A program made the position numbers and the translations under genes. Shown piece by piece: positions 1-64,000 of a stretch of 64,000 nt of DNA. The notes under the pieces were generated by a model. The model searched no databases. It saw nothing but the letters and a program-made list of their open reading frames with translations, and was not told the origin of the DNA. Position 1 is the first letter of the stretch. The number at the start of each line of letters is the position of its first letter. Origin of the DNA: Agromyces mediolanus. GTDB taxonomy: Bacteria > Actinomycetota > Actinomycetes > Actinomycetales > Microbacteriaceae. The stretch covers positions 496,001 through 560,000 of the forward strand of contig NZ_JAMBNX010000001.1 of NCBI RefSeq assembly GCF_023715325.1. The letters run 5' to 3'.

Positions 1-15
1 CTGACCCGCACACAC

Positions 16-57
16 CCCGGAGTTGCCCGACTTTCATGAAAGTCGGGCAACTCGGGG
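16..57. repeat. Palindrome family copy 1 (3' hairpin)
   Basis: Near-perfect dyad centred on CATG at 35-38. Positions 20-53 are a perfect 34-bp palindrome, extended to 16-57 with one mismatch (19/54). The core arm reads TTGCCCGACTTTCATG. It starts 9 bp beyond the stop of the SDR gene on the minus strand, as expected for a transcription-terminator hairpin. There is no T-tract. It belongs to a six-member family in this window. Confidence 0.85.
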
Positions 58-65
58 TGGGGCGT

Positions 66-806
66 TCAGGTGAGCAGCTGGCCGCCGTCGACCGCGAGGC
101 TCACGCCCGTGATGTGCGCGGCGCCGTCGCTCGCGAGGAAGACGACCGCCGGAGCCACCTCCTCGACCTCGGCGAGCTTGCCCAGGGGGATGCGGCTCGA
201 CCAGGCCTCGCGGGCGGGGGAGCCCTCCGGCATCCCCATCCGCAGCATCGGGGTGAGCACCGGGCCGGGCGCGACCGCGTTCACGCGGATGCCGTGCCCG
301 GCGAGCTCGATCGCCGCCCAGCGGGTGAGCGAGTCCACGGCCGCCTTGCTCGACTCGTAGGCGCCCATCCCCGGCGTCGGCTGCCGGCCGCCGATCGAGG
401 AGATGTTCACGATCGCGCCGCGGGTGCCGTTCGCGATCATGCGGCGGGCGACGGCCTGGGTGATCGTGAAGGTGCCGACGATGTTCACCTCGACGATCGA
501 GCGGTAGGCGTCGGGCCCGAGCTCGGTGAGCGCGCCGTGCACCGAGAGGATGCCGGCGTTGTTCACCAGTACGCCCAGCGGGCCGTGCTCGGCTTCGACC
601 TGCTCGACCGCGCGGGCGGCGGCTTCGGCATCCGTGATGTCGAGCGCGAGGTGCGCGACGCCGAGCTCGTCCGCCGCCACGCGCGCGGCGTCCGCGTCGA
701 CGTCGGCGACGACGACCCGGTCGCCCGCGTCGCGGAACGCGGCGGCGATGCCGCGGCCGATGCCGCCGGCGCCGCCGGTGATGAGCACGATTCGAGGTTC
801 GGACAC
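66..806 (-). CDS. SDR family NAD(P)-dependent oxidoreductase
   Basis: 246 aa classical short-chain dehydrogenase. The nucleotide-binding glycine motif TGGAGGIG lies at about residues 9-16, the NNAG motif near 87, the catalytic Ser in NISS, and the YESSK catalytic Tyr/Lys pair. The C-terminal DGGQLLT is typical of the family. The start is GTG at 806 because AGAAGGAGA lies just upstream on the coding strand; the frame stays open further upstream but no better ribosome site is seen. The substrate cannot be read from the sequence. It is divergent from the aldo/keto reductase gene with a shared 85-bp promoter region containing an 8-bp inverted repeat, so the two may be co-controlled. Confidence 0.93.
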   Translation of the reverse strand: MSEPRIVLITGGAGGIGRGIAAAFRDAGDRVVVADVDADAARVAADELGVAHLALDITDAEAAARAVEQVEAEHGPLGVLVNNAGILSVHGALTELGPDAYRSIVEVNIVGTFTITQAVARRMIANGTRGAIVNISSIGGRQPTPGMGAYESSKAAVDSLTRWAAIELAGHGIRVNAVAPGPVLTPMLRMGMPEGSPAREAWSSRIPLGKLAEVEEVAPAVVFLASDGAAHITGVSLAVDGGQLLT

Positions 807-840
807 GGGATCTCCTTCTGCCGTCGGCGTGCGTCGGTGC

Positions 841-867
841 ACGCTCGTGGTTATATTATACGAGCGT
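841..867. promoter_or_regulatory. Divergent promoter with 8-bp inverted-repeat operator candidate
   Basis: ACGCTCGT (841-848) and its exact reverse complement ACGAGCGT (860-867) flank an 11-bp AT-only core. The core gives a perfect minus-strand -10 TATAAT (860 down to 855) for the SDR gene and TATTAT/TATATT on the plus strand for the aldo/keto reductase. A regulator bound here would block both genes. TAGAAAAA follows directly at 867-874 and recurs at 2721-2728. That it is an operator is inference. Confidence 0.6.
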
Positions 868-891
868 AGAAAAAAGCGACGAGGAGGCCGC

Positions 892-1857
892 ATGACCGTC
901 ACCGTTCCCACCCGCCAGCTCGGCCCAGGCGGGCCGGAGGTGCCCGTCTTCTCCCTCGGGTCTTGGAACACCTGGGACCGCATGGACTTCGACGACGCGG
1001 TCGCGCTGATCCGCCGCGCCCATGAGGCGGGGGCGGCGTTCTTCGACGTGGCGCACTACGACCTGGGCCCGCACGCCGAGCAGGCGACCACTGACCTCAT
1101 CTTCGGCCGCGCCGTGCGCGAGGCCGGACTCGCCCGCGAGGACTACCTGCTCTGCGGCAAGCTCTGGCTCTGGGAGTACCCGCGCGTCGGCTTCGCCGGA
1201 CAGTTCACCACCTCGCTCGAACGGATCGGGGTCGAGCGCGCGGAGTTCGCCGTCGTCGGCGACTATCTCGAGCCGATCGACGTGCGCCGCGTCGTCGACG
1301 ACGTGCAGGCCGAGATCGCGGCCGGCCGGCTCGGCGCCTGGGGCGTCAACAATTGGCGCGCCGACGACCTCGTGCTCGCGCTCGACCACGCCGAGCGCGA
1401 AGGCCTGGTGCCGCCGAGCTTCGCGCAGCTGAAGTACGGCCTCGTGCGCCGCTCGATGGCCGAGGGGCCCGAGTACGGCGAGCTGTTCGCGTCGGGGCGG
1501 CTCGCGCTACAGGCTTCGGATGCCTTCGAGGGCGGCATCCTCGCGGGGAAGACGGTGCCCGGGCGGAAGATCGGCGCCGACGTCGGCGGGATCCGCGAGC
1601 GCATCGTCGCGATCTTCCCCGAGGTGGCTCGGATCGCCGCCGAGCTCGACGCGACCCCGACGCAGCTCGGCATCGCCTTCTGCCTCGCGAACCCCGCGAC
1701 GGCGAACGTGCTCTTCGGCGTCAGCCGGATGGCGCAGCTGGAGGACAACCTCGGCGCGCTCGCCCTGCTCGAGCGGGTGGGCGCCGCGGGCATCCGCGCG
1801 GCGACCGAGGGCCTCCAGCTCGACCAAGCCGTCCGCTCCGACGGCGTCTGGGCGTAG
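892..1857 (+). CDS. Aldo/keto reductase
   Basis: 321 aa, a usual length for a single-domain aldo/keto reductase TIM barrel. The segment FFDVAHYDLGPHAEQ near residue 50 matches the family's Asp/Tyr active-site strand (FDTAxxYG type). CGKLWLW near residue 86 carries the catalytic Lys position. The C-terminal part GVSRMAQLEDNLGAL matches the NADPH-binding G(x)R/K region. The ATG at 892 is preceded by GAGGAGG (881-887). It would reduce aldehydes or ketones with NADPH; the substrate is unknown. It converges on the alpha/beta hydrolase gene, with a palindrome between the two. Confidence 0.9.
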   Translation: MTVTVPTRQLGPGGPEVPVFSLGSWNTWDRMDFDDAVALIRRAHEAGAAFFDVAHYDLGPHAEQATTDLIFGRAVREAGLAREDYLLCGKLWLWEYPRVGFAGQFTTSLERIGVERAEFAVVGDYLEPIDVRRVVDDVQAEIAAGRLGAWGVNNWRADDLVLALDHAEREGLVPPSFAQLKYGLVRRSMAEGPEYGELFASGRLALQASDAFEGGILAGKTVPGRKIGADVGGIRERIVAIFPEVARIAAELDATPTQLGIAFCLANPATANVLFGVSRMAQLEDNLGALALLERVGAAGIRAATEGLQLDQAVRSDGVWA

Positions 1858-1886
1858 CCGCGCGGCCCGTGTCACCCTGCTCCACC

Positions 1887-1928
1887 CCCCGAGTTGCCCG
1901 ACTTTCATGAAAGTCGGGCAACTCGGGG
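1887..1928. repeat. Palindrome family copy 2 (shared 3' hairpin)
   Basis: Perfect 42-bp palindrome (21-bp arms) centred at 1907/1908, lying between two convergent stop codons: 29 bp after the aldo/keto reductase stop and 12 bp from the hydrolase stop. The arms end in CCCCGAG/CTCGGGG. It probably acts as a bidirectional terminator. Confidence 0.88.
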
Positions 1929-1940
1929 TGGGGGGTGGCG

Positions 1941-2669
1941 TCAGGCGAGGAAGTCGAGCACGGCGCGGCGGAACTCGGGGCTCGCGAGTGCGCCCAGGTG
2001 GTCGCCGGGCACCCGCACGAGCTGCCCGCGCGCGACGCCCTCGGCGACGCCGTCGAGGCCGGTGGTCATCGGGTCGTCGGTGCCGGCGACGAAGAGCACC
2101 GGTACGGCCGGCACGTCCTGCGACGGGTCGAAGGGCTCTCGCGCCAGACCGGCGATGAGGCGCGGCAGCGAGGCGTGGTCGCGCCCCGGCGCGCCGATCA
2201 TCGCGGCCATCATGCCGAGCATGGGGTCGGCCGGGTTCTCGCCGCCCAGGGCGCGGACGAGGGCGGCGACGTCGACGCCGGCGAACGGCTCGAAGGGACT
2301 GAGGCCGCCGAGCACGAGGCGCTGCACGCGCGGCTCGACGGCGGCGAGCGCCCAGGCGAGCCGGGCACCGAGGGAGTAGGCGACGACGTCGACCTGGCCG
2401 GACTCGGGGAGGGCGTCACGGATGGCCTGGACGACCGCGCTCGTCGAGGCATCCGCGTCGGGTGTGATGGCGGCGGCGGTGCCGTGGCCGGGCAGGTCGA
2501 CGACGATCGTGTCGCGCCCCGAGGCGGCGATCGCCTCGGCGAGCCCGGTGGCGACGAAGTCGGTCTCGCCGTCGGAGGCGAAGCCGTGCAGCAGCACGAC
2601 CGGGGCGGCGTCGCCGGCTGTCGAGCCGCCGATGGCGGGGAGGGTGCGGGTGCTGACGGTGAGTGGCAT
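1941..2669 (-). CDS. Alpha/beta hydrolase
   Basis: 242 aa alpha/beta-hydrolase fold. The oxyanion-hole segment LLHGFASDG is near residue 28, the nucleophile elbow is AYSLG in VVAYSLGARLA, the acid is probably the Asp in VAGTDDP, and the catalytic His is in VPGDHLG near the C-terminus. This is the MenH/esterase-like subgroup without a large lid. ATG at 2669. The substrate is unknown. It is divergent from the methyltransferase gene, with a 24-bp inverted repeat between them. Confidence 0.9.
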   Translation of the reverse strand: MPLTVSTRTLPAIGGSTAGDAAPVVLLHGFASDGETDFVATGLAEAIAASGRDTIVVDLPGHGTAAAITPDADASTSAVVQAIRDALPESGQVDVVAYSLGARLAWALAAVEPRVQRLVLGGLSPFEPFAGVDVAALVRALGGENPADPMLGMMAAMIGAPGRDHASLPRLIAGLAREPFDPSQDVPAVPVLFVAGTDDPMTTGLDGVAEGVARGQLVRVPGDHLGALASPEFRRAVLDFLA

Positions 2670-2705
2670 GCGTTCGCTTTCGACGGTGAATGAACGGGTG
2701 GATCT

Positions 2706-2729
2706 GTTTTTCTATGTTAGTAGAAAAAC
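2706..2729. promoter_or_regulatory. Perfect inverted repeat in divergent promoter
   Basis: GTTTTTCTA (2706-2714) and TAGAAAAAC (2721-2729) are exact reverse complements with a 6-bp spacer, in a very AT-rich island between the divergent hydrolase and methyltransferase genes. TATGTT on the plus strand (2713-2718) lies inside it and could be a -10. A TetR-family gene ends the same cluster at 3873-4457 and is a candidate ligand-responsive repressor for this site; that link is inference. Confidence 0.6.
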
Positions 2730-2799
2730 GTGTAGCATCGTGCTGAATCCACGACATCGCCGTCCCACGGATACGGGCGGCCGCACAGGAAGCGCAGCC

Positions 2800-3804
2800 A
2801 TGACCGACACCCTCCAGCCCACCGAGCGGACCGCCAGCCCCGCCGCCATCGTCGACATCGCGATCGGCTTCATGGGCGCGAAGCAGCTCATCACCGCGAG
2901 CCGCATCGGCCTGTTCGCCGCGCTCGCCGACGGCCCGCTCGACGCTGAGGCGCTCGCCGCGGCGACCGGGGTGCCGCAGCGCCAGGTGCGCATCCTCGCC
3001 GACAGCATGAACGCGCAGGGCCTGCTCGAGCGCGACGGCGGTCGCTACTCACTCACCCCGGATGCCGCGGCCTACCTCACGGGCGACCGCGCCGAGATCG
3101 ACCTCGGGCCGTTCCTCGCCTTCCTCGGCGACACCTCCTACGAGCAGTGGCGCGGCTACGACCGCACCGTCGACTCCGACGCCCCCGGCGTGCTCGAGCT
3201 CGACGAGGCGGGCTGGGGCCGGTTCCTCGCCGGGGTCATGCGGTACAACGAGCTGCACGCCGACGAGTTCGCCCGCGCCTTCGACGTGGCCGGGCGACGC
3301 TCGCTCCTCGACCTCGGCGGCCTCAGCCCGGCGTTCGCCGTCAACGTGATGCGGGCGAACCCGGAGCTCACGACGCGCTTCGTTGTCGCGCCCGACTTCG
3401 CCGACTCCGTCGCCCAGGCCGTGGCCGAGGCGGGCCTCGCGGACCGCGCCGTCGTCGAGGGCGGCGACACCGAGTCCGTCGAACCGGGTGGCGAGCACGA
3501 CCTCGTCTTCGTGAACCACGTGCTGCACCGCTTCACGGCGGAGCAGAACCGGACCATCCTCGCGAACGCCCGCGCGGCCGCGGCACCCGGTGCGAAGCTC
3601 GCCGTCCTCGACTTCACGCTCGACGACGAGCCGCGCCAGCGCCGCATCGACGCGCTGCACGCGGGGGAGTACTACAACATCGACGGCACCGTGGTGTTCC
3701 CCGAGGCCGAGGTCCGCGAGTGGCTCGAGGCCGCCGGCTGGCGCTACGTGGAGACGATCGCGCTGCCGGGCAGCCCGCGCATCCTCGTCGCCGAGGCGCG
3801 CTGA
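2800..3804 (+). CDS. SAM-dependent O-methyltransferase with winged-helix dimerisation domain
   Basis: 334 aa, the length of acetylserotonin O-methyltransferase-type (COMT-like) enzymes. The N-terminal winged-helix dimerisation region (about residues 10-95) contains the RIGLFAAL and VPQRQVRIL helices. The SAM-binding motif is LLDLGGLSPAF, where most relatives have DxGGGxG. Then come NHVLHRF and the usual LAVLDF strand near the C-terminus. ATG at 2800 with CAGGAAG upstream. It would methylate a hydroxyl group on a small aromatic or secondary metabolite; the substrate is unknown. Confidence 0.88.
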   Translation: MTDTLQPTERTASPAAIVDIAIGFMGAKQLITASRIGLFAALADGPLDAEALAAATGVPQRQVRILADSMNAQGLLERDGGRYSLTPDAAAYLTGDRAEIDLGPFLAFLGDTSYEQWRGYDRTVDSDAPGVLELDEAGWGRFLAGVMRYNELHADEFARAFDVAGRRSLLDLGGLSPAFAVNVMRANPELTTRFVVAPDFADSVAQAVAEAGLADRAVVEGGDTESVEPGGEHDLVFVNHVLHRFTAEQNRTILANARAAAAPGAKLAVLDFTLDDEPRQRRIDALHAGEYYNIDGTVVFPEAEVREWLEAAGWRYVETIALPGSPRILVAEAR

Positions 3805-3827
3805 CCGGCGCTGCCGAGCCCACCCCC

Positions 3828-3871
3828 ACCCCGAGTTGCCCGACTTCCATGGAAGTCGGGCAACTCGGGGT
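3828..3871. repeat. Palindrome family copy 3 (shared 3' hairpin)
   Basis: Perfect 44-bp palindrome (22-bp arms) centred at 3849/3850. It differs from other copies at the centre: TTCCATGGAA instead of TTTCATGAAA, with both arms changed together. It lies between the convergent stops of the methyltransferase (3804) and the TetR gene (3873). Confidence 0.88.
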
Positions 3872-3872
3872 T

Positions 3873-4457
3873 TCAGAGGCGGTCGAAGAAGGCGCGGAGG
3901 TGCGCCTCCTGCAGTGCGGTCGTCGAGGTCTGGGGCGAGATGAGGCTCATGATGTTCGCCCCGACGTTCAGCAGCACGATCTCGTCGACGAGCTGCTCGT
4001 CGCGCGTCACGGTCGTGATGTCGCCGTCCTCGCGCCCTTCCGCGATGTAGCGGGCGAGAGCCTCGCGCCAGACCGCGAGGTGCGCGAGGTAGGCCTCGTG
4101 CAGGGTCTCGTTCGACACGGCTCGCTCCCAGAAGGAGAGCAGCACGCGACCGGACGTGACGCGCTCCTCGTCGAGCGGCATCGCGGCCCAGCAGATCGCG
4201 CGCAACGCCTCGAGACCGCGCTTGCCGGCGACCTCGGCCTCGATGTGCTCGCCCATCATGCCGAGCGAACGCTCGTAGGCGCCCTGGATGATCTCGTCCT
4301 TGCCCGGGAAGTAGTGCTTGAGCGCCCCGTTCGCGAATCCCGCCTCGGCAGCGATCTCACGCATCGTCGCGGCCTCGATGCCGCCCTTGACGATGAGCCG
4401 CCAGGTCACGTCGATGATGTCGCGGCGACGCTGGTCGTGATCGATCACCTTCGGCAT
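3873..4457 (-). CDS. TetR/AcrR family transcriptional regulator
   Basis: 194 aa. The N-terminal TetR helix-turn-helix (about residues 10-55) includes TMREIAAEAGFANGALKHYFPGKDEI, which matches the AcrR-type 'GALKHYF' recognition helix; the ligand-binding domain follows. It is similar in layout to BetI-like TetR_C_6 proteins. ATG at 4457 with GGGAAGAGGG upstream; an upstream in-frame extension lacks a ribosome site. It may control the divergent promoters at 841-867 or 2706-2729. Its own promoter region holds the 21-bp repeat cluster. Confidence 0.9.
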   Translation of the reverse strand: MPKVIDHDQRRRDIIDVTWRLIVKGGIEAATMREIAAEAGFANGALKHYFPGKDEIIQGAYERSLGMMGEHIEAEVAGKRGLEALRAICWAAMPLDEERVTSGRVLLSFWERAVSNETLHEAYLAHLAVWREALARYIAEGREDGDITTVTRDEQLVDEIVLLNVGANIMSLISPQTSTTALQEAHLRAFFDRL

Positions 4458-4545
4458 CCGGCCCTCTTCCCGTTGTCGCGCAGGCGGCGCAGATCGCCGA
4501 CGCTCACGCGTCAACCAGTGTAGGCGAACGGTCGGGGCGGCAGCG

Positions 4546-4690
4546 CTTCGACAAGCTCAGCGAACCACGTGGTTCCCTGAGCTTGTCGAAGGGGGCGCCG
4601 CTGTTGGTTCCCTGAGCTTGTCGAAGGGGGCGCCGCGCTTCGACAAGCTCAGCGAACCATGCGGCGCCGCTTCGACAAGCTCAGCGAACC
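4546..4690. repeat. Cluster of five 21-bp repeats (CTTCGACAAGCTCAGCGAACC)
   Basis: Five copies lie in 145 bp: plus orientation at 4546-4566, 4638-4658 and 4670-4690; inverted at 4571-4591 and 4606-4626. The inverted copies read CCCTGAG where the plus copies predict CGCTGAG. Adjacent opposite copies (4546-4591) can pair into a long hairpin. The cluster lies between the 5' end of the TetR gene and the 3' end of the amidohydrolase gene. From memory, this oligonucleotide family is common between genes in Microbacteriaceae and some other bacteria; I could not check that here. Confidence 0.85.
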
Positions 4691-4694
4691 AGGC

Positions 4695-6359
4695 TCAGCG
4701 CACGTACACGCGGCGCCCGGCGAACCAGGTCTCGGCCACCGTCGTGCGCACGAGCTCCTCCGCGGGGCCCGCGAAGGGGTCGCGATCGAGCACGACGAAG
4801 TCGGCCGACTTGCCCGCGACGAGCGATCCGGTCTCGGCGCCGAGGCCCATCGCCTCGGCGGCGTTGATCGTGAACGCCGCCATCGCCTCGTCGAGCGTGA
4901 TGGCCTGCTCCGGCCACAGCGTGCCGGGGAACACCCCGGCCGGGTCGGCACGGGTCACGAGGCCGTGGATGCCCTCCCACGCGTTCGGCGACTCCGAGAC
5001 CGGCCAGTCCGAGCCGCCCGCGATGAGCGCGCCCGCGTCGAGCAGGGCGCGGTTGGGCTGCATCCGGCCGGCCCGCTCGGCGGGCAGCACCGTCGCGATC
5101 GCCTCGGGGATGACGCCGGGGAACCAGATGAACGGCGACAGGTCGGCCGAGACCCCGAGCTCCGCGAAGCGGGGGATGTCGGACTCGGCGACGAACTGCC
5201 CGTGCGCGACCTGGTAGCGGGTCTCGGTGAAGCCCTCGGCGCGCAGCCGCGCCACGGTGTCGAGCACGAGGCGCACCGCGGCGTCCCCGGAGCAGTGGAT
5301 CTTCGCCGACAGCCCGCGCTCGGCGGTGCGCCGCAGCCAGCCCCAGAGCTCCTCGGGCGGGAGCGTCGTCTCGCCGAGGAAGTGGTCGCCGTGCGCGTCG
5401 TCAGGCAGGTACGGCTCCAGGAAGGCGCCGGTGCGGGCGGGCGGCACGCCGTCGAGGAAGATCTTCACGAAGTCCGGCCGGTGGTGCTCGGTGCGGAACG
5501 CCTCGCCCCGCCAGACGAGTCCCTCGCCGACGGGGTCGTAGCCGAAGATCTGGTCGTTCACCGTCAGGGAGGACACCACCCAGGCGTCCAGCTCGGCATC
5601 CGCGTCGAGGGCGCGCAGCGCCTCGAGGATCTCGAGCGAAACGGCGGCGTCCTGGAACGCGGTGACGCCGTAGCTGTTCAGCAGCTCGACGCCGCGCCTG
5701 GATGCCGCGCGGTGCTGCTCGGCGGTGAGCCGGCGCGTGCGGGCCATGGCCGCTTCGACGGGCAGCCCGGCGGACTCCAGCAGCACGCCGGTCGGCCGCC
5801 CGCTGACCGGGTCGAGCTCGATGACGCCGCCCTCGCCGGGATCGGACTCGGCCGTGATGCCGGCGAGCTCGAGCGCGCGGGAGTTCGCCCAGCGGTTGTG
5901 CCGGGAGTCCTCCATGAGCATCACCGGGCGGCCACCGGATGCCTCGTCGAGTCTGGCCCGGGTCGCCTCGTTCGAGATCGCGGTGCGCAGGGTGCTGCCC
6001 CACGCCCCGCCCGTGATCCAGGCATCGGCGGGCAGCCCGGCCGCGTACTCGCGGACCGCCGCGAGCACCTCCTCGACCGAGCCGGACGACGAGAACGACA
6101 GCTCGAAGAGGTCGGTGCGCCCGGCCAGCGCGTGGTGGTTGTGCACGTCCACGAGGCCGGGCATGAGGAAGGCGCCGTCGAGGGCGCGCCGCTCGGTGCC
6201 CTCGCCCGCGAGCGCGAGCGCGTCGGCATCCGTGCCGACGGCGAGCAGCCGCCCGCCGCCGACCGCGAGGGCCTCGGCCCACGGGGCCGCGGGGTCGCCC
6301 GTCCAGATGCGGCCGCCCGTGAGCACGAGCTCCGCGGGACCGCTGCTCGCCGTCGCCAT
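4695..6359 (-). CDS. YtcJ-like amidohydrolase (amidohydrolase family 3)
   Basis: 554 aa metal-dependent hydrolase of the YtcJ/amidohydrolase_3 type. The metal-binding motif DVHNHHAL lies near residue 76 in place of the common HxH. A likely metal Lys/Asp region is VKIFLDGVPPARTGAF, KIHCSGDAAVRL carries the His, and the terminal metal Asp lies in ALIAGGSDWPV. The ATG at 6359 overlaps the MoaF stop (TGATG), implying translational coupling. It would hydrolyse an amide or cyclic amide, possibly releasing the amine oxidised by the neighbouring amine oxidase; this is inference. The 21-bp repeats follow its stop. Confidence 0.88.
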   Translation of the reverse strand: MATASSGPAELVLTGGRIWTGDPAAPWAEALAVGGGRLLAVGTDADALALAGEGTERRALDGAFLMPGLVDVHNHHALAGRTDLFELSFSSSGSVEEVLAAVREYAAGLPADAWITGGAWGSTLRTAISNEATRARLDEASGGRPVMLMEDSRHNRWANSRALELAGITAESDPGEGGVIELDPVSGRPTGVLLESAGLPVEAAMARTRRLTAEQHRAASRRGVELLNSYGVTAFQDAAVSLEILEALRALDADAELDAWVVSSLTVNDQIFGYDPVGEGLVWRGEAFRTEHHRPDFVKIFLDGVPPARTGAFLEPYLPDDAHGDHFLGETTLPPEELWGWLRRTAERGLSAKIHCSGDAAVRLVLDTVARLRAEGFTETRYQVAHGQFVAESDIPRFAELGVSADLSPFIWFPGVIPEAIATVLPAERAGRMQPNRALLDAGALIAGGSDWPVSESPNAWEGIHGLVTRADPAGVFPGTLWPEQAITLDEAMAAFTINAAEAMGLGAETGSLVAGKSADFVVLDRDPFAGPAEELVRTTVAETWFAGRRVYVR

Positions 6360-7192
6360 CAGCGCGAGGTGTCGTACTCGTCGGGGTGCACGGTGACCGA
6401 GATCAGCCGGCCGTGGGCGCCGAAGGTGAAGTGCGTCGGCACCTCGCCCGACTCGTCGAGCCCGAACAGCACGCCGTGCGAGCGGATCGCGCGGGCGTCG
6501 CGGTGGTCGGCGATCGTCACCGAGGCGCAGGGGATGACCTTCTCGCGCCAGGCGAAGACGTAGATGCCCGGGCGGATCTGCCACACCGAGTTCTCGTCGG
6601 TGTCGGCGAGGCCGCGCTCCGGGCCCGCGAGGCACTGCCAGGTGTACCACTGCGGCGAGAGGTAGAGGTGTTCGTAGGCGTGCACCGGGCTGTACACCCA
6701 CTGCACCCGGCGGCCGATGAGCGTCGTCGTCGGCGTGGGCGCCTCGCCGGTGAGCTCGATGCCCTCGATCCGGGAGGGGACGAAGATCTGCTGCACGCGG
6801 GTCTTCCCGGCCTCCGCCTCGGGCCGGATCAGGCTGATCACGGCGAGCGCGTGGCCGCTGCGGAAGTCCAGCACGAGCGTGACGGCCTCGTTCGGCAGGT
6901 ACTCGTGGTGGAACTGCACGTAGTACAGCTCCTCGTCGACCTTCACCGCCTCGTACGCATCGGTCTTCGCGGCGGCCTCCGTCGGGTCGCCCGCGCCCGG
7001 CTGGTACTCCCAGTCGACCGTGTGCTCGGCGAAGCGGTGCACGATGCGCGTGCCGCGCTCGTCGACGACGGCGATCTCGCGGCCCACGAGGTCGAGCGAG
7101 TGCGGCGCCTTGTTCGCGTCGAACCCGGGAGCGAGACCGTCGAGCGGCAGCCAGGTCGAGGTGTCGGACAGGTTCGTGGCGGTGTCGGTCAT
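6359..7192 (-). CDS. MoaF family protein (MoaF N- and C-terminal domains)
   Basis: 277 aa. The sequence fits the MoaF family (PF10703 N-terminal plus MoaF C-terminal domain): an N-terminal beta-rich half with DERGTRIVHRFAEHTVDWEY, and a C-terminal half with RRVQWVYSPVHAYEHLYLS and YTWQCLAGPERG, features shared with the second copy at 18233-19042. MoaF was named from an operon linked to monoamine metabolism in Klebsiella, and its biochemical role is not firmly known. Here it lies 87 bp downstream of the amine oxidase and overlaps the amidohydrolase start, supporting a role in amine use rather than molybdopterin synthesis. No moa genes are nearby. Confidence 0.8.
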   Translation of the reverse strand: MTDTATNLSDTSTWLPLDGLAPGFDANKAPHSLDLVGREIAVVDERGTRIVHRFAEHTVDWEYQPGAGDPTEAAAKTDAYEAVKVDEELYYVQFHHEYLPNEAVTLVLDFRSGHALAVISLIRPEAEAGKTRVQQIFVPSRIEGIELTGEAPTPTTTLIGRRVQWVYSPVHAYEHLYLSPQWYTWQCLAGPERGLADTDENSVWQIRPGIYVFAWREKVIPCASVTIADHRDARAIRSHGVLFGLDESGEVPTHFTFGAHGRLISVTVHPDEYDTSR

Positions 7193-7279
7193 GATGCTCC
7201 AGTCGTCGTCATCGTCGGGGTGGTCTCAGGTTCAGCGGCTCAGCAGCTCAGCGGCTCAGGGGCGCAGGGGCGCAGGGGG

Positions 7280-9343
7280 TCAGTGACCGCAGCGGCACTC
7301 GCCGCCGCCGCAGCATCCGCCCGAGGCATCCGCACCGCCTTCGCCGGGCGCGCAGTGCGCGGCCGCGCCGTCGGGCAGGTCCATCGCCGGGTTCTGGTCG
7401 AGGAAGCCGTGCGGCTTGAACCAGAAGCCCGAGTAGTCGACCGGCATGATCGGCCAGTCCTCGGTGCGTGGGATGTGGGTCGGCCCGAACACATGCCAGA
7501 GCACGAGGTCCTCGCCGTCGAGGCTGCGGTCCGCGGCGGTCCACTTCGGCAGGCCGTCACCGGCGTGCGCGTTCGGGTAGAAGCCCGCCGGGTAGAGCTC
7601 CTCGGGGTCGTAGCGGGTGCCCCAGAGGTGCTTCGTCGCGAAAGCCGCGCGCGCGGCGACCGAGGAGTCCGGCTGCGCCGCGAGGAGCGCCTTGCCCTCC
7701 GGGATGAGCCAGTACGCGGTGGGCTTGCCGACGACGTTCGTGCGGTGCGCGCTGCGCACCTCCCAGACCCGGCCGGTCAGCCCGTTCGCGACGCGCTGCG
7801 CCTCGGACTCGCTCGCCAGCTGCACGTCCGACCAGGTGAAGGCGTTGCCGTAGGGGTTGTCGGGACCGGTCGGGATGCCGACCATCTCGATCTCGTGCAG
7901 CGTGTTGTCCTCGCCGTCGATCGCGGCGTCGATGCGGGCGCAGAAGAGGTGCTGGTGCACCGGCGTGAAGATGCCGGGCGCGATCTCGGGCGCGTGCGGG
8001 TTGTCGCTGCCGGGGATGCCGGCGCCCGCGAACACGATGCCCGTCGCCTTCGCCTCGACCTGGATCGAACCGTCGAGGTAGAAGTACCAGAAGAAGCCGT
8101 AGTCGTAGTTGCCGATCGTGGAGAAGTAGCTCACCACGAGGCGCCGGCTGCGGCGGGTCTCCGGGGTGCCCGCGAGATCGGTGTGCTTCCAGAGGATGCC
8201 GTAGTCCTCCTCGTGCATGCACACGGCCTGCGGGATCTTCACCGGGTTGCCGTGGTCGTCGGGCACGAAGGCGTCGAAGTAGTGGATGACGCCGAGGCAG
8301 TCGCAGCCGAGCGCGAGCGAGTTCGCGTTCTTGCCGAGCAGGTACTCGCCCGCGTCGAAGTAGCTGATCCAGTGCCGGCTGATCGAGGTGTCGCCGTAGG
8401 GCACGACCATCTCGGGGACGCTCGCCCGGTGCGCGACCGAGCGGTGCTCCTCGCCGTCGCGGAAGGTGATCTGGTTCAGCACCAGGCCCTCCTGCTGGGT
8501 GAAGCCGACCCGGAAGCGCCAGTTCTCCCACTCCACCAGGCTGCCGTCGACCGAGAAGCTCGGGCCCTCGGGCTGGGTGATCTCGATGGGCTTCAGCGTG
8601 GTGCGGGCCGGGCCCTGCGCCGCCGCCGTGTAGTTGCCGTGCTGCATCGGCACGGGCACGTCGCCCTCGTCGTCGATGCGGATCACGCGGCGCTCGGTGA
8701 GGTCCACGTGCACGACGAGGCCCTCGACCGGGTGCGCCCAGGGGCTGTCCTGCTCGTCGAGCCGCAGGTAGGTGTGCGAACGCACGATCCGCTTGCCGAC
8801 CTCGTCCTCGCGGCCGAAGTAGCCGGGGGCGAGCGGCGAGCAGAAGGCGAGCTCCAGGTGCTCCCCGAGCCCTCGACGCTTCATCGCCGCCTGCCACTCC
8901 GGCGAGGCCTTCACGATCGTCGCCGCCTCCTCGTACTCCTCGAAGAGGTACTGCGGCTGGCCGTACGGCGCCTCGGTGTTCGGCAGCACGCGGAACGCGT
9001 CGACCTCACCGCGGCTCACCGCCACGATCGCCTCGCTCGCGACGCCGGTGTCCCGGTCGAGCAGGGTCACGCGGATGCGTCGGTCGAGGGGGTCGCCCGC
9101 TCTCCACGCGGCGAGGTCCGCCTTCGCCGGGTCCACCGGCAGCATGCGGGGCACTCGGGTGGATGCCGAGACGTGCCCGGCCTCGTCGAGGATGCGCCGC
9201 GCGGCGGCGATCTCCTCGCCCGTCAGCGGGTCGAGCGGGTGCTCGGCGCGCTCCGGGGTGGTCACGCGGGCACCGTGCGTGTGCGTGACATCGGGGCGGT
9301 GCGAGCCGCTGGGGGAGAGCGAAACGTCGGCGTGCTGGGTCAT
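7280..9343 (-). CDS. Primary-amine oxidase (copper/topaquinone)
   Basis: 687 aa, in the usual range. It oxidises primary amines to aldehyde, ammonia and H2O2. The cofactor motif reads TIGNYDYG; Tyr413 would become topaquinone. The catalytic base is Asp330 in YFDAGEY. Copper ligands are His463 and His465 (HQHLF) and His623 (GPTHIPRTEDWP). No signal peptide is visible, so it is probably cytoplasmic. The extreme C-terminus carries an odd Gly/Cys-rich tail, CCGGGECRCGH, which could bind metal. ATG at 9343 with GAGGACC upstream. The likely regulator is the AraC/FeaR-like protein at 19276-20235, because FeaR activates tynA in E. coli; that assignment is inference. Confidence 0.95.
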   Translation of the reverse strand: MTQHADVSLSPSGSHRPDVTHTHGARVTTPERAEHPLDPLTGEEIAAARRILDEAGHVSASTRVPRMLPVDPAKADLAAWRAGDPLDRRIRVTLLDRDTGVASEAIVAVSRGEVDAFRVLPNTEAPYGQPQYLFEEYEEAATIVKASPEWQAAMKRRGLGEHLELAFCSPLAPGYFGREDEVGKRIVRSHTYLRLDEQDSPWAHPVEGLVVHVDLTERRVIRIDDEGDVPVPMQHGNYTAAAQGPARTTLKPIEITQPEGPSFSVDGSLVEWENWRFRVGFTQQEGLVLNQITFRDGEEHRSVAHRASVPEMVVPYGDTSISRHWISYFDAGEYLLGKNANSLALGCDCLGVIHYFDAFVPDDHGNPVKIPQAVCMHEEDYGILWKHTDLAGTPETRRSRRLVVSYFSTIGNYDYGFFWYFYLDGSIQVEAKATGIVFAGAGIPGSDNPHAPEIAPGIFTPVHQHLFCARIDAAIDGEDNTLHEIEMVGIPTGPDNPYGNAFTWSDVQLASESEAQRVANGLTGRVWEVRSAHRTNVVGKPTAYWLIPEGKALLAAQPDSSVAARAAFATKHLWGTRYDPEELYPAGFYPNAHAGDGLPKWTAADRSLDGEDLVLWHVFGPTHIPRTEDWPIMPVDYSGFWFKPHGFLDQNPAMDLPDGAAAHCAPGEGGADASGGCCGGGECRCGH

Positions 9344-9374
9344 CGTGGTCCTCGATCAGGGGGTCGTTGCGTCC

Positions 9375-9413
9375 AGTATCGGCCGAGGCGTCGGCCGCAC
9401 GGTTGACCGTGCG
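9375..9413 (-). promoter_or_regulatory. Amine oxidase promoter with CGCACGGT-TT... dyad
   Basis: An inverted repeat, CGCACGGT (9396-9403) and ACCGTGCG (9406-9413), lies with a 2-bp spacer upstream of a GATACT -10-like hexamer (9380 down to 9375) on the amine oxidase strand. The half-site ACCGTGCG recurs three more times in the adjoining 55-bp repeats, at 9450, 9505 and 9560. A regulator-binding array is inferred. Confidence 0.5.
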
Positions 9414-9429
9414 CGCCGACGCCTTGACG

Positions 9430-9567
9430 TTGCGTGCGAAGAGCGGGCGACCGTGCGCGGCAGCCCAGTCGAACCGCGTGGACCTTGCGTGCGAAGAGCG
9501 GGCGACCGTGCGCGGCAGCCCAGTCGAACCGCGTGGACCTTGCGTGCGAAGAGCGGGCGACCGTGCG
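9430..9567. repeat. 55-bp tandem repeat, 2.5 copies
   Basis: Units start at 9430, 9485 and 9540 (the last is 28 bp). Each begins TTGCGTGCGAAGAGCGGGCG and contains ACCGTGCG; the two full copies appear identical. The array fills most of the 228-bp gap between the 3' end of the permease gene (stop at 9572-9574) and the amine oxidase start, so it lies upstream of the amine oxidase and just beyond the permease stop. Confidence 0.92.
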
Positions 9568-9571
9568 TTCC

Positions 9572-11032
9572 TTACTCCACGACCTCGGTCGCGCGGGTGT
9601 GCACGTTGAACTTCTCGAGGTCGGTCTCGAGGCCGGCGTACACCTCGGGCTTCTGCCGCTTGAGGTACGACCCGTAGCCGATCCCGCCGATCACGGCCGC
9701 GGCGAGCAGCAGCGGCAGCAGGCGGATCCACAGCTCCTGGGAGCCCGCGACGACGTCGAAGTTCCAGATCGCCAGCAGCGAGATCGCGGCGATGCCGAGG
9801 AAGCCGATGCCCGGGGCGATGAGCGTCGACCAGAGCCGACGGTCGCGCTGCCGGCGGAACGCGACCACGATCGAGAGCGCCGCGAGCCCCTGCAGGATGA
9901 GCACGCTGAGCGTGCCGAAGCCGAGCATCGCCGGCACGAGGGTCAGGATCGGGTCGGCGCCGGCCAGGAAGAAGATGATCGCCATGATCGCGGCGAACGA
10001 CGCCTGCACGAGCCCGGCGACCTTCGGCGTGCCGTTCGCGCCGGTGCGGGCGAGGGCGTGCGGCAGCACCCGGGCGCGGCCGAGCGAGAAGAGGTAGCGG
10101 GTCGCGGAATTGTGGAAGGCGAGCATCGCGGCGAAGAGGCTGACGAGCAGCAGGATCATCATCACGGTCGTGAGCGGCCCGCCGAGGTACTGCTGCGAGA
10201 GCGAGAAGATGAGGTCGCCGGTCGGCAGGTGGTCGATCGCGGTCTGCTGCGCCTGGGCGACGCCCGTCGCGCTCACGACGGCCCAGGTGGTGACGCCGAG
10301 GATGATGCCGATCGCGGTGATCGCGATGTACGTGGCGCGCGGGATGGTGCGCAGCGGGGTCTTCGCCTCCTCGCTGAAGAGCGCGGTCGCCTCGAAGCCG
10401 AGGAAGCCGGTCGCGGCGAGCAGCAGGCCGATCGGCAGCGAGCCGGAGAGCACCCACTCGGGGCTGAACGCGGCGACGTCGTAGCCGGTCTGCACGAGCA
10501 CCGAGATGTCGAACACGACGAGCATGAGCACCTCGAGCACGAGGCAGACGCCGAGGATCTTCGAGGAGAAGTCCACGCCGATGCGGGCCAGCACGTAGCA
10601 GACGACGATCGACGCGAGGCCCCAGACCAGCCAGTGGATGTTCACCCCGGTGAGGTCGGCGATGATCGTCTGCATGAAGAAGCCGCTCGTGCCGATCGTG
10701 CCGACGACGAAGAAGTTGTAGCCGAGCGTCGCGATGAGGCCGGCGACGAGCCCGCCGGTGCGCCCGAGGCCCTTCACCACGAAGGCGTAGAAGCCGCCGG
10801 CGTTCACGAGCTGCTTCGACATCTGCCCGTAGCCGATCGCGAAGAGCAGCAGGACGATCGCGACGATGAAGAACGATGCGGGGGTGCCGCCGCCGTTGCC
10901 GAGCGCGATCGCGAGCGACGCGACCACGATGATGCCGGTGAGCGGCGCCACTGCCGCGAGCACGAGGAAGACGATGCCGGCGACGCCGAGGGCGTTGCGC
11001 CGGAGTTCATTGGGGGCGGAGTGTTCGCTCAC
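9572..11032 (-). CDS. APC family amino acid/amine permease
   Basis: 486 aa with about 12 hydrophobic segments spread evenly, as in APC-superfamily transporters. The first segment, VAGIVFLVLAAVAPLTG, contains the family's unwound TM1 region, and a GFLGFEATALFSEEAKTP stretch matches the conserved TM6/loop 'GFE...EE...P' signature. The start is GTG at 11032 with GAAGG upstream; the long upstream extension is unlikely to be coding. It sits upstream of the amine oxidase on the same strand and probably imports an amine or amino acid substrate. Confidence 0.9.
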   Translation of the reverse strand: MSEHSAPNELRRNALGVAGIVFLVLAAVAPLTGIIVVASLAIALGNGGGTPASFFIVAIVLLLFAIGYGQMSKQLVNAGGFYAFVVKGLGRTGGLVAGLIATLGYNFFVVGTIGTSGFFMQTIIADLTGVNIHWLVWGLASIVVCYVLARIGVDFSSKILGVCLVLEVLMLVVFDISVLVQTGYDVAAFSPEWVLSGSLPIGLLLAATGFLGFEATALFSEEAKTPLRTIPRATYIAITAIGIILGVTTWAVVSATGVAQAQQTAIDHLPTGDLIFSLSQQYLGGPLTTVMMILLLVSLFAAMLAFHNSATRYLFSLGRARVLPHALARTGANGTPKVAGLVQASFAAIMAIIFFLAGADPILTLVPAMLGFGTLSVLILQGLAALSIVVAFRRQRDRRLWSTLIAPGIGFLGIAAISLLAIWNFDVVAGSQELWIRLLPLLLAAAVIGGIGYGSYLKRQKPEVYAGLETDLEKFNVHTRATEVVE

Positions 11033-11269
11033 TGCGTGGTCCTTCGATCTCGGGAACTGGGGTGCAGCTCTGGGGGTAGCAAGGATTCTGGCGGTGGAGC
11101 GGATGCCTCGGCTTGACGCGGAGCGAACGGCAGTGGTGTCCCAGCGCACGGTCGCGCGGCGCGTCTGCCGGGCGGTCGCCCGGGCGGTGCAGGATGGCGG
11201 ATGCCGGCGGGTGCCGATCAGGGGGCGCCCGCCGGCGCACCACCGAACGACGGCAGAGAGGCCAGCCGG

Positions 11270-12034
11270 ATGAGACTCGGACTCGAGCGACGCCCGGCGC
11301 TCGTCACGGGCGCGGCGAGCGGCATCGGCGCCGCCGTCGTGGCGCGGCTCCTCGACGAGGGAGCCCGGGTGGCGGCCGTCGATCGCGACGCCGAGCGCCT
11401 GCACGCGAGGTGGGCGGATGCCGCGGGCGTCGTCGCCATCACCGCCGATGTCGCCGACGAGGCATCCGTCGTCCGTACCGTCGAGCGGGCGGTGACCGAG
11501 CTTGGCGGCCTCGCCGTCGTCGTCGGCTGCGCCGGGATCTCCGGCCCCGTCGGCACGAGTCTCGACGAGACCCCGCTCGCCGACTGGCAGGCCGTCTTCG
11601 CCGTGAACGTCACCGGCTCGTTCCTGCTGCTGAAGCACACCGCCGCCGCCCTGCGCGCCGACGCCGCCCGCTCTGGCGACGCCGCCGTCGTGCTGCTCGC
11701 GAGCGACTCCGCCCTCGTCGCCGCCCCCGGCATGGCGCCGTACTGCGCCTCGAAGGCGGCCGTCGTGCAGCTGGCCCGCGCCGCCTCCGTCGAGGCGGCC
11801 GGCACGGGCGTCCGCGTGAACACCGTGTGCCCCTCCGTCGTGGATACCCCGATGAGCCGCGGCGACCTCGGCCTCGAGGAGCGCGGTTTCGATGGCCTCG
11901 ACTACCCCGTGCAGCTCCCGGAGGAGGTCGCCGACGAGGTGCTCTTCCTCGCCTCCCCGCGGGCGCGCGCGATCACGGGCACCTCGCTCGTGAGCGACTT
12001 CGGCTACACCGCCCGCTCGGGCTTCCCGGCCTGA
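11270..12034 (+). CDS. SDR family oxidoreductase
   Basis: 254 aa classical SDR. TGAASGIG lies near residue 11, CAGISG replaces NNAG, the catalytic Ser is in LLASDSALV, and YCASK is the Tyr/Lys motif. The C-terminal segment ITGTSLVSDFGYTA is normal for the family. ATG at 11270 after a GAGAGG-like site; an upstream extension starting MPAGADQ is less likely. It is divergent from the permease and followed by a second SDR 60 bp on. The substrate is unknown; in this locus it may act on a product of amine oxidation. Confidence 0.9.
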   Translation: MRLGLERRPALVTGAASGIGAAVVARLLDEGARVAAVDRDAERLHARWADAAGVVAITADVADEASVVRTVERAVTELGGLAVVVGCAGISGPVGTSLDETPLADWQAVFAVNVTGSFLLLKHTAAALRADAARSGDAAVVLLASDSALVAAPGMAPYCASKAAVVQLARAASVEAAGTGVRVNTVCPSVVDTPMSRGDLGLEERGFDGLDYPVQLPEEVADEVLFLASPRARAITGTSLVSDFGYTARSGFPA

Positions 12035-12094
12035 GGCTGGAACGGTACCGGGCCGGGCAGACCACACGACCGCAACGACAGGAAGGAGCCCGCC

Positions 12095-12910
12095 ATGGGC
12101 TACGCGGGATCATCGACGGCGGGCAAGGTCGTCGTCATCACGGGCGGCGGCACCGGCATCGGCGCCGCCATCGCGGAGCGCTACGCCGCGGAGGGCGCGC
12201 ACGTCGTCGTCGTCGGCCGCCGCCGCGAACCGCTCGAGCGCGTCGCGAACGCGATCGGCGCGCTCGCCGTCGAGGCCGACGCCGCCGACGCCGAGTCGGC
12301 GAAGCGCGCGGTCGCCGAGGTGCTCGCCCGGCACGGCCGCCTCGACGTGCTCGTCGCGAACGCCGGCGGCCACGGCTTCGCCGCCGTCGGCGACACCGAC
12401 GACGCCGCCTGGGAGGCCGCGATGCGGGCGAACCTCACGACCGCCTTCGTGATGGCCAGGGAGAGCCTGCCCGCCCTCATCGAGTCGAAGGGGCAGATCG
12501 TCGTCATCTCCTCGCTCGCGGGACTCTTCGCCGGGCCGTCCGTCGCCGGGTACACCGTCGGCAAGCACGCCCTCATCGGCCTGACCCGCACGCTTGCGCG
12601 CGACTACGGGCGGCACGGCGTGCGGGTGAACGCCGTCTGCCCCGGCTGGGTGCAGACCCCCATGGCCGACGAGGAGATGGACGAGTTCGCCAGGCACGCC
12701 GGTTTCGACGGCGGGCGCGAGGCCGGCTACGCCGCGGTCACCGCCGACGTGCCGCTGCGCCGGGCCGCCGCCCCCGCGGAGATCGCCTCGATCGTGCGCT
12801 TCCTCGGCTCGGGGGAGTCCTCATACATGACCGGCTCCGTGATCGTCGCGGACGGCGGCGCGCACGTCGTCGACCTGCCGACGATCGCCTTCGAGCACGC
12901 CGGCATGTGA
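12095..12910 (+). CDS. SDR family oxidoreductase
   Basis: 271 aa classical SDR. TGGGTGIG lies near residue 16, NAGG near 85, the Ser in VISSLAG, and YTVGK is the Tyr/Lys motif. ATG at 12095 preceded by AGGAAGGAG. It is co-directional with the previous SDR, so the two may form a two-gene operon. The pair is enclosed by the amine oxidase/permease genes on one side and the ABC importer on the other, which suggests shared physiology but does not identify the substrate. Confidence 0.9.
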   Translation: MGYAGSSTAGKVVVITGGGTGIGAAIAERYAAEGAHVVVVGRRREPLERVANAIGALAVEADAADAESAKRAVAEVLARHGRLDVLVANAGGHGFAAVGDTDDAAWEAAMRANLTTAFVMARESLPALIESKGQIVVISSLAGLFAGPSVAGYTVGKHALIGLTRTLARDYGRHGVRVNAVCPGWVQTPMADEEMDEFARHAGFDGGREAGYAAVTADVPLRRAAAPAEIASIVRFLGSGESSYMTGSVIVADGGAHVVDLPTIAFEHAGM

Positions 12911-12930
12911 CGCGCCCCGCGTCTGACGCC

Positions 12931-12978
12931 AGAACCCGAGTTGCCCGACTTTCATGAAAGTCGGGCAACTCCGGTTCT
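12931..12978. repeat. Palindrome family copy 4 (shared 3' hairpin)
   Basis: 48-bp dyad centred at 12954/12955 with one mismatch (12937/12972). The flanks are AGAACC/GGTTCT rather than CCCC/GGGG, so the outer arms have changed in a compensated way. It lies between the convergent stops of the SDR (12910) and livF (12995). Confidence 0.87.
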
Positions 12979-12994
12979 TCGGCGGGGTTCTCGC

Positions 12995-13696
12995 TCAGGC
13001 GGGGGCGCCGCCGAGGTAGGCGCGGTGCAGCAGGCTCGCGTCCTCGCGGAGCGTCGCGGCCGGGCCCTGGAAGCTCACCTGGCCGCTCGCGACGACGAGC
13101 GCCTCGCTGGCGAGGCCGAGCGCGAGGTGCGTGAACTGCTCGACGAGGAGCACCCCGACGCCCTGCTCGGCGATCTCCGACACGATCGGCAGCAGCCGCA
13201 TGAACACCACGGGCGCGAGCCCGAGCGACATCTCGTCGATGAGCAGGAACCGCGGCCTGGCGGCGAAGGCCCTGGCGAGCACCACCATCTGCTGCTCGCC
13301 GCCGGAGAGCAGCGCGGTTGGCGCGTCGATGCGCTTCTCGAGCTCGGGGAATCGGGCGAGCGCCGCGTCGACCTCGGCCGGGGTGCGCGCGGTGAGGGAG
13401 AGGTTCTCCCGCACCGTCAGTGAGGGGAACACCGCCCGCCCCTGCTCGATGTGCACGATGCCCTGCTTCGCGCGGGCGACCCGGGACAGCCGCTCGATCG
13501 GCGTGCCGTCGAGGCGGATCGTGCCCGCCGAAATCGGCGCGACCCCCGAGATGCCGTCGAGCAGGCTCGTCTTGCCGGCACCGTTGGGGCCCACGAGGGC
13601 GGTCACCCGCCCCTGCTCGAGTGTGAAGGACACGCCCTGGATGACGGGACCCGCGCCGCGGCTCACCGCGACGTCGTCGATGATCAACGCACTCAC
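12995..13696 (-). CDS. LivF-type ABC transporter ATP-binding protein
   Basis: 233 aa branched-chain amino acid-type ATPase. Walker A is GPNGAGKTS near residue 36, the signature is LLSGGEQQM, Walker B is FLLIDEMSLGLAP, and the H-loop region is LLVEQ. The GTG start at 13696 overlaps the stop of the LivM-LivG fusion by 4 bp (GTGA). It is the last gene of the importer operon livK-livH-livMG-livF. The substrate may be an amine, amide or amino acid used by this locus; LivFGHMK-type systems also carry ureas, amides and aromatic acids. Confidence 0.93.
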   Translation of the reverse strand: MSALIIDDVAVSRGAGPVIQGVSFTLEQGRVTALVGPNGAGKTSLLDGISGVAPISAGTIRLDGTPIERLSRVARAKQGIVHIEQGRAVFPSLTVRENLSLTARTPAEVDAALARFPELEKRIDAPTALLSGGEQQMVVLARAFAARPRFLLIDEMSLGLAPVVFMRLLPIVSEIAEQGVGVLLVEQFTHLALGLASEALVVASGQVSFQGPAATLREDASLLHRAYLGGAPA

Positions 13697-15492
13697 AGCA
13701 TCTCCGTCTCACCCATGTACGCCTTGATGACCGCGGGGTCCGCGAGCACCTCGTCCTGCGGTCCGCTCGCGAGCACCCGGCCGAAGTCGAGCACGGTGAG
13801 CGTCGAGCAGACCGTGCGCACGAGGTCGAGGTCGTGCTCGATGAGCACGATCGCCATGCCGTACCGGGCGGGCACTTCGCGCAGGCGCGCGCCGAGCTCC
13901 AGGTGCTCCTCGTGGGAGAGCCCGGCGGCGGGTTCGTCGAGCAGCAGCACCCGCGGCCTCGCGAGCACGTTCGCGGCGACCTCGACGAGGCGCCGGGTGC
14001 CGACGTCGACGCCCGCGAGCCGGGTGCGCGCGGGCGGGCAGCCGAAGAAGTCGAGCACCTCGGCCACCTCCTCCGCGGTGACGCGGCGGCGCGCGACGAA
14101 GCGCACGTAGGCGTCGACGGTCAGGGCGGGCGGCACGCGGTCCTGCTGGAACGTGCGGCGCAGGCCGAGCCGGGCCCGCTTCGTCGGGGACATCCGCCCG
14201 AGCGTCGTGCCGCCGAGCCGCACGGCCCCGCTCGCCTGGGGCAGGAAGCCGGAGATCGCGTCGACGAACGTCGACTTGCCCGCGCCGTTCGGGCCGATGA
14301 GCCCCATCACGCTGCCGGCCGGCACTTCGAGGCTCACCTCGTCGAGCGCCTTCAGGGCGCCGAAGCGCACGGTGAGGCCCGTCACGGAGAGCGCGGGCTC
14401 GCCGCTCGCGGGGCGAGGAGCGGATGTCGGGAGGGTGGGAACGGATGCCTCGACCGGGGGCTCCACCACGGCCGGATGCGCCGCGGCATCCGCCTTCGCC
14501 GCCTCCCGTGCCGCCGCGGCGCGGCGGTCCGCGCGCTTCCACCAGAGGTTGCGGATGCCCTGACCGAGGTTCGTGCCGCTCGTGAGGGCCTGCACGCCGA
14601 GGGCGCCGAAGATCACGAAGCCCCAGTCCTGCGGCACGCCCCAGCGCTTCAGCAGCTCGGGCACGAGCACCCACAGGATGCCGCCGAAGATCGCCATGTC
14701 GATGAGGTACGCGCCGCTCATCACCGCGAGCACGTAGAGCGCGAGCGACTGCAGCGGCGTGAAACTCGACGCGAACGGCAGCTGCACCTGACCGGCGAGG
14801 AGGCCGCCCGAGATGCCGCCGAGCGCCGCGGAGACCGCGAAGGCGGTGAGCTTCGCCTGCTGCACGCTCTGGCCGACCGAGGCGGTGCCGCGTTCGCTGA
14901 ACGCGACGGCCTTCCAGCTCGATCCCCAGCGCCCGCGCTGCAGCCAGAACACCACGAGTCCGCAGACCGCGAGCACGATGATGCTGAAGAAGAAGTAGCC
15001 GCGGTCGGTCGAGAAGCCCTCCGGTCGCAGCACGGGGATGCCGTCCTTCGAGCCGGGGAACTGGATCTGCAGCAGCGTCACGTCGAACGCCGCGGCGAAG
15101 CCGAGTGTCACGACGGCGAGGTTCACCCCGCGCAGGCGCAGCGCGGGCAGGCCGACGAGGATTCCGACGACGCCCGCGGCGAGCCCGCCGGCGATCAGCC
15201 AGACCACGAATCCGCCGGGCACCTCGAGCACGTTGAACAGCGAGACCACCCAGGCGCCCACCGCGGCGAAGGTGAGCTGGCAGAGCGCGATCATGCCGGC
15301 GGAGCCGGTGACGATGCCGAGGCCGAGGATCGCGATGGCCGCGGTCACGGCAGACACCGCGAGGAAGACGAAGTAGCCCGACAGTCCGATACTCAGGAGG
15401 TACCCGGCGACGACGCCCACGACGGCGACGCCGATCGGCCAGGCGAGGCGCAGGGCGCGGGAGCGGGCGAGGCCGGCGTCAGCGTGCGGCAT
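13693..15492 (-). CDS. LivM-LivG fusion: ABC permease/ATP-binding protein
   Basis: 599 aa. Residues about 1-320 are a LivM-type permease with many hydrophobic segments. An Ala/Pro-rich linker (about 325-370) follows, then a LivG-type ATPase with Walker A GPNGAGKSTF and Walker B VLLLDEPAAGLSHEE. The ABC signature region reads GVDVGTRRLVEVA, without a clear LSGGQ. ATG at 15492 overlaps livH by 14 bp. Fusion of LivM to LivG is known in Actinobacteria. It pairs with LivH and LivF to drive import. Confidence 0.93.
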   Translation of the reverse strand: MPHADAGLARSRALRLAWPIGVAVVGVVAGYLLSIGLSGYFVFLAVSAVTAAIAILGLGIVTGSAGMIALCQLTFAAVGAWVVSLFNVLEVPGGFVVWLIAGGLAAGVVGILVGLPALRLRGVNLAVVTLGFAAAFDVTLLQIQFPGSKDGIPVLRPEGFSTDRGYFFFSIIVLAVCGLVVFWLQRGRWGSSWKAVAFSERGTASVGQSVQQAKLTAFAVSAALGGISGGLLAGQVQLPFASSFTPLQSLALYVLAVMSGAYLIDMAIFGGILWVLVPELLKRWGVPQDWGFVIFGALGVQALTSGTNLGQGIRNLWWKRADRRAAAAREAAKADAAAHPAVVEPPVEASVPTLPTSAPRPASGEPALSVTGLTVRFGALKALDEVSLEVPAGSVMGLIGPNGAGKSTFVDAISGFLPQASGAVRLGGTTLGRMSPTKRARLGLRRTFQQDRVPPALTVDAYVRFVARRRVTAEEVAEVLDFFGCPPARTRLAGVDVGTRRLVEVAANVLARPRVLLLDEPAAGLSHEEHLELGARLREVPARYGMAIVLIEHDLDLVRTVCSTLTVLDFGRVLASGPQDEVLADPAVIKAYMGETEML

Positions 15493-16339
15493 CCCACACC
15501 TCCTTCCGCTGCGTCCACAGCAGCAGCACGACGATGAACAGGAACGGCAGGAAGTTGCGGATGAGCGCGACCTCGTCGATCTGCGCGACGAGGCCGGAGA
15601 GCACGCCGAGCACAAGTCCGCCGACGACGGCGAGGTCGAGCCGCTTGAAGCCGCCGAGCAGGGCGGCCGCCGCGGCGGGCACGATCAGCATCGCGAGGCT
15701 GATCGCGTCGTTCGACTGGGTCGGGGCGACGACGACGATCGCGATGGCGCTGATCACGCCGGTCACGACCCACACGGCGATCGAGAGGGGCTTCGACGGG
15801 ATGCCGAGCAGCTCCGCCGTCGTCGGCCGTTCCGAGAGCGCGCGGAGCCTGGTGCCGATCGCGGTGCGGGTGAGCAGGATCCGCACCGCCACGGCGACGA
15901 CGATCGCGAGCGACACGGTGACGAGTGTCACCTGGCTGATCACGACGCCGCCCAAGGTGAACGCCGGCCCGGAGATGATCGAGGCGAAGGGCTGCGGCTT
16001 GTTGCCGAACAGGATGAACGAGAGCGAGATGAGCAGCAGCAGCGGGCCGACGGTCATCGCCGAGCGGGTGGTCGTGTCGGCCTCGGACAGCCAGGTCGCG
16101 GCGATCCAGCCGATGACCCCCGAGAGCACCCCGGCGAGCAGCACGCCGAGCACCGAGCCGAGCCAGATCGGCAGGCCGGTCTCGGTGACGAGCCAGACGG
16201 CCACGAAGCCGCCGAACATGCCGGTCGCGGCCTGCGAGAAGTTGACGACGCGGACGAGCCGCGACATGAGGGTGAGGCACACGGCGAGCACCGCGTACAG
16301 TCCGCCGGCGGCGAGTCCGGCGAGCGCGCCCTGCAGCAT
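15479..16339 (-). CDS. LivH-type ABC transporter permease
   Basis: 286 aa integral membrane protein with about eight hydrophobic segments. The N-terminal GLAAGGLYAVLAVCLTL and RVVNFSQA segments are hallmarks of LivH ('GLiyGLiAlG... vinFAhG'). ATG at 16339. It overlaps livMG by 14 bp and lies 88 bp downstream of the binding-protein gene. It forms the channel with the permease half of LivMG. Confidence 0.93.
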   Translation of the reverse strand: MLQGALAGLAAGGLYAVLAVCLTLMSRLVRVVNFSQAATGMFGGFVAVWLVTETGLPIWLGSVLGVLLAGVLSGVIGWIAATWLSEADTTTRSAMTVGPLLLLISLSFILFGNKPQPFASIISGPAFTLGGVVISQVTLVTVSLAIVVAVAVRILLTRTAIGTRLRALSERPTTAELLGIPSKPLSIAVWVVTGVISAIAIVVVAPTQSNDAISLAMLIVPAAAAALLGGFKRLDLAVVGGLVLGVLSGLVAQIDEVALIRNFLPFLFIVVLLLWTQRKEVWDAAR

Positions 16340-16427
16340 GGCGTGCTCCTTCCTTGCGGGGTTCGGGGAGGGGCGGGGGAGCGAACGGCGGGACCGGCCG
16401 GGGGGAGGGCCGGTCCCGGCGCTCGGC

Positions 16428-17612
16428 TCACTCCGGGATCACGATCCAGTCGTCCCCGTTGGACTCCCACGCGTTCGTGCCGCTCAGCAGCTTGATGGGC
16501 CAGCCCGCGGTGTTGTCGTGGTGCGCGTCGGCGGTGCCGAACACCCACGGCGTGCCGACCATGGGGTTCTCGATCGGCTTCATGTCGTGCAGCGCCTTCG
16601 TCACCGTCTCGCGGGTGATGTCACCGTCCATGCCCTCGAGCACCTCGATGAAGTACTTCGCCGCGAGGAAGCCGCCCTGGCTGAACGAGGTGAGCGGGAT
16701 GTCGTTCGCCTCCATCAGCTCGCGCCACTCCTGGTTGACGTCGCTCTCGGCGTCGGTGAAGGGGTAGAACTCGGCGGGCACGTAGACGCCCGCGCCGACG
16801 TCGGAGACGGCCTTCGCGAAGTTCTCGCTGTAGACGCTCGTGAGGTAGAGCCAGGTCACGTCGTCCCAGCCCTGGGCGGCGGCGGCCTTCACCTGGCCGA
16901 TCGCGTCGGGCTCGACGGGGTTCACGGCCACGGCCTTGCAGCCCGCGTCCTTCGCCTTGACGATGTACGGCGTGTAGTCCGAGGCGCCGTACGGCACGGT
17001 GTCGTCGACGTAGATCGGCTCCTTGCCGGTGACCTCGGTCCAGCGATCGATGGCGGCCTGGTAGGTCGGCCGGGTCGATCCGGCGATCTCGAGCAGCACG
17101 CAGATGTCGTCGAGGCCGAGCACCTCGGAGCCGTAGTAGAGCGTCAGCGTCATGTCGTTGAAGGGGCCGACGTTCGCGGGCGCGATGTTCGGGGTCGAGA
17201 AGCAGCCGGTGTCGACGCCGATGCCGGGGATCGAGAGGATCTGCTCCTGCTCGTAGTACTGGGCGTTGATCTCGCACTCGATGAGGCTCGCGGAGCCGAC
17301 CATGGCGACGGCCTCGTCGCTGCCGACGATCTCGCGCGCAGCGGCGGACGCGCTCGCCGGGTCGCCCTTGTCGTCGAGGGACTTGTACTCGATCTTCCGT
17401 CCGTCGAGCCCGCCGGCCTCGTTGAAGGCGTCGAAGACCGCGGCGGCCGCGAGGCTCGCCTCGGGGAAGGTCGCCGGGCCGCTCTTGGTGTTGACGGAGC
17501 CGACGACGATGGGCGAGCCGCTGCCGCCGCCGTCATCGCCGCCGGCGCAGCCGGCGAGCACGAGCGCGGTCGCGGTGGCGAGCGCCGCCGCGCCGAGGAG
17601 GTGATGCTTCAT
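16428..17612 (-). CDS. Substrate-binding lipoprotein of branched-chain-type ABC importer (LivK-like)
   Basis: 394 aa. A lipoprotein signal peptide ends in the lipobox LAGC near residue 22, followed by a GGDDGGGSGS spacer and a periplasmic-binding-protein type I fold (Peripla_BP_6) with NTKSGPATFPEA and FNEAGGLDGRKIE typical of the LivK N-terminus. ATG at 17612 with AGGCAGGA upstream. The 222 bp upstream (17613-17834) carry no gene and presumably hold the operon promoter, though no strong -35/-10 pair is evident. It is anchored outside the membrane and captures the substrate. Confidence 0.93.
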   Translation of the reverse strand: MKHHLLGAAALATATALVLAGCAGGDDGGGSGSPIVVGSVNTKSGPATFPEASLAAAAVFDAFNEAGGLDGRKIEYKSLDDKGDPASASAAAREIVGSDEAVAMVGSASLIECEINAQYYEQEQILSIPGIGVDTGCFSTPNIAPANVGPFNDMTLTLYYGSEVLGLDDICVLLEIAGSTRPTYQAAIDRWTEVTGKEPIYVDDTVPYGASDYTPYIVKAKDAGCKAVAVNPVEPDAIGQVKAAAAQGWDDVTWLYLTSVYSENFAKAVSDVGAGVYVPAEFYPFTDAESDVNQEWRELMEANDIPLTSFSQGGFLAAKYFIEVLEGMDGDITRETVTKALHDMKPIENPMVGTPWVFGTADAHHDNTAGWPIKLLSGTNAWESNGDDWIVIPE

Positions 17613-17834
17613 TGGATCCTGCCTCTCGATGGCCGCGGCAGTGGACCGCGGCATCCGTCGTCGATCCGGGCACGGAGCGACGTTGGTGCGTGGCTTGCAG
17701 TCTCCAGCGGCGCCCGGCGCGCTGGAATGCCGTGCAGCGCACGACGCTTGCCTGAGCGGGAAGACGCGTACGCCGCGTGCCGGCCTGGCTCGCCCCGCAC
17801 GGATCGGGCCACCCGGCTGCGGGGGGTCGCCCGC

Positions 17835-18236
17835 TCAGGCGGGGCGGATGGCCCGGTTCACGAGCTCGGTGTCGGTGAACTGCTCGAAGCCGGTCACCCG
17901 GCCGTCCTCCAGTCGCCAGACGTGCGCGACGCGGGCGACGAAGAAGCGACCCGTCTCGCGGTAGGTGCCCGAGTAGGTGCCGATGCCGACGACGGTCGCA
18001 CCGCCGTCGACGAGCTCGTCGATCGTGAGCGTGTAGTCGTCCCACTCGGCCTGGATGCGCTCGAACACGTGCTCGGCGACCGCGTGCGGGCCGACGTAGG
18101 TGCCGGCGTACGGGAAGCCCGCGGCCTCCGTCCAGCGAACGGAGTCCGCGAGCGGCGCGAGCATGCCCGCGAGGTCCCCGGCGTCGGAGGCCGCGTAGTG
18201 CGCCCGGATGATCTCCGCGTTGCCCATCCCGGTCAC
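17835..18236 (-). CDS. SnoaL-like / NTF2-fold protein
   Basis: 133 aa. The cone-shaped NTF2/SnoaL fold is suggested by an N-terminal AEIIRAHYAASDAGDLAGML helix pair, SVRWTEAAGFPYAGTYVG, a central GIGTYSGTYRETG strand pair and the C-terminal HVWRLEDGRVTGFEQFTDT motif. This fold serves many enzymes and binding proteins, so no reaction is claimed. The GTG start at 18236 overlaps the MoaF stop by 4 bp (GTGA), implying co-translation; ATG at 18227 is an alternative. Confidence 0.85.
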   Translation of the reverse strand: MTGMGNAEIIRAHYAASDAGDLAGMLAPLADSVRWTEAAGFPYAGTYVGPHAVAEHVFERIQAEWDDYTLTIDELVDGGATVVGIGTYSGTYRETGRFFVARVAHVWRLEDGRVTGFEQFTDTELVNRAIRPA

Positions 18237-19042
18237 ACCGGCTGCGCGTCGGGGTAGGCGACCGAGCCGAGCGGGTAGATGTGCCCGCCGGCCTTGGAGT
18301 GCTCGCTGCGGCCGTCACCCGTGAGGCCGAGGAAGTTGCCCGTCGTCATGAGCTGGTAGCCGAGGTCGTGCAGCCACACGCTCGCGACGGCGATCCGGAA
18401 CTCGCGGAAGCAGAACAGGTACAGCCCGTCGTCGAGCTTCCAGACGGTCGAGAGGTCCATGTCGCCGTGGCCGCGCTGCACGCCCTCGAGGCACTGCCAC
18501 GCGTAGCGCAGGCTCGACACGTAGACGTGCTCGTAGAGATGCTCGGGGCTGTAGCGGTAGACGTTGCGCTTGCCGATGAGGTCGCGGCTCGGGCCGGGGA
18601 CCTCGCCGCTCGGCTCGGCGCCGTCGATCGTCGCGGCCCAGAACGACTGGCCGACCCGGGGCACGTCGTCCGGCGTCTCGTCGTCGGCGATGCGGCTCAG
18701 CACGACGATCGCGCGGCCCGTCGGCGCGGAGAGCACGACCGTGAGCGACTCGCGCGCTCGGCTTTCGAGGGGGAGGGTCACGAAGTGCACGCCCGCGCGC
18801 ACCTCGACCGCGTCGTACGGGTCGACGGCGGGGGCATCCTGGTCGAGGGCGCCGCCGCCGGTCCAGCGCACGGTGCCGTCGTCGAAGGCGAGCTCGAGGC
18901 GGCTCCCGTCGTCGAGCGAGAGCCCGACGCGGCGGCCGGCGAGCGAGCCGCTCGGCAGTCGGTACGTGTCGATGCCCGCCGCGAACTCGTCGTAGCTGTG
19001 CCAGTCCTCTTCGCCCTTCACCGGGGCGGTGGTGTCGCTCAT
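18233..19042 (-). CDS. MoaF family protein, second copy
   Basis: 269 aa, with the same two-part layout as the protein at 6359-7192: an N-terminal beta half (GLSLDDGSRLELAFDDGTVRW), a C-terminal NVYRYSPEHLYEHVYVS segment and YAWQCLEGVQRG, which lines up with VQWVYSPVHAYEHLYLS and YTWQCLAGPERG in the first copy. ATG at 19042. It is coupled to the SnoaL-like gene. Two MoaF paralogs bracketing an amine oxidase/importer locus argue that the family acts in amine metabolism here; the mechanism is unknown. Confidence 0.8.
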   Translation of the reverse strand: MSDTTAPVKGEEDWHSYDEFAAGIDTYRLPSGSLAGRRVGLSLDDGSRLELAFDDGTVRWTGGGALDQDAPAVDPYDAVEVRAGVHFVTLPLESRARESLTVVLSAPTGRAIVVLSRIADDETPDDVPRVGQSFWAATIDGAEPSGEVPGPSRDLIGKRNVYRYSPEHLYEHVYVSSLRYAWQCLEGVQRGHGDMDLSTVWKLDDGLYLFCFREFRIAVASVWLHDLGYQLMTTGNFLGLTGDGRSEHSKAGGHIYPLGSVAYPDAQPV

Positions 19043-19176
19043 GCTGCGTCCTTCCGGTCGTCGTTCGAGCCATGCTCGGACGCGGCCGGCGGGGCCTCAA
19101 GGGGACCCGATGGATCGTGCCGGGGCGGTCAACCCGCATGCCGCCCGCGGCAAGCGGCCGGCACCCTGACCCCGAA

Positions 19177-19216
19177 CCAGGGTTGCCCAACTTTCATGAA
19201 AGTTGGGCAACCCTGG
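19177..19216. repeat. Palindrome family copy 5 (3' hairpin)
   Basis: Perfect 40-bp palindrome centred at 19196/19197. The inner arm reads GCCCAACTTT where other copies read GCCCGACTTT, with the matching change in the other arm, and the outer arms are CCAGGG/CCCTGG. It lies 59 bp beyond the AraC stop (19276) and upstream of the MoaF gene, so it separates two tandem minus-strand genes rather than a convergent pair. Confidence 0.88.
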
Positions 19217-19275
19217 GGAGGTGCGGCGGCTGGGCGGCCGGAGGCGGGAGCCCGAGCCCGAGCCCGGGGGACGGC

Positions 19276-20235
19276 TCAGCGGGCGCGGAGCTCGCTCGGC
19301 GCGTGCCCGTAGGCGGCCTTGAACGCGCGGCTGAAGTGCGCGGCGTCGACGAAGCCCCAGCGCGCCGCGATCGCCGCGACGGGGCGGTCGGCGTAGAGCG
19401 GGTTCATCAGGTCGCGGCGGCAGCGCTCGAGCCGCCGCGTGCGGATCCACGTCGACACGGTGGTGCCCTGCGACTGGAAGAGCCCGTGCAGGTGCCGGGT
19501 GGAGATGTAGTGCGCGGCCGCGATGGAGGCGGGCCCGAGCTCGGTCGAGGCGAGGTTCTCGTCGATGTACGCGCGGATGCGCTGCATGAGCGCCTGGTGC
19601 GGGTCGCCGCCCTCGCGGTCGAGGTCGAGCTCACGGGCGAACACGGTCGTCACGAGGTCGAGGGCGCTGTGGGTGAGCCGGACGCCGGCCGAGCCGTGCA
19701 GCTGTTCGAGGTTGCCGGCGAGCTGCGTGAGGTACGGCACCACGAGCGCGCCGAGCCCCTCGTCGCCCGCCATGCGGACGGCGGTCAGCTGCCCGACGAC
19801 CTCCGAGGGGAGGTCGATCAGGTGCTTCGGGAACATCACGACCATGGTGCGGAATTCAGCGTCGAAGACGAGCGAGTAGGGCCGGTTGGTGTCGTAGACG
19901 GCGAGGTCGCCCGGGCGCAGCACCGCCTCGCGGTTGTCCTGGATGAGGATGCCGGAGCCGGCGAGCATGAGGCTGAGCTTGAACGAACCGCGGTCGCCGC
20001 GGGCGATGAGCTCGGGGGTGCGCTCGACGACGTGGTCGGTCGCCCGGACTTCGCTCACGTGCACCTCGTCGACGTTCGCCGCGCGGATGATGCCGCGGAA
20101 CGGGTCGGGGTGCTCGCTCGTCACCTGCAGCGGCACGAAGGCGTCGCTCACGGCGGTGCGGAAGGCGGAGAAATCACGCGCGAGGATGGTCGAGACGGGG
20201 CCTTGCTCGGGACGAGCGGCGGGGGAGCTGTGCAC
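19276..20235 (-). CDS. AraC family transcriptional regulator (FeaR-like)
   Basis: 319 aa. The N-terminal ligand/dimer domain is of the AraC-binding-like type (PF14525 style), including GSGILIQDNREAVLRPGDLAVYDTNRPY, a stretch typical of FeaR-like regulators. The C-terminal double helix-turn-helix (about residues 215-315) has ISTRHLHGLFQSQG and the FVDAAHFSRAFKAAYGHAPSE signature. The GTG start at 20235 follows GAGGTG. A TATACA -10 candidate is at 20276-20271. In E. coli FeaR activates the tynA amine oxidase; by analogy this probably activates the amine locus. That target is inference. Confidence 0.92.
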   Translation of the reverse strand: MHSSPAARPEQGPVSTILARDFSAFRTAVSDAFVPLQVTSEHPDPFRGIIRAANVDEVHVSEVRATDHVVERTPELIARGDRGSFKLSLMLAGSGILIQDNREAVLRPGDLAVYDTNRPYSLVFDAEFRTMVVMFPKHLIDLPSEVVGQLTAVRMAGDEGLGALVVPYLTQLAGNLEQLHGSAGVRLTHSALDLVTTVFARELDLDREGGDPHQALMQRIRAYIDENLASTELGPASIAAAHYISTRHLHGLFQSQGTTVSTWIRTRRLERCRRDLMNPLYADRPVAAIAARWGFVDAAHFSRAFKAAYGHAPSELRAR

Positions 20236-20409
20236 GGGTTCACCTCGATGTGCTCGGAACGCGACTGCGTTGTATACGATCCGTAGCGGCGAGCTTAGCA
20301 GGCCGCCGCGGGCGCGGCACCCGCCCCGGAACGGGGCACTCCCGGCGTCGCTGCACTCCCGGTCAAGCCCGCTGCGCCCGCGGCACTGCGCCCGCGGTCC
20401 GGCGCTCGC

Positions 20410-20415
20410 TAGCGT
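20410..20415 (+). promoter_or_regulatory. Leaderless-type -10 (TAGCGT)
   Basis: TAGCGT is followed by exactly 6 bp and then the GTG of the membrane protein at 20422, and there is no Shine-Dalgarno sequence. This spacing puts the predicted transcript start at the start codon, as in actinobacterial leaderless mRNAs. Confidence 0.5.
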
Positions 20416-20421
20416 CGGAAC

Positions 20422-20961
20422 GTGCTCGCCCCCGTCCTCATCGCCGCCGCCCTCGGGCTCACGGCGGCGTCCGGCGTCTGCGCGGGCCTCGCCGTCGTGC
20501 GCCGCGCCGCGCCGAAGCGGGTCGTGCCCGCCGCGATCGTGATGGCGGTCTCCGCGGTGGACATGCTGCTGCCCGGCACCGTGCTCGCTCCGGTCGCGTG
20601 GGGCGCGCTCCTGCTGCTCCTCGCACTCGGCCTGCTGCTCGGTCGCACCGCCCCGGCAGCCCGTCGCGAGCTCGCCTGGCACGCCGGCTCGACCCTCGTG
20701 ATGGCGGCGATGTGGTTCGGGATGGCGGTGCCCGGCGCGGCCGCCATCACCGATCCGGGCGGGGCGGCCCACGGCGGACACGGCGGGCACGGCGGCCCGA
20801 TGCTCGGGGTGCTCCTCCTCCTCGCGGCGCTCGCGCTCGCCGTGGCGGCGTTCCGGCACCTCCCGCGGGCCCGTCGTCAGGAGGCGGGCATCGCGGCGTG
20901 GCGGCATCCGCTGATGGCCGTCGCGATGCTGGCCATGCTCGCGGCCATGCCCGCCTGGTGA
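20422..20961 (+). CDS. Hypothetical membrane protein with His/Gly loop
   Basis: 179 aa with about five hydrophobic segments (roughly residues 2-25, 35-52, 55-73, 88-108 and 125-145). A periplasmic-side or loop stretch AHGGHGGHGG separates two of them and could bind metal. The layout resembles small actinobacterial DUF5134-type membrane proteins, but I cannot confirm the family. GTG at 20422 is probably leaderless. It is divergent from the AraC gene and unrelated in function as far as can be seen. Confidence 0.75.
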   Translation: MLAPVLIAAALGLTAASGVCAGLAVVRRAAPKRVVPAAIVMAVSAVDMLLPGTVLAPVAWGALLLLLALGLLLGRTAPAARRELAWHAGSTLVMAAMWFGMAVPGAAAITDPGGAAHGGHGGHGGPMLGVLLLLAALALAVAAFRHLPRARRQEAGIAAWRHPLMAVAMLAMLAAMPAW

Positions 20962-21075
20962 ACGGATGGCCTGTCCGCTGCCGCGCGCGGCGCGAACTGA
21001 GCGACGCTCGCCGCACGGTACACTGAGGGCGGGCCGAGGTGCCGCCGCGTCCAGTCCTTCCCACTCCGCGGGTCC

Positions 21076-21081
21076 GTACAA
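21076..21081 (+). promoter_or_regulatory. -10 candidate (TACAAT) for gap
   Basis: TACAAT sits 71 bp upstream of the GTG of the GAPDH gene, in a 191-bp gap. A second weaker hexamer, TACACT, is at 21019-21024. No good -35 match is visible at either. The predicted leader is about 65 nt, ending with the GAAGGA ribosome site at 21141-21146. Confidence 0.4.
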
Positions 21082-21152
21082 TCCCAGACACCCCGTATTC
21101 GAGTGCGGTCGACGCTGCCCACCTGTGCGCGCGCGACCGAGAAGGACGCAAC

Positions 21153-22649
21153 GTGAGCCACGAGTTCGAAGCCCGACGTCAGGACTGGATCGCCCGAGAG
21201 GAGCTCGCCGAGCGGATGATCCCGCTCATCGGCGGCCTCTACCGAGACCACGGAGTGGTCACGAGCATCCACGGCCGGCGGCTCATCAACCGCTCGGCCG
21301 TCGAACTGCTGAAGGCGCACCGCTTCGCCCGCCAGGCCGGCGACGTCGAGCTCGACCTCGAGGACACCATGCGCGTGCTCGAGGCGCTCCGCGACATCGC
21401 GCCCGGCCCGGCCTCGATCGACGTCGCCCGCCTCGTCACCCGCTACGCCGACGCCGCGGGCGAGCTCGACGACGCCGCCGCGCTCGCCGACTTCCTGCGC
21501 GCGGAGCTCGCGCCCGTGCTCGTCGACGTCGACGCCGCCCCGGCCGAAGGCACCGATGTCGTGCTCTACGGCTTCGGTCGCATCGGGCGCCTGCTCGCCC
21601 GCATCCTCATCGCGCACTCCGGCGGCGGCCAGGGCCTCCGCCTGCGCGCCATCGTCGTCCGCCGCGGCAGCGACAACGACCTCCAGAAGCGGGCCAGCCT
21701 GCTCCGTCGCGACTCGGTGCACGGCCCGTTCCAGGGCACGATCGAGGTCGACGAGGAGGCGAACACGATCCTCGCGAACGGCACGCTCATCCAGGTGATC
21801 TACTCCGACGACCCGGCATCGATCGACTACACCGCGTACGGCATCCGCGACGCGATCGTCGTCGACAACACCGGCCGTTGGCGCGACGAGGCCGGACTCG
21901 AGCAGCACCTGCGCTCGACGGGGGTCTCGCGCGTGCTCCTCACCGCCCCCGGCAAGGGCGCCATCAAGAACATCGTGCACGGCATCAACCACGAGGTGAT
22001 CGAGCCGGGCGACCGCATCCTCTCCGCCGCCTCGTGCACCACGAACGCGATCACCCCGGTGCTCGCGGCGATCGACGAGGCGTACGGCGTCGTCCGCGGC
22101 CACGTCGAGACGGTGCACTCCTTCACGAACGACCAGAACCTCATCGACAACTTCCACAAGGGCGACCGTCGCGGCCGCTCCGCGGTGCTGAACATGGTCA
22201 TCGCCGAGACGGGCGCCGCCAAGGCCGTGTCGAAGGCGCTGCCGCAGCTCGAGGGCAAGCTCACCGGCTCCGCGATCCGGGTGCCGACGCCGGACGTGTC
22301 GCTCGCCATCCTGAACCTGCAGCTCGAGCGGCCGACCGACAAGGCGACCCTGAACAGCTTCCTGCGGCAGACCTCGCTGACCTCGCCGCTGCGCCAGCAG
22401 ATCGACTACATCGAGTCGCCCGAGGTCGTGTCGACCGACTTCGTCGGCTCGAACCGTGCGGGCATCGTCGACGGGCTCGCGACGATCGCCGACGGCACCG
22501 ATGTCGTGCTGTACGTCTGGTACGACAACGAGTACGGCTACTCGTGCCAGGTGGTCCGCGTCATCGAGGCGATGGCGGGCAGTCACCCGGTCGTGCTCCC
22601 GGAGCGCGTGCCGGTGGTCGTCGAGCGCGAGATCGCTCCGGTCCCCTGA
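21153..22649 (+). CDS. gap: Glyceraldehyde-3-phosphate dehydrogenase, N-terminally extended (GapB-type)
   Basis: 498 aa, about 150 residues longer than classical GAPDH. An alpha-helical N-terminal extension (1-130) precedes the Rossmann domain (YGFGRIGRLLARIL). The catalytic Cys295 is in SAASCTTNAIT, followed by HSFTNDQNL and the NAD-domain C-terminus WYDNEYGYSCQV. The size and extension match the ~480-aa GapB enzymes of Corynebacterium and relatives, which favour the gluconeogenic direction with NADP. GTG at 21153 with GAAGGA upstream. No glycolytic operon partners are adjacent. Confidence 0.93.
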   Translation: MSHEFEARRQDWIAREELAERMIPLIGGLYRDHGVVTSIHGRRLINRSAVELLKAHRFARQAGDVELDLEDTMRVLEALRDIAPGPASIDVARLVTRYADAAGELDDAAALADFLRAELAPVLVDVDAAPAEGTDVVLYGFGRIGRLLARILIAHSGGGQGLRLRAIVVRRGSDNDLQKRASLLRRDSVHGPFQGTIEVDEEANTILANGTLIQVIYSDDPASIDYTAYGIRDAIVVDNTGRWRDEAGLEQHLRSTGVSRVLLTAPGKGAIKNIVHGINHEVIEPGDRILSAASCTTNAITPVLAAIDEAYGVVRGHVETVHSFTNDQNLIDNFHKGDRRGRSAVLNMVIAETGAAKAVSKALPQLEGKLTGSAIRVPTPDVSLAILNLQLERPTDKATLNSFLRQTSLTSPLRQQIDYIESPEVVSTDFVGSNRAGIVDGLATIADGTDVVLYVWYDNEYGYSCQVVRVIEAMAGSHPVVLPERVPVVVEREIAPVP

Positions 22650-22663
22650 GCGGGTTCGCGACG

Positions 22664-22669
22664 TAGGCT
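22664..22669 (+). promoter_or_regulatory. Leaderless-type -10 (TAGGCT)
   Basis: TAGGCT, 6 bp, then the ATG of the thiolase gene at 22676. The purine-rich spacer GAGGGA touches the ATG and is too close to act as a ribosome site, favouring leaderless translation. Confidence 0.55.
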
Positions 22670-22675
22670 GAGGGA

Positions 22676-23857
22676 ATGAGCACCGAAGCCGTCATCGTCG
22701 ACGTCGTGCGCACTCCGGTCGGGCGGGGCAAGCCCGGCGGGATGCTCTCGGCCGTGCATCCGGTCGACCTCCTCGCGGGGGTCCTCGACGCGATCGTCGG
22801 GCGCAACGATCTCGACCCCGCGCTCGTCGACGACGTCATCGCCGGCTGCGTGAGCCAGGTCGGCGAGCAGTCGATGAACCTCGCGCGCAGCGCGGTGCTG
22901 GCCGCGGGGTTCCCGGACACGGTGCCGGCGACCACGATCGACCGGCAGTGCGGGTCGAGCCAGCAGGCCGTCGCCTTCGCCGCGCAGGCGGTGCTCGCGG
23001 GGCAGGCCGAGATCGTCATCGCCTGCGGCGTGGAGTCGATGAGCCGGGTGCCGCTCGGCTCGTCTCTGCAGGGGGCCGACCCGCACGGCGAACGGCTGCG
23101 CGCCCGTTACCCGGAGGGCCTCGTCAACCAGGGCGTCGCCGCGGAGCTCATCGCGGTGCGCTGGGGCCTCGACCGGGATCGCCTGGACGCCTACGCGGCG
23201 CGTTCGCACGAGCTCGCAGCCGCGGCGGCCGAGTCCGGCGCCTTCGCCACGGAGCTCGTGCCGGTGCCGGGCGTCGACCGCCTGAGCGACGAGACCGTCC
23301 GACCGGGCACCACCGTCGAGGGGCTCGCCGGGCTGCCTGCGGCCTTCCGCACCGACGAGCTCGCCGCCCGCTTCCCCGAGCTCGACTGGCGCATCATCGC
23401 GGGCAGCTCTTCGCCGCTCAGCGACGGCGCCTCGGCCGCGCTCATCATGAGCCGGGCCGCGGCGGAACGGCTGGGTCTGCCACCGCGCGCCCGGTTCCAC
23501 AGCTCGATCGTCGTCGGCAGCGATCCCATGACGATGCTCACCGGCGTCATCCCCGCCACGGCTCGCGTGCTCGAACGAGCGGGGCTCGGCCACGACGACA
23601 TCGACGCCTACGAGGTCAACGAGGCGTTCGCCTCGGTGCCGCTCGCCTGGCTGGCGGACACCGGCGCCGACCCGGCGAAGCTCAACCCGCGCGGGGGAGC
23701 GATCGCGCTCGGGCACGCGCTCGGCTCCTCGGGCACGCGCCTGCTCACCACGCTCGTGAACCAGCTCGAGGCGAGCGGCGGCCGCTACGGGCTCCAGACG
23801 ATGTGCGAGGGCGGCGGGATGGCGAACGCGATGATCATCGAGCGGACGGCGTCGTGA
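22676..23857 (+). CDS. Thiolase family protein (acetyl-CoA acyltransferase)
   Basis: 393 aa, the standard thiolase length. The acyl-accepting Cys92 is in [14 protein letters not shown] lies near residue 318, His347 is in [14 protein letters not shown], and the second Cys377 is in [10 protein letters not shown]. It cleaves 3-ketoacyl-CoA or condenses acyl-CoAs. It is followed 67 bp later by a hydroxyacyl-CoA dehydrogenase-type SDR, so the two likely form the last steps of a beta-oxidation-like route. ATG at 22676 appears leaderless. Confidence 0.94.
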
Positions 23858-23924
23858 ACGCCGACCGCGCCGGGCGGCGGGTCGCCGTCGCCCCATCGGC
23901 ACACGACGAAGGGATTCTCCTGCA

Positions 23925-24713
23925 ATGGAACTGACCGGCACCTCCGCCATCGTCACCGGAGCGGCTTCCGGCCTCGGCCGGGCGACCGCGCGCGCACTCG
24001 TCGACGGAGGCGCGTCCGTCGTGCTCGTCGATCTGCCCGGCCCCCGGGGTGAGGAGACCGCCGCCGAGCTCGGCGCCGCGGCGCAGTTCGTCGCCGCCGA
24101 CGTCGCGGACGAGGCGCAGGTGCAGGCCGCGGTCGAGGCGGCGAGCGCGCTCGGCCCGCTGCGCGTGGCCGTGAACTGCGCCGGCATCGCCACCGGCAAT
24201 CGCACGGTCGGTCGCGAGGGGCCGGCCCCCCTCGATGTCTTCGAGCGGACCATCCGCGTGAACCTCGTCGGCACCTTCAACGTGACCCGGCTCGCCGCCG
24301 CTGCGATGGCGCAGACCGAGCCGGCCACCGCGGGGGTCGAGGGCGGCCCGGCGACCCCGGAGCGCGGCGTGATCGTGAACACCGCCTCGGTCGCCGCCTT
24401 CGACGGGCAGATCGGGCAGGCCGCCTACTCGGCGTCGAAGGGCGGCGTCGCCGCCATGACGCTGCCGCTGGCCCGTGACCTCTCGAAGCTGCTCATCCGG
24501 GTCGTCACGATCGCCCCCGGCATCTTCGAGACGCCGATGATGGCGGGGATGCCGCAGGAGGTTCAGGACTCGCTCGGGGCCCAGGTGCCTCATCCCTCCC
24601 GGCTCGGCTCCCCGGCCGAGTACGCGGACCTGGTGCGCGCGATCGTGCGCAACCCGATGCTGAACGGCGAGACGATCCGACTCGACGGCGCCATCCGCAT
24701 GCAGCCCAAGTAG
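23925..24713 (+). CDS. SDR, 3-hydroxyacyl-CoA dehydrogenase type (HSD10-like)
   Basis: 262 aa. TGAASGLG lies near residue 11, NCAG is present, the catalytic Ser is in [14 protein letters not shown], and YSASK is the Tyr/Lys motif. The stretch [20 protein letters not shown] and the end [10 protein letters not shown] match type-2 (HSD17B10-like) 3-hydroxyacyl-CoA dehydrogenases. It pairs logically with the upstream thiolase: oxidation of 3-hydroxyacyl-CoA, then thiolysis. ATG at 23925. Confidence 0.9.
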
Positions 24714-24728
24714 CCGCTCGCTCCCCAC

Positions 24729-24768
24729 AGCGACTTGCCCGACTTTCATGAAAGTCGGGCAAGTCGCT
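24729..24768. repeat. Palindrome family copy 6 (shared 3' hairpin)
   Basis: Perfect 40-bp palindrome centred at 24748/24749. The outer arms AGCGAC/GTCGCT differ from all other copies while remaining fully paired, and the core TTGCCCGACTTTCATG is unchanged. It lies between the convergent stops at 24713 and 24787. This is the last copy in the window. Confidence 0.88.
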
Positions 24769-24786
24769 TGGAAGGGGCCGGACCGC

Positions 24787-25764
24787 TCAGGCGGCCGCGC
24801 GGCGTGCTCGGCCGGCCCGCCAGGTCTTCACGAAACCGTCGATGACGTCGGCGAGCGCCACGCCCACGATCGTCACGACCGTGACGGTCACCACGATGGG
24901 TCCGGCATCGCCCCAGGGCCAGCCCATCGCGTCGAGCGCCGCGGGGTTGACCAGCCGTCCCTCGACGAGCAGCCAGAGGGCGGGCACCGTGAACGCGACG
25001 TTCAGCAGCACGTTCACGACGGCGAGCCACCAGGTCCAGCCGAGCAGGAAGATCGCGACGGCGAAGAGGATCTCGAGCCCGATGATGCCGATGAAATAGG
25101 GCAGCCAGAAGCTCCACAGCGCGGGGTCGAGGAGCGGCACCGCTTCGAGCTGGGGCACCCAGGGGAGGCCGAACTGCTGCCAGACGAGGAACGCCGCGAA
25201 CACGAGGAGGAAGAACACGGCGGCGATCAGCTCGGCGAGCCGGGAGGTGCGGGCCGGCTCGATGGTCGCGGGCAGCTGGTCGAGCGTCCACAACGAGTCG
25301 ATGCCGCGTTTGCCCTCGGCGGTGGGGGTGCGCTCGAGCACGGCGAAGACGAGCGTCGTCCAGAACCCCAGGTGCACGACGACCGAGAGCGACACGACGA
25401 CCGCCGAGCCGATCACGTCGCCGACGGGGGCTCCGGAGATCGCTTTGCCGAGGGCGACCCCGACGGCGGCGATCGGCACCACGAGCACGAGCAGCAGTTT
25501 CAACAGCCGCCACCAGGTGAGGTAGTAGCGCGGCCCGATGAGCTGCAGCGGGCGGTCGACGTATCCGGCGGCGAGCGCGACCGGATCGCCGAGCTCGGTG
25601 AGCACCGCGCGCTCGGCATCGTCGGGCGAGGCGCCCTGCTCGAGCAGTGCGTCGGTCTCGTCGCCGATGCGCTCGCGAAGCTCGCGCTCGAGGTCGCGCC
25701 GCTGGGCGTCGGGCACGCTACGGGCAGCCGCCCAGACGTAGCGGTCGGTCAGCGTGGCAGTCAT
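24787..25764 (-). CDS. Membrane protein with permease-prefix/HAAS-like N-terminus
   Basis: 325 aa. The cytoplasmic N-terminus (about residues 1-65) reads DAQRRDLERELRERIGDE followed by SPDDAERAVLTELGDPVALA, the signature of permease-prefix/HAAS domains found next to PadR regulators. Then come about seven hydrophobic segments. ATG at 25764 overlaps the PadR stop by 4 bp (ATGA). The function is unknown; the PadR pairing suggests a two-gene membrane stress or transport module. Confidence 0.85.
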   Translation of the reverse strand: MTATLTDRYVWAAARSVPDAQRRDLERELRERIGDETDALLEQGASPDDAERAVLTELGDPVALAAGYVDRPLQLIGPRYYLTWWRLLKLLLVLVVPIAAVGVALGKAISGAPVGDVIGSAVVVSLSVVVHLGFWTTLVFAVLERTPTAEGKRGIDSLWTLDQLPATIEPARTSRLAELIAAVFFLLVFAAFLVWQQFGLPWVPQLEAVPLLDPALWSFWLPYFIGIIGLEILFAVAIFLLGWTWWLAVVNVLLNVAFTVPALWLLVEGRLVNPAALDAMGWPWGDAGPIVVTVTVVTIVGVALADVIDGFVKTWRAGRARRAAA

Positions 25765-26099
25765 GAGTCGTCTCCCGTCAGGCGCGCGAGCGCCGCGTCG
25801 ATGAGTTTCCAGTCGCCGGTGAGCGCTTCAGCGAGACGCTCGCCCGCCGGGCTCGTGCGGTAGAACTTGCGGGGCCTCGCCTCGTCGGTGTTCCACTCGC
25901 TCGTGAGCAGCCCCTGCTTCTCGAGCCGCCGGAGCAGGGGATAGAGGGTGTTCGCGTCGACCGTGATACCGAGCGCGTTCAGCGATTCGAGCAGGGCGTA
26001 GCCGTAGTCGGCGGTGCGGAGGCGGATGAGGCAGGCGAGCACGACGGTGCCGCGACGCAGCTCCTGCAGGTGGCCGGCGGTGAGATCGTCTGTGCTCAT
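25761..26099 (-). CDS. PadR family transcriptional regulator
   Basis: 112 aa PadR winged helix: GTVVLACLIRL, YGYALLESLNALG, VDANTLYPLLRRLEKQGLL and the RKFYRTSPAGE wing. ATG at 26099 has no ribosome site, but a promoter ends 7 bp before it, so it is probably leaderless. A 12-bp palindrome overlaps its -10, suggesting autorepression. It is co-transcribed with the downstream membrane protein. Confidence 0.93.
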   Translation of the reverse strand: MSTDDLTAGHLQELRRGTVVLACLIRLRTADYGYALLESLNALGITVDANTLYPLLRRLEKQGLLTSEWNTDEARPRKFYRTSPAGERLAEALTGDWKLIDAALARLTGDDS

Positions 26100-26105
26100 G
26101 GCACA

Positions 26106-26135
26106 CACAGTACTGTGCGTCACACACTATTGCAA
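26106..26135 (-). promoter_or_regulatory. Leaderless PadR promoter with overlapping palindrome
   Basis: On the minus strand, TTGCAA (26135-26130), a 17-bp spacer, TACTGT (26112-26107), then 7 nt to the ATG at 26099. The perfect palindrome CACAGTACTGTG (26106-26117) covers the -10 box and is a good candidate PadR operator. A second dyad, GTGCGTC/GACGCAC, spans 26115-26142. Confidence 0.65.
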
Positions 26136-26181
26136 GACGCACGATGACGTGTGGATGCCTCGAACGAGTCGGCCCAGCTGT

Positions 26182-27399
26182 TCAAGCCCGGCGGAGCGCC
26201 GCGGCGATCGCGGGGGAGAGCTCGCCACGCCCGGTCACCGCGACGTCGTCGAGCCCCTGCCAGGCCGCCGCGCGGCGCAGCACGGGCACCAGTCGTTCGG
26301 CCGCCTCGGCCGGGGCGCCGGGCTCCGCCCAGGCGGACTGCACTCGGAGCACGCCGGCCTGCCGGTCGCTCTTCAGATCGACGCGACCGACGAGGCGGTC
26401 GTCGACGAGGAGGGGCAGGCTGTAGTAGCCGAACACGCGCTGCGGCTCCGGTGTGTAGATCTCGATGCGGTAGTGGAAGTCGAAGAGGCGCTCGGTGCGG
26501 GGCCGGAACCACACCACGGGGTCGAAGGGCGACAGCAGGGCGGTCGCCTCGACCCGGCGCGGGCGGCGGGCGTCGCGGTGCAACCAGGTGGGCGTCGGCT
26601 TCGTGCCGGTGCGCCAGCCGGGCACCTCGACCGGCACCAGGACGCCCGCGTCGCGGAGCTCGTCGATCGCGCGTCGGACCGGCGCACGCTTCATGCGCCA
26701 GTAATCGGCGAGGTCGGCCTCGGTCGCGATGCCCAGAGCGGATGCCGCGAGCGCGACGAGCTCGCGCACCGCCTCGGGCTCGGGCGGCGCGGCGTCGAGC
26801 AGCTCGCCCGGCAGCGCCTGCTCGGGCAGCGCGTAGACGCGCTCGAAGCGCCGCCGCTCGACGCAGACGACGTCGCCCGTGCGGAACATCATCTCGAGGG
26901 TGCGCTTGACGTCGGACCAGCCCCACCACGGCCCGCGCCGCTCGTTCGCGTCGTGCTCGATCTCGCTCGCCCGCAGCGGGCCCTTGGCCGCGAGCTCGGA
27001 CCGCAGCCAGCCGGCGAGGCCCCGGTCGTCGGCGACCCAGCCGCCCCAGTCCTCGCCGCGGTCGCGGTACTCCGCCCGACGGAACTCGAAGAGCGGCCAG
27101 AGCCGTCGCGGGATGAACGCGGCCTGGTGCGCCCAGTACTCGAGGGTGCGCCCGCGCCGGCCGTAAGTGAGTCGGTCGAGGGCCCCGCGGTCGTAGTGGC
27201 CGAGCCGGCTGAACGCCGGGAGGTAATGGCTGCGCTCGAAGACGTTGACGGAGTCGATCTGCAGCAGCCCGAGCCGGTCGACCACCCCGCCGACCGCCCG
27301 AGCACCGGCGGCCTCGGCGGGCTCGAAGACCGGCTTGCCGATGCCCTGGGCGGCGAGCGCGATGCGCCGGGCGAGGGCGGGGCTGACGGTATCGACCAT
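26182..27399 (-). CDS. Winged-helix DNA glycosylase, YcaQ/AlkZ (AZL) family
   Basis: 405 aa, close to E. coli YcaQ. The catalytic QxD motif is Q47-I-D49 in GLLQIDSVNV, followed by the family's RSHYLPAFSRLG and EYWAHQAAFIP. The C-terminal half has FHYRIEIYTPEPQRVFGYYSLPLLV. YcaQ-type enzymes remove alkylated bases and unhook interstrand crosslinks. ATG at 27399; an upstream extension is possible but lacks a ribosome site. It is a stand-alone gene between the PadR module and the AI-2E-type permease. The ability to open crosslinks is family knowledge, not shown here. Confidence 0.9.
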   Translation of the reverse strand: MVDTVSPALARRIALAAQGIGKPVFEPAEAAGARAVGGVVDRLGLLQIDSVNVFERSHYLPAFSRLGHYDRGALDRLTYGRRGRTLEYWAHQAAFIPRRLWPLFEFRRAEYRDRGEDWGGWVADDRGLAGWLRSELAAKGPLRASEIEHDANERRGPWWGWSDVKRTLEMMFRTGDVVCVERRRFERVYALPEQALPGELLDAAPPEPEAVRELVALAASALGIATEADLADYWRMKRAPVRRAIDELRDAGVLVPVEVPGWRTGTKPTPTWLHRDARRPRRVEATALLSPFDPVVWFRPRTERLFDFHYRIEIYTPEPQRVFGYYSLPLLVDDRLVGRVDLKSDRQAGVLRVQSAWAEPGAPAEAAERLVPVLRRAAAWQGLDDVAVTGRGELSPAIAAALRRA

Positions 27400-27509
27400 G
27401 TGGCGGAGGCTATCGCCCGCCGCCGACATCCGCCTGCCGGCGCTGCGTCGGCCGGCCGGCACCGATCTCGCATGCCGGCTCCGGAATGGGCCGCATTTAG
27501 ACTGGAGCG

Positions 27510-28748
27510 ATGGAGGACTCGAAGGGGCGGGCTCGAGGCAGGTTCCGACGTCGGCCGAGGCCGGGTGAGGTCGAAGCGACGACGCAGGCGCCGCCGGACT
27601 GCCGTGAGGCGGACGACGGCGTGCCGTACGGCATGCGCCTCGCCGGCGCCTGGTCCTGGCGACTGCTCCTCGTCGGCGCCGTGATCGCGGTGGTGATCTT
27701 CCTCGTCATCCAGCTGAGGCTCATCGTCATCCCGCTGCTCGTCGCGGTGCTGCTCTCCGCGCTCCTCGTCCCCTTCAGTCAGTTCCTGCAGCGCCACCGG
27801 TGGCCGAAGTGGCTGTCGGTCGCCACCGCCATGGTCGCGATGCTCGCCGTCGTCGGCGGCCTGCTGACGCTCGGCATCTGGCAGATCGCGCGCGGCTCCG
27901 ACGAGCTCGCCGCGCAGTCGCTGACCGCCTGGGAAGACCTCAAGGTCTGGCTCCTCGAGGGTCCGTTCCACATCACCGAGACGCAGCTGAACGACTGGGT
28001 CGGGCAGGCGCTGACCGCGATCCAGGAGGACTCCGGCGTGCTGTGGAGCGGCGCGCTCTCGGTCGGCTCGAGCTTCGGGCACTTCCTCGCCGGCATGCTG
28101 CTCGCCCTCTTCGCGACGCTGTTCATCCTCATCGACGGACGCGGCATCTGGAACTGGCTCGTCGGCATCTTCCCGCGCCGCGGGCGCGCCGCGATCGACG
28201 GGGCCGGCCGTTCCGGCTGGACCACGCTGCAGAACTTCGTGAAGGTGCAGATCCTCGTCGCGACGATCGACGCGGTCGGCATCGGCCTCGGCGCGCTGCT
28301 GCTCGGCGTGCCGCTCGCCATCCCGATCGCGGTGCTGGTCTTCCTCGGCTCGTTCATCCCCATCGTCGGCGCGGTGGCCACGGGCGCCCTCGCCGTCTTC
28401 GTCGCCCTCGTCTACAACGGCTGGGTGATCGCGCTCATCATGCTCGGCGTCGTGCTCCTCGTGCAGCAGGTCGAGGGGCACGTGCTCCAGCCGCTCATCA
28501 TGGGCACGGCCGTCAAGGTGCACCCGCTCGGTGTCGTGATCGCCGTCGCGACGGGGTCCCTGCTCGCCGGCATCCCGGGCGCCCTCTTCGCGGTGCCGAT
28601 CGCCGCGGTCGCGAACGTCATGATCGCGTACATCGCGAAGGGCGACTGGAAGCGCGGCAGTCCGCCCTCGGCCTCCGACGCGACCTCCCCCCTCTGGCGC
28701 ACCGTCCCGCAGCGTCCCGGCTTCCAACGAGGAGAACCCACCCCGTGA
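27510..28748 (+). CDS. AI-2E transporter family permease
   Basis: 412 aa. A basic N-terminal tail precedes about seven hydrophobic segments in the AI-2E/PerM family pattern: LRLIVIPLLVAVLLSALLVP at the start, the central FLGSFIPIVGAVATG and the C-terminal QQVEGHVLQPLIMG signature. The family includes the AI-2 exporter TqsA and Na+/H+ antiporters, so the cargo cannot be named. ATG at 27510. The stop overlaps the ilvA GTG by 4 bp. Confidence 0.9.
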   Translation: MEDSKGRARGRFRRRPRPGEVEATTQAPPDCREADDGVPYGMRLAGAWSWRLLLVGAVIAVVIFLVIQLRLIVIPLLVAVLLSALLVPFSQFLQRHRWPKWLSVATAMVAMLAVVGGLLTLGIWQIARGSDELAAQSLTAWEDLKVWLLEGPFHITETQLNDWVGQALTAIQEDSGVLWSGALSVGSSFGHFLAGMLLALFATLFILIDGRGIWNWLVGIFPRRGRAAIDGAGRSGWTTLQNFVKVQILVATIDAVGIGLGALLLGVPLAIPIAVLVFLGSFIPIVGAVATGALAVFVALVYNGWVIALIMLGVVLLVQQVEGHVLQPLIMGTAVKVHPLGVVIAVATGSLLAGIPGALFAVPIAAVANVMIAYIAKGDWKRGSPPSASDATSPLWRTVPQRPGFQRGEPTP

Positions 28749-29983
28749 CCAACAGCTTCCCCGGCCCCGGGCTCGCCGACTTCGAGCGCGCCCGCGAGAT
28801 CGTCGCCGGCGTCGCCCGCGAGACTCCGATGGAGTCCTCCCGCTACCTCGCCCGCGTCGTCGGCGTCCCCGTGCACCTGAAGTGCGAGAACCTGCAGCGC
28901 ACCGGGTCCTACAAGCTCCGCGGCGCCTACCACCGCATCGCCAACCTGAGCCCGGAGGAGCGTGAGCGCGGCGTCGTCGCCTCGTCCGCCGGCAATCACG
29001 CGCAGGGCGTCGCGTTCGCCGCCCGCGAGCTCGGCATCAAGGCGACGATCTTCATGCCGGTCGGCGTCGCGCTGCCGAAGCTCGAGGCGACGCGCGCCTA
29101 CGGGGCCGACGTCATGCTCGCCGGCGCGTCGTTCGGCGAGACCCAGCAGGCCTCGATCGAGTACGCCGAGCGCACCGGAGCCGTGCTCATCCCGCCGTTC
29201 GACCACCCGGACGTCGTCGCCGGGCAGGGCACGCTCGGCCTCGAGATCCTCGACCAGGTGCCCGACGCCGCGACGATCGTGGTGCCAATCGGTGGCGGCG
29301 GGCTCGCCGCGGGCATCGCGAGCGCCGCCAAGCAGCGCGCCGCGGCGGAGGGGCGCACCATCCGCGTCGTCGGCGTCCAGGCGGCGAACGCCGCGCCGTA
29401 TCCCGTGTCGATCGAGGCGGGGGAGCCGATGCAGGTGCCCGTGCTGCCGACGATCGCCGACGGCATCGCCGTCTACCGCCCGGGCGAGCTGAACTTCCGC
29501 ATCATCCGGGAGACGGTCGACGAGGTCGTCACCGTCGGCGAGGACGACATCGCGCGGGCCCTGCTGGTGCTGCTCGAGCGGGCGAAGCTCGTCGTCGAGC
29601 CGGCCGGCGCCGTCTCGGTGGCCGCGCTCATCACCGGCGCGGTGCAGTCCGACGGGCCCGTCGTCGCGATGCTCTCCGGCGGCAACATCGACCCGCTGCT
29701 CATGCAGCGCGTCATCTCGCACGGTCTCGCCGCTTCGGGCCGCTACCTGACGGTGCGCGTCGGCCTGCCGGACCGCCCCGGCCAGCTCCTCCGCATCGCG
29801 GAGCTTCTGGCCGGCTCGCACGCGAATGTCGTCGAGGTCCTGCACACTCGCCACGGCCGGGGCTTGCAGATCTCGGAGGTCGAGATCGACATCTCGGTGG
29901 AGACGCGCGGTCCCGAGCACCGCACCCAGGTGGTCGAGGTGCTCCGCAGCGCGGGCTACGCGCCCGTCGTCCTCGACGACTGA
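28745..29983 (+). CDS. ilvA: Threonine ammonia-lyase with C-terminal ACT domain
   Basis: 412 aa PLP enzyme converting threonine to 2-oxobutanoate. The PLP lysine is Lys57 in GSYKLRG, SSAGNHAQG is the phosphate-side loop, and the Gly-rich VPIGGGGLAAG binds the PLP phosphate. The last ~75 residues (YLTVRVGLPDRPGQLLRIAELLA onward) form one ACT domain. GTG at 28745 with AGGAGAA upstream and a 4-bp overlap with the permease gene. It could be the biosynthetic or catabolic type; the single ACT domain fits the shorter actinobacterial form. Confidence 0.93.
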   Translation: MTNSFPGPGLADFERAREIVAGVARETPMESSRYLARVVGVPVHLKCENLQRTGSYKLRGAYHRIANLSPEERERGVVASSAGNHAQGVAFAARELGIKATIFMPVGVALPKLEATRAYGADVMLAGASFGETQQASIEYAERTGAVLIPPFDHPDVVAGQGTLGLEILDQVPDAATIVVPIGGGGLAAGIASAAKQRAAAEGRTIRVVGVQAANAAPYPVSIEAGEPMQVPVLPTIADGIAVYRPGELNFRIIRETVDEVVTVGEDDIARALLVLLERAKLVVEPAGAVSVAALITGAVQSDGPVVAMLSGGNIDPLLMQRVISHGLAASGRYLTVRVGLPDRPGQLLRIAELLAGSHANVVEVLHTRHGRGLQISEVEIDISVETRGPEHRTQVVEVLRSAGYAPVVLDD

Positions 29984-30016
29984 CGAGGGTCGCCGCGCGC
30001 GACCGCCGCAGACGCA

Positions 30017-30046
30017 GGATGCCCCGGGCGATCGCCCGGGGCATCC
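30017..30046. terminator. Bidirectional GC-rich terminator
   Basis: Perfect 30-bp palindrome (GGATGCCCCGGGCGA and its complement) between the convergent ilvA and greA stops. No T-run on either side, as is common in high-GC Actinobacteria. Confidence 0.8.
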
Positions 30047-30068
30047 GTTCGTCTCGCGGACCGGTCGG

Positions 30069-30560
30069 CTACTCGCCGCCCCAGGTCTCGACGCGGACGA
30101 TCTCGACCGCGATCTCGCGGCCGTTCGGCGCCTCGTAGCTGGTCTTCTCGCCGACCTTCAGGCCGAGGATGGCGGCACCCAGGGGGGACTGCTCGCTGAA
30201 CACGTCGAGCTCGGAGTCGCCGGCGATCTCGCGGCTGCCGATGAGGAAGGTCTCCTCGTCGCCGGCGATCACGGCGGTGATGACGGTGCCGGACTCCACG
30301 ATGCCCTTCGACGCGGGCGCCTCGCCCACCTCCGCGTGCTTCAGCAGCTCGGTCAGCTGGCGGATGCGCGCCTCCTGCTTGCCCTGCTCGTCCTTCGCGG
30401 CGTGGTAGCCGCCGTTCTCCTTGAGGTCGCCCTCTTCGCGCGCCGCCTCGATGCGCTTGGCGATCTCCTCGCGACCGTGCGTGGAGAGATGTTCGAGCTC
30501 ACCGGCGAGCCGGTCGTAGGCCTCCTGGGTCAGCCAGGTGACGGTGGCGTCCTGCGCCAT
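30069..30560 (-). CDS. greA: Transcription elongation factor GreA
   Basis: 163 aa, the usual size. The N-terminal coiled-coil finger carries the diagnostic REEGDLKENGGYHAAKDEQG tip (acidic residues that reach the RNA polymerase active site). The C-terminal FKBP-like domain has SPLGAAILGLKVGE and the PNGREIAVEI end. It releases backtracked polymerase by stimulating RNA cleavage. ATG at 30560, nine bases after AGGAG. Confidence 0.97.
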   Translation of the reverse strand: MAQDATVTWLTQEAYDRLAGELEHLSTHGREEIAKRIEAAREEGDLKENGGYHAAKDEQGKQEARIRQLTELLKHAEVGEAPASKGIVESGTVITAVIAGDEETFLIGSREIAGDSELDVFSEQSPLGAAILGLKVGEKTSYEAPNGREIAVEIVRVETWGGE

Positions 30561-30635
30561 GGTGCACACTCCTGTTCGGAACTGCGTCCGGAATAGACGT
30601 GTCGCCCCGGCGGATGCCGGAGCGAATCTCCAATG

Positions 30636-31109
30636 TTAGGTGAGCCAGCACCGGTTGATCAAACCGGTGTTCGCCTCCTGCGCGGTGCGGACGGTCTCGG
30701 TGAACTCGCGGATCGGCTTGTCGGATGCGGGGATCTCGACGACCTTCCAGCCGACCACCGTGAAGTCCTCGTTGAACGCCTGCACGATGCACGCCGTCTC
30801 GTTGCCCGCGGGGACCGAGAGCTGCCACGTCACCTCGACGGCGCGCTCGTCGGGCTGGAGCACATGGCCGATGTCGGTCGCCTGGATCTGCGGCTTGCTG
30901 CCGTCGAGCCCGGCCCACACGACCCAGGCGACGAGCACGATCGCGACGGCGACCCCGCCGAGCACGAGCAGCAGGCGGTCGCGCGAGCGGGCGCGCTTGG
31001 TGCGCCCGTAGCGGGCCTCGATCGCCTCGGAGGGCGCCGCGGGGGTGTCGGCATCGGCTGGCGACTGTTCGTCGCTCGGCGCGGATGCCGCGGCGTCGGC
31101 AGGGCTCAC
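30636..31109 (-). CDS. DUF4307 domain-containing membrane protein
   Basis: 157 aa. An acidic/Ala-rich cytoplasmic N-terminus with ARYGRTKRARSRDR is followed by one membrane segment (about residues 46-66) and an extracytoplasmic beta-rich domain with VTWQLSVPAGNETACIVQAF and the C-terminal NRCWLT, typical of DUF4307. The family sits beside greA, mca and ilvA in many Actinobacteria; the function is unknown. GTG at 31109 with GAAGGAG upstream. Confidence 0.88.
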   Translation of the reverse strand: MSPADAAASAPSDEQSPADADTPAAPSEAIEARYGRTKRARSRDRLLLVLGGVAVAIVLVAWVVWAGLDGSKPQIQATDIGHVLQPDERAVEVTWQLSVPAGNETACIVQAFNEDFTVVGWKVVEIPASDKPIREFTETVRTAQEANTGLINRCWLT

Positions 31110-31134
31110 TCGGGCTCCTTCGAGGTGGATCGAC

Positions 31135-31152
31135 TAGGCTGCATCCAGCCTA
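31135..31152. promoter_or_regulatory. Face-to-face -10 boxes in a divergent promoter
   Basis: TAGGCTG (31135-31141), CATC, CAGCCTA (31146-31152) form a perfect inverted repeat. Each arm is a TAGGCT -10 hexamer on its own strand, so polymerase for DUF4307 and for the small membrane protein would collide or alternate here. Each predicted leader is about 30 nt and ends with a ribosome site. Confidence 0.55.
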
Positions 31153-31176
31153 ACGCCGCCCCCTGAAGGGAACCCG

Positions 31177-31512
31177 ATGCTCCTGTCCTCCGCCGTTTCC
31201 GCGCTCTCCGCCGTCGTCGACGCGGCCGAGAAGGAGGAGTTCGACCCGAACACGGTCACGCCCGGCGTCATCGGCTTCGCCGTGACGTTCCTCGTGGCGG
31301 TGGCGGTGCTGCTGCTCATCCTCGACATGACTCGACGCATCCGCCGCACGAACTACCGCGCGCAGGTGCAGGAGCAGCTCGACGCCGAGGAGCAGGCGGA
31401 GGCCGAGGGCGCCGGCGACTCCGAGACCGACGGGGCAGCCGGCGCCGGGGCGGCGGACACCGCGGCCGAGCCGGTGCAGGAGTCCGAGCCTCCCGCCCCG
31501 AAGCGCGACTGA
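31177..31512 (+). CDS. Small single-pass membrane protein, acidic tail
   Basis: 111 aa. One hydrophobic segment at about residues 28-51 (GVIGFAVTFLVAVAVLLLIL), then a basic MTRRIRRTNYRAQ stop-transfer stretch and a long Ala/Glu/Gly-rich acidic tail. It resembles conserved short proteins found next to DUF4307 in Actinobacteria. GAAGGG precedes the ATG at 31177. No function can be assigned. Confidence 0.8.
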   Translation: MLLSSAVSALSAVVDAAEKEEFDPNTVTPGVIGFAVTFLVAVAVLLLILDMTRRIRRTNYRAQVQEQLDAEEQAEAEGAGDSETDGAAGAGAADTAAEPVQESEPPAPKRD

Positions 31513-31566
31513 CCGCGAGCGCGACTTATCGCGAGCGCGACTGACCGCGTCGTCGCGATCGCCCCG

Positions 31567-32373
31567 TCAGCCCGCGTTGTACGCCGGTGCGAGCGCGATC
31601 AGCAGGGTCGCCGTCCAGTGGCACATGAACGCCAGCACGGTGCACACGTGGAAGATCTCGTGGAAGCCGAAGTGCCCGGGCCACGGGTTCGGACGCTTCA
31701 GCCCGTACACGACCGCGCCGATCGTGTAGAGCACGCCGCCGACGATCACGAGCACCATCATCGCGACGCTCGCCGCGAGCAGGTCGCCGAGGTACATCAC
31801 CGCCGCCCAGCCGAGCAGCAGGTAGATGGGGACGTAGAGCCAGCGCGGTGCCGTGATCCAGAACACGCGGAAGCCGATGCCGAGCAGTGCCCCGCTCCAG
31901 ACCACGGCGAGCAGCACGAAGCCCTTCTCGGGCGGCAGCGCCAGCACGGAGAGCGGCGTGTAGGTGCCCGCGATGAGCAGGAAGATGTTCGCGTGGTCGA
32001 TGCGCTTCAGGATGATCTTCGTGCGCGGCTTCCAGTCGAAGCGATGGTAGAGCGCCGAGTTGCCGAACAGCAGCATCGAGGTCAGCACGAACACGGCCGA
32101 GGCCCACTTCGCCGGGGCACCGTGGGCGAGCGAGATGAGCACGATGCCCGCCGCGATCGTGACCGGGAAGGTGCCCGCGTGGATCCAGCCGCGCCAGCTG
32201 GGCTTCAGCTCGGCCGGATTGGCGGGCGAGGCGTCGAGGAGCGGGATGTTCGGCAGTTCGGGACCGCGGTGCTCGTCGCGGGCGACCGCGGCGTCCGAGG
32301 CGTCGAGCTCGGCGGCCGGATGCTCCAGCCGCTCGGCGACGTCTTCTGGTTCGCGCGCGTCCGTGGGGGTCAT
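31567..32373 (-). CDS. trhA: Hemolysin III family / TrhA membrane protein
   Basis: 268 aa. A hydrophilic 55-residue N-terminus is followed by seven hydrophobic segments of the PAQR/TrhA fold. The conserved metal-site motifs are present: SALYHRFDW (Ser and His), DHANIFLLIAGTYTP (Asp, His) and GFHEIFH (two His). Family members influence membrane lipid homeostasis. ATG at 32373. It is divergent from uppS, an arrangement common in Actinobacteria. Confidence 0.92.
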   Translation of the reverse strand: MTPTDAREPEDVAERLEHPAAELDASDAAVARDEHRGPELPNIPLLDASPANPAELKPSWRGWIHAGTFPVTIAAGIVLISLAHGAPAKWASAVFVLTSMLLFGNSALYHRFDWKPRTKIILKRIDHANIFLLIAGTYTPLSVLALPPEKGFVLLAVVWSGALLGIGFRVFWITAPRWLYVPIYLLLGWAAVMYLGDLLAASVAMMVLVIVGGVLYTIGAVVYGLKRPNPWPGHFGFHEIFHVCTVLAFMCHWTATLLIALAPAYNAG

Positions 32374-32433
32374 GTCCCAAGCGTAGGACCTCGGCCATCA
32401 CGATCCGCTGTGAGTGTCGGCCCCGGGTGGGGG

Positions 32434-32439
32434 TAGCGT
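32434..32439 (+). promoter_or_regulatory. Leaderless-type -10 (TAGCGT) for uppS
   Basis: TAGCGT followed by 6 bp and the GTG at 32446, with no Shine-Dalgarno sequence in between. Same layout as at 20410 and 22664. Confidence 0.5.
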
Positions 32440-32445
32440 AGTCGG

Positions 32446-33231
32446 GTGCAGAACAGCGATCGGTCCCTGGGTCGCGGTCTCCTCTACCGGATGTATCAAC
32501 GGCGCCTGCAACGGGGCCTCGGTCCCGGTGCGGTGCCGCGGCACGTCGCGATGATCATCGACGGCAACCGGCGCTGGGCGAAGCAGCTCGGCTACGACAC
32601 CGCCGCGCACGGCCACCGGGCCGGTGCCGCGAAGATGCGCGAGTTCCTCGAGTGGTGCGACGATCTCGGCATCCGCGTGGTGACGCTCTATCTGCTCTCG
32701 AGCGACAACCTCAGCAACCGCGCCCCCGACGAGCTGGCCGACCTCATCGAGATCATCGCCGAGCTCGCCGAGGAGCTCAGCCACTACCGCGACTGGCGGG
32801 TGCAGCACGTCGGCAGCGACGCGGGCCTGCCCGATCCACTCGTCGCCGCGCTCGACGCCGCCGAGCACCGCACGATCGACAAGCGTGGCCTGCACGTGAA
32901 CCTCGCGGTCGGCTACGGCGGCCGCACGGAGATCACCGATGCGATGCGGGCCATCGTCGCCGCGCACCACGCCGAGGGCCGCAGCCTCGAAGACCTGGCC
33001 GAGCGGCTGACGCCCGATCTCATCGGCGAGCACCTCTACACCGGCGGCCAGCCCGACCCCGACCTCGTGATCCGCACCTCGGGCGAGCAGCGGCTCAGCG
33101 ATTTCATGCTGTGGCAGTCGGCGCACAGCGAGTTCTACTTCGTCGAGGCGCTCGGCCCGGACCTCCGCAAGGTCGACTTCCTGCGCGCGCTCCGCGACTA
33201 CGCCAAACGGCATCGGCGCTTCGGCGGCTGA
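32446..33231 (+). CDS. uppS: Isoprenyl transferase (undecaprenyl diphosphate synthase type)
   Basis: 261 aa cis-prenyltransferase. The catalytic Asp39 is in MIIDGNRRWAK, followed by HGHRAGAAKMREFLEWC, LYLLSSDN and the C-terminal DLVIRTSGEQRLSDFMLWQ motif. It makes the long-chain prenyl diphosphate carrier for cell-wall synthesis at the membrane. The exact chain length (decaprenyl, undecaprenyl or a shorter Z-farnesyl product) cannot be told. GTG at 32446, apparently leaderless. Confidence 0.95.
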   Translation: MQNSDRSLGRGLLYRMYQRRLQRGLGPGAVPRHVAMIIDGNRRWAKQLGYDTAAHGHRAGAAKMREFLEWCDDLGIRVVTLYLLSSDNLSNRAPDELADLIEIIAELAEELSHYRDWRVQHVGSDAGLPDPLVAALDAAEHRTIDKRGLHVNLAVGYGGRTEITDAMRAIVAAHHAEGRSLEDLAERLTPDLIGEHLYTGGQPDPDLVIRTSGEQRLSDFMLWQSAHSEFYFVEALGPDLRKVDFLRALRDYAKRHRRFGG

Positions 33232-33307
33232 TCCGGCCGGGCGGTCGGTACGAGCGCTGTTCGCCCGCCGAGCGCTATCCTCAGTGCTGGACTCGAGGAA
33301 GGGGCCC

Positions 33308-34426
33308 ATGAGCATCGAGGACTACACCGCCGGATTCACGGAGGAGCCGGGCTATCTCGACTACGGTCGGATCGGCCCGATCTCCTCGGTCGCGGCGGAG
33401 GAGACGCTCGCGCTCGCGCAGGTGCTCGCCCGTGCCCGGCACGGCAGTCTCGACGTCATGCGCGAGCAGGACGTCCGGCTGCGCGCCGCGGCATCCGTCC
33501 TCCTCGGGCTGCCGAGCGAGCAGATCGTGGCGCAGCCGAACACGAGCCAGGGCCTCATGCACGCGATGTTCGGGCTCACGGGCGGGGTGCTGCTGTCGGC
33601 CGGCGAGTTCCCGAGCCTTCCGATCGCGGCGGCGCGCGCGCAGGAGGCGCTGCACGTCATCACGCCGGTGTGGCTCGAGACCGACCACGGCAAGGTCACG
33701 CCGGCCCGCATCCGCGAACAGCTCGACCCGAGCGTGAAGGCCGTCGCGGTGAGCCTTGTGGACTCCCGCACCGGTTACCTGTGCGATCTCGAGGGCATCC
33801 GACAGGTGATCGGCGACCGTCTCCTCATCGTCGACGCGATCCAGGGCTTCGGCGTCGTCGACGCCCCGTGGGCGCTCGCCGACGTCGTCGCGACCGGGGG
33901 CCAGAAGTGGTGCCGTGCGGGCTGGGGGACCGGCTTCCTGGCGCTCAGCGAGCGGGCGCTCGACCGGTTGACCCCGGTGTTCTCCGGCTTCACCGGCACG
34001 GAGGAGGACGAGCCGTGGGGCGAGGTGCCGCCGCCGGCCTCGTCGGCGCGGGCGTTCCGGGTGACGAACCCCGATCCGATCGCCGAGGCGCGCTTCGCGG
34101 CCGCGCTCGAGGAGATCGCCCGCGTCGGCGTGCCGCAGGTGAACGCCGCGGTGGCGGACCGCGTGAGCCGCGTGATCGAGCTCGCCGACGAGTTCGCGAT
34201 CGCCGTCTCGTCGTCGCGCGACGAGCACGAGCGCGCCGGCATCGTCGTGCTCGAGCCGCCGGCCGAGCAGGCGACCATCCTCTCCGCCTCGCTGCACAAT
34301 CACGGTGTCACCGCGACGAGCCGGCAGGGGCGGGTGCGGCTGAGCGTGCACGCCGGAACCACGGAGGAGACGCTCGGCATGCTGCGCGACGCCCTCGTCT
34401 CCTACGCCACCGCCGCCAGCTACTGA
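33308..34426 (+). CDS. Aminotransferase class V-fold PLP-dependent protein
   Basis: 372 aa fold-type I PLP enzyme. The PLP lysine is Lys200 in GGQKWCRAGWGTGFL, preceded by the Asp of LIVDAIQGFGVVD and the QPNTSQGLMHA phosphate-binding loop. It is related to kynureninase/isopenicillin-epimerase/cysteine-desulfurase-like class V proteins; the substrate is unknown. ATG at 33308 directly follows GAGGAAGGGG; an in-frame upstream start at 33284 is less likely. A nested hairpin follows its stop. Confidence 0.88.
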   Translation: MSIEDYTAGFTEEPGYLDYGRIGPISSVAAEETLALAQVLARARHGSLDVMREQDVRLRAAASVLLGLPSEQIVAQPNTSQGLMHAMFGLTGGVLLSAGEFPSLPIAAARAQEALHVITPVWLETDHGKVTPARIREQLDPSVKAVAVSLVDSRTGYLCDLEGIRQVIGDRLLIVDAIQGFGVVDAPWALADVVATGGQKWCRAGWGTGFLALSERALDRLTPVFSGFTGTEEDEPWGEVPPPASSARAFRVTNPDPIAEARFAAALEEIARVGVPQVNAAVADRVSRVIELADEFAIAVSSSRDEHERAGIVVLEPPAEQATILSASLHNHGVTATSRQGRVRLSVHAGTTEETLGMLRDALVSYATAASY

Positions 34427-34749
34427 CCCCCCTCTCACCCCACACAACTCAGGAACATGTGCCGGTTATGGCAGACGTGGCGTCGCGGCATCCCTGGATC
34501 GATGCGGATGCCGATTCGATGCTTCCTGAGTTGTGAAAGGGGGCGGCAGCGGGGGTGGCAGCGGCCGTGGCGGCGGCGCGCGAAGGTGAACGCCGACATC
34601 CGCCCGCGTGTCGCTTCCGGGGTTCCCACGAAACGGTCGTAGCTTCACCTCAACGGGTAAATCACCTGTTCGAGTCGGCTCGTGACCGCTCGTAGGAGGA
34701 TCGCCGGCCGGCGCGTGATCCGAGCGAAATGCTCGGGGCGGGAGCGGTT
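34427..34749. other. 323-bp non-coding stretch upstream of phoH
   Basis: Holds the nested inverted repeat (34443-34535), then a 110-bp stretch with a TAGGAG hexamer near 34694, the palindrome CGCCGGCCGGCG around 34702-34713 and a 6-bp hairpin CCGAGC-GAAAT-GCTCGG (34720-34736). A string at 34640-34680 recalls parts of a tRNA, but no cloverleaf forms. No convincing gene is seen. Confidence 0.6.
34443..34535. repeat. Nested inverted repeat (13-bp outer, 8-bp inner arms)
   Basis: CACAACTCAGGAA (34443-34455) pairs perfectly with TTCCTGAGTTGTG (34523-34535). Inside the 67-nt loop, CGGCATCC (34486-34493) pairs with GGATGCCG (34506-34513). It lies 16 bp after the aminotransferase stop. It could be a terminator, a mobile palindromic element or a structured RNA. 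Confidence 0.7.
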
Positions 34750-36132
34750 GTGGCGTCATCGGTTACTCCTGAATCGGTCGGTCGTTCCGCTGGGCGTGCG
34801 AAGGCGCGCGAGGCGGGGGCGGTGCGCGACGAGCTCGCGCAGGCCGAGCGCACGTACGTCCTCGACACCTCGGTGCTGCTGAGCGATCCGCGCGCCCTCT
34901 TCAACTTCCACGAACACGCGGTGGTGCTGCCGGTGGTGGTCATCACCGAGCTCGAGGCGAAGCGCAACGACCCCGAGATCGGCTACTTCGCGAGGCAGTC
35001 GCTCCGACTCCTCGACGAGCTGCGGATCGAGCACGAGCGGCTCGACTTCCCGATCCCGGTCGGCGAAGGCGGCTCCCTCCGCGTCGAGCTGAACCACTCG
35101 AACCCGGCGGTGCTGCCGAGCGGCCTCCAGCTCGGCGACAACGACTCCCGCATCCTCGCCTGCGCGGCGAACCTGCAGGCCGACGGGGTGCCGGTGACGG
35201 TGGTCTCCAAGGATCTGCCGCTCCGCGTGAAGGCTGCCTCGATCGGCCTCGACGCGCAGGAGTACCGGCACGAGCTCGCCATCGACTCCGGCTGGAGCGG
35301 CATGGCCGAGATCTCGCTCGGCTCGAACGACATGGCCCGGCTCTACGAGCGCGAGACGCTCACGACGAGCACGGTCGAGGGGATGCCGATCAACACCGGC
35401 CTCGTGCTGCATTCGGACCGCGGCTCGGCGCTCGGCCGGGTCGTGGGGGAGCGCGAGGTGCGGCTCGTCCGCGGCGACCGCGAGGTGTTCGGCGTGCACG
35501 GACGTTCCGCGGAACAGCGGCTCGCGATCGACCTGCTGCTCGACTCGGAGGTCGGCATCCTCTCGCTCGGCGGGCGGGCCGGCACCGGCAAGTCGGCGCT
35601 CGCGCTCTGCGCCGGGCTCGAGGCGGTGCTCGAGCGCCAGCAGCACAAGAAGATCATGGTGTTCCGCCCGCTCTACGCCGTCGGCGGCCAGGAACTCGGC
35701 TATCTACCCGGCGACCAGGGCGAGAAGATGAACCCCTGGGGGCAGGCGGTGTTCGACACGCTCGGCGCCCTCGTCTCGCAGAACGTGCTCGACGAGGTCG
35801 TCGAGCGGGGCATCCTCGAGGTGCTGCCGCTCACGCACATCCGAGGGCGCTCCCTGCACGACGCCTTCGTGATCGTCGACGAGGCGCAGTCGCTCGAACG
35901 GAACGTGCTGCTCACCGTGCTCAGCCGGATCGGTCAGAACTCGCGGGTCGTGATGACCCACGACGTCGCCCAGCGGGACAACCTGCGGGTGGGCCGGCAC
36001 GATGGCGTCGCCTCGGTGATCGAGACGCTGAAGGGGCACGCGCTGTTCGGCCACATCACGCTGACCCGCAGCGAGCGCAGCGCCATCGCGGCGCTCGTCT
36101 CGGAGATGCTCGACGGCAACGAGCTCGCGTAG
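34750..36132 (+). CDS. phoH: PIN-PhoH family ATPase
   Basis: 460 aa in the PhoH2-like arrangement: an N-terminal PIN RNase domain ([15 protein letters not shown], with acidic residues continuing to [10 protein letters not shown] and VSKDLPLR) fused to a C-terminal PhoH P-loop ATPase (Walker [12 protein letters not shown], Walker [11 protein letters not shown], arginine-rich [14 protein letters not shown]). Such fusions are described as RNA helicase/RNases. GTG at 34750 has GGGAG five bases upstream; ATG at 34729 lies inside a hairpin and lacks a ribosome site. Terminated by the hairpin at 36148-36177. Confidence 0.92.
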
Positions 36133-36147
36133 GGGTGTCGCGAGCCG

Positions 36148-36177
36148 AGCGGCCCGGGGCTTCGGCCCCGGGCCGCT
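36148..36177 (+). terminator. phoH terminator hairpin
   Basis: A perfect 13-bp stem (AGCGGCCCGGGGC) with a TTCG tetraloop, 15 bp after the phoH stop and 39 bp before the convergent PPOX gene's stop. TTCG loops are especially stable. It may serve both genes. Confidence 0.85.
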
Positions 36178-36215
36178 TCCCGTGCCGGGTCGGCGCGCGG
36201 CGGCGGCCGCCGGAC

Positions 36216-36839
36216 TCAGTACATGCGCTCGGCGTAACTCGGGCCGTAGTACTCCTCGAGCGCTTCGACGGACTCCTCGGGCCGTTCGAGCGCCTGCGCG
36301 ATGACGGCCCGGCGGGGCGCGGCGTCGGGCGACCAGCTGGCGGCATCCCAGGTCTTCGAGCGGAGGAACGCCTTCGAGCAGTGGAAGAACACCTGCTCGA
36401 CGGCGACCTCGAGCACGAGCGTCGGCACGTGCCCGCGCACGGCCATCCGTTCCGCGTACGGCACGTCGCGCAGGACGCGCGCCCGCCCGTTCACCCGCAG
36501 CGTGTCGCCACGGCCGGGGATGACGAAGACGAGACCGACGTTCGGATTCTCGAGCACGTTGTGGAAGCCGTCCGCGCGCCGGTTGCCCGGGCGCTCGGGG
36601 ATCGCGAGCGTCGCGTCGTCGAGCGCGAGCGCGAATCCGGCCGGGTCGCCCTTGGGGGAGACGTCGGCGGCGCCCGAGGCATCCGCCGTCGCGATGAAGC
36701 ACAGCGGGGATGCCGCGAGGAACGCCCGGTCGATCGCGTGCAACCGGGTCCGCTCCTTCGCCTTCGCGGCGGGCAGTGGTGTGCCGACGAGCGCTTCGAG
36801 CTCGGTGCGGTCGGTGACGGGCGTGCCTCCGTGATCCAT
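36216..36839 (-). CDS. Pyridoxamine 5'-phosphate oxidase (PPOX) family flavoprotein
   Basis: 207 aa split-barrel flavin-binding protein. DVSPKGDPAGF near residue 60, LAIPERPGNRRADGFHNVLENPNVGLVFVIPG and TLRVNGRARV match the MSMEG_1061-type FMN-dependent PPOX subfamily. It is probably an F420- or FMN-dependent oxidoreductase of unknown substrate, cytoplasmic. ATG at 36839; the 93-bp region upstream is shared with the divergent PadR-like gene. Confidence 0.88.
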   Translation of the reverse strand: MDHGGTPVTDRTELEALVGTPLPAAKAKERTRLHAIDRAFLAASPLCFIATADASGAADVSPKGDPAGFALALDDATLAIPERPGNRRADGFHNVLENPNVGLVFVIPGRGDTLRVNGRARVLRDVPYAERMAVRGHVPTLVLEVAVEQVFFHCSKAFLRSKTWDAASWSPDAAPRRAVIAQALERPEESVEALEEYYGPSYAERMY

Positions 36840-36873
36840 GCCCCCACGCTACTCCGCTGCGCGCCTCGGCCAC

Positions 36874-36926
36874 CTCGATGCAGCTATTCATTGGGCGTTG
36901 ATGTGCTATCTCGATATAGCTAGAGT
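36874..36926 (+). promoter_or_regulatory. Leaderless promoter with inverted repeat in the spacer
   Basis: TTGATG (36898-36903), a 17-bp spacer, TAGAGT (36921-36926), then 6 bp to the ATG at 36933. The spacer contains GCTAT-N6-ATAGC (36905-36920). A near-copy of its right part, CTCGATGCAGCTA (36874-36886), repeats as CTCGATATAGCTA (36910-36922), 36 bp apart. This is probably an autoregulatory PadR operator. Confidence 0.6.
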
Positions 36927-36932
36927 TTGGAC

Positions 36933-37271
36933 ATGTCGTCCCTCCGTATCACCGACGCCACCGTCGACGTGCTCGAGTCGCTGCTCGGCGCAGATGAACC
37001 GAGCTGGGGCCTCGCCGTGGTCAAGCACTCCGGGCGTCCAGCGGGCACGGTGTACCCGGTGCTCGAACGGCTCGAACGGGCCGGATGGCTCGAGTCCGAG
37101 TGGGAAACCGACACCGACCGGCCCGGGCCGCGGCGTCGCTTGTACCGGCTCACCGACACCGGTCGAACAGCGGCGTCGCGCGCGATCGCACATCGAGTCG
37201 CGAGCCGACGAGCCACGTCGGCCGTGCGTGCGGCGAGCGGCGTCGCGCACCCCGGCGGGGGGCTCGCGTGA
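36933..37271 (+). CDS. PadR-like winged-helix regulator
   Basis: 112 aa. A winged helix with SWGLAVVKHSGRPAGTVYPVLERLERAGWLESEWE and the wing RRRLYRLTDTG; the PadR hallmark GTVYPVLERLE is clear. It has a basic/Ala-rich C-terminal tail instead of a long dimerisation helix. ATG at 36933 is probably leaderless. It overlaps the next membrane-protein gene by 4 bp (GTGA), the same layout as the PadR pair at 24787-26099. Confidence 0.88.
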   Translation: MSSLRITDATVDVLESLLGADEPSWGLAVVKHSGRPAGTVYPVLERLERAGWLESEWETDTDRPGPRRRLYRLTDTGRTAASRAIAHRVASRRATSAVRAASGVAHPGGGLA

Positions 37272-38380
37272 GCGCCGAGCGCTGGGTGGGGGGTGCCGTG
37301 CTGCTCCTGCCCGACACGCTCCGGGCACGGTACCGCGAGGAGTGGCTCGGTTCGCTCCGCGACGCCCAGGAGCTCGAGGTGCCCCGCGGTGCGATCGTCC
37401 GCGGGGCGTACGTCACCGCCCTCGGCACGCCGCGTTCGCCCGCGGCGTTCGGGCTGACGCCGGCGGCGCTGGGCTTCCGCCGGTTGCGGTGGGCGGCGGC
37501 GTGGTTCGCGGCGGCGCTGGTGCTCGTCGTCGGGGGACAGCTCATCCCGGGGAGCGCCTTCCCACCCGCGACGGCGGGCCTGATCACGATCGGGTCGGCC
37601 GGGCTCGCCCTCGCCGCCGCGGCGTTCGGCGCGACCGCCGCGACGACCGGCATCCGGGTGCTGCTGCCCGTCCGGAGCGCGGTGCTCGGCTGGACGCTCG
37701 CCGTCGGCATCGCCGTCGCGGGCGCGCTGACGACCGCGCTCCTGCTCGGACTCCTCGCGCTCAGCTTCGCGATGGTGCTCGGGCTGTGCGCCGGCATCGC
37801 CGTGACCGCGGTGGCGCTCGCCTGGCCGATCGCTCGGGAACCCGCCCTCCGGCGGACGATTCCCGGGGTCCCCGCGGGGATCGGCACCCGGCGCTCGGCT
37901 CTGCTCGCCGCGACGACGCTCCTCGTCGCACTCGTCGTCGCGACCGTGCACCTCGTCGTGTGGAACCCGCTGGCGAAGGTGCCGGGACTCGAGCTGCGCG
38001 AGATCTACGCCGAACTGGCGGCTCGCGGCGAGGTCCCGGCGATCGGCGTCGGGTTCGTGCTCGTCTGGGCGGCGGGCTGGGTGCCGCTCGTCCTGGTGCT
38101 CCTCGCGGTCGCGATCTTCGGCAACCGCGGACTGCTGCGCAACCTCGACGAGCGCCGGGTGGCCCGCACGGCCCTCGCCGGGCTCGCCGCGCTCGGCTTC
38201 GGGGTGTTCGTCGCGGGCTTCAGTCTCGGCATGTCGCTCGCCGACGCGTTCCTGACCTCCGGCGCGGATGCCGCGGTCAGCGGGTCCGTGCTGACCGCGG
38301 CGGCCACAGTGGCGGGCGTCGCGGCGTGCCTGCGGATCATCCCGCACACCACGGCGCCGATCGAGGCATCCGCTTCCTGA
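37268..38380 (+). CDS. Membrane protein paired with PadR-like regulator
   Basis: 370 aa. A short cytoplasmic N-terminus with LLLPDTLRARYREEWLGSL, reminiscent of permease-prefix motifs, precedes about ten hydrophobic segments. GTG at 37268 lies within the stop of the regulator gene, so it is translationally coupled. No transporter family is recognised with confidence. By analogy to PadR-linked membrane proteins it may be repressed until a membrane-active ligand is sensed; this is inference. Confidence 0.8.
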   Translation: MSAERWVGGAVLLLPDTLRARYREEWLGSLRDAQELEVPRGAIVRGAYVTALGTPRSPAAFGLTPAALGFRRLRWAAAWFAAALVLVVGGQLIPGSAFPPATAGLITIGSAGLALAAAAFGATAATTGIRVLLPVRSAVLGWTLAVGIAVAGALTTALLLGLLALSFAMVLGLCAGIAVTAVALAWPIAREPALRRTIPGVPAGIGTRRSALLAATTLLVALVVATVHLVVWNPLAKVPGLELREIYAELAARGEVPAIGVGFVLVWAAGWVPLVLVLLAVAIFGNRGLLRNLDERRVARTALAGLAALGFGVFVAGFSLGMSLADAFLTSGADAAVSGSVLTAAATVAGVAACLRIIPHTTAPIEASAS

Positions 38381-38447
38381 GCAGGCCGCTCCGACCCCGC
38401 GCGAATCTCCTCCCCGGGCGGCCGCCCGGCCAGTGGCGTGCCGGAAC

Positions 38448-38488
38448 GACGGATGCCCCGTGCCGAGGTGCGGCACGGGGCATCCGTC
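38448..38488. terminator. Bidirectional terminator hairpin
   Basis: A perfect 18-bp stem (GACGGATGCCCCGTGCCG) with a 5-nt loop AGGTG, between the convergent membrane-protein (38380) and fumC (38498) stops. It shares the GGATGCCCC/GGGGCATCC arms with the ilvA/greA terminator at 30017. Confidence 0.88.
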
Positions 38489-38497
38489 TGCTGAACG

Positions 38498-39913
38498 CTA
38501 CTTCGCCTGCGGCGGGCGCGTCATCGAGAGCAGGTCGAGGGCCTCGTCGAGCTGGGCCTCGCTCAGCTCGCCGCGCTCCACGTAGCCGAGGTCGATGACG
38601 GCCTCGCGCACCGTGATGCCCTTGGCCACCGAGTGCTTCGCGATCTTCGCGGCGGCCTCGTAGCCGATGAGCTTGTTCAGCGGCGTCACGATCGACGGCG
38701 ACATGCCGGCCAGTGCGGTCGCACGCTCGACGTTCGCCTGCAGCCCGTCGACGGTCTTGTCGGCGAGCACGCGCACCGAGTTCGAGAGCAGTCGGATCGA
38801 CTCGAGCAGCGCGGTGCCCATGACCGGGATCTGCACGTTGAGCTCGAACGATCCCGAGGCGCCGCCCCACGCGACCGTCGCGTCGTTGCCGATGACCCGG
38901 GCGCAGACCATGAGCACGGCCTCCGGGACGACGGGGTTGACCTTGCCAGGCATGATCGAGGAGCCCGGCTGCAGGTCGGGGATGTGCAGTTCGCCGAGAC
39001 CGGTGTTCGGGCCGGAGCCCATCCAGCGCAGGTCGTTGCAGATCTTCGTGAGGCTCACCGCGATGGTGCGGAGCGCCCCCGAGGCATCGACGAGGCCGTC
39101 ACGGTTCGCCTGCGCCTCGAAGTGGTCGGCGGCCTCGGTGATCGGCAGCTCGGTCTCCTGCTGGAGGAGCTCGATGACGAGCTGCGGGAAGCCGGCGGGG
39201 GTGTTGATGCCCGTGCCGACGGCGGTGCCGCCGAGCGGGACCTCGGCGACGCGGGGGAGCGCCGTGCGCACGCGCTCGATGCCGAGCCGGATCTGGCGGG
39301 CGTAGCCGCCGAACTCCTGGCCGAGGGTGACCGGGGTCGCGTCCATCAGGTGCGTGCGGCCGGCCTTCACGACGCCGGCCCACTCGGTGGCCTTCGCCTC
39401 GAGGGCGACGGCGAGGTGGTCGAGCGAGGGGATCAGCTCGTCGATGAGGGCGGCCGTGACGGCGATGTGCACCGAGGTCGGGAACACGTCGTTCGAGGAC
39501 TGCGAGGCGTTGATGTGGTCGTTCGGGTGCACCGGGCGGCCGAGCTTCTCGGTCGCCAGGGTGGCGAGCACCTCGTTCATGTTCATGTTCGAGCTCGTGC
39601 CCGAGCCGGTCTGGTAGACGTCGACCGGGAAGTGCTCGACGAAGCCGTGGCGGCCGGCGATGACCTCGTCGGCCGCGGCGACGATCGCCTCGGCGAGGTC
39701 CTGCTCGAGCACGCCGAGCTTCGCGTTGGCCTGGGCGGCCGACTTCTTGATGCGGGCGAGCGCGGCGATCTGCGCGGGCTCGAGGCCGCTGCCGGAGATC
39801 GGGAAGTTCTCGACGGCGCGCTGCGTCTGGGCGCGGTACAGGGCCTTCGCGGGGACCCTCACCTCACCCATCGTGTCGTGCTCGATGCGGTAGTCGGCGG
39901 CGTTGTCCACCAC
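38498..39913 (-). CDS. fumC: Class II fumarate hydratase
   Basis: 471 aa. Fumarase/aspartase superfamily: [13 protein letters not shown] near residue 103, the [14 protein letters not shown] loop, TPAGF-type central helices and the signature [11 protein letters not shown], whose Ser is the catalytic base. It interconverts fumarate and malate in the TCA cycle in the cytosol. GTG at 39913 with AAGGGAAA upstream. The downstream position after xseA-xseB-DUF4245-carbonic anhydrase is typical in Actinobacteria. Confidence 0.97.
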
Positions 39914-39983
39914 GATGTGTTTCCCTTTCGATCGGCGATGCCGGACGCTCCGGCGGGGCCCGGCTGGCGGCTGGCGTCGGCGG

Positions 39984-40673
39984 TCAGACCGCGCCGACGA
40001 CGATGTCGGTCTCGACGCGGCCCTCGAGGAGCCGGTAGTTCGCGCCGACGATAGCCAGCGTACCCGCTGCGATCGCGTCGCTGATCATCTCGGAGGACTC
40101 GACGAGGCCGGTGACGGTGTTGCGCAGGTGCTCGCGGCCGACGTAGCCGGCGTCGATGCGTGCGGGCTCGAGCGGGGCATCCGGCCCGATCCCGGCGACC
40201 TTGCGCACGGCCGGGACGATCTTCGACACCAGTCCGCCGATGTACGAGGGCAGCGGTGCCGCGTCGGCGGCCTGCGAGTCGATCGCGGCGCGCACGGCGC
40301 CGCACTCGTCGTGGGCGAGCACGAGCACGAGCGGCACGTTCAGCACACCCACCGCGTACTCGAGCGAGCCGAGCGCCGAGTCGGAGACGACCTGCCCCGC
40401 GTTCCGCACGACGAAGGCGTCGCCGAGGCCGACGTCGAAGATGATCTCGGCGGCGAGGCGCGAGTCGCTGCAGCCGAAGATCGCGACGAGGGGGCGCTGG
40501 GCGTGCGCGAGCGACGCGCGGCGCTCGACGTCCTGGCGCGGATGCATCGGGGCGCCGGACACGAAGCGGGCGTTACCGTCGCGCAGCTCCCGCCAGGTGT
40601 CGGCGGGCGTCTTCGGGCTGGAGCTCGTCACGGAGGGATCCTCTCGTTCGGCGGCGGTCGCCGGCTCGGTCAC
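39984..40673 (-). CDS. Beta-class carbonic anhydrase
   Basis: 229 aa. The zinc ligands are Cys and Asp in FGCSDSR, and His/Cys in AHDECGAV. It hydrates CO2 to bicarbonate. The GTG start at 40673 overlaps the DUF4245 stop by 4 bp; a GTG at 40631 with GAGG upstream would give a 215-aa form lacking a disordered N-terminus. It is the fourth gene of the xseA-xseB-DUF4245 operon. Confidence 0.94.
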
Positions 40674-41326
40674 TCGGTGCCGGCGGCGCCGTGCGCCGTG
40701 ATGGTCGGCGCGATCGCCGTGGCCAGCTCGGCGAACTCCTCGGGCGAGGCGCTGCCGATCAGGATGATGGTCTGCTCGCCGGCCTCGGTGACGAGCCCGT
40801 ACTGCGCGTTGCCGACATCGGCGTCGCTCGTGCGGTTGTCGTACACGGTCCAGTCGACGCCGGCGATCTCGGTCGTGCCGACCGGCAGGGTACGGGCGAG
40901 CTGGGTCGACACCCAGCTCGGGTTCGCCCCGACCGCCTGCGACATGCCGATGTACTCGTCGCCGGGCGTGAGGTAGCCGACGTACCAGGCGGTGACCTGG
41001 TCGGCCTTGCTGGTGCGGATCTCGGCGGCGTTCGCGCGCCAGCCCTCGGGCAGCACCGGGACGGCGAGATCGTTCGAGAACGCGGCCTGCACCTGTTCGG
41101 CCACGGCGGGCACGTCGACGTCGCGCTCGATCGCCGTGTTGCTGCGCGGCACGATGAGCACGATGAAGAGCATCAGGCCGAGGCTCGCGACGAGCGCGAG
41201 CACGAGGTTGCGCAGCGTCTGGCGCTGGCGGTGCTTGCGGGAGTTCTCGGCCTTGCGGGCGGCGGTCTCCTCCGGCGTCTCAGGGCGGCCGAGCTCCGCG
41301 ACGACCCGCTGGGCGCGCTCGGCCAT
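40670..41326 (-). CDS. DUF4245 domain-containing membrane protein
   Basis: 218 aa. A cytoplasmic N-terminus rich in Glu/Arg (ENSRKHRQRQTLRN) precedes a single membrane segment at about residues 40-60, then an extracytoplasmic domain with VLPEGWRANAAEIR and WYVGYLTPGDEYIGM, characteristic of DUF4245. The function is unknown. ATG at 41326 shares a base with the xseB stop (TGATG). Confidence 0.9.
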   Translation of the reverse strand: MAERAQRVVAELGRPETPEETAARKAENSRKHRQRQTLRNLVLALVASLGLMLFIVLIVPRSNTAIERDVDVPAVAEQVQAAFSNDLAVPVLPEGWRANAAEIRTSKADQVTAWYVGYLTPGDEYIGMSQAVGANPSWVSTQLARTLPVGTTEIAGVDWTVYDNRTSDADVGNAQYGLVTEAGEQTIILIGSASPEEFAELATAIAPTITAHGAAGTE

Positions 41327-41580
41327 CAGGCCTCGCCCTCCGCATCGGACGAGGACGCCGCGGCGGATGCCCCGGCGCGGGCGGCGTCGAGCCGGGCTTT
41401 CGCGCCGATCAGCCACTCCTCGCAGCGCGCCGCGAGGGCCTCGCCACGCTCCCACAGCGCGAGCGACTGCTCGAGCGTCGCCGAACCCTGCTCGAGTTCG
41501 GCGACCACGCGCACGAGCTCGTCGCGGGCCTGCTCGTAGCTGAGCTCGGCGATGTCGGGGGAGGAGGGCATGCCTGTCAT
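41326..41580 (-). CDS. xseB: Exodeoxyribonuclease VII small subunit
   Basis: 84 aa, small helical protein with LSYEQARDELVRVVAELE and LEQSLALWERGEALAARCEEWL, the XseB signature. It binds the C-terminus of XseA to make the single-strand DNA nuclease. The start is either ATG 41580, one base after the xseA stop region, or ATG 41571 with CAGG upstream. Confidence 0.94.
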   Translation of the reverse strand: MTGMPSSPDIAELSYEQARDELVRVVAELEQGSATLEQSLALWERGEALAARCEEWLIGAKARLDAARAGASAAASSSDAEGEA

Positions 41581-41581
41581 T

Positions 41582-42817
41582 CTATTCGCCGCGCCCGGCG
41601 GCATCCGGCGCCGCCCCCTCGGAGATCGCCGCGACCGTGCCCTCCGCGAGGGTGAGCGTGAGGGCGGTGCCCGTGGGCGCCGCGGCGGGGGCGCGCACGA
41701 CGTGCCCGTCGGCGCCCTGCACGATCGCGTAGCCGCGGTCGAGGGTGGCCTGCGGCGAGAGGGCGCGGAGGTGACCGCGCAGCTCGCCCACGCGGTGTTC
41801 CTGCCGCTCGACGAGGCGGTCGACGAGCTCGGTGCCGCGGGCGACCCACCGGGTCAGCTCCTCGGCCCGCCGGTCGACGATCCATTCACCGGAGGCGAGC
41901 GAGGGGCGGGAGCGCAGATGCCCGACGCGGTCGATCTCGTGGGCGAGGAAGCCCTGCAGGCGCATCGTCAGACGGGCGCGTGCCTGCCCCACGCGCGCGA
42001 GCTCCTCGGCGACGTCGGGCACGACGCGCTTCGCGGCATCCGTCGGCGTCGAGGCGCGGAGGTCTGCGACCTCGTCGAGGAGCGGCCGGTCGGCCTCGTG
42101 GCCGATGGCGCTCACGATCGGGGTCGTGGCCGCCGCCGCGGCGCGCACCACGCGTTCGTCGCTGAACGCCAGCAGGTTCTGGAAGTCGCCGCCGCCGCGG
42201 GCGACGATGATGACCTCGACCTCCGGGTCGGCGTCGAGGCGCTCGATGGCGCGGGTCACCTCGCCCGCGGCGCGGTCGCCCTGCACCGCGGCGTGCACGA
42301 CGCGGAAGTCGACCGCGGGCCAGCGCAGCCGGGCGTTGCGCAGCACGTCCTTCTCGGCGTCGGAGTCCTTGCCGGTGACGAGCCCGACGACGCCGGGCAG
42401 GAACGGCAGTCGGCGCTTGCGCTCGAGCGCGAACAGCCCCTCGCTGGCGAGCTGGGCGCGTAGCCGCTCGAGCCGTTCGAGGAGGTCGCCGAGGCCGACG
42501 TGCTTCAGCTCGAAGACCTGGAAGGTGAGGCTGCCGCCCTTCACCCACCAGTTCGGCTTGACGAGCGCGACGACCCGGTCGCCCTGCGCGAACTCCTCGG
42601 ACAGGCGGGCCTTCACGCTCGACCAGAGGGTGAAGGAGACCGTCGCGGCCTGGTCGAGGTCCTTCAGCTTGCCGTAGACGTTGCCGGCGGAGACGCCCCA
42701 CTGCGTGATCTCTCCCTCAACCCATACCGTGCCGAGCCGGTCGATCCACTCCTTCACCTTCGTGGAGAGGAGCGCGACGGGCCACGGATCGTCGCGCGTC
42801 GCCGGCGCCTGCGTCAC
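41582..42817 (-). CDS. xseA: Exodeoxyribonuclease VII large subunit
   Basis: 411 aa. An N-terminal OB fold ([23 protein letters not shown]), then the catalytic domain with [34 protein letters not shown] and [29 protein letters not shown], and a C-terminal coiled coil. It degrades single-stranded DNA in both directions together with XseB. GTG at 42817 is chosen because GGGAGG precedes it; an in-frame GTG at 42850 has no such site. Confidence 0.95.
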
Positions 42818-42851
42818 TCTGCCTCCCGGGAGCTCGTCAGCCAGCGGCACG

Positions 42852-42857
42852 TAGGAT
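42852..42857 (+). promoter_or_regulatory. Leaderless-type -10 (TAGGAT) deciding the ispH start
   Basis: TAGGAT, 7 bp, then GTG at 42865. An upstream in-frame ATG at 42856 overlaps the hexamer and could not be translated from this promoter, so the GTG is preferred. Confidence 0.55.
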
Positions 42858-42864
42858 GGACATC

Positions 42865-43944
42865 GTGACGAGCTCGATTGATGCCCCGCGGGTCGGCCTC
42901 GGCATGCCGAGAATCCCGAGCGTGCGAGGCCGGCTCAAGGATATCCCTGCCGACCGACCCAAGCGCGTGCTGCTCGCCGCGCCCCGCGGCTACTGCGCCG
43001 GCGTCGACCGCGCCGTCGTCGCCGTCGAGAAGGCCCTCGAGCACTACGGTGCGCCCGTGTACGTGCGCAAGCAGATCGTGCACAACATCCACGTCGTGAC
43101 CGAGCTCGAGAAGCAGGGCGCGATCTTCGTGGACGAGGTCGACGAGGTGCCGGAGGGCGCGCACATCGTGTTCAGCGCGCACGGCGTGTCACCCGCCGTC
43201 GTGAACGCGGCCGCCGATCGGGGGCTGCACGCGATCGACGCCACCTGCCCGTTGGTGACGAAGGTGCATCGCGAGGCCGTGCGCTTCGCTCGCGACGACT
43301 TCGAGATCCTGCTCATCGGCCACGAGGGGCACGAGGAGGTCGAGGGCACCGCCGGCGAGGCCCCCGATCACGTCACGCTCGTGAACAGCCCCGACGACGT
43401 GCCCGACATCGAGGTGCGCGACCCCGACAAGGTCGTCTGGCTCTCGCAGACCACCCTCTCGGTCGACGAGACGATGGAGACGGTGCGGCGGCTGCGCGAG
43501 CGCTTCCCGAACCTGCAGGACCCGCCGTCCGACGACATCTGCTACGCCACGCAGAACCGTCAGGTCGCGATCAAGAAGGTCGCCGCCGAGGCGGAGCTCG
43601 TGATCGTGGTGGGCTCGGCGAACTCCTCGAACAGCGTGCGCCTCGTCGAGGTCGCCCTCGAGAACGGCGCCAAGGCCGCCTACCGGGTCGACTTCTCGAG
43701 CGAGATCCGCCAGGAGTGGCTCGAGGGCGTCGCCACGGTCGGCGTCACGAGCGGCGCCTCGGTGCCGGAGGGCCTCGTCACGGAGGTGCTCCTCGAGCTC
43801 GCCGACGCGGGCTACGGCGAGGTGGCCGAGGTGAAGACGGCCGAGGAGGACCTGATGTTCTCGCTGCCGAAGGAGCTCCGCAAAGACCTGGCGGGCAATC
43901 GCGACGCCCGGGCGCTCGGCGGTCGCACGCGCGCGAACGACTGA
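42865..43944 (+). CDS. ispH: 4-hydroxy-3-methylbut-2-enyl diphosphate reductase
   Basis: 359 aa, last enzyme of the MEP isoprenoid pathway, making IPP and DMAPP. The three [4Fe-4S] cysteines are Cys44 in RGYCAGVD, the Cys in [11 protein letters not shown], and the Cys in [11 protein letters not shown]. It also has the substrate-binding [11 protein letters not shown] and SANSSNS loops. The N-terminal ~30 residues are an extension before the core. It fits functionally with uppS in the same window. Followed by a hairpin terminator. Confidence 0.96.
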
Positions 43945-43958
43945 GCGCTTCCGTTCCG

Positions 43959-43984
43959 GCCGGCGGCGGTGCTTCGCCGCCGGC
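43959..43984 (+). terminator. ispH terminator hairpin
   Basis: A 10-bp all-GC stem (GCCGGCGGCG) with a 6-nt loop, GTGCTT, 14 bp after the ispH stop and before the TetR promoter on the same strand. Confidence 0.8.
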
Positions 43985-43992
43985 GAACAGGA

Positions 43993-44021
43993 TTGGAGTG
44001 AGCGCTCACTCAGCGTAGGCT
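43993..44021 (+). promoter_or_regulatory. TetR-controlled promoter with palindromic operator
   Basis: TTGGAG (43993-43998), 17 bp, TAGGCT (44016-44021), then 7 bp to the GTG at 44029, so a leaderless transcript is predicted. A perfect 16-bp palindrome, GAGTGAGCGCTCACTC (43996-44011), overlaps the -35 and fills most of the spacer. This is a typical place for an autorepressing TetR to bind, probably shutting off the whole TetR-ABC operon. Confidence 0.75.
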
Positions 44022-44028
44022 CCCGCTC

Positions 44029-44679
44029 GTGACCACCACGAGCGAGGCCCGCAGAGGGCGGGCGAAGCCGATGTCCGTCGACGAGCGCCGCGAGGCGATC
44101 GCCCGGGCGACGCTGCCGCTGCTCATGGCGCACGGACGGGACGTCACCACCCGGCAGATCGCCGAGGCGGCGGGCGTCGCCGAGGGCACCCTGTTCCGCG
44201 TCTACGAGAGCAAGGACGCGATCGTGGATGCCGCGGTCGCGGCGTACCTCGAACCGGGCCCCTTCCGCGCGGAGCTCCGACGCATCGACCCCGCCCTGCC
44301 GCTCGAGCTCAAGGTGCGGATGATCATCGACCGCTTCCACGACCGCTTCACCGGCATCTTCGGCGTCTTCGCCGCCCTCGGCACCCACCCGAGGCCGCCG
44401 GTCGACGTCAACGTCGACGCGATCGTGGCGATCTTCTCGGAGCTGCTCGAGCCCGAGCTCGAACGCCTCCGCGTACCGCCGGCGACCGTCTTCGCCTTCG
44501 TCCGGGTCGTCGCGTTCGCCTCGGCGCTGCCCCACTTCAGCTCCACGATCTCGCTCGACTCCGCCGAGCTCGCGAGCCTCGTCTGCCGGGGCATCGCGAA
44601 CGATCCGCCGCACCCAGCGGACACGTCATCCGCCCTCGCCGACCGTCCCACCACCGAGAGGAGCGAGCTGTGCTCGTAA
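44029..44679 (+). CDS. TetR/AcrR family regulator of ABC exporter operon
   Basis: 216 aa. The TetR helix-turn-helix at about residues 20-66 has DVTTRQIAEAAGVAEGTLFRVYESKDAI; the ligand domain follows. GTG at 44029 is apparently leaderless. The 3' end overlaps the first ABC gene by 10 bp, so regulator and exporter are co-expressed and probably induced by the exported compound. Confidence 0.93.
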   Translation: MTTTSEARRGRAKPMSVDERREAIARATLPLLMAHGRDVTTRQIAEAAGVAEGTLFRVYESKDAIVDAAVAAYLEPGPFRAELRRIDPALPLELKVRMIIDRFHDRFTGIFGVFAALGTHPRPPVDVNVDAIVAIFSELLEPELERLRVPPATVFAFVRVVAFASALPHFSSTISLDSAELASLVCRGIANDPPHPADTSSALADRPTTERSELCS

Positions 44680-46403
44680 CCCTGCTTCGTCGATATCTGA
44701 GGCCGTACTGGCCACTGCTCGTCGCCGTCGTCGTCTTCCAGCTGGCGCAGTCGATCGCCTCGCTCTACCTGCCGAGCCTGAACGCCGACATCATCGACGA
44801 CGGCGTCGCGACCGGCGACACCGGCGTCATCTTCCGCCTCGGCGCCATCATGCTCGGCATCACCCTCGTGCAGGTCGCCTGCGCGATCGCCGCGGTGTAC
44901 TTCGGCGCCCGCGCCGCGATGGCCCTCGGCCGGGACCTCCGCCGCGGCGTGTTCCGCCGCGTCTCCGACTTCTCCGAGCAGGAGGTGTCGCGCTTCGGTG
45001 CGCCGAGCCTCATCACCCGCTCCACGAACGACGTGCAGCAGGTGCAGATGCTCGTGCTCATGAGCTGCACGATCCTCGTCTCCGCACCGATCCTCGCGAT
45101 CGGCGGCGTGATCATGGCGCTCCGCGAAGACCTGCAGCTCTCCTGGATCATGGTCGTCGCCGTGCCGGTGCTGCTCGTCTCCGTCGGGCTCATCATCAGT
45201 CGCATGGTGCCGCTGTTCCAGTCGATGCAGCGCAAGATCGACAACGTGAACCGCGTGCTGCGCGAGCAGCTCACCGGCATCCGGGTCATCCGTGCCTTCG
45301 TCCGCGAGGGCGTCGAGAGCTCGCGCTTCGACGAGGCGAACGACCAGCTCACCGACACGGCGCTGAAGGCGGGCCGGCTGTTCGCGCTCGTCTTCCCGAT
45401 CGTCATGCTCGTGCTGAACCTCTCCAGCATCGCCGTGCTCTGGTTCGGCGCGTTCCGCGTCGAGGACGGCTCGATGCAGATCGGCTCACTCACCGCGTTC
45501 CTCAGCTACCTCATCCAGATCCTCATGGCCGTGATGATGGCGACGATGATCGCGTTCCTGCTGCCCCGGGCCGCCGTGTCGGCCGGACGCATCGGCGAGG
45601 TCCTCGAGACCGAGCCGAGCGTCGTCGAGCCGACCGCGCCGGTGAGTGAGCTCACCGAGCCCGGCACCGTCGAGTTCCGCGACGTCACCTTCGCGTATCC
45701 CGGCGCCGACGAGCCGGTGCTGCGCGAGGTGAGCTTCACCGCCCGTCCAGGCCAGGTCACCGCGATCATCGGCAGCACGGGCGCGGGCAAGACCACCGTC
45801 GTGAACCTCGCCGCTCGGCTCTTCGACGCCACCTCGGGGAGTGTGCGCGTCGGCGGCATCGACGTCCGCGATCTCGACCCCGAGGTGCGGAACGACCAGT
45901 TCGGCCTCGTGCCGCAGAAGCCGTACCTGTTCGCCGGCACCGTCGCCTCCACCCTCCGCTACGGCAACCCCGAGGCGAGCGACGAGGAGCTCTGGGCCGC
46001 GCTCGAGACCGCGCAGGCCCGCGACTTCGTCGAAGCGATGCCCGAACAGCTCGAGGCGCCGATCGCGCAGGGCGGCACGAACGTCTCCGGCGGGCAGCGG
46101 CAGCGGCTCTCGATCGCCCGCGCCCTCGTCAAGCGACCACCCGTGTTCCTCTTCGACGACTCGTTCTCGGCGCTCGACACCGCGACCGACGCGCGCCTCC
46201 GGGCCGCACTCGAACGGAGCGTGGGCGACGCGACCATGATCGTCGTCGCCCAGCGCGTCGCCACGATCACCGGTGCGGACCAGATCCTCGTCATGGAGGA
46301 CGGCCGCATCCTCGATCGCGGCACCCACCCCGAACTGCTCGAACGATCGCAGGCCTACCGCGAGATCGTCGAGAGCCAGCTGAGCGTCGAGGAGGCGGCA
46401 TGA
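44670..46403 (+). CDS. Heterodimeric ABC exporter, half with degenerate ATPase site
   Basis: 577 aa TMD-NBD half-transporter. Six membrane segments in about residues 1-310, then the NBD: Walker A GSTGAGKTTVV (about 368), signature NVSGGQRQRLSIARAL, Walker B VFLFDD. The catalytic Glu position is Asp497 and the switch His position is Gln528 (VVAQRV), so its composite ATP site should be weak or non-hydrolytic, as in TM287/TM288-type heterodimers. GTG at 44670 after GAGAGGAG. The cargo may be a drug, peptide or lipid. Confidence 0.95.
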   Translation: MLVTLLRRYLRPYWPLLVAVVVFQLAQSIASLYLPSLNADIIDDGVATGDTGVIFRLGAIMLGITLVQVACAIAAVYFGARAAMALGRDLRRGVFRRVSDFSEQEVSRFGAPSLITRSTNDVQQVQMLVLMSCTILVSAPILAIGGVIMALREDLQLSWIMVVAVPVLLVSVGLIISRMVPLFQSMQRKIDNVNRVLREQLTGIRVIRAFVREGVESSRFDEANDQLTDTALKAGRLFALVFPIVMLVLNLSSIAVLWFGAFRVEDGSMQIGSLTAFLSYLIQILMAVMMATMIAFLLPRAAVSAGRIGEVLETEPSVVEPTAPVSELTEPGTVEFRDVTFAYPGADEPVLREVSFTARPGQVTAIIGSTGAGKTTVVNLAARLFDATSGSVRVGGIDVRDLDPEVRNDQFGLVPQKPYLFAGTVASTLRYGNPEASDEELWAALETAQARDFVEAMPEQLEAPIAQGGTNVSGGQRQRLSIARALVKRPPVFLFDDSFSALDTATDARLRAALERSVGDATMIVVAQRVATITGADQILVMEDGRILDRGTHPELLERSQAYREIVESQLSVEEAA

Positions 46404-48382
46404 GCGAGACGAAGCCCCCGAGGCCCCCGATGCGCCGCGGCCCGATGGGCGGCGGCCCGATGGGCGGCATGGGCATGCCGGCCGAGAAGTCGATGAACTT
46501 CGGGCCCTCCGCGAAGCGCCTCGTCGGACGGCTCGCGCCCGAGCGCGGCCCCGTCGTGTCCGTCATCCTGCTCGGCATCGTGAGCGTCGTGTTCTCGGTG
46601 CTCGGCCCGAAGATCCTCGGCCAGGCGACGAACCTCATCTTCGAGGGCTTCTTCTCGGCGCAGCTGCCCGCCGGCGCCACGAAGGAGCTGGTCGTCGAGG
46701 GCCTGCGCGCGCAGGGCCAGGACCAACAAGCCGACCTGCTGTCCTCCCTGAACCTCACGCCGGGCCAGGGCATCGATTTCGGCGCGGTCGCGACGGTGCT
46801 GCTCTGGGTGCTCGCGCTCTACGTGCTGTCCTCGCTGTTCGGCTGGGCGCAGGCCTATGTGCTGAACGGCGTGACACAGCGCACCGTGTACCGGCTGCGC
46901 CGAGAGGTCGAGGAGAAGATCCACCGGCTGCCGCTGTCGTACTTCGACAAGATGCAGCGCGGCGAGCTGCTCTCCCGGGTCACGAACGACATCGACAACA
47001 TCTCGCAGACGCTCCAGCAGACGATGAGTCAGCTGCTCACCTCGCTGCTCACCGTCGTCGGCGTGCTGATCATGATGTTCGTCATCTCGCCGTGGCTCGC
47101 GCTCATCGCGCTCGTCACCATCCCGGCGACGCTGCTCATCACGACGGTCATCGCGAAGCGCTCGCAGAAGCAGTTCGTGGCGCAGTGGACGCACACGGGC
47201 GTGCTGAACGCGCGCATCGAGGAGGCCTACTCGGGCCATTCGCTCGTGCGCGTCTTCGGCCGCACGAAGGAGGTCGAGCAGGCCTTCGACGAGAAGAACG
47301 AGGAGCTCTACCGGGCGAGCTTCGGCGCCCAGTTCGTGAGCGGCATCATCATGCCGGCGATGATGTTCGTCGGGAACCTCGTCTACGTCGTCATCGCCGT
47401 GGTCGGCGGGCTCATGGTCTCCGGCGGCTCGATCTCGCTCGGCGACGTGCAGGCCTTCATCCAGTACTCGCGTCAGTTCACGCAGCCGCTCAGCCAGCTG
47501 GGCGCGATGGCGAACCTGCTGCAGTCCGGCGTCGCGAGCGCCGAGCGCGTCTTCGAGCTGCTGGATGCCGAAGAGCAGGTGCCCGACCCCGTCGAGCCGG
47601 AGCGACCGGCGGAGGAGTCCGGCCGCCTCGTCTTCGAGGACGTCTCGTTCTCCTACGATCCCGAGCAGCCGCTCATCGAGGACCTCTCCCTCGTCGCGGA
47701 GCCCGGGCAGTCGATCGCGATCGTCGGGCCGACCGGCGCGGGAAAGACGACGCTCGTGAACCTCATCATGCGCTTCTACGAGCTCGACGGCGGCCGGATC
47801 ACCCTCGACGGCGTCGACGTCACGAAGATGACCCGCGACGAGTTGCGCGGCCGCATGGGCATGGTCCTGCAGGACACCTGGCTGTTCGCGGGCACCATCC
47901 GCGACAACATCGCCTACGGGCGCCCGGACGCCACGGAGGAGGAGCTCCTCGACGCCGCCCGCGCGACCTACGTCGACCGGTTCGTGCGCTCGCTGCCCGA
48001 CGGCTACGACACCGTGCTCGACGACGAGGCGTCGAACCTCTCCGCGGGCGAGCGGCAGCTGGTCACGATCGCCCGCGCGTTCCTCGCGCAGCCCTCGGTG
48101 CTGATCCTCGACGAGGCGACGAGCTCGGTCGACACGCGCACGGAGCTGCTGCTGCAGCACGCGATGAACGCGCTGCGGGCCGATCGCACGAGCTTCGTGA
48201 TCGCCCACCGGCTGTCGACGATCCGCGACGCCGACCTCATCCTCGTGATGGAGGCGGGGCACATCGTCGAGCAGGGCACGCACAGCGAGCTGCTCGCCGC
48301 GGACGGCGCGTACGCCCGGCTCTACGAGGCGCAGTTCGCCGCACCGATCGACGACGACGCGGAGGAGGCGGTCGCCTCCTGA
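46400..48382 (+). CDS. Heterodimeric ABC exporter, half with canonical ATPase site
   Basis: 660 aa. A Gly/Met/Pro-rich N-terminus (RRGPMGGGPMGGMGM) precedes six membrane segments, with an unusually long loop after the first (about residues 75-125). The NBD has Walker A GPTGAGKTTLV, signature NLSAGERQL, Walker B VLILDE with catalytic Glu572, and switch His603 (VIAHRL). ATG at 46400 overlaps the partner gene by 4 bp. It supplies the hydrolysing site of the heterodimer. Confidence 0.95.
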   Translation: MSETKPPRPPMRRGPMGGGPMGGMGMPAEKSMNFGPSAKRLVGRLAPERGPVVSVILLGIVSVVFSVLGPKILGQATNLIFEGFFSAQLPAGATKELVVEGLRAQGQDQQADLLSSLNLTPGQGIDFGAVATVLLWVLALYVLSSLFGWAQAYVLNGVTQRTVYRLRREVEEKIHRLPLSYFDKMQRGELLSRVTNDIDNISQTLQQTMSQLLTSLLTVVGVLIMMFVISPWLALIALVTIPATLLITTVIAKRSQKQFVAQWTHTGVLNARIEEAYSGHSLVRVFGRTKEVEQAFDEKNEELYRASFGAQFVSGIIMPAMMFVGNLVYVVIAVVGGLMVSGGSISLGDVQAFIQYSRQFTQPLSQLGAMANLLQSGVASAERVFELLDAEEQVPDPVEPERPAEESGRLVFEDVSFSYDPEQPLIEDLSLVAEPGQSIAIVGPTGAGKTTLVNLIMRFYELDGGRITLDGVDVTKMTRDELRGRMGMVLQDTWLFAGTIRDNIAYGRPDATEEELLDAARATYVDRFVRSLPDGYDTVLDDEASNLSAGERQLVTIARAFLAQPSVLILDEATSSVDTRTELLLQHAMNALRADRTSFVIAHRLSTIRDADLILVMEAGHIVEQGTHSELLAADGAYARLYEAQFAAPIDDDAEEAVAS

Positions 48383-48411
48383 CGGTCGGCTCGGGCCGCT
48401 CCGACGAGCGC

Positions 48412-48438
48412 GGCGCCCGGATGGCTCATCCGGGCGCC
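48412..48438 (+). terminator. Terminator hairpin after ABC exporter operon
   Basis: A perfect 12-bp stem (GGCGCCCGGATG) with loop GCT, about 30 bp after the ABC stop and 52 bp before the end of the convergent DUF6264-type gene. It could serve both directions. Confidence 0.82.
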
Positions 48439-48490
48439 AGGCGCAGCCGGCCTCCGTGCGCCGGCCGCGATCGGCGGCTCGACGCCGGAG

Positions 48491-49117
48491 CTACGGCGTC
48501 GGGGTCGGTGTCGGCGTCGTGACGCCCGTGACGAAATCGACGTACGTCGGGTCGTTCAGCATCACGATCGACAGCAGCACGAGCGTCACCGCGAACGAGG
48601 CGGCACCGCCGGCGAGCGGGATCCAGAAGGCGAGCCGTCCGGCGCGCAGGCGCAGCACCGACAGGCCGAGCACCGCGGCGTAGAGCGCGAGTTGGACGAT
48701 CGTGCCGACGAGCACGACCGTGGGCAGCCACTCGGGCGGGGTGAACGTGCCGACGCCCATGAGGTCGTAGCTCAGCTGCATCTGGCGGGGGATCTCCTGC
48801 AGCGATGCGGCCGAGTTCCAGGCGCCGAACGCGCCGAAGGCGAGCAGGCCGATCGTAAGGATCCGGTCCCAGCCGGGTGCGCGCCGGGCCGGGGCCGCCG
48901 AGGCATCCGCCGGCGTCGGCTGCGGCGGCAGCGGGGCGGATGCCTCGGGGCGCGCAGGCGCGGCGGGCGCGCTCGGCTCGGCCGCCTCGGGCGGCTGCCA
49001 GCTCCAGCCGGGGGGCGCGTACTCGCCGTAGCGAGGACGAGGCCGCTCGTCCGCCGACGGGGGAGTCGGGGTGCCCGGCTCCGGCGTCTCTGGACGTGCG
49101 GCCTCGTCGTTCGTCAT
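48491..49117 (-). CDS. DUF6264-type membrane protein
   Basis: 208 aa. A Pro/Ala/Glu-rich cytoplasmic N-terminus carries the marker PRYGEYAPPGWSWQPP, then four hydrophobic segments from about residue 88 onward and a short TPTPTPTP C-terminus. The N-terminal marker is typical of a Microbacteriaceae family of unknown function (DUF6264). ATG at 49117 just after the fba stop; the two genes may be co-transcribed. Confidence 0.82.
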   Translation of the reverse strand: MTNDEAARPETPEPGTPTPPSADERPRPRYGEYAPPGWSWQPPEAAEPSAPAAPARPEASAPLPPQPTPADASAAPARRAPGWDRILTIGLLAFGAFGAWNSAASLQEIPRQMQLSYDLMGVGTFTPPEWLPTVVLVGTIVQLALYAAVLGLSVLRLRAGRLAFWIPLAGGAASFAVTLVLLSIVMLNDPTYVDFVTGVTTPTPTPTP

Positions 49118-49124
49118 CTCGGTC

Positions 49125-50156
<1,032 letters not shown>

Positions 50157-50191
50157 GGAGACTCCTTCGTGACGACAGCGGGATCGCCACG

Positions 50192-50197
50192 AGTCTA
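50192..50197 (-). promoter_or_regulatory. -10 candidate (TAGACT) for fba
   Basis: TAGACT on the minus strand about 36 bp upstream of the fba ATG, giving a leader of about 29 nt that contains AAGGAG. No clear -35. Confidence 0.4.
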
Positions 50198-50250
50198 CCG
50201 AGTCCGTGTGCCGCTGCCGGGGGAGCGGGGACGTCCGCCAGGATGATGGC

Positions 50251-51312
50251 GTGATCGTTTCGTTGGATGTCGCTGATCTCACGGACCCGCTCGTGTCGGC
50301 GGTCGCCGCCGCGGCCGCCGGGTGCCTACCGCTCGTCGGGCGGGGCGACGGCGACGCGCTCGACGGCGCGGCGGTGGCCGCGATGCGAGCGGCGCTCGCC
50401 GTGGCGCCGGTCGACGGACGCGTCGTGGTGGGCGAGGGCGAGAAGGACGACGCGCCGATGCTGCGGCCGGGGGAACCCTTCGGTCGCGGCGGGACCGCAG
50501 TGGACCTCGCCGTCGATCCGGTCGACGGCACCAGGCTGGCCGCAGCGGGCCGCCCGGGCGCGATGGCGGTCGCTGCGGTGACGGCCCGCGGTGGCTTCCT
50601 CGACATCGGGCCGGCGCACTATCTCGACAAGCTCGTCACGTGGGTGCCGGGCATCGGGGTGCCGGGCGACGGCCCGGCGGATGCCTCGTCCGGCGACCTC
50701 GTCGCCGCGATTCCCGAGCTCGTGGCGCGGGCGGCCGAGCTGCGCGGGGTCACCGCCGCCGAGGTGCGTATCGCAGTGCAGGAGCGGCCTCGAAACCGCG
50801 CGCACGCCGAGGCGGTGCGCGCGAGCGGCGCCGAGCTGGTGGCGTTCGAGCACGGCGAGGTCGAGCGCGGCCTCCGGGCGCTGCACGGGGGCGTTTCCAG
50901 TGCCGCCGCGCCCGACACGTCGGGCTTGGCGGGCTCGGCCGACTCTGGTGGCTCGGCCGACTCGGGGCGGCTCGACGCCGTGCTCGGCATCGGCGGCGCG
51001 CCGGAGGGGGTGATCGTGGCGGGCGCCGCTCGCGCGCTCGGCGGATCGATGCTCGCCCGGTTCGCTCCGCAGTCTCGCCGCGAGGCGCAGCGGCTGCGCG
51101 ACGCACTCGGCGAGGATGCGGTCGACGTGCGGCGGGGGTATCGCCTCGACGAGCTCTGCCCCGGGCCCGCCGAGGTGGCGGTCGCGGCGGTCACGCGCTG
51201 CGAGATCGGCGTCTCGCTCGCGGGCGCGACGCGCACGCCGACCGGAATCCGCGTCGCCTGGTGGTCGGCCGACGCCGGGCGGCACGGCAGCCGCGACTTG
51301 ACGGGCGGTTAA
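50251..51312 (+). CDS. Divergent GlpX-type class II fructose-bisphosphatase paralog
   Basis: 353 aa. The lithium-sensitive phosphatase motifs are kept: GEGEKDDAPML, AVDPVDGT and GIGGAPEGV. It differs strongly from the canonical copy downstream: HYLDKLVTWVPG in place of FYMDKIVTGPAG, and a Gly/Ser/Asp-rich insert, SGLAGSADSGGSADSG, near residue 230. GTG at 50251 is the likely start; the predicted leader is short. It may have a changed substrate, such as another sugar bisphosphate, or a regulatory role. Function beyond the fold is unsure. Confidence 0.85.
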   Translation: MIVSLDVADLTDPLVSAVAAAAAGCLPLVGRGDGDALDGAAVAAMRAALAVAPVDGRVVVGEGEKDDAPMLRPGEPFGRGGTAVDLAVDPVDGTRLAAAGRPGAMAVAAVTARGGFLDIGPAHYLDKLVTWVPGIGVPGDGPADASSGDLVAAIPELVARAAELRGVTAAEVRIAVQERPRNRAHAEAVRASGAELVAFEHGEVERGLRALHGGVSSAAAPDTSGLAGSADSGGSADSGRLDAVLGIGGAPEGVIVAGAARALGGSMLARFAPQSRREAQRLRDALGEDAVDVRRGYRLDELCPGPAEVAVAAVTRCEIGVSLAGATRTPTGIRVAWWSADAGRHGSRDLTGG

Positions 51313-51325
51313 GAACCGGCGAAAT

Positions 51326-51352
51326 TGCACGCTCGTGCACGCGGAATCCGCG
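51326..51352 (+). terminator. Two small adjacent hairpins downstream of glpX paralog
   Basis: TGCACG-CT-CGTGCA (51326-51339) is followed at once by CGCGG-AAT-CCGCG (51340-51352) and GTCTGTTT. This may be a weak terminator. The canonical glpX promoter candidate TAGGCT (51374-51379) follows. Confidence 0.45.
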
Positions 51353-51455
51353 GTCTGTTTCGAGCGGGCTGGTTAGGCTCGTGGTGGCGGGAACACCGCC
51401 GATCGGCGCGCCGTGAGACGATCCGCGGTGCAGATGCGTCCTGGAGGACCCCCTC

Positions 51456-52445
51456 ATGAGCAACGAAGCCAGCCTGTTCCACCACCCCGACCGCAACCTC
51501 GCGCTGGAGCTCGTGCGGGCGACGGAGGCGGCGGCGATCCGGGCGGTTCCGTGGATCGGCAAGGGCGACAAGAACGCGGCCGACGGTGCAGCGGTCGACG
51601 CCATGCGCGCGTTCCTCGCGACGGTCGACTTCGACGGCGTCATCGTGATCGGCGAGGGCGAGAAGGACGAGGCGCCGATGCTCTTCAACGGCGAGCGCGT
51701 CGGCTCCGGCGACGGTCCCGCCTGCGACATCGCGGTCGACCCGATCGACGGCACCTCGCTCACCGCGGCGGGCCGTTCGCACGCGCTGTCGGTGCTGGCG
51801 GTGTCCGACCGCGGCACGATGCTCGACGCCTCCAGCGTGTTCTACATGGACAAGATCGTCACCGGCCCGGCGGGCCGCGGTGTCGTCGACATCCGCAAGC
51901 CCATCGGCGAGAACATCCGCGCGTACGCCGCCGCGATCGGCAAGGACGTCGCCGATGTGCGGGTCGCCGTGCTCGACCGTCCGCGCCACGAGCAGCTGAT
52001 CGCCGACATCCGCGCCGCGGGCGCCGGCACCCGGCTCATCCTCGACGGCGACGTCGCGGGCGGCATCAATGCCGCCCGGCACGACTCGCGCATCGACATG
52101 TGCGTCGGCATCGGCGGCAGCCCCGAGGGCATCACGACCGCGTGCGCGGTGAAGGCGCTCGGCGGGTTCATGCAGGGCCGGCTCGCACCGAAGGACGACG
52201 AGGAGCGCGCCCGCGGCACCGCTGCGGGGCTCGACGTCGACGCGGTGCTCGAGCTCGAGGACATGGTGCGCGGCGACAACACCTTCTTCGTCGCGACGGG
52301 CGTGACCGACGGGGCGCTCGTGGCGGGAGTGAAGCGGGAGGGCGACTACATCACGACGGAGTCGGTCGTGCTGCGCTCCAAGTCGGGCACGCTGCGCCGT
52401 GTGCAGGCGGAGCACCTCGCCTCGAAGTGGCTCGACGAGGACTGA
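51456..52445 (+). CDS. glpX: Class II fructose-bisphosphatase
   Basis: 329 aa, the usual GlpX length. It hydrolyses fructose-1,6-bisphosphate to fructose-6-phosphate in gluconeogenesis. The metal-binding motifs are GEGEKDEAPML and AVDPIDGT, with FYMDKIVTGP and GIGGSPEG. ATG at 51456 with a GGAGGA site; predicted leader about 70 nt from TAGGCT at 51374. It lies next to the paralog and divergent from fba. Confidence 0.96.
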   Translation: MSNEASLFHHPDRNLALELVRATEAAAIRAVPWIGKGDKNAADGAAVDAMRAFLATVDFDGVIVIGEGEKDEAPMLFNGERVGSGDGPACDIAVDPIDGTSLTAAGRSHALSVLAVSDRGTMLDASSVFYMDKIVTGPAGRGVVDIRKPIGENIRAYAAAIGKDVADVRVAVLDRPRHEQLIADIRAAGAGTRLILDGDVAGGINAARHDSRIDMCVGIGGSPEGITTACAVKALGGFMQGRLAPKDDEERARGTAAGLDVDAVLELEDMVRGDNTFFVATGVTDGALVAGVKREGDYITTESVVLRSKSGTLRRVQAEHLASKWLDED

Positions 52446-52512
52446 GTCCAGCCCCTCGACGCGATCCTCCTCGCGTGCCAGGCTGTGCCCTGACCCGATC
52501 GAGGAGGTTGCC

Positions 52513-52902
52513 ATGATCGAGATTCGCGATGCGTTCCCCGGCTTCGCCGTGCGGGACGTCGATACAGCGCTCGCCTTCTACCGCGACGTACTGGGGTTCG
52601 ATGTCGGCGAGGCGATGGGCGGTTTCAGCTTCGCGCTGCCTTCGGGGCAATCGGTGTTCGTGTACGGCAAGCCGGATCATTCGCCGGCGCCGTTCACGAT
52701 CCTGAACTTGGAGGTCGACGACCTCGATGCCGCCGTCGATGCGCTGAACGCGGCCGGCGTGGTGACGAAGATCTACTCGGGCGAGCAGGACTACGGCACC
52801 GACGAGCGCGGGATCGCGCACGGCCGGGAGTCGGGGATGGGGCCGGACATCTGCTGGTTCCGCGACCCTTCGGACAACGTGCTCAGCGTGCTGCGCAGCT
52901 GA
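52513..52902 (+). CDS. VOC family protein (glyoxalase-like)
   Basis: 129 aa single VOC module: PGFAVRDVDTALAFYRDVLGF opens the first beta-alpha-beta-beta-beta unit, NLEVDDLDAAVDALNAAGV the second, and ICWFRDPSDNVLSVL is the typical end. Metal ligands are not obvious. The reaction is unknown; relatives include dioxygenases and resistance proteins. ATG at 52513 with GAGGAGG at 52501-52507. Confidence 0.88.
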   Translation: MIEIRDAFPGFAVRDVDTALAFYRDVLGFDVGEAMGGFSFALPSGQSVFVYGKPDHSPAPFTILNLEVDDLDAAVDALNAAGVVTKIYSGEQDYGTDERGIAHGRESGMGPDICWFRDPSDNVLSVLRS

Positions 52903-52937
52903 TCGCGAGCGCGCGAGCGGGCTGGCGCGGCGTCGGT

Positions 52938-54437
52938 TCAGTCGTCGTCGCCGAGGCGTGAACGGATGCCCGCGTCGATGTCGGCGAACACCTCGAGCTC
53001 GTCGGCGGCGGTGTTCGCGGTCGTCGCGGTGTTCGCCGGGCGGGCCGCCGTCTCGGTGTCTGCGGCGAGAAGCTCGACCGGCTCGCCTTCGGGCTCGTCG
53101 AGGGCCGCCGAGGTGGTGAACTCGTAGGCCGTCAGCTCGCGGGGGCTCTCTTCGATGCCCTCGAGCGTGGCGAGCACCTTGGTCTCGTCGAGCGCCTTGA
53201 GCTTGCGCGCCGTGGGAAGCACCCTCGACTCGAGCGAGCCGACGAAGGTGTTGTAGTCCTTCACCGTGCGCTCGATGGTTCGACCGAGCTTCTCGATCTG
53301 CCCCGCGGTGGTGGCGAGGCGGCCGTACAGCTCGCGGCTGAGGTCGAAGAGCGTCTTCGCCTCCTTCGTGAGCACGTCTTGCTGCCAGCTGAACGCGACG
53401 GTCTTCAGCACCGACCAGAGCGTGACGGGGGAGGCGAGGGCGACCCGCTTCGAGAAAGCGAACTCGAGGAGCGAAGGGTCGGCCTCGAGCGCGCTCGAGA
53501 TGAGCGACTCGCTCGGGATGAACGCGATGACCATCTCGGGGGAGGCGCCGAGCCCCTCCCAGTAGGTCTTGCCGCCGAGTGCGATGATGTGGTCGCGCAC
53601 GGCCTTTACGTGGTTCTTCATGAGGCTCTCGCGGCGGCCGGCGTCGGCCCCCGTCGCGGTCGCCGGGATCTGGCTCGCCTCGAGGTAGGCGTTGAACGGC
53701 ACCTTGGCATCGACGGCGATGTGCTTGCCGCCCGGCAGGTGGATGACCATGTCGGGCCGGCCGGCACCGGCGTCGGTCGTGACCGAGTGCTGCGTGTCGA
53801 AGTCGACGCGCTCGATGAGGCCCGCTGCCTCGACCACGCTGCGCAGCTGGGTCTCGCCCCAGACCCCGCGCGTGCTGTTGGAGCGCAGCGCGGAGGCGAG
53901 GGACTCGGCCGTTGAACGGAGCCGCTCTTCGTTCTCGGCGGCGATCTTCAGCTGCTGGCTGAGCTCGCCGTGCTGCTGGTGGCGCTGCGTCTCGAGTGCA
54001 GTGACCTTGCTCTGCATCTCGGTGAGCGTCTGCTTGACGGGCGCGAGCGCCTGGAGCACTTTGCTGTCGGCGGCCTCGCGCTGCTCGCGTTCGCGCCGCT
54101 CGAGCTCGTGGCGCTCGACGATCTCGCGGTACTGCGCCCTGGCGCTGAGGATCTGCTCGCGGAGGCCCTCGGCGGTCGCCTCGATCGCGGAGAGCTCGGC
54201 GCGGAGCTCGGCCTGCGCGCGCTGCTCGTCGGCGAGCAGCCGGGCGCGCTCGGCCGCGTGCTCGGCCTGCACCGCGGCCAGCTGGGCCTCGTGGCGGGCG
54301 GCGACGAGCGCCGGGTCTTCGAGGGCGGGCGAGCCGTCGCTGGAGCCGGCCGCGCGCCGCGCCGCCACGAACCACGTGGCGAGCGCCCCGAGGGCGACGC
54401 CGACGACGAGGCCGATGATGAGCAGCAGGATCTCCAT
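52938..54437 (-). CDS. rmuC: DNA recombination protein RmuC
   Basis: 499 aa. An N-terminal membrane anchor (MEILLLIIGLVVGVALGALA), a long coiled coil (about residues 40-190), then the RmuC nuclease-like domain with RGVWGETQLRSVVEAAGL, DMVIHLPGGKHIAVDAKVPF and GLGASPEMVIAFIPSE. It limits sequence inversions between short repeats in E. coli. ATG at 54437. The tandem 16-bp repeats lie directly upstream. Confidence 0.94.
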   Translation of the reverse strand: MEILLLIIGLVVGVALGALATWFVAARRAAGSSDGSPALEDPALVAARHEAQLAAVQAEHAAERARLLADEQRAQAELRAELSAIEATAEGLREQILSARAQYREIVERHELERREREQREAADSKVLQALAPVKQTLTEMQSKVTALETQRHQQHGELSQQLKIAAENEERLRSTAESLASALRSNSTRGVWGETQLRSVVEAAGLIERVDFDTQHSVTTDAGAGRPDMVIHLPGGKHIAVDAKVPFNAYLEASQIPATATGADAGRRESLMKNHVKAVRDHIIALGGKTYWEGLGASPEMVIAFIPSESLISSALEADPSLLEFAFSKRVALASPVTLWSVLKTVAFSWQQDVLTKEAKTLFDLSRELYGRLATTAGQIEKLGRTIERTVKDYNTFVGSLESRVLPTARKLKALDETKVLATLEGIEESPRELTAYEFTTSAALDEPEGEPVELLAADTETAARPANTATTANTAADELEVFADIDAGIRSRLGDDD

Positions 54438-54471
54438 GTCGACAGTGTCGCAGCCACCGCCGACATCGTCG

Positions 54472-54545
54472 GCCAGGCGCCCGGCGAGCCAGGCGCCCGG
54501 CGAGCCAGGTGCCCGGCGAGCCAGGTGCCCGGCGAGCCAGGCGTC
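54472..54545. repeat. 16-bp tandem repeat, four copies plus a partial
   Basis: Unit GCCAGG(C/T)GCCCGGCGA starts at 54472, 54488, 54504 and 54520, with a degenerate fifth from 54536. The first two copies carry C and the next two T at position 7. The array sits between rmuC (start at 54437) and the exonuclease gene (stop at 54559). Confidence 0.92.
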
Positions 54546-54558
54546 GGCGGGCCCGGGA

Positions 54559-55176
54559 CTACTGCAGGGCCATCGGGCCGTGTGCCGCCTCGCGCGCCTT
54601 CGTGGCGCGGGCGCCGAGGGCGCCGATGCGGACGCCCGTCACCTGGGCGAGCCGCTCGAGGTCGTCGCTCTCGTGCCGCTTGGCGGCGTGCGCGATGATC
54701 GCGGCGCACGCCTCGGCATCGTCGAGGGCGTTGTGGTGCGAGAAGTCCTCGAAGCCCGCCGCCATCGCGGCGACCGGAAGCCGGTAGGAGTCGAGATGGT
54801 AGGTCTTGCGCGCCACCTGCAGGCTGCACAGGTAGCGGTGGTCGGGAACGGGCAGCTCGAGCACGGCGCAGCTCTTCTCGATCACGCCCATGTCGAAGCC
54901 CGCGTTGTGCGCGACCAGCCAGTCGGCGCCCGCGAACTCGCGGAACTCGGCGAGCCGGTCGCCCCAGCCCGGGGCGTCGGCCACCATCTCGGGGGTGATG
55001 CCGTGGATGCGCACGTTCCACTCGGCGAATTCGTCGTGCGGGAACGGCGGGCGCAGCAGCCAGTACTCGCGCTCGACGACCCGGCCGTCGCGGACCTTCA
55101 CCATTCCGACCGAACAGGCGGATGCGCCAGAGGAATTCGCGGTCTCGAAATCGATGGCGGTGAAATCCACTGACAT
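54559..55176 (-). CDS. DEDDh 3'-5' exonuclease (DnaQ-like)
   Basis: 205 aa. Exo I motif DFETAN (Asp, Glu), Exo II in VAHNAGFDMG (Asp), Exo III HNALDDAEA (His, Asp): the four acidic residues plus His of a DEDDh exonuclease. The C-terminal ~45 residues are extra and helical. It resembles the epsilon proofreading domain, but a stand-alone repair or RNA-trimming role is as likely. ATG at 55176. Confidence 0.92.
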   Translation of the reverse strand: MSVDFTAIDFETANSSGASACSVGMVKVRDGRVVEREYWLLRPPFPHDEFAEWNVRIHGITPEMVADAPGWGDRLAEFREFAGADWLVAHNAGFDMGVIEKSCAVLELPVPDHRYLCSLQVARKTYHLDSYRLPVAAMAAGFEDFSHHNALDDAEACAAIIAHAAKRHESDDLERLAQVTGVRIGALGARATKAREAAHGPMALQ

Positions 55177-55242
55177 GCGGGCATCGTCGCACGCGCCTCC
55201 GACGGTTGACGGATGCCTCGCCGCGGGCGTGGAATGGGAGAC

Positions 55243-55992
55243 ATGATTCCGGGGGACGCCGAGACGCAGCGGCAGGCGAGGTCGTTCGGCGACGCGGCAT
55301 CCGTCTACCAGGCCGCGAGGCCCGGATACCCGGCCGAGGCGGTCGCCTGGCTCATCGGCGACGCCGCTCGGGTGCTCGATCTCGGTGCCGGCACCGGCAA
55401 GCTCACCGAGGCGCTCGTCGCGCTCGACCGCGAGGTGATCGCGGTCGACCCGGTCGCGGAGATGCTCGAGGAGCTCGAGGTCGCAGTGCCGGGCGTGCCG
55501 CGCATCCTCGGCACGGCGGAGGACATCCCGCTCGAGGACCGTTCGGTCGACGCGGTCGTCGCCGGGCAGGCGTGGCACTGGTTCATCCCCTCGCGAGCCG
55601 TGCCCGAGATCGCCCGCGTGCTGCGCCCCGGCGGAGTCCTGGGCCTCGTCTGGAACAGCCGCGACACGAGCGTCGGCTGGCTGAAGGAGGCCGGCGAGAT
55701 CATGCACGAACGGCACGACGCGAGCGCGAGCTTCGAGCAGTACGTGCAGATCGGTCCGCCGTTCGGCCCGATCGAAGAGCACACCGTCGAGTGGACCGCG
55801 CGGATGACCCGGCAGCGCTTCCTCGACCTCGTGCGCTCCCGCTCCTACTTCATCACCTCGAGCCCCGGCGCCCAGCGGGACACGATCGCCCAGCTGGAAC
55901 GGCTGTTCGCGCGGCATCCCGACCTCGCCGGCCGTGACGAGCTCGAGGTGCCCTACCGCACCCGCTGCTTCCGCGCCCGGCTCGGCGACTGA
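55243..55992 (+). CDS. Class I SAM-dependent methyltransferase
   Basis: 249 aa. SFGDAASVYQAARPGYP opens the domain, the SAM-binding motif VLDLGAGTGKLTEAL is clear, followed by AVDPVAEML and GTAEDIPLEDRSVDAVV. Similar to UbiE/biotin-type or trans-aconitate-type methyltransferases; the substrate is unknown. ATG at 55243 is preceded by GGGAG at only 2 nt, so ATG 55234 is an alternative. Divergent from the exonuclease gene. Confidence 0.9.
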   Translation: MIPGDAETQRQARSFGDAASVYQAARPGYPAEAVAWLIGDAARVLDLGAGTGKLTEALVALDREVIAVDPVAEMLEELEVAVPGVPRILGTAEDIPLEDRSVDAVVAGQAWHWFIPSRAVPEIARVLRPGGVLGLVWNSRDTSVGWLKEAGEIMHERHDASASFEQYVQIGPPFGPIEEHTVEWTARMTRQRFLDLVRSRSYFITSSPGAQRDTIAQLERLFARHPDLAGRDELEVPYRTRCFRARLGD

Positions 55993-56046
55993 CGCGCAGC
56001 GCCGGGCCGGCACGGGCCCGCGCCGGGCGGGACGGCCCGGCACCGG

Positions 56047-56052
56047 TACGAT
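56047..56052 (+). promoter_or_regulatory. Leaderless-type -10 (TACGAT) for ychF
   Basis: TACGAT, 8 bp, then the GTG at 56061; no ribosome site between. Confidence 0.45.
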
Positions 56053-56060
56053 AGGGCCCC

Positions 56061-57134
56061 GTGGCTCTCACTATCGGCATCGTCGGCCTGCCCAACGTCG
56101 GCAAGTCCACCCTCTTCAACGCCCTCACCAAGAACCAGGTGCTCGCGGCGAACTACCCGTTCGCGACGATCGAGCCGAACGTGGGCGTCGTGAACCTGCC
56201 CGACCCGAGGCTCGAGACGCTCGCGGGCATCTTCGGCTCGGAGCGCATCCTGCCGGCCGCGGTGTCCTTCGTCGACATCGCCGGTATCGTGCGCGGGGCG
56301 AGCGAGGGCGAGGGCCTCGGCAACAAGTTCCTCGCGAACATCCGCGAGGCCGACGCGATCGCGCAGGTCGTCCGCGGCTTCACCGACGGCGAGGTCGTGC
56401 ACGTCGACGGCAAGGTCGACCCGAAGTCCGACATGGAGACGATCAACACCGAGCTGATCCTCGCCGACCTCGAGACCCTCGAGCGGGCCATCACCCGCTA
56501 CGAGAAGGAGGTCAAGGGCAAGAAGCTCGACCCCTCCGTGCTCGCGGCGGCCAAGGAGGCCCAGGAGGCGCTGCAGGCCGGCACCCCGCTCTCGGCGACG
56601 AAGATCGACCTCGAGCCCGTCAAGGAGCTCGGGCTGCTCACCGCGAAGCCCTTCATCTACGTCTTCAACGTCGACGAGGGCGTGCTGACGGATGCCGCGC
56701 GCAAGGCCGAACTCGCCGCGCTCGTCGCCCCGGCCGAGGCGGTCTTCCTCGACGCGAAGATCGAGTCCGAGCTCATCGACCTCGACCCCGAGGATGCGGC
56801 GGAGCTGCTCGCCTCGACCGGGCAGGAGGAGTCGGGCCTCGACCAGCTCGCCCGCGTCGGCTTCGACACCCTCGGCCTGCAGACCTACCTCACCGCGGGT
56901 CCCAAGGAGTCGCGGGCCTGGACCATCCGCAAGGGCTGGAAGGCGCCGCAGGCGGCGGGCGTCATCCACACCGACTTCGAGCGCGGCTTCATCAAGGCCG
57001 AGGTCATCTCCTTCGCCGACCTCGTCGACGCCGGCTCGGTCGCCGAGGCGCGCTCGCGCGGCAAGGCGCGCATGGAGGGCAAGGACTACGTCATGCAGGA
57101 CGGCGACGTCGTGGAGTTCCGCTTCAACGTGTGA
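56061..57134 (+). CDS. ychF: Redox-regulated ATPase YchF
   Basis: 357 aa Obg-family P-loop protein: G1 [29 protein letters not shown], the [20 protein letters not shown] switch II and the C-terminal TGS-like domain ending [14 protein letters not shown]. The G4 position reads FNVDEG (NxxE type), so ATP rather than GTP is preferred. It binds the ribosome in relatives. GTG at 56061, apparently leaderless. Confidence 0.96.
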
Positions 57135-57170
57135 AACGGTGCGCCTCAGGGGTGCGTCGGGAGGGAGCGC

Positions 57171-57875
57171 ATGTACGAGGAGCGCCATCCCGAATCGCCC
57201 GTGGTCGAGTGCGTGTGGCAGGCGCGTGCGACGAAGGACGAGCGCTACCTGGTCGAGGCGGTCGAGTACTGGGACCTGTGGTTCGCGCGCGAGCAGGATG
57301 GATCGCTGCTCGCGGGGCTCTCGGGCCCGTCGCTCGGGCACCGCTGGATCCGCTCGACGATCGGTGAACATAGCTGGGGCGTGCAGTTGAAGGCGCACGT
57401 CGTCCTGCCCGGGGTGAGCAAGCAGCTGCTGCTCGGCGGGGAGCAGCAGCTCGTCGTCGAGGAGCGCCGGGTCGTCATCGCGCAGCACGCCGTGCCGTTC
57501 CCGGAGTTCGGGGACCTCGAGGCCTTCACCGATCGGCTGCTCGAGCTCGACGTGCTGCGCGGCGACGACGAGGTCCGGCGGATGCTCTCCGGCGATGATG
57601 CGGGCTACTCGGAGCGGCACCGGCAACGCCGCGTCCGGGCTGCGACGGGGCTCACGCGCAAGCAGATCGCACAGCTGGCCCGGGCGCGGGAGGCGTACGC
57701 CCTGCTGCTCCAGGGCGTGCCGCCGGTCGAATGCGCTGCCCGGTGCGGCTTCGCGGATCAGGCCCATCTCACCCGCTCGCTGCGGGTGTTCCACGGCCGG
57801 ACCCCGGCGCAGGTGCTCTCCGGACAAGGGTGGCGGAATCCTTCAATACCTCGACCCGGCGGGATGATGCACTGA
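57171..57875 (+). CDS. AraC family transcriptional regulator (short form)
   Basis: 234 aa. The N-terminal domain (about 1-120, starting ESPVVECVWQARAT) resembles the DUF6597-type sensor of this AraC group; the C-terminal helix-turn-helix includes VECAARCGFADQAHLTRSLRVFHGRTPAQVL. It starts 36 bp after ychF and runs toward the VOC gene 35 bp later, which is a likely target. ATG at 57171 with GGGAG upstream. Confidence 0.88.
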   Translation: MYEERHPESPVVECVWQARATKDERYLVEAVEYWDLWFAREQDGSLLAGLSGPSLGHRWIRSTIGEHSWGVQLKAHVVLPGVSKQLLLGGEQQLVVEERRVVIAQHAVPFPEFGDLEAFTDRLLELDVLRGDDEVRRMLSGDDAGYSERHRQRRVRAATGLTRKQIAQLARAREAYALLLQGVPPVECAARCGFADQAHLTRSLRVFHGRTPAQVLSGQGWRNPSIPRPGGMMH

Positions 57876-57910
57876 GGACATCGCATCCACCACCAGGACA
57901 GGAGCACACG

Positions 57911-58450
57911 ATGTCTGCACCCGCCGCCCCCGAGGGCTACGCCACCGTCAACCCCTTCATCATCACGACGGACGCCGACGAGCTGACCCGGTTCGTGATC
58001 GAGGTCTTCGGCGGCGAGGAGCGCGCCGAGGCCCGCACCATCGACGAGGACGGGCTGCTGCTGCAGGCCGAGGTCCGCGTCGGCACGACCACCGTCATGC
58101 TCGCCGAGCGCAAGCCGGACTGGCCGTTCACTCCGAGCCTGCTCCAGGTCTACGTCGACGACCTCGACGCGGTGCTCGAGCGCGCGCTCGAGCGCGGCGC
58201 GCGCCTCGTCACGAAACCGACCGACTTCTTCGGCACGCAGTTCGCCCGTGTGCAGGATGCGAGTGCGAACCTGTGGTGGATCTGGCAGCACGGCGACGCG
58301 GTCTGGGACGCGCAGGACGGTGAGGGCGAGTGGGGTGCCGAGGGCGTCGACGAGGGATGGGGCGAGGTCTCGCCCGAGCTCGCCTATATCCATGACACGC
58401 TGCTCGAGGCCATGACTTCCCTGAGAGACCCGAGGAGCTCCCGCCACTGA
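57911..58450 (+). CDS. VOC family protein (PhnB-like)
   Basis: 179 aa. GYATVNPFIITTDADELTRFVIEVFGGEE opens a PhnB-type VOC domain, with VGTTTVMLAERKPDWP and LLQVYVDDLDAVLERALERGARLV; an acidic tail, WDAQDGEGEWGAEG, follows. No reaction can be assigned. ATG at 57911. It is probably co-transcribed with the AraC gene just upstream. Confidence 0.88.
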   Translation: MSAPAAPEGYATVNPFIITTDADELTRFVIEVFGGEERAEARTIDEDGLLLQAEVRVGTTTVMLAERKPDWPFTPSLLQVYVDDLDAVLERALERGARLVTKPTDFFGTQFARVQDASANLWWIWQHGDAVWDAQDGEGEWGAEGVDEGWGEVSPELAYIHDTLLEAMTSLRDPRSSRH

Positions 58451-58559
58451 GGCTTCGAGGCGGTCGAGCTCGACCCGTCGTCCGACGCGTGCGACCACGG
58501 CACGGCCTTCCTGGTCCGGTTCGAGGCGGCGCTCGTGCGGCTGAGACCCGCTGCGAGTC

Positions 58560-58685
58560 TTACCGCAGCACGCGATACCGCAGGTGCGTCTCGCTCGCGT
58601 AGGCGGAGGTCTCGAGGCGTTCGAGCTCGATCCGCTGCCCGAGCCCCGCAAAGAGGGAGATGCCCTCGCCGAGCAGCACCGCCCG
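58560..58685 (-). pseudogene. C-terminal remnant of a dihydrofolate reductase family (RibD_C) protein
   Basis: Reading the minus strand from 58685 to the TAA at 58560-58562 gives about 41 residues containing LLGEGISLFAGLG and IELERLETS and ending HLRYRVLR, the usual C-terminus of RibD_C/DHFR-family proteins. An in-frame TAG at 58688-58686 and no family sequence further upstream show that the rest is lost. A weaker echo (RVELDRLEAS) lies at about 58450-58480 on the same strand. The 280-bp region has no other gene. Confidence 0.6.
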
Positions 58686-58730
58686 CTACGGAGCACGCTG
58701 AGCGTTCGCAGGCGAAACGCCCGCGCGAGC

Positions 58731-59720
58731 TCAGGCGTCCGCGGCTCGATCGGCCTCGCTCGGCAGCTCCTCGACCGGTACCACCACGACGTCCTGCACC
58801 TTCCAGTCGAGCCGGGCGATGCCTTCGGACGCCTCGGAGAGCGCCTCCGTGCGCACCTTCGCCCGGCGCGGCACGACGAACGCCTCGACGTGGAAGACCT
58901 GCCCCTCGTCGCGCAGCCGCACGCCGGCGTCCACCACCCAGGGCAGGCTTCGCAGGTATCCGGTGATCTCGCCGGCCAAGGGGTGCGGCTTCTTGTCGTC
59001 GTAGCTGCGGGCGCGTTGGTCCATCAGATCGATGACTGCGCCCTTGGTGTTGCGCACGCCGTCCCAGACGATGCCGATCGAGATGAAGAGTGCCGCCGCC
59101 CCGTCGAGCCACCAGATGCCGAGGCCGATGCCCAGTACGCCGACGATGGACGCCGCGTTCGTCTGCCAGTCGGCCTTCGCCATGTCGGCGTCGGCGTAGA
59201 GCAGCTTGTTGTGGAGCACCGGGGCGAGTTTCGCCTTCGCCGGGCCGTAGATGAACACCGGGCCGACGACCACGACCACCATCACGGCGATCATGAGCCA
59301 GCCGAGCCAGATCGTCTGGCCGAACAGCTGCACGGTGCCGATGGTGGGATGCTCGGCGGAGATGAGGGACAACGCGGCCTCGACGGCGAGGTTGAGGCCC
59401 ACCGCGAGCAGCGCGATGCCGGCGACGAGATGGCCCACGCCCATCGCGCGGTGCAGACCGTAGGGATGCTTCACGGTCGGCCGTCGCCGTACGAAGATGA
59501 CGGCGGTGAGGAAGGCGAGCTGGGGGAGCAGCGAGAGCATGTCCTCGATCCAGGCGGTGCGCATCGCCTGCGAGCCGCCCACCACGAACGCGACGACCGT
59601 GATCGTGATCGAGGTGTACACGATCGTGAACAGCTCCCAGTGGATCGCCTTCTTGAGGGCGATCCGCTGCTTCTCGGGCAGGTCGATGCGACCGAACTGC
59701 GCGCTGCTCGGCCGGGTCAT
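58731..59720 (-). CDS. Cation diffusion facilitator family transporter
   Basis: 329 aa. About five or six hydrophobic segments in residues 25-215, with the CDF elements IEDMLSLLPQLAFL, HPYGLHRAMGVGH and a second metal-site helix LLYADADMAKADWQTNAASI (Asp-rich, HxxxD-like with the His replaced). The C-terminal cytoplasmic domain (230-329) is ferredoxin-like. It probably exports Zn, Mn or Fe using H+. ATG at 59720 overlaps the upstream lipoprotein gene by 4 bp. Confidence 0.88.
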   Translation of the reverse strand: MTRPSSAQFGRIDLPEKQRIALKKAIHWELFTIVYTSITITVVAFVVGGSQAMRTAWIEDMLSLLPQLAFLTAVIFVRRRPTVKHPYGLHRAMGVGHLVAGIALLAVGLNLAVEAALSLISAEHPTIGTVQLFGQTIWLGWLMIAVMVVVVVGPVFIYGPAKAKLAPVLHNKLLYADADMAKADWQTNAASIVGVLGIGLGIWWLDGAAALFISIGIVWDGVRNTKGAVIDLMDQRARSYDDKKPHPLAGEITGYLRSLPWVVDAGVRLRDEGQVFHVEAFVVPRRAKVRTEALSEASEGIARLDWKVQDVVVVPVEELPSEADRAADA

Positions 59721-60229
59721 CCGCCGACCTCCTCGTCGAGATAGCGCTCCAGCGCCGAGAGGAAGGCGTTCTCGCCCATCGGCACGAGCAGCACGAGGTT
59801 GCGGCCGTCGGCATGCTCGATGTCGCGGTATCCCCGCGTGAGGCCGGCCTGCTCGATCCACGGGGTCTGGTCGGTGAAGCCGCCGATCACCAGGTCGAGC
59901 TCGCCCTGCTCCAGCGCGGCGACGAGCGTCTCCTCGCTGCCGACACGCCAGGTCGCTCGGGCATCGAGGGTGTCGGCGAAGCCGCGCACGAGCTCGGGGA
60001 GCGGGCCGTCGGGGCTCGGCCCGTCGGTCTCGACGAGGCCCGGCTCCTCGACGGCGCCGACGCGGAGCTCGCCGCCGCTGACCCGGTCGAGCGTGCCGTC
60101 CGGATCCCTCGGGATCTGCAGGCCGCACGCGGCGAGCGAGAGGGCGGCGAGGCAGGCGACGGCGCCCAGCAGGATCCGTCTGACCGCGCGGCCGCCGGAG
60201 ATCCGCACAGCGTTCACGGAGCTTCGCAC
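59717..60229 (-). CDS. Small lipoprotein with transporter substrate-binding-like domain
   Basis: About 170 aa. A signal peptide with lipobox LAAC (near residue 30), then GGELRVGAVEEPGLVE and LPELVRGFADTLDARATWRVGSEETLVAALEQGELDLVIGGFTD, which fits the first lobe of a family-3-type substrate-binding protein. The domain is short, so it may be a sensor rather than an ABC partner. The start is uncertain among GTG 60229, 60217 and 60208. It overlaps the CDF gene by 4 bp, an unusual pairing. Confidence 0.75.
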   Translation of the reverse strand: MRSSVNAVRISGGRAVRRILLGAVACLAALSLAACGLQIPRDPDGTLDRVSGGELRVGAVEEPGLVETDGPSPDGPLPELVRGFADTLDARATWRVGSEETLVAALEQGELDLVIGGFTDQTPWIEQAGLTRGYRDIEHADGRNLVLLVPMGENAFLSALERYLDEEVGG

Positions 60230-60305
60230 CCGCTCATCATGGCCGAGATGCGGCACCCGCCACAGCCGCTTGACGAGCCGGCCGGCGATCTGCCATAGGC
60301 GCGCA

Positions 60306-60914
60306 TCAGGCCTGCGACTCAGCCTCCCGCCGGAGGCGCTCGGCATGGGCGCGCACGCGGTTGCGGTTGCCGCAGTCCGCCGAGCTGCACCAGCGGCGGT
60401 TGTGCTGGCGGGAGGTGTCGAGGAACACCCAACCGCAGTGCCGATCCTCGCAGCGGTGGAAGCCGGAGAGCGCGGGGGAGGCGAAGAGCCGCGCGAACTC
60501 CAGGGTGAGCAGGTGCCGGGGAGTGTCGAGGCCGAGGGCGCGCGGATGCCACGCCCAGACGCCGTGCACGCTTCGCTCGAGGTGGCTGGCCGCGTGCGCC
60601 ACGGGGAGCTCGCGCTCGAGCACCGCGGGCGACGCCGTGTCGCCGGTGAGCGCGGCGTAGCTGTCGTCGCGGAGCGCCAGGATCCGCGCGTGTTCAGTGG
60701 CCGCCGCCGATGGGTCGGCTTCGGCGAGTTCGGCGAGGCGATCGGCGTGCGCCGGGGACAGCAGCTCGACCCGCTCGAGCCAGGCGAGCACGTGGGCGAA
60801 GCTGCGCAGGCGCTCGCTGCGACGGTCGGGGTCGAGCCGCCAGTCGACCGTGTTGCAGAGGTCGAGCGCGAGGTCGCCGCCGAGTCGGGAGACGGTGAGC
60901 TCCGGCATCCGCAT
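60306..60914 (-). CDS. CGNR zinc-finger / ABATE domain transcriptional regulator
   Basis: 202 aa. The N-terminal ABATE domain begins LGGDLALDLCNTVDWR; the C-terminal zinc finger has four Cys in HRCEDRHCGWVFLDTS and WCSSADCGNRNRVRAH, including the CGNR motif. It likely binds DNA and controls the divergent MFS exporter. The 66-bp intergenic region contains the palindrome ATGATCAT (60951-60958). ATG at 60914. Confidence 0.92.
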   Translation of the reverse strand: MRMPELTVSRLGGDLALDLCNTVDWRLDPDRRSERLRSFAHVLAWLERVELLSPAHADRLAELAEADPSAAATEHARILALRDDSYAALTGDTASPAVLERELPVAHAASHLERSVHGVWAWHPRALGLDTPRHLLTLEFARLFASPALSGFHRCEDRHCGWVFLDTSRQHNRRWCSSADCGNRNRVRAHAERLRREAESQA

Positions 60915-60980
60915 CGCGCCCCCCTCTCGCGGTCTGCTACCTTCCTGCTAATGATCATAACCGTGATAGGGAATTAGCGG

Positions 60981-62213
60981 ATGCCGAGACGCTCCGGCTT
61001 CGCCGCCCTCTGGGCCTCGCAGGCGACGTCCAACACCGCCGACGGCATCCTCGCGGCGGCCGCCCCGCTGCTCGTCGCCTCGATCACCCGCGATCCGGTC
61101 GTCGTCGCGGGCATGACCGTGGTGCAGTTCCTGCCCTGGCTGGTGTTCACGCTGCCGGCCGGCGCGCTCACCGATCGGATGGACCGGCGGAAGCTCCTCG
61201 TCGCCGGCAACCTCCTCCGCGCGCTCGGGTTCGCCCTGCTCGCCACGTCGGTCGCCGTGGGGTGGCAGAGCGTGTGGCTCCTCTACGCCGCGGTGTTCGT
61301 GGCCGGCACCGCCGAGACCATCGTCGACAACGCGGCGCTGACGGTGCCGCCGCGGCTCGTCCCGCGGGCGCAGCTCGAACGGGCGAACGGACGCCTCTTC
61401 GCGACCCAGTCGGTCGTGAACACCTTCGTCGGGCCGCCGATCGGCTCGTTCCTCATGGCCGTGGCGGCCACGCTCGCGTTCTTCACGAGCGCCGGCCTCT
61501 TCGCCGTCGCGGCCGCCGCCGCGCTCCTGCTCCCGCCGCTCCGGCCGACGGCGCACGCGTCGCACGCCGACACCGACGCCCCGCCTCCCGAACGGGCCTC
61601 CGTGCTCGCAGACATCGCCGCGGGCTGGGGCCACTTCTGGCGGCACCGGCTGCTGCGCCGGGTCGCGCTCATCTCGGCATCCTTCAACTTCTTCGGGACC
61701 GCGACGGGCGCGGTCCTCGTGCTCCTCGCGACCGGACCGCTCGGAGTGGCCGAGGCCTGGTACGGCCTGTTCATCGCCGTGCCGGCGGCCGGCGCCATCC
61801 TCGGCTCGCTCGTCGCGGAGCGCGTGATCCCACGGATCGGCGGCGGACCGGTGATGTGGGCCGCCGCGCTGGTGCCCGCGGCGAGCTTCGCGGTGCTCGG
61901 GCTGAGCACGAACCTCGTGCTCGCGCTGGTCGGCATGTTCCTGGCCGCCGTCGCGACCGCGTGCAACCAGATCGTCGTCTCGACGCTGCGGCAGGCGGCC
62001 GTGCCGGATGCGCTGCTCGGTCGGGTGACCGCGGCGTACCGGCTGATCGTGCTCGGCGCCGTGCCCTTCGGCGGCGTCGTGGGCGGGGTGCTGGCGAGCG
62101 CGTTCGGGCTGCAGCCCACCTTCGTGATCGCGGCGATCGGCCTCGCGCTCGCCGCGGTGCTGCTGATGCCGGGCGTGACGAGTGAGGCGCTGCGCCGGGC
62201 CGAGCTCGGCTGA
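60981..62213 (+). CDS. MFS transporter (MFS_3/enterobactin exporter-like)
   Basis: 410 aa with about twelve hydrophobic segments. The loop 2-3 motif PAGALTDRMDRRKLLV is the MFS signature (GxLxDRxGRR). The central cytoplasmic loop (about 190-215) is His/Ala/Pro-rich. Similar to drug and siderophore exporters. ATG at 60981. The divergent CGNR gene probably regulates it. Confidence 0.9.
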   Translation: MPRRSGFAALWASQATSNTADGILAAAAPLLVASITRDPVVVAGMTVVQFLPWLVFTLPAGALTDRMDRRKLLVAGNLLRALGFALLATSVAVGWQSVWLLYAAVFVAGTAETIVDNAALTVPPRLVPRAQLERANGRLFATQSVVNTFVGPPIGSFLMAVAATLAFFTSAGLFAVAAAAALLLPPLRPTAHASHADTDAPPPERASVLADIAAGWGHFWRHRLLRRVALISASFNFFGTATGAVLVLLATGPLGVAEAWYGLFIAVPAAGAILGSLVAERVIPRIGGGPVMWAAALVPAASFAVLGLSTNLVLALVGMFLAAVATACNQIVVSTLRQAAVPDALLGRVTAAYRLIVLGAVPFGGVVGGVLASAFGLQPTFVIAAIGLALAAVLLMPGVTSEALRRAELG

Positions 62214-62231
62214 GCGCCGACCGGCGGAACC

Positions 62232-62807
62232 TCAGCTCAGCGCGAGCTCCTCGCGCAGCCGCGGCTCGACGCGCCGCGTCGGGCGGAGGCCCGCCTTGTC
62301 GGCGTAGAACGCGCGGATCCGGTCCATGTCGGCTGACAGGTCGTCCCCGAGCGCGAACGTCGGCCCGAGGCCCGTCGTCATCGTGGTGCGGTCGACGAAG
62401 CCGAGGGTCACCGGCATCCCCGTCGCCTTCGCGATGCGAGCGAAGCCCGACTTCCAGAACTCGTGCGGCCCTCGGGTGCCGTCGGGCGTCACGACGAGCC
62501 CGAAGACCTTCCCGGCCCGGACCTCGGCGACGACCTCGTCGACGACGCGTGCGGGATCGGCGCGGTCCACCGGGATGCCGCCGAGGCGGCGCATGATCGG
62601 GCCGCGCCAGCCGGCGAACAGGCTCTTCTTACCGAGCCACCGCACGTCGATGCCGAGCCGCCAGGCGATGGCGAGCATGAGGACGAAGTCCCAGTTCGAG
62701 GTGTGCGGGGCGCCGATCAGCACGGTCGGCTGGGTGGGCGCGGGCGACCCGGTGAGCGTCCACCGGCTGCAGGCCCAGTAGACGCGGGAGACGAGTCGTC
62801 GAAGCAT
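62232..62807 (-). CDS. PlsC-like acyltransferase
   Basis: 191 aa 1-acyl-sn-glycerol-3-phosphate acyltransferase-type domain. The catalytic H(x4)D motif appears as HTSNWD, and the acceptor-binding motif as TPDGTRG in place of PEGTRS. No obvious membrane anchor apart from VLIGAP and LMLAIAWRL. Shorter than PlsC (~240 aa). ATG at 62807. The acyl acceptor is unknown. Convergent with the MFS gene. Confidence 0.86.
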   Translation of the reverse strand: MLRRLVSRVYWACSRWTLTGSPAPTQPTVLIGAPHTSNWDFVLMLAIAWRLGIDVRWLGKKSLFAGWRGPIMRRLGGIPVDRADPARVVDEVVAEVRAGKVFGLVVTPDGTRGPHEFWKSGFARIAKATGMPVTLGFVDRTTMTTGLGPTFALGDDLSADMDRIRAFYADKAGLRPTRRVEPRLREELALS

Positions 62808-62871
62808 TCACCCACGGTACGCGGGGCGGTATGCCGGCCCGCGCATACGCGACGATTCGTCGGGCCGGGCG

Positions 62872-63375
62872 CTACGTCGCGAGCTCCGGGAAGAGGGCGC
62901 GCAGGAGCGGATGACGCGGCCCGGCCGGGTCGCAGAGCTCGGCGAACAGGGCGCCGAGGTCGTCCGCGACGACCGTCGTCAGCTCGAACTCCGGCTCACC
63001 GCCATGCACGATCCGGCCGTCGGCACGGATCGCCAGATACTCGTAGTCGCCGCCCACGGCGAGGAGGACCGGCAGATGCTCGGTCCAGAACGCGGCCACC
63101 GCCGCGGCCTGCTCCGGATCGGCCGCGGCCTCGAGGCTGAGCGTCTCGAGCTCGTTCCAGGCGAACCCGGAGTCGGCGGTGCCGCGGTAGTCCTCGACCG
63201 AGAGGAACCAGGCCGTCTCGTCGGCGTTGGCGAGGCGGCTGAACGCGACAGTCCAGGCGCCGAAGGCAGCGGGGAAGCGGAGGAGCGAACGGGGGACGGG
63301 GCGCTGCTCGTCGAGCGGCGGCTCGAAGCCCCATCCGGCTCGGCGGAGGGCCTCGATCGTCGTGGCGGAATCCAT
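62872..63375 (-). CDS. Possible SMI1/KNR4 (SUKH) family protein
   Basis: 167 aa. FPAAFGAWTVAFSRLANADETAWFLSVEDYRG and LLAVGGDYEYLAIRADGRIVHGGEPEFELTTVVADDL resemble the SUKH fold (SMI1/KNR4: the 'sDgggdyy..l....G.I....' core). SUKH proteins are often immunity factors to polymorphic toxins, but no toxin gene is visible beside it. ATG at 63375. The family call is tentative. Confidence 0.65.
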   Translation of the reverse strand: MDSATTIEALRRAGWGFEPPLDEQRPVPRSLLRFPAAFGAWTVAFSRLANADETAWFLSVEDYRGTADSGFAWNELETLSLEAAADPEQAAAVAAFWTEHLPVLLAVGGDYEYLAIRADGRIVHGGEPEFELTTVVADDLGALFAELCDPAGPRHPLLRALFPELAT

Positions 63376-63469
63376 CGTGATCGACGATAGCGGGGTGGTC
63401 GCCGCCCGTCATCCCTCGCGAATCCGCGATCGCGTGCAAGACTCTCGCCCGACGGGACACAAACAGGGC

Positions 63470-64000
63470 GTGAAGCGCGCGAGCACCGACGAGATCGCCC
63501 CGGACGAAGGGGAGCCGATGCCCGAGGACCCGAGCGGTCGCCCCGAGCCGGGCGACGCCGAGGCGGGTCCGGCCGGGCCGGGCGCGGCCGGGCCGGGCGT
63601 GGCCGAGCCGGGAACGGCACAGCCGACCGCCGCGGCGAGGGCCGAAGAGCACCGCTGGTTCGAGGGGGTCGTGCGCGAGCACGCGGGGGCGCTCGTGCGC
63701 TACTTCGCCCGCCGAGGCCCGCGGCAGGACGCAGAAGACCTCGCCGCCGACGTCTTCGCGACGGCCTGGCGCCGCCGCGCGGACGTGCCCCGTGACGCGG
63801 TGCTGCCCTGGCTCTACCGCACGGCGGGGTTCACACTGGCGAACCATCGCCGCAAGCTCGTGGATCTGCCCGTCGAGACGGTTCCCGAGCGAGGGGCGGG
63901 TCCCGTGTCCGAGGACCCGGAACTGAGCCTGCTCTTCGACGCCGAGCTCCGCGGTGTGCTCGAGAGCGTCGGCGAGCGGGAGCGGCGCATCCTGCTGCTG
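63470..64000 (+). CDS. ECF-type RNA polymerase sigma factor (5' part, runs off window)
   Basis: 177 codons are open to the window end. A disordered Gly/Pro/Ala-rich N-terminus (about 1-60) is followed by sigma region 2: HAGALVRYFARRGPRQDAEDLAADVFATAWRR and DAVLPWLYRTAGFTLANHRRK, then the start of region 4 (LESVGERERRILLL). GTG 63470 gives the long form; ATG 63518, five bases after GAAGGGG, is an equally good start. No anti-sigma gene is visible before the cut. Confidence 0.85.
   Translation, partial: MKRASTDEIAPDEGEPMPEDPSGRPEPGDAEAGPAGPGAAGPGVAEPGTAQPTAAARAEEHRWFEGVVREHAGALVRYFARRGPRQDAEDLAADVFATAWRRRADVPRDAVLPWLYRTAGFTLANHRRKLVDLPVETVPERGAGPVSEDPELSLLFDAELRGVLESVGERERRILLL

What the first reader, a model, noticed from the sequence alone, without database searches (positions are those of the whole stretch)
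16..24768. Six-copy palindrome family with compensated arm changes, confined to the first 25 kb
Perfect or near-perfect 34-48-bp palindromes lie at 16-57, 1887-1928, 3828-3871, 12931-12978, 19177-19216 and 24729-24768. They share the core TTGCCC(G/A)ACTT(T/C)CAT and its complement, yet the outer arms differ (CCCCGAG, AGAACC-GAG, CCAGGG, AGCGAC) and every change is matched in the opposite arm. That points to selection on hairpin structure, not on sequence. All are 1-60 bp downstream of stop codons; four of six sit between convergent genes. None has a T-tract and none occurs after 25 kb, where gene ends use unrelated GC hairpins. They may be a mobile or spreading terminator class, or a mark of a shared origin for this region.
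Basis: partly seen in the sequence, partly recalled or inferred. Interest (0 to 1): 0.75.

Follow-up and report, generated by a model that had tools for sequence, protein, structure and literature searches.

The report
Clade-specific gene-end palindrome repeats in Agromyces
The six palindromes are copies of a short repeat scattered about fifty to a hundred times through the genomes of three closely related soil bacteria (Agromyces), mostly just after genes, where they would fold into hairpins that probably mark the ends of gene transcripts; it looks like a new family of a known kind of bacterial repeat rather than a new mechanism.

Summary
All six palindromes are at the stated places. They belong to a genome-wide family: 110 copies in the window's own genome, 93 in A. 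soli, 51 in A. mediolanus, and none within 3 mismatches in the other 57 of 60 Agromyces genomes searched. "Confined to the first 25 kb" holds only inside the window. The compensated-arm claim is partly right: single copies keep matching arms (own 24 of 26), tandem units mostly do not (7 of 28), and the three arm types are old subfamilies that rarely change between orthologues. In-place compensation does occur, mainly in A. mediolanus. Most copies sit at gene 3' ends, median 14-18 bp from a stop. They are inherited at fixed sites (9 of 10 loci shared with A. soli in one syntenic block) with a few gains or losses. One three-unit array lies in frame inside a nadB-like gene. No Y1/RAYT transposase was found in 60 genomes. 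Best reading: a REP-like repeat that spread in the ancestor of three species and now acts as a two-way 3'-end hairpin without U-tract. Position and pairing are shown; termination is inferred.

The parts
16..57 (.). Copy 1, arm class GAG/CTC, one unmatched outer pair; between the + gene ending at about window position 4 and the - gene 66-788 (short-chain dehydrogenase): convergent
   Evidence: A. soli and A. mediolanus have it at the orthologous site, the latter with a compensated T-A to G-C change
1887..1928 (.). Copy 2, arm class GAG, perfect palindrome; convergent between 892-1857 (+, aldo/keto reductase) and 1941-2669 (-, alpha/beta hydrolase)
   Evidence: folds at -49.5 kcal/mol
3828..3871 (.). 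Copy 3, arm class GAG, core variant CTTCCATGGAAG; convergent between 2800-3804 (+, O-methyltransferase) and 3873-4457 (-, TetR)
12931..12978 (.). Copy 4, arm class GAG, one unmatched pair; convergent between 12095-12910 (+, short-chain dehydrogenase) and 12995-13696 (-, ABC transporter ATPase)
   Evidence: A. mediolanus orthologue has 6 core changes, 4 of them in compensated pairs
19177..19216 (.). Copy 5, arm class GGG/CCC, core variant with A-T at pair 7; codirectional, 62 bp after the stop of 19276-20235 (-, AraC-type regulator)
   Evidence: no copy at this site in A. soli or A. mediolanus
24729..24768 (.). Copy 6, arm class GAC/GTC, perfect palindrome; convergent between 23925-24713 (+, short-chain dehydrogenase) and 24787-25764 (-)
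   Evidence: shared with A. soli, compact site without a copy in A. mediolanus

Best explanation
A REP-like (repetitive extragenic palindrome) family, found so far in one three-species clade of Agromyces. The conserved unit is about 34 bp: a 28-nt palindrome plus three bases on each side drawn from three classes (GAG, GAC, GGG). It apparently multiplied before the three species split, by an unidentified route and with no Y1/RAYT transposase still present, and has since been inherited mostly at fixed sites. Most copies lie just after stop codons. There the RNA of either strand would fold into a hairpin (15 conserved pairs, 18 or more in the six window copies) without a U-tract, and would work as a two-way 3'-end element: stopping RNA polymerase, protecting the mRNA 3' end, or both. 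Shown: copies, positions, inheritance, pairing potential and compensation. Inferred: activity in RNA, and spread by past transposition or copying.
For: Copy counts and clade restriction. Convergent gaps enriched: own 21 of 38 loci, A. soli 28 of 57, A. mediolanus 8 of 28, against 22, 14 and 19% of gap bases (P 5e-7, 1e-16, 0.013); codirectional loci nearer the stop than the next start in 9/12 (P 0.15), 16/19 (P 0.004) and 10/11 (P 0.01); of convergent plus codirectional loci 29/33, 42/47 and 17/19 lie within 30 bp of a stop. Orthologous sites shared: in a 138-kb block 9 of 10 own loci in A. soli and 6 of 10 in A. mediolanus. In-place paired changes among single-unit loci: 12 of 21 core differences own/A. 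mediolanus, 10 of 24 A. soli/A. mediolanus, 4 of 17 own/A. soli (the three comparisons share branches, so they are not independent). Covariation above shuffles and slides on 39 hand-chosen copies; weaker but present on all 146 N-free copies. Outgroup G418 has unrelated hairpins at the gene ends of copies 1 and 6, and a weaker one seen by eye at copy 2. Other gene-end hairpins in sampled stretches of eight genomes also lack U-tracts, so the absence is normal there.
Against: No transcript data. The core is more conserved in sequence than a hairpin alone seems to require. G-U versus A-C intermediates on the transcribed strand of codirectional copies are 21 versus 13, or 15 versus 11 without two doubtful copies: not decisive. 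Exceptions to the 3'-end rule: three tandem units in frame inside a nadB-like gene, copies shared by own and A. soli about 17-70 bp before LysR-, IclR- and prmC-like starts, and two copies inside the kdpC-kdpD gap of the own genome. Three of the six A. mediolanus copies shared in the block have drifted (4-6 mismatches) and four loci have no copy there.
Confidence: 0.6

Rival explanations
1. Inert remnant of a selfish MITE/REP-like element. Copies landed anywhere, and those in promoters and coding regions were purged, leaving gene ends; the hairpin has no role of its own.
For: In-frame insertion tolerated in a variable linker of a nadB-like gene; tandem arrays with mixed arms; copies in leaders and in the kdp operon gap; private copy 5 with no copy at that site in two relatives.
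Against: Compensated core changes between orthologues, core divergence far below that of positions 5-10 bp outside and matched arms in single copies of own and A. soli suggest constraint.
Confidence: 0.22
2. The dyad is a DNA binding site for a protein (nucleoid, chromosome-organising or regulatory), placed between genes to stay out of the way of transcription.
For: The core is near-invariant in sequence, symmetrical, and changes often occur on both halves.
Against: Median 14-18 bp from stop codons is tighter than needed to avoid genes. A. mediolanus copies drift with pairing retained. No candidate protein was sought.
Confidence: 0.13
3. Independent, convergent origin of ordinary terminators that happen to look alike, or a regional marker of one acquired segment.
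For: Local clustering: 10 of 14 C11 loci in 120 kb.
Against: A 28-nt core repeated 110 times with 0 reverse-control hits, on many contigs and in two further species.
Confidence: 0.02

Closest known systems
REPs (repetitive extragenic palindromes), GTAG and CGTC superfamilies (PMC3733652: abstract, one full results section and found passages read)
   Same: Short palindromes in high copy; mostly between convergent or codirectional genes, close to 3' ends; singles and groups; occasional copies in frame inside genes; CGTC REPs too have no dedicated transposase.
   Different: No unpaired GTAG or CGTC tag at one end; conserved stem of 15 pairs with a 4-nt loop, against stems of 5-13 bp (GTAG) or 8-9 bp (CGTC) in the paper's table; symmetrical; no Y1/RAYT gene found in 60 Agromyces genomes.
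Rickettsia palindromic elements (RPE), as described in PMC3733652 (section read)
   Same: Palindromic units, also grouped, inserted in frame in a conserved protein; here a nadB-like gene with three 48-bp units encoding ELPDFHESRASRD-like repeats.
   Different: Almost all copies here are extragenic; only one clear in-gene case was seen among the loci examined.
Intrinsic transcription terminators with compensatory evolution (PMC5381666, abstract read)
   Same: Gene-end hairpins, paired changes, G-U intermediates present.
   Different: No U-tract, one shared near-invariant core in 51 to 110 copies per genome, two-way symmetry.

Membership tests
REP, broad sense | 20-40 bp palindromic repeat, many copies per genome, mainly intergenic | tested here: met
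   34-bp conserved unit; 110, 93 and 51 copies; mostly intergenic
REP, GTAG/CGTC tagged | Unpaired GTAG or CGTC tag at one end | tested here: not met
   In the 14 nt outside the arm triplet, 292 flanks of 146 copies: GACG 15, CGTC 9, CTAC 3, GTAG 1, with no fixed position
REP, RAYT-mobilised | Y1 (REP-associated) transposase gene in the genome | tested here: not met
   PF01797: 0 of 60 Agromyces genomes; positive in 5 of 14 control genomes
MITE | Parent insertion sequence with the same ends | tested here: inconclusive
   Half-site AAGTYGGGCAA occurs 105 + 107 times in the own genome; the 100 rows listed lie nearly all within palindromes, so no separate ends were seen, but the rest of the list was not shown
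MITE | Target-site duplication at filled versus empty sites | tested here: inconclusive
   Compact sites at own C11:520735 (A. mediolanus) and kdpC-kdpD (A. soli, A. mediolanus) show no clean duplication; CCGCT flanks the first
RPE-like | In-frame insertion in a protein gene | tested here: met
   nadB-like gene: 3 units in own and A. soli, 1 eroded unit in A. mediolanus, none recognised by eye in 9 outgroup sequences
Canonical intrinsic terminator | Stable hairpin just after the stop codon | tested here: met
   -37.6 to -49.5 kcal/mol at the six sites; median 14-18 bp from stop for convergent and codirectional loci
Canonical intrinsic terminator | U-tract after the hairpin | tested here: not met
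   T fraction in the 8 nt after the hairpin: own family 0.234 (5 of 47 with 4 or more T), A. soli family 0.211 (2 of 16), A. mediolanus family 0.344 (2 of 8); other own hairpins 0.225 (2 of 30)
Canonical intrinsic terminator | Transcripts end at the site | not testable with these tools
   No RNA data
DNA uptake sequence | Single oriented half-sites scattered through the genome | tested here: not met
   The 100 half-sites listed of 212 are nearly all in palindromes, and the total is close to two per palindrome

The most novel reading that the evidence does not exclude
A palindromic repeat that spreads without any Y1/RAYT-type enzyme and takes over gene ends: in one clade it supplies 50 to 110 of the 3'-end hairpins per genome, at some sites where a related species carries unrelated hairpins, while its own core stays fixed by a sequence-specific partner (RNA- or DNA-binding) in addition to base pairing.
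Probability: 0.2. Interest if true: 0.65.

Novelty: new member of a known kind. Interest (0 to 1): 0.4.

Why it matters
It gives a three-species series in which a repeat has become a large part of the gene-end hairpins of a high-GC actinobacterium, with filled, eroded and empty sites at orthologous places. That makes two open questions testable: how transposase-less palindromic repeats multiply, and whether hairpins without a U-tract end transcripts in these bacteria. No description of this family was seen in the searches made: sequence terms in the held library gave 18 papers, of which the 15 listed are by title not repeat studies; Agromyces, palindrome, repeat and intergenic terms gave 4,472 papers holding three of four, of which only the top 15 were seen; searches covered related topics; Rfam on the first 26 kb gave nothing at family threshold.

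Tried and rejected
Uptake-sequence idea: rejected because the half-sites listed lie almost only in palindromes. RAYT-driven REP: rejected, 0 of 60 genomes. Phage or plasmid origin: no match in viral contigs (exact 20-mer), plasmids or phages (42-base query).

Wider superfamily: a covariance model from 39 copies, chosen by hand and leaning to matched arms, gave hits in 13 further Agromyces genomes, 1 to 11 rows each with the two strands counted apart (only about the best 101 candidates per genome were scored). 10 of the 13 were looked at again. Their outer stems resemble CGAGTYGCCC/GGGCRACTC. A gapped pattern for that stem hit 16 of 398 family genomes, but the reversed control also hit 16 by my count, so a family-wide superfamily is not claimed. 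The best single relative, in G418, lies in the kdpC-kdpD gap, where the own genome has two copies and A. soli, A. mediolanus and G427 none.

Regional origin: rejected. RNA versus DNA by G-U asymmetry: undecided. A first alignment included one outgroup stretch by mistake and was not used further. Two copies with 8 mismatches (one each in A. soli and A. mediolanus) are probably not family members; they are and one orthologue pair, and were dropped, with one 6-mismatch A. mediolanus copy. Several A. mediolanus loci contain runs of N: four of the six 'inside gene' calls run through N in the printed sequence, and five of the six 'absent' calls that start from A. mediolanus show all or part of a copy in the target (the sixth is unclear).

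Other palindrome families in relatives: 200 to 280 kb of each of four other Agromyces genomes and 60 kb of G418 gave no comparable family by shared 11-mers among hairpins, though G401 has two small ones. tRNA genes next to the divergent copies: none.
Full report
WHAT IS THERE. All six palindromes are present at the stated coordinates; four are perfect and two have one unmatched outer pair. They share a 28-nt core. The window is bases 496001-560000 of contig C11 of a 4.04-Mb genome in 89 contigs. The core with up to 3 mismatches occurs 110 times in that genome, and 0 times when read backwards. In 60 genomes of the genus, three carry it: the own genome (110), G433 (93) and G426 (51); the other 57 have none. 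Contig lengths identify G433 as Agromyces soli KACC 16215 and G426 as A. mediolanus JCM 3346. In an even sample of 398 family genomes, ten of them from the genus, only the own genome has it. There is no match in viral contigs, plasmids or phages.

THE REGIONAL CLAIM. Within the window all copies lie in the first 25 kb, but the next are at C11:488879 and C11:565774, and copies are on many contigs. C11 is nevertheless patchy: 10 of 14 loci lie in 120 of 809 kb (P about 3e-6 under uniform placement, with the interval chosen after the fact). The A. soli syntenic block carries the matching loci, so the patchiness there is inherited.

ANATOMY. I examined 157 copies (own 54, A. soli 70, A. mediolanus 33) from loci picked because they carry copies or from one syntenic block, so these are not all copies. 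The core is nearly invariant. Pairs 7, 10 and 12 show changed pairs on both sides as well as single-side changes. The three bases next to the core fall mainly in three classes, GAG, GAC and GGG. Single copies have matching classes on the two arms (own 24 of 26, A. soli 39 of 46, A. mediolanus 14 of 25 with N runs counted as other), while units of tandem arrays, mostly 44-51 bp apart, often do not (matched: own 7 of 28, A. soli 14 of 23, A. mediolanus 2 of 6; Fisher P 4e-7 for own and 0.04 for A. soli). Further out, pairing is close to shuffle expectation apart from positions -4 and -6. The count on 39 chosen copies gave 89.6% paired cells and 12 of 22 pairs with changes on both sides; that set leans to matched arms. 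RNA folds of the six sites give -37.6 to -49.5 kcal/mol.

POSITION. With a codon-based gene caller, loci collapsed and at most 4 mismatches: own 38 loci = 21 convergent, 12 codirectional, 3 divergent, 1 inside a gene, 1 edge; A. soli 57 = 28, 19, 5, 2, 3; A. mediolanus 28 = 8, 11, 2, 6, 1, with N runs behind at least four of the six 'inside'. Convergent gaps hold 22, 14 and 19% of gap bases. Among convergent and codirectional loci the median distance to the nearer stop codon is 18, 16 and 14 bp. Codirectional loci are nearer the stop than the next start in 9 of 12 (not significant alone), 16 of 19 and 10 of 11. Exceptions are real. Own and A. soli share copies just before LysR- and IclR-type regulator starts (names from reading the proteins, recalled, not from a family search) and before a prmC-like gene (name recalled). 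A three-unit array lies in frame inside an L-aspartate oxidase-like gene (nadB, name recalled) encoding ELPDFHESRASRD-like repeats. A. soli has three units with substitutions, A. mediolanus one eroded unit, and nine outgroup sequences carry other, variable linker sequences at that place.

INHERITANCE. In the 138-kb block C11:482000-619999 there are 10 own loci (13 copies). Nine have a copy at the orthologous place in A. soli and six in A. mediolanus, one of them eroded. All 9 A. soli loci and all 6 A. mediolanus loci found in the matching stretches have an own counterpart. Copy 5 of the window is absent in both relatives. Over all held loci, chosen for carrying copies and so biased to sharing, own to A. 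soli was scored 21 shared and 2 absent (one of the two shows a partial copy), own to A. mediolanus 11 and 4, A. soli to A. mediolanus 23 and 3; the reverse searches gave A. soli to own 21 and 0, A. mediolanus to own 9 and 2, A. mediolanus to A. soli 18 and 4. Core divergence between single-unit orthologues without N is 17 of 392 (own/A. soli), 15 of 140 (own/A. mediolanus) and 20 of 308 positions (A. soli/A. mediolanus). The three arm bases differ at 4 of 84, 0 of 30 and 1 of 66, positions 5-10 bp outside the core at 62 of 168, 28 of 60 and 49 of 132 (ungapped), and flanking, mostly coding DNA at 8.2, 6.8 and 5.6%. The arm classes are therefore old subfamilies. In-place compensation is seen in the core: 4 of 17, 12 of 21 and 10 of 24 differences lie in pairs whose two partners both changed (single-unit loci only: 14, 8 and 19; array loci 7, 3 and 4 left out; the comparisons share branches).

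AT THE SAME GENE ENDS IN OUTGROUPS. G418 has unrelated hairpins at the positions of copies 1 and 6, the latter a 48-bp palindrome, and a weaker one seen by eye at copy 2; G422 has none there among the hairpins listed. In sampled stretches of eight genomes the non-family gene-end hairpins are followed by 19-29% T, and the family by 21-23% in own and A. soli and 34% over 8 sites in A. mediolanus, so U-less hairpins are normal for the genus. That fits a gene-end hairpin role for the repeat without proving termination.

HOW IT SPREAD. No Y1/RAYT transposase is found in 60 genomes. The half-sites listed are nearly all inside palindromes, so no parent element with the same ends was seen. Junctions at sites without a copy show no clean duplication. 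Outgroup G418 has a related palindrome in the kdpC-kdpD gap (gene names recalled), the only model hit in that genome, where the own genome has two copies and A. soli, A. mediolanus and G427 none, so relatives of the repeat probably existed before it multiplied. The route is unknown.

COMPARISON. The closest described kind is the REP family. The paper on GTAG and CGTC REPs reports the same preference for gaps after genes, grouped units, in-gene copies, and a class without a dedicated transposase (PMC3733652; abstract, section on genome distribution, and found passages read). The tag and the transposase were tested and not met, so I file this as REP-like in the broad sense. Compensatory evolution of terminators is known from Bacillus cereus (PMC5381666, abstract read). 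Nothing in Rfam reached its family threshold in the first 26 kb. Literature searches showed no description of this repeat in the results listed.

VERDICT. A real, genome-wide, clade-specific repeat: a new member of a known kind, most likely working as a two-way 3'-end hairpin. Interest is moderate.

Noticed in passing
window 4546-4684: A second, unrelated palindromic repeat (CTTCGACAAGCTCAG...) in alternating tandem copies; 46 hits in the own genome and 73 in A. mediolanus, 0 to 5 in the other 38 genomes of a 40-genome sample that did not include A. soli. REP-like layout, again with no Y1 transposase found.
   Followed up: partly
own C11:573569-573692 (L089), A. soli C1:2356202-2356325 (L105): Three tandem 48-bp palindromic units in frame inside a nadB-like gene, adding repeated ELPDFHESRASRD segments to a variable linker.
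   Followed up: yes
L175 (G418) and L194 (own): kdpC-kdpD gap: one diverged palindrome in G418, two family copies in the own genome, compact gap in A. soli, A. mediolanus and G427.
   Followed up: partly
L093:3149, L028:1299; L096:7736, L073:1120: Conserved copies about 20-32 bp upstream of LysR- and IclR-type regulator starts in own and A. soli, in the leader rather than after a gene; possible effect on the regulators' expression.
   Followed up: partly
L133-L142 (G401): Another Agromyces has its own small palindrome families (a ~60-bp one with CGGAGATCGCCACGGATTCGGATGGA-like arms, and GCGTATCGAGACC...GGTCTCGATACGC), about four copies each in 200 kb.
   Followed up: no
window 30017-30046, 38448-38488; L087:18962-19009; G422, G401 and G432 hairpins: Hairpins with GGATGCC/GGCATCC in the stem recur in several Agromyces species with otherwise different sequences.
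   Followed up: no
L075:6818-6845 (A. soli): The centre of the palindrome supplies ATG AAA GTC GGG CAA (MKVGQ) and my gene caller took it as a gene start; possible annotation trap or start-codon donation.
   Followed up: no
G232 and G185, control columns: The reversed control pattern has 9 and 4 hits in two family genomes, hinting at another palindromic repeat family there.
   Followed up: no
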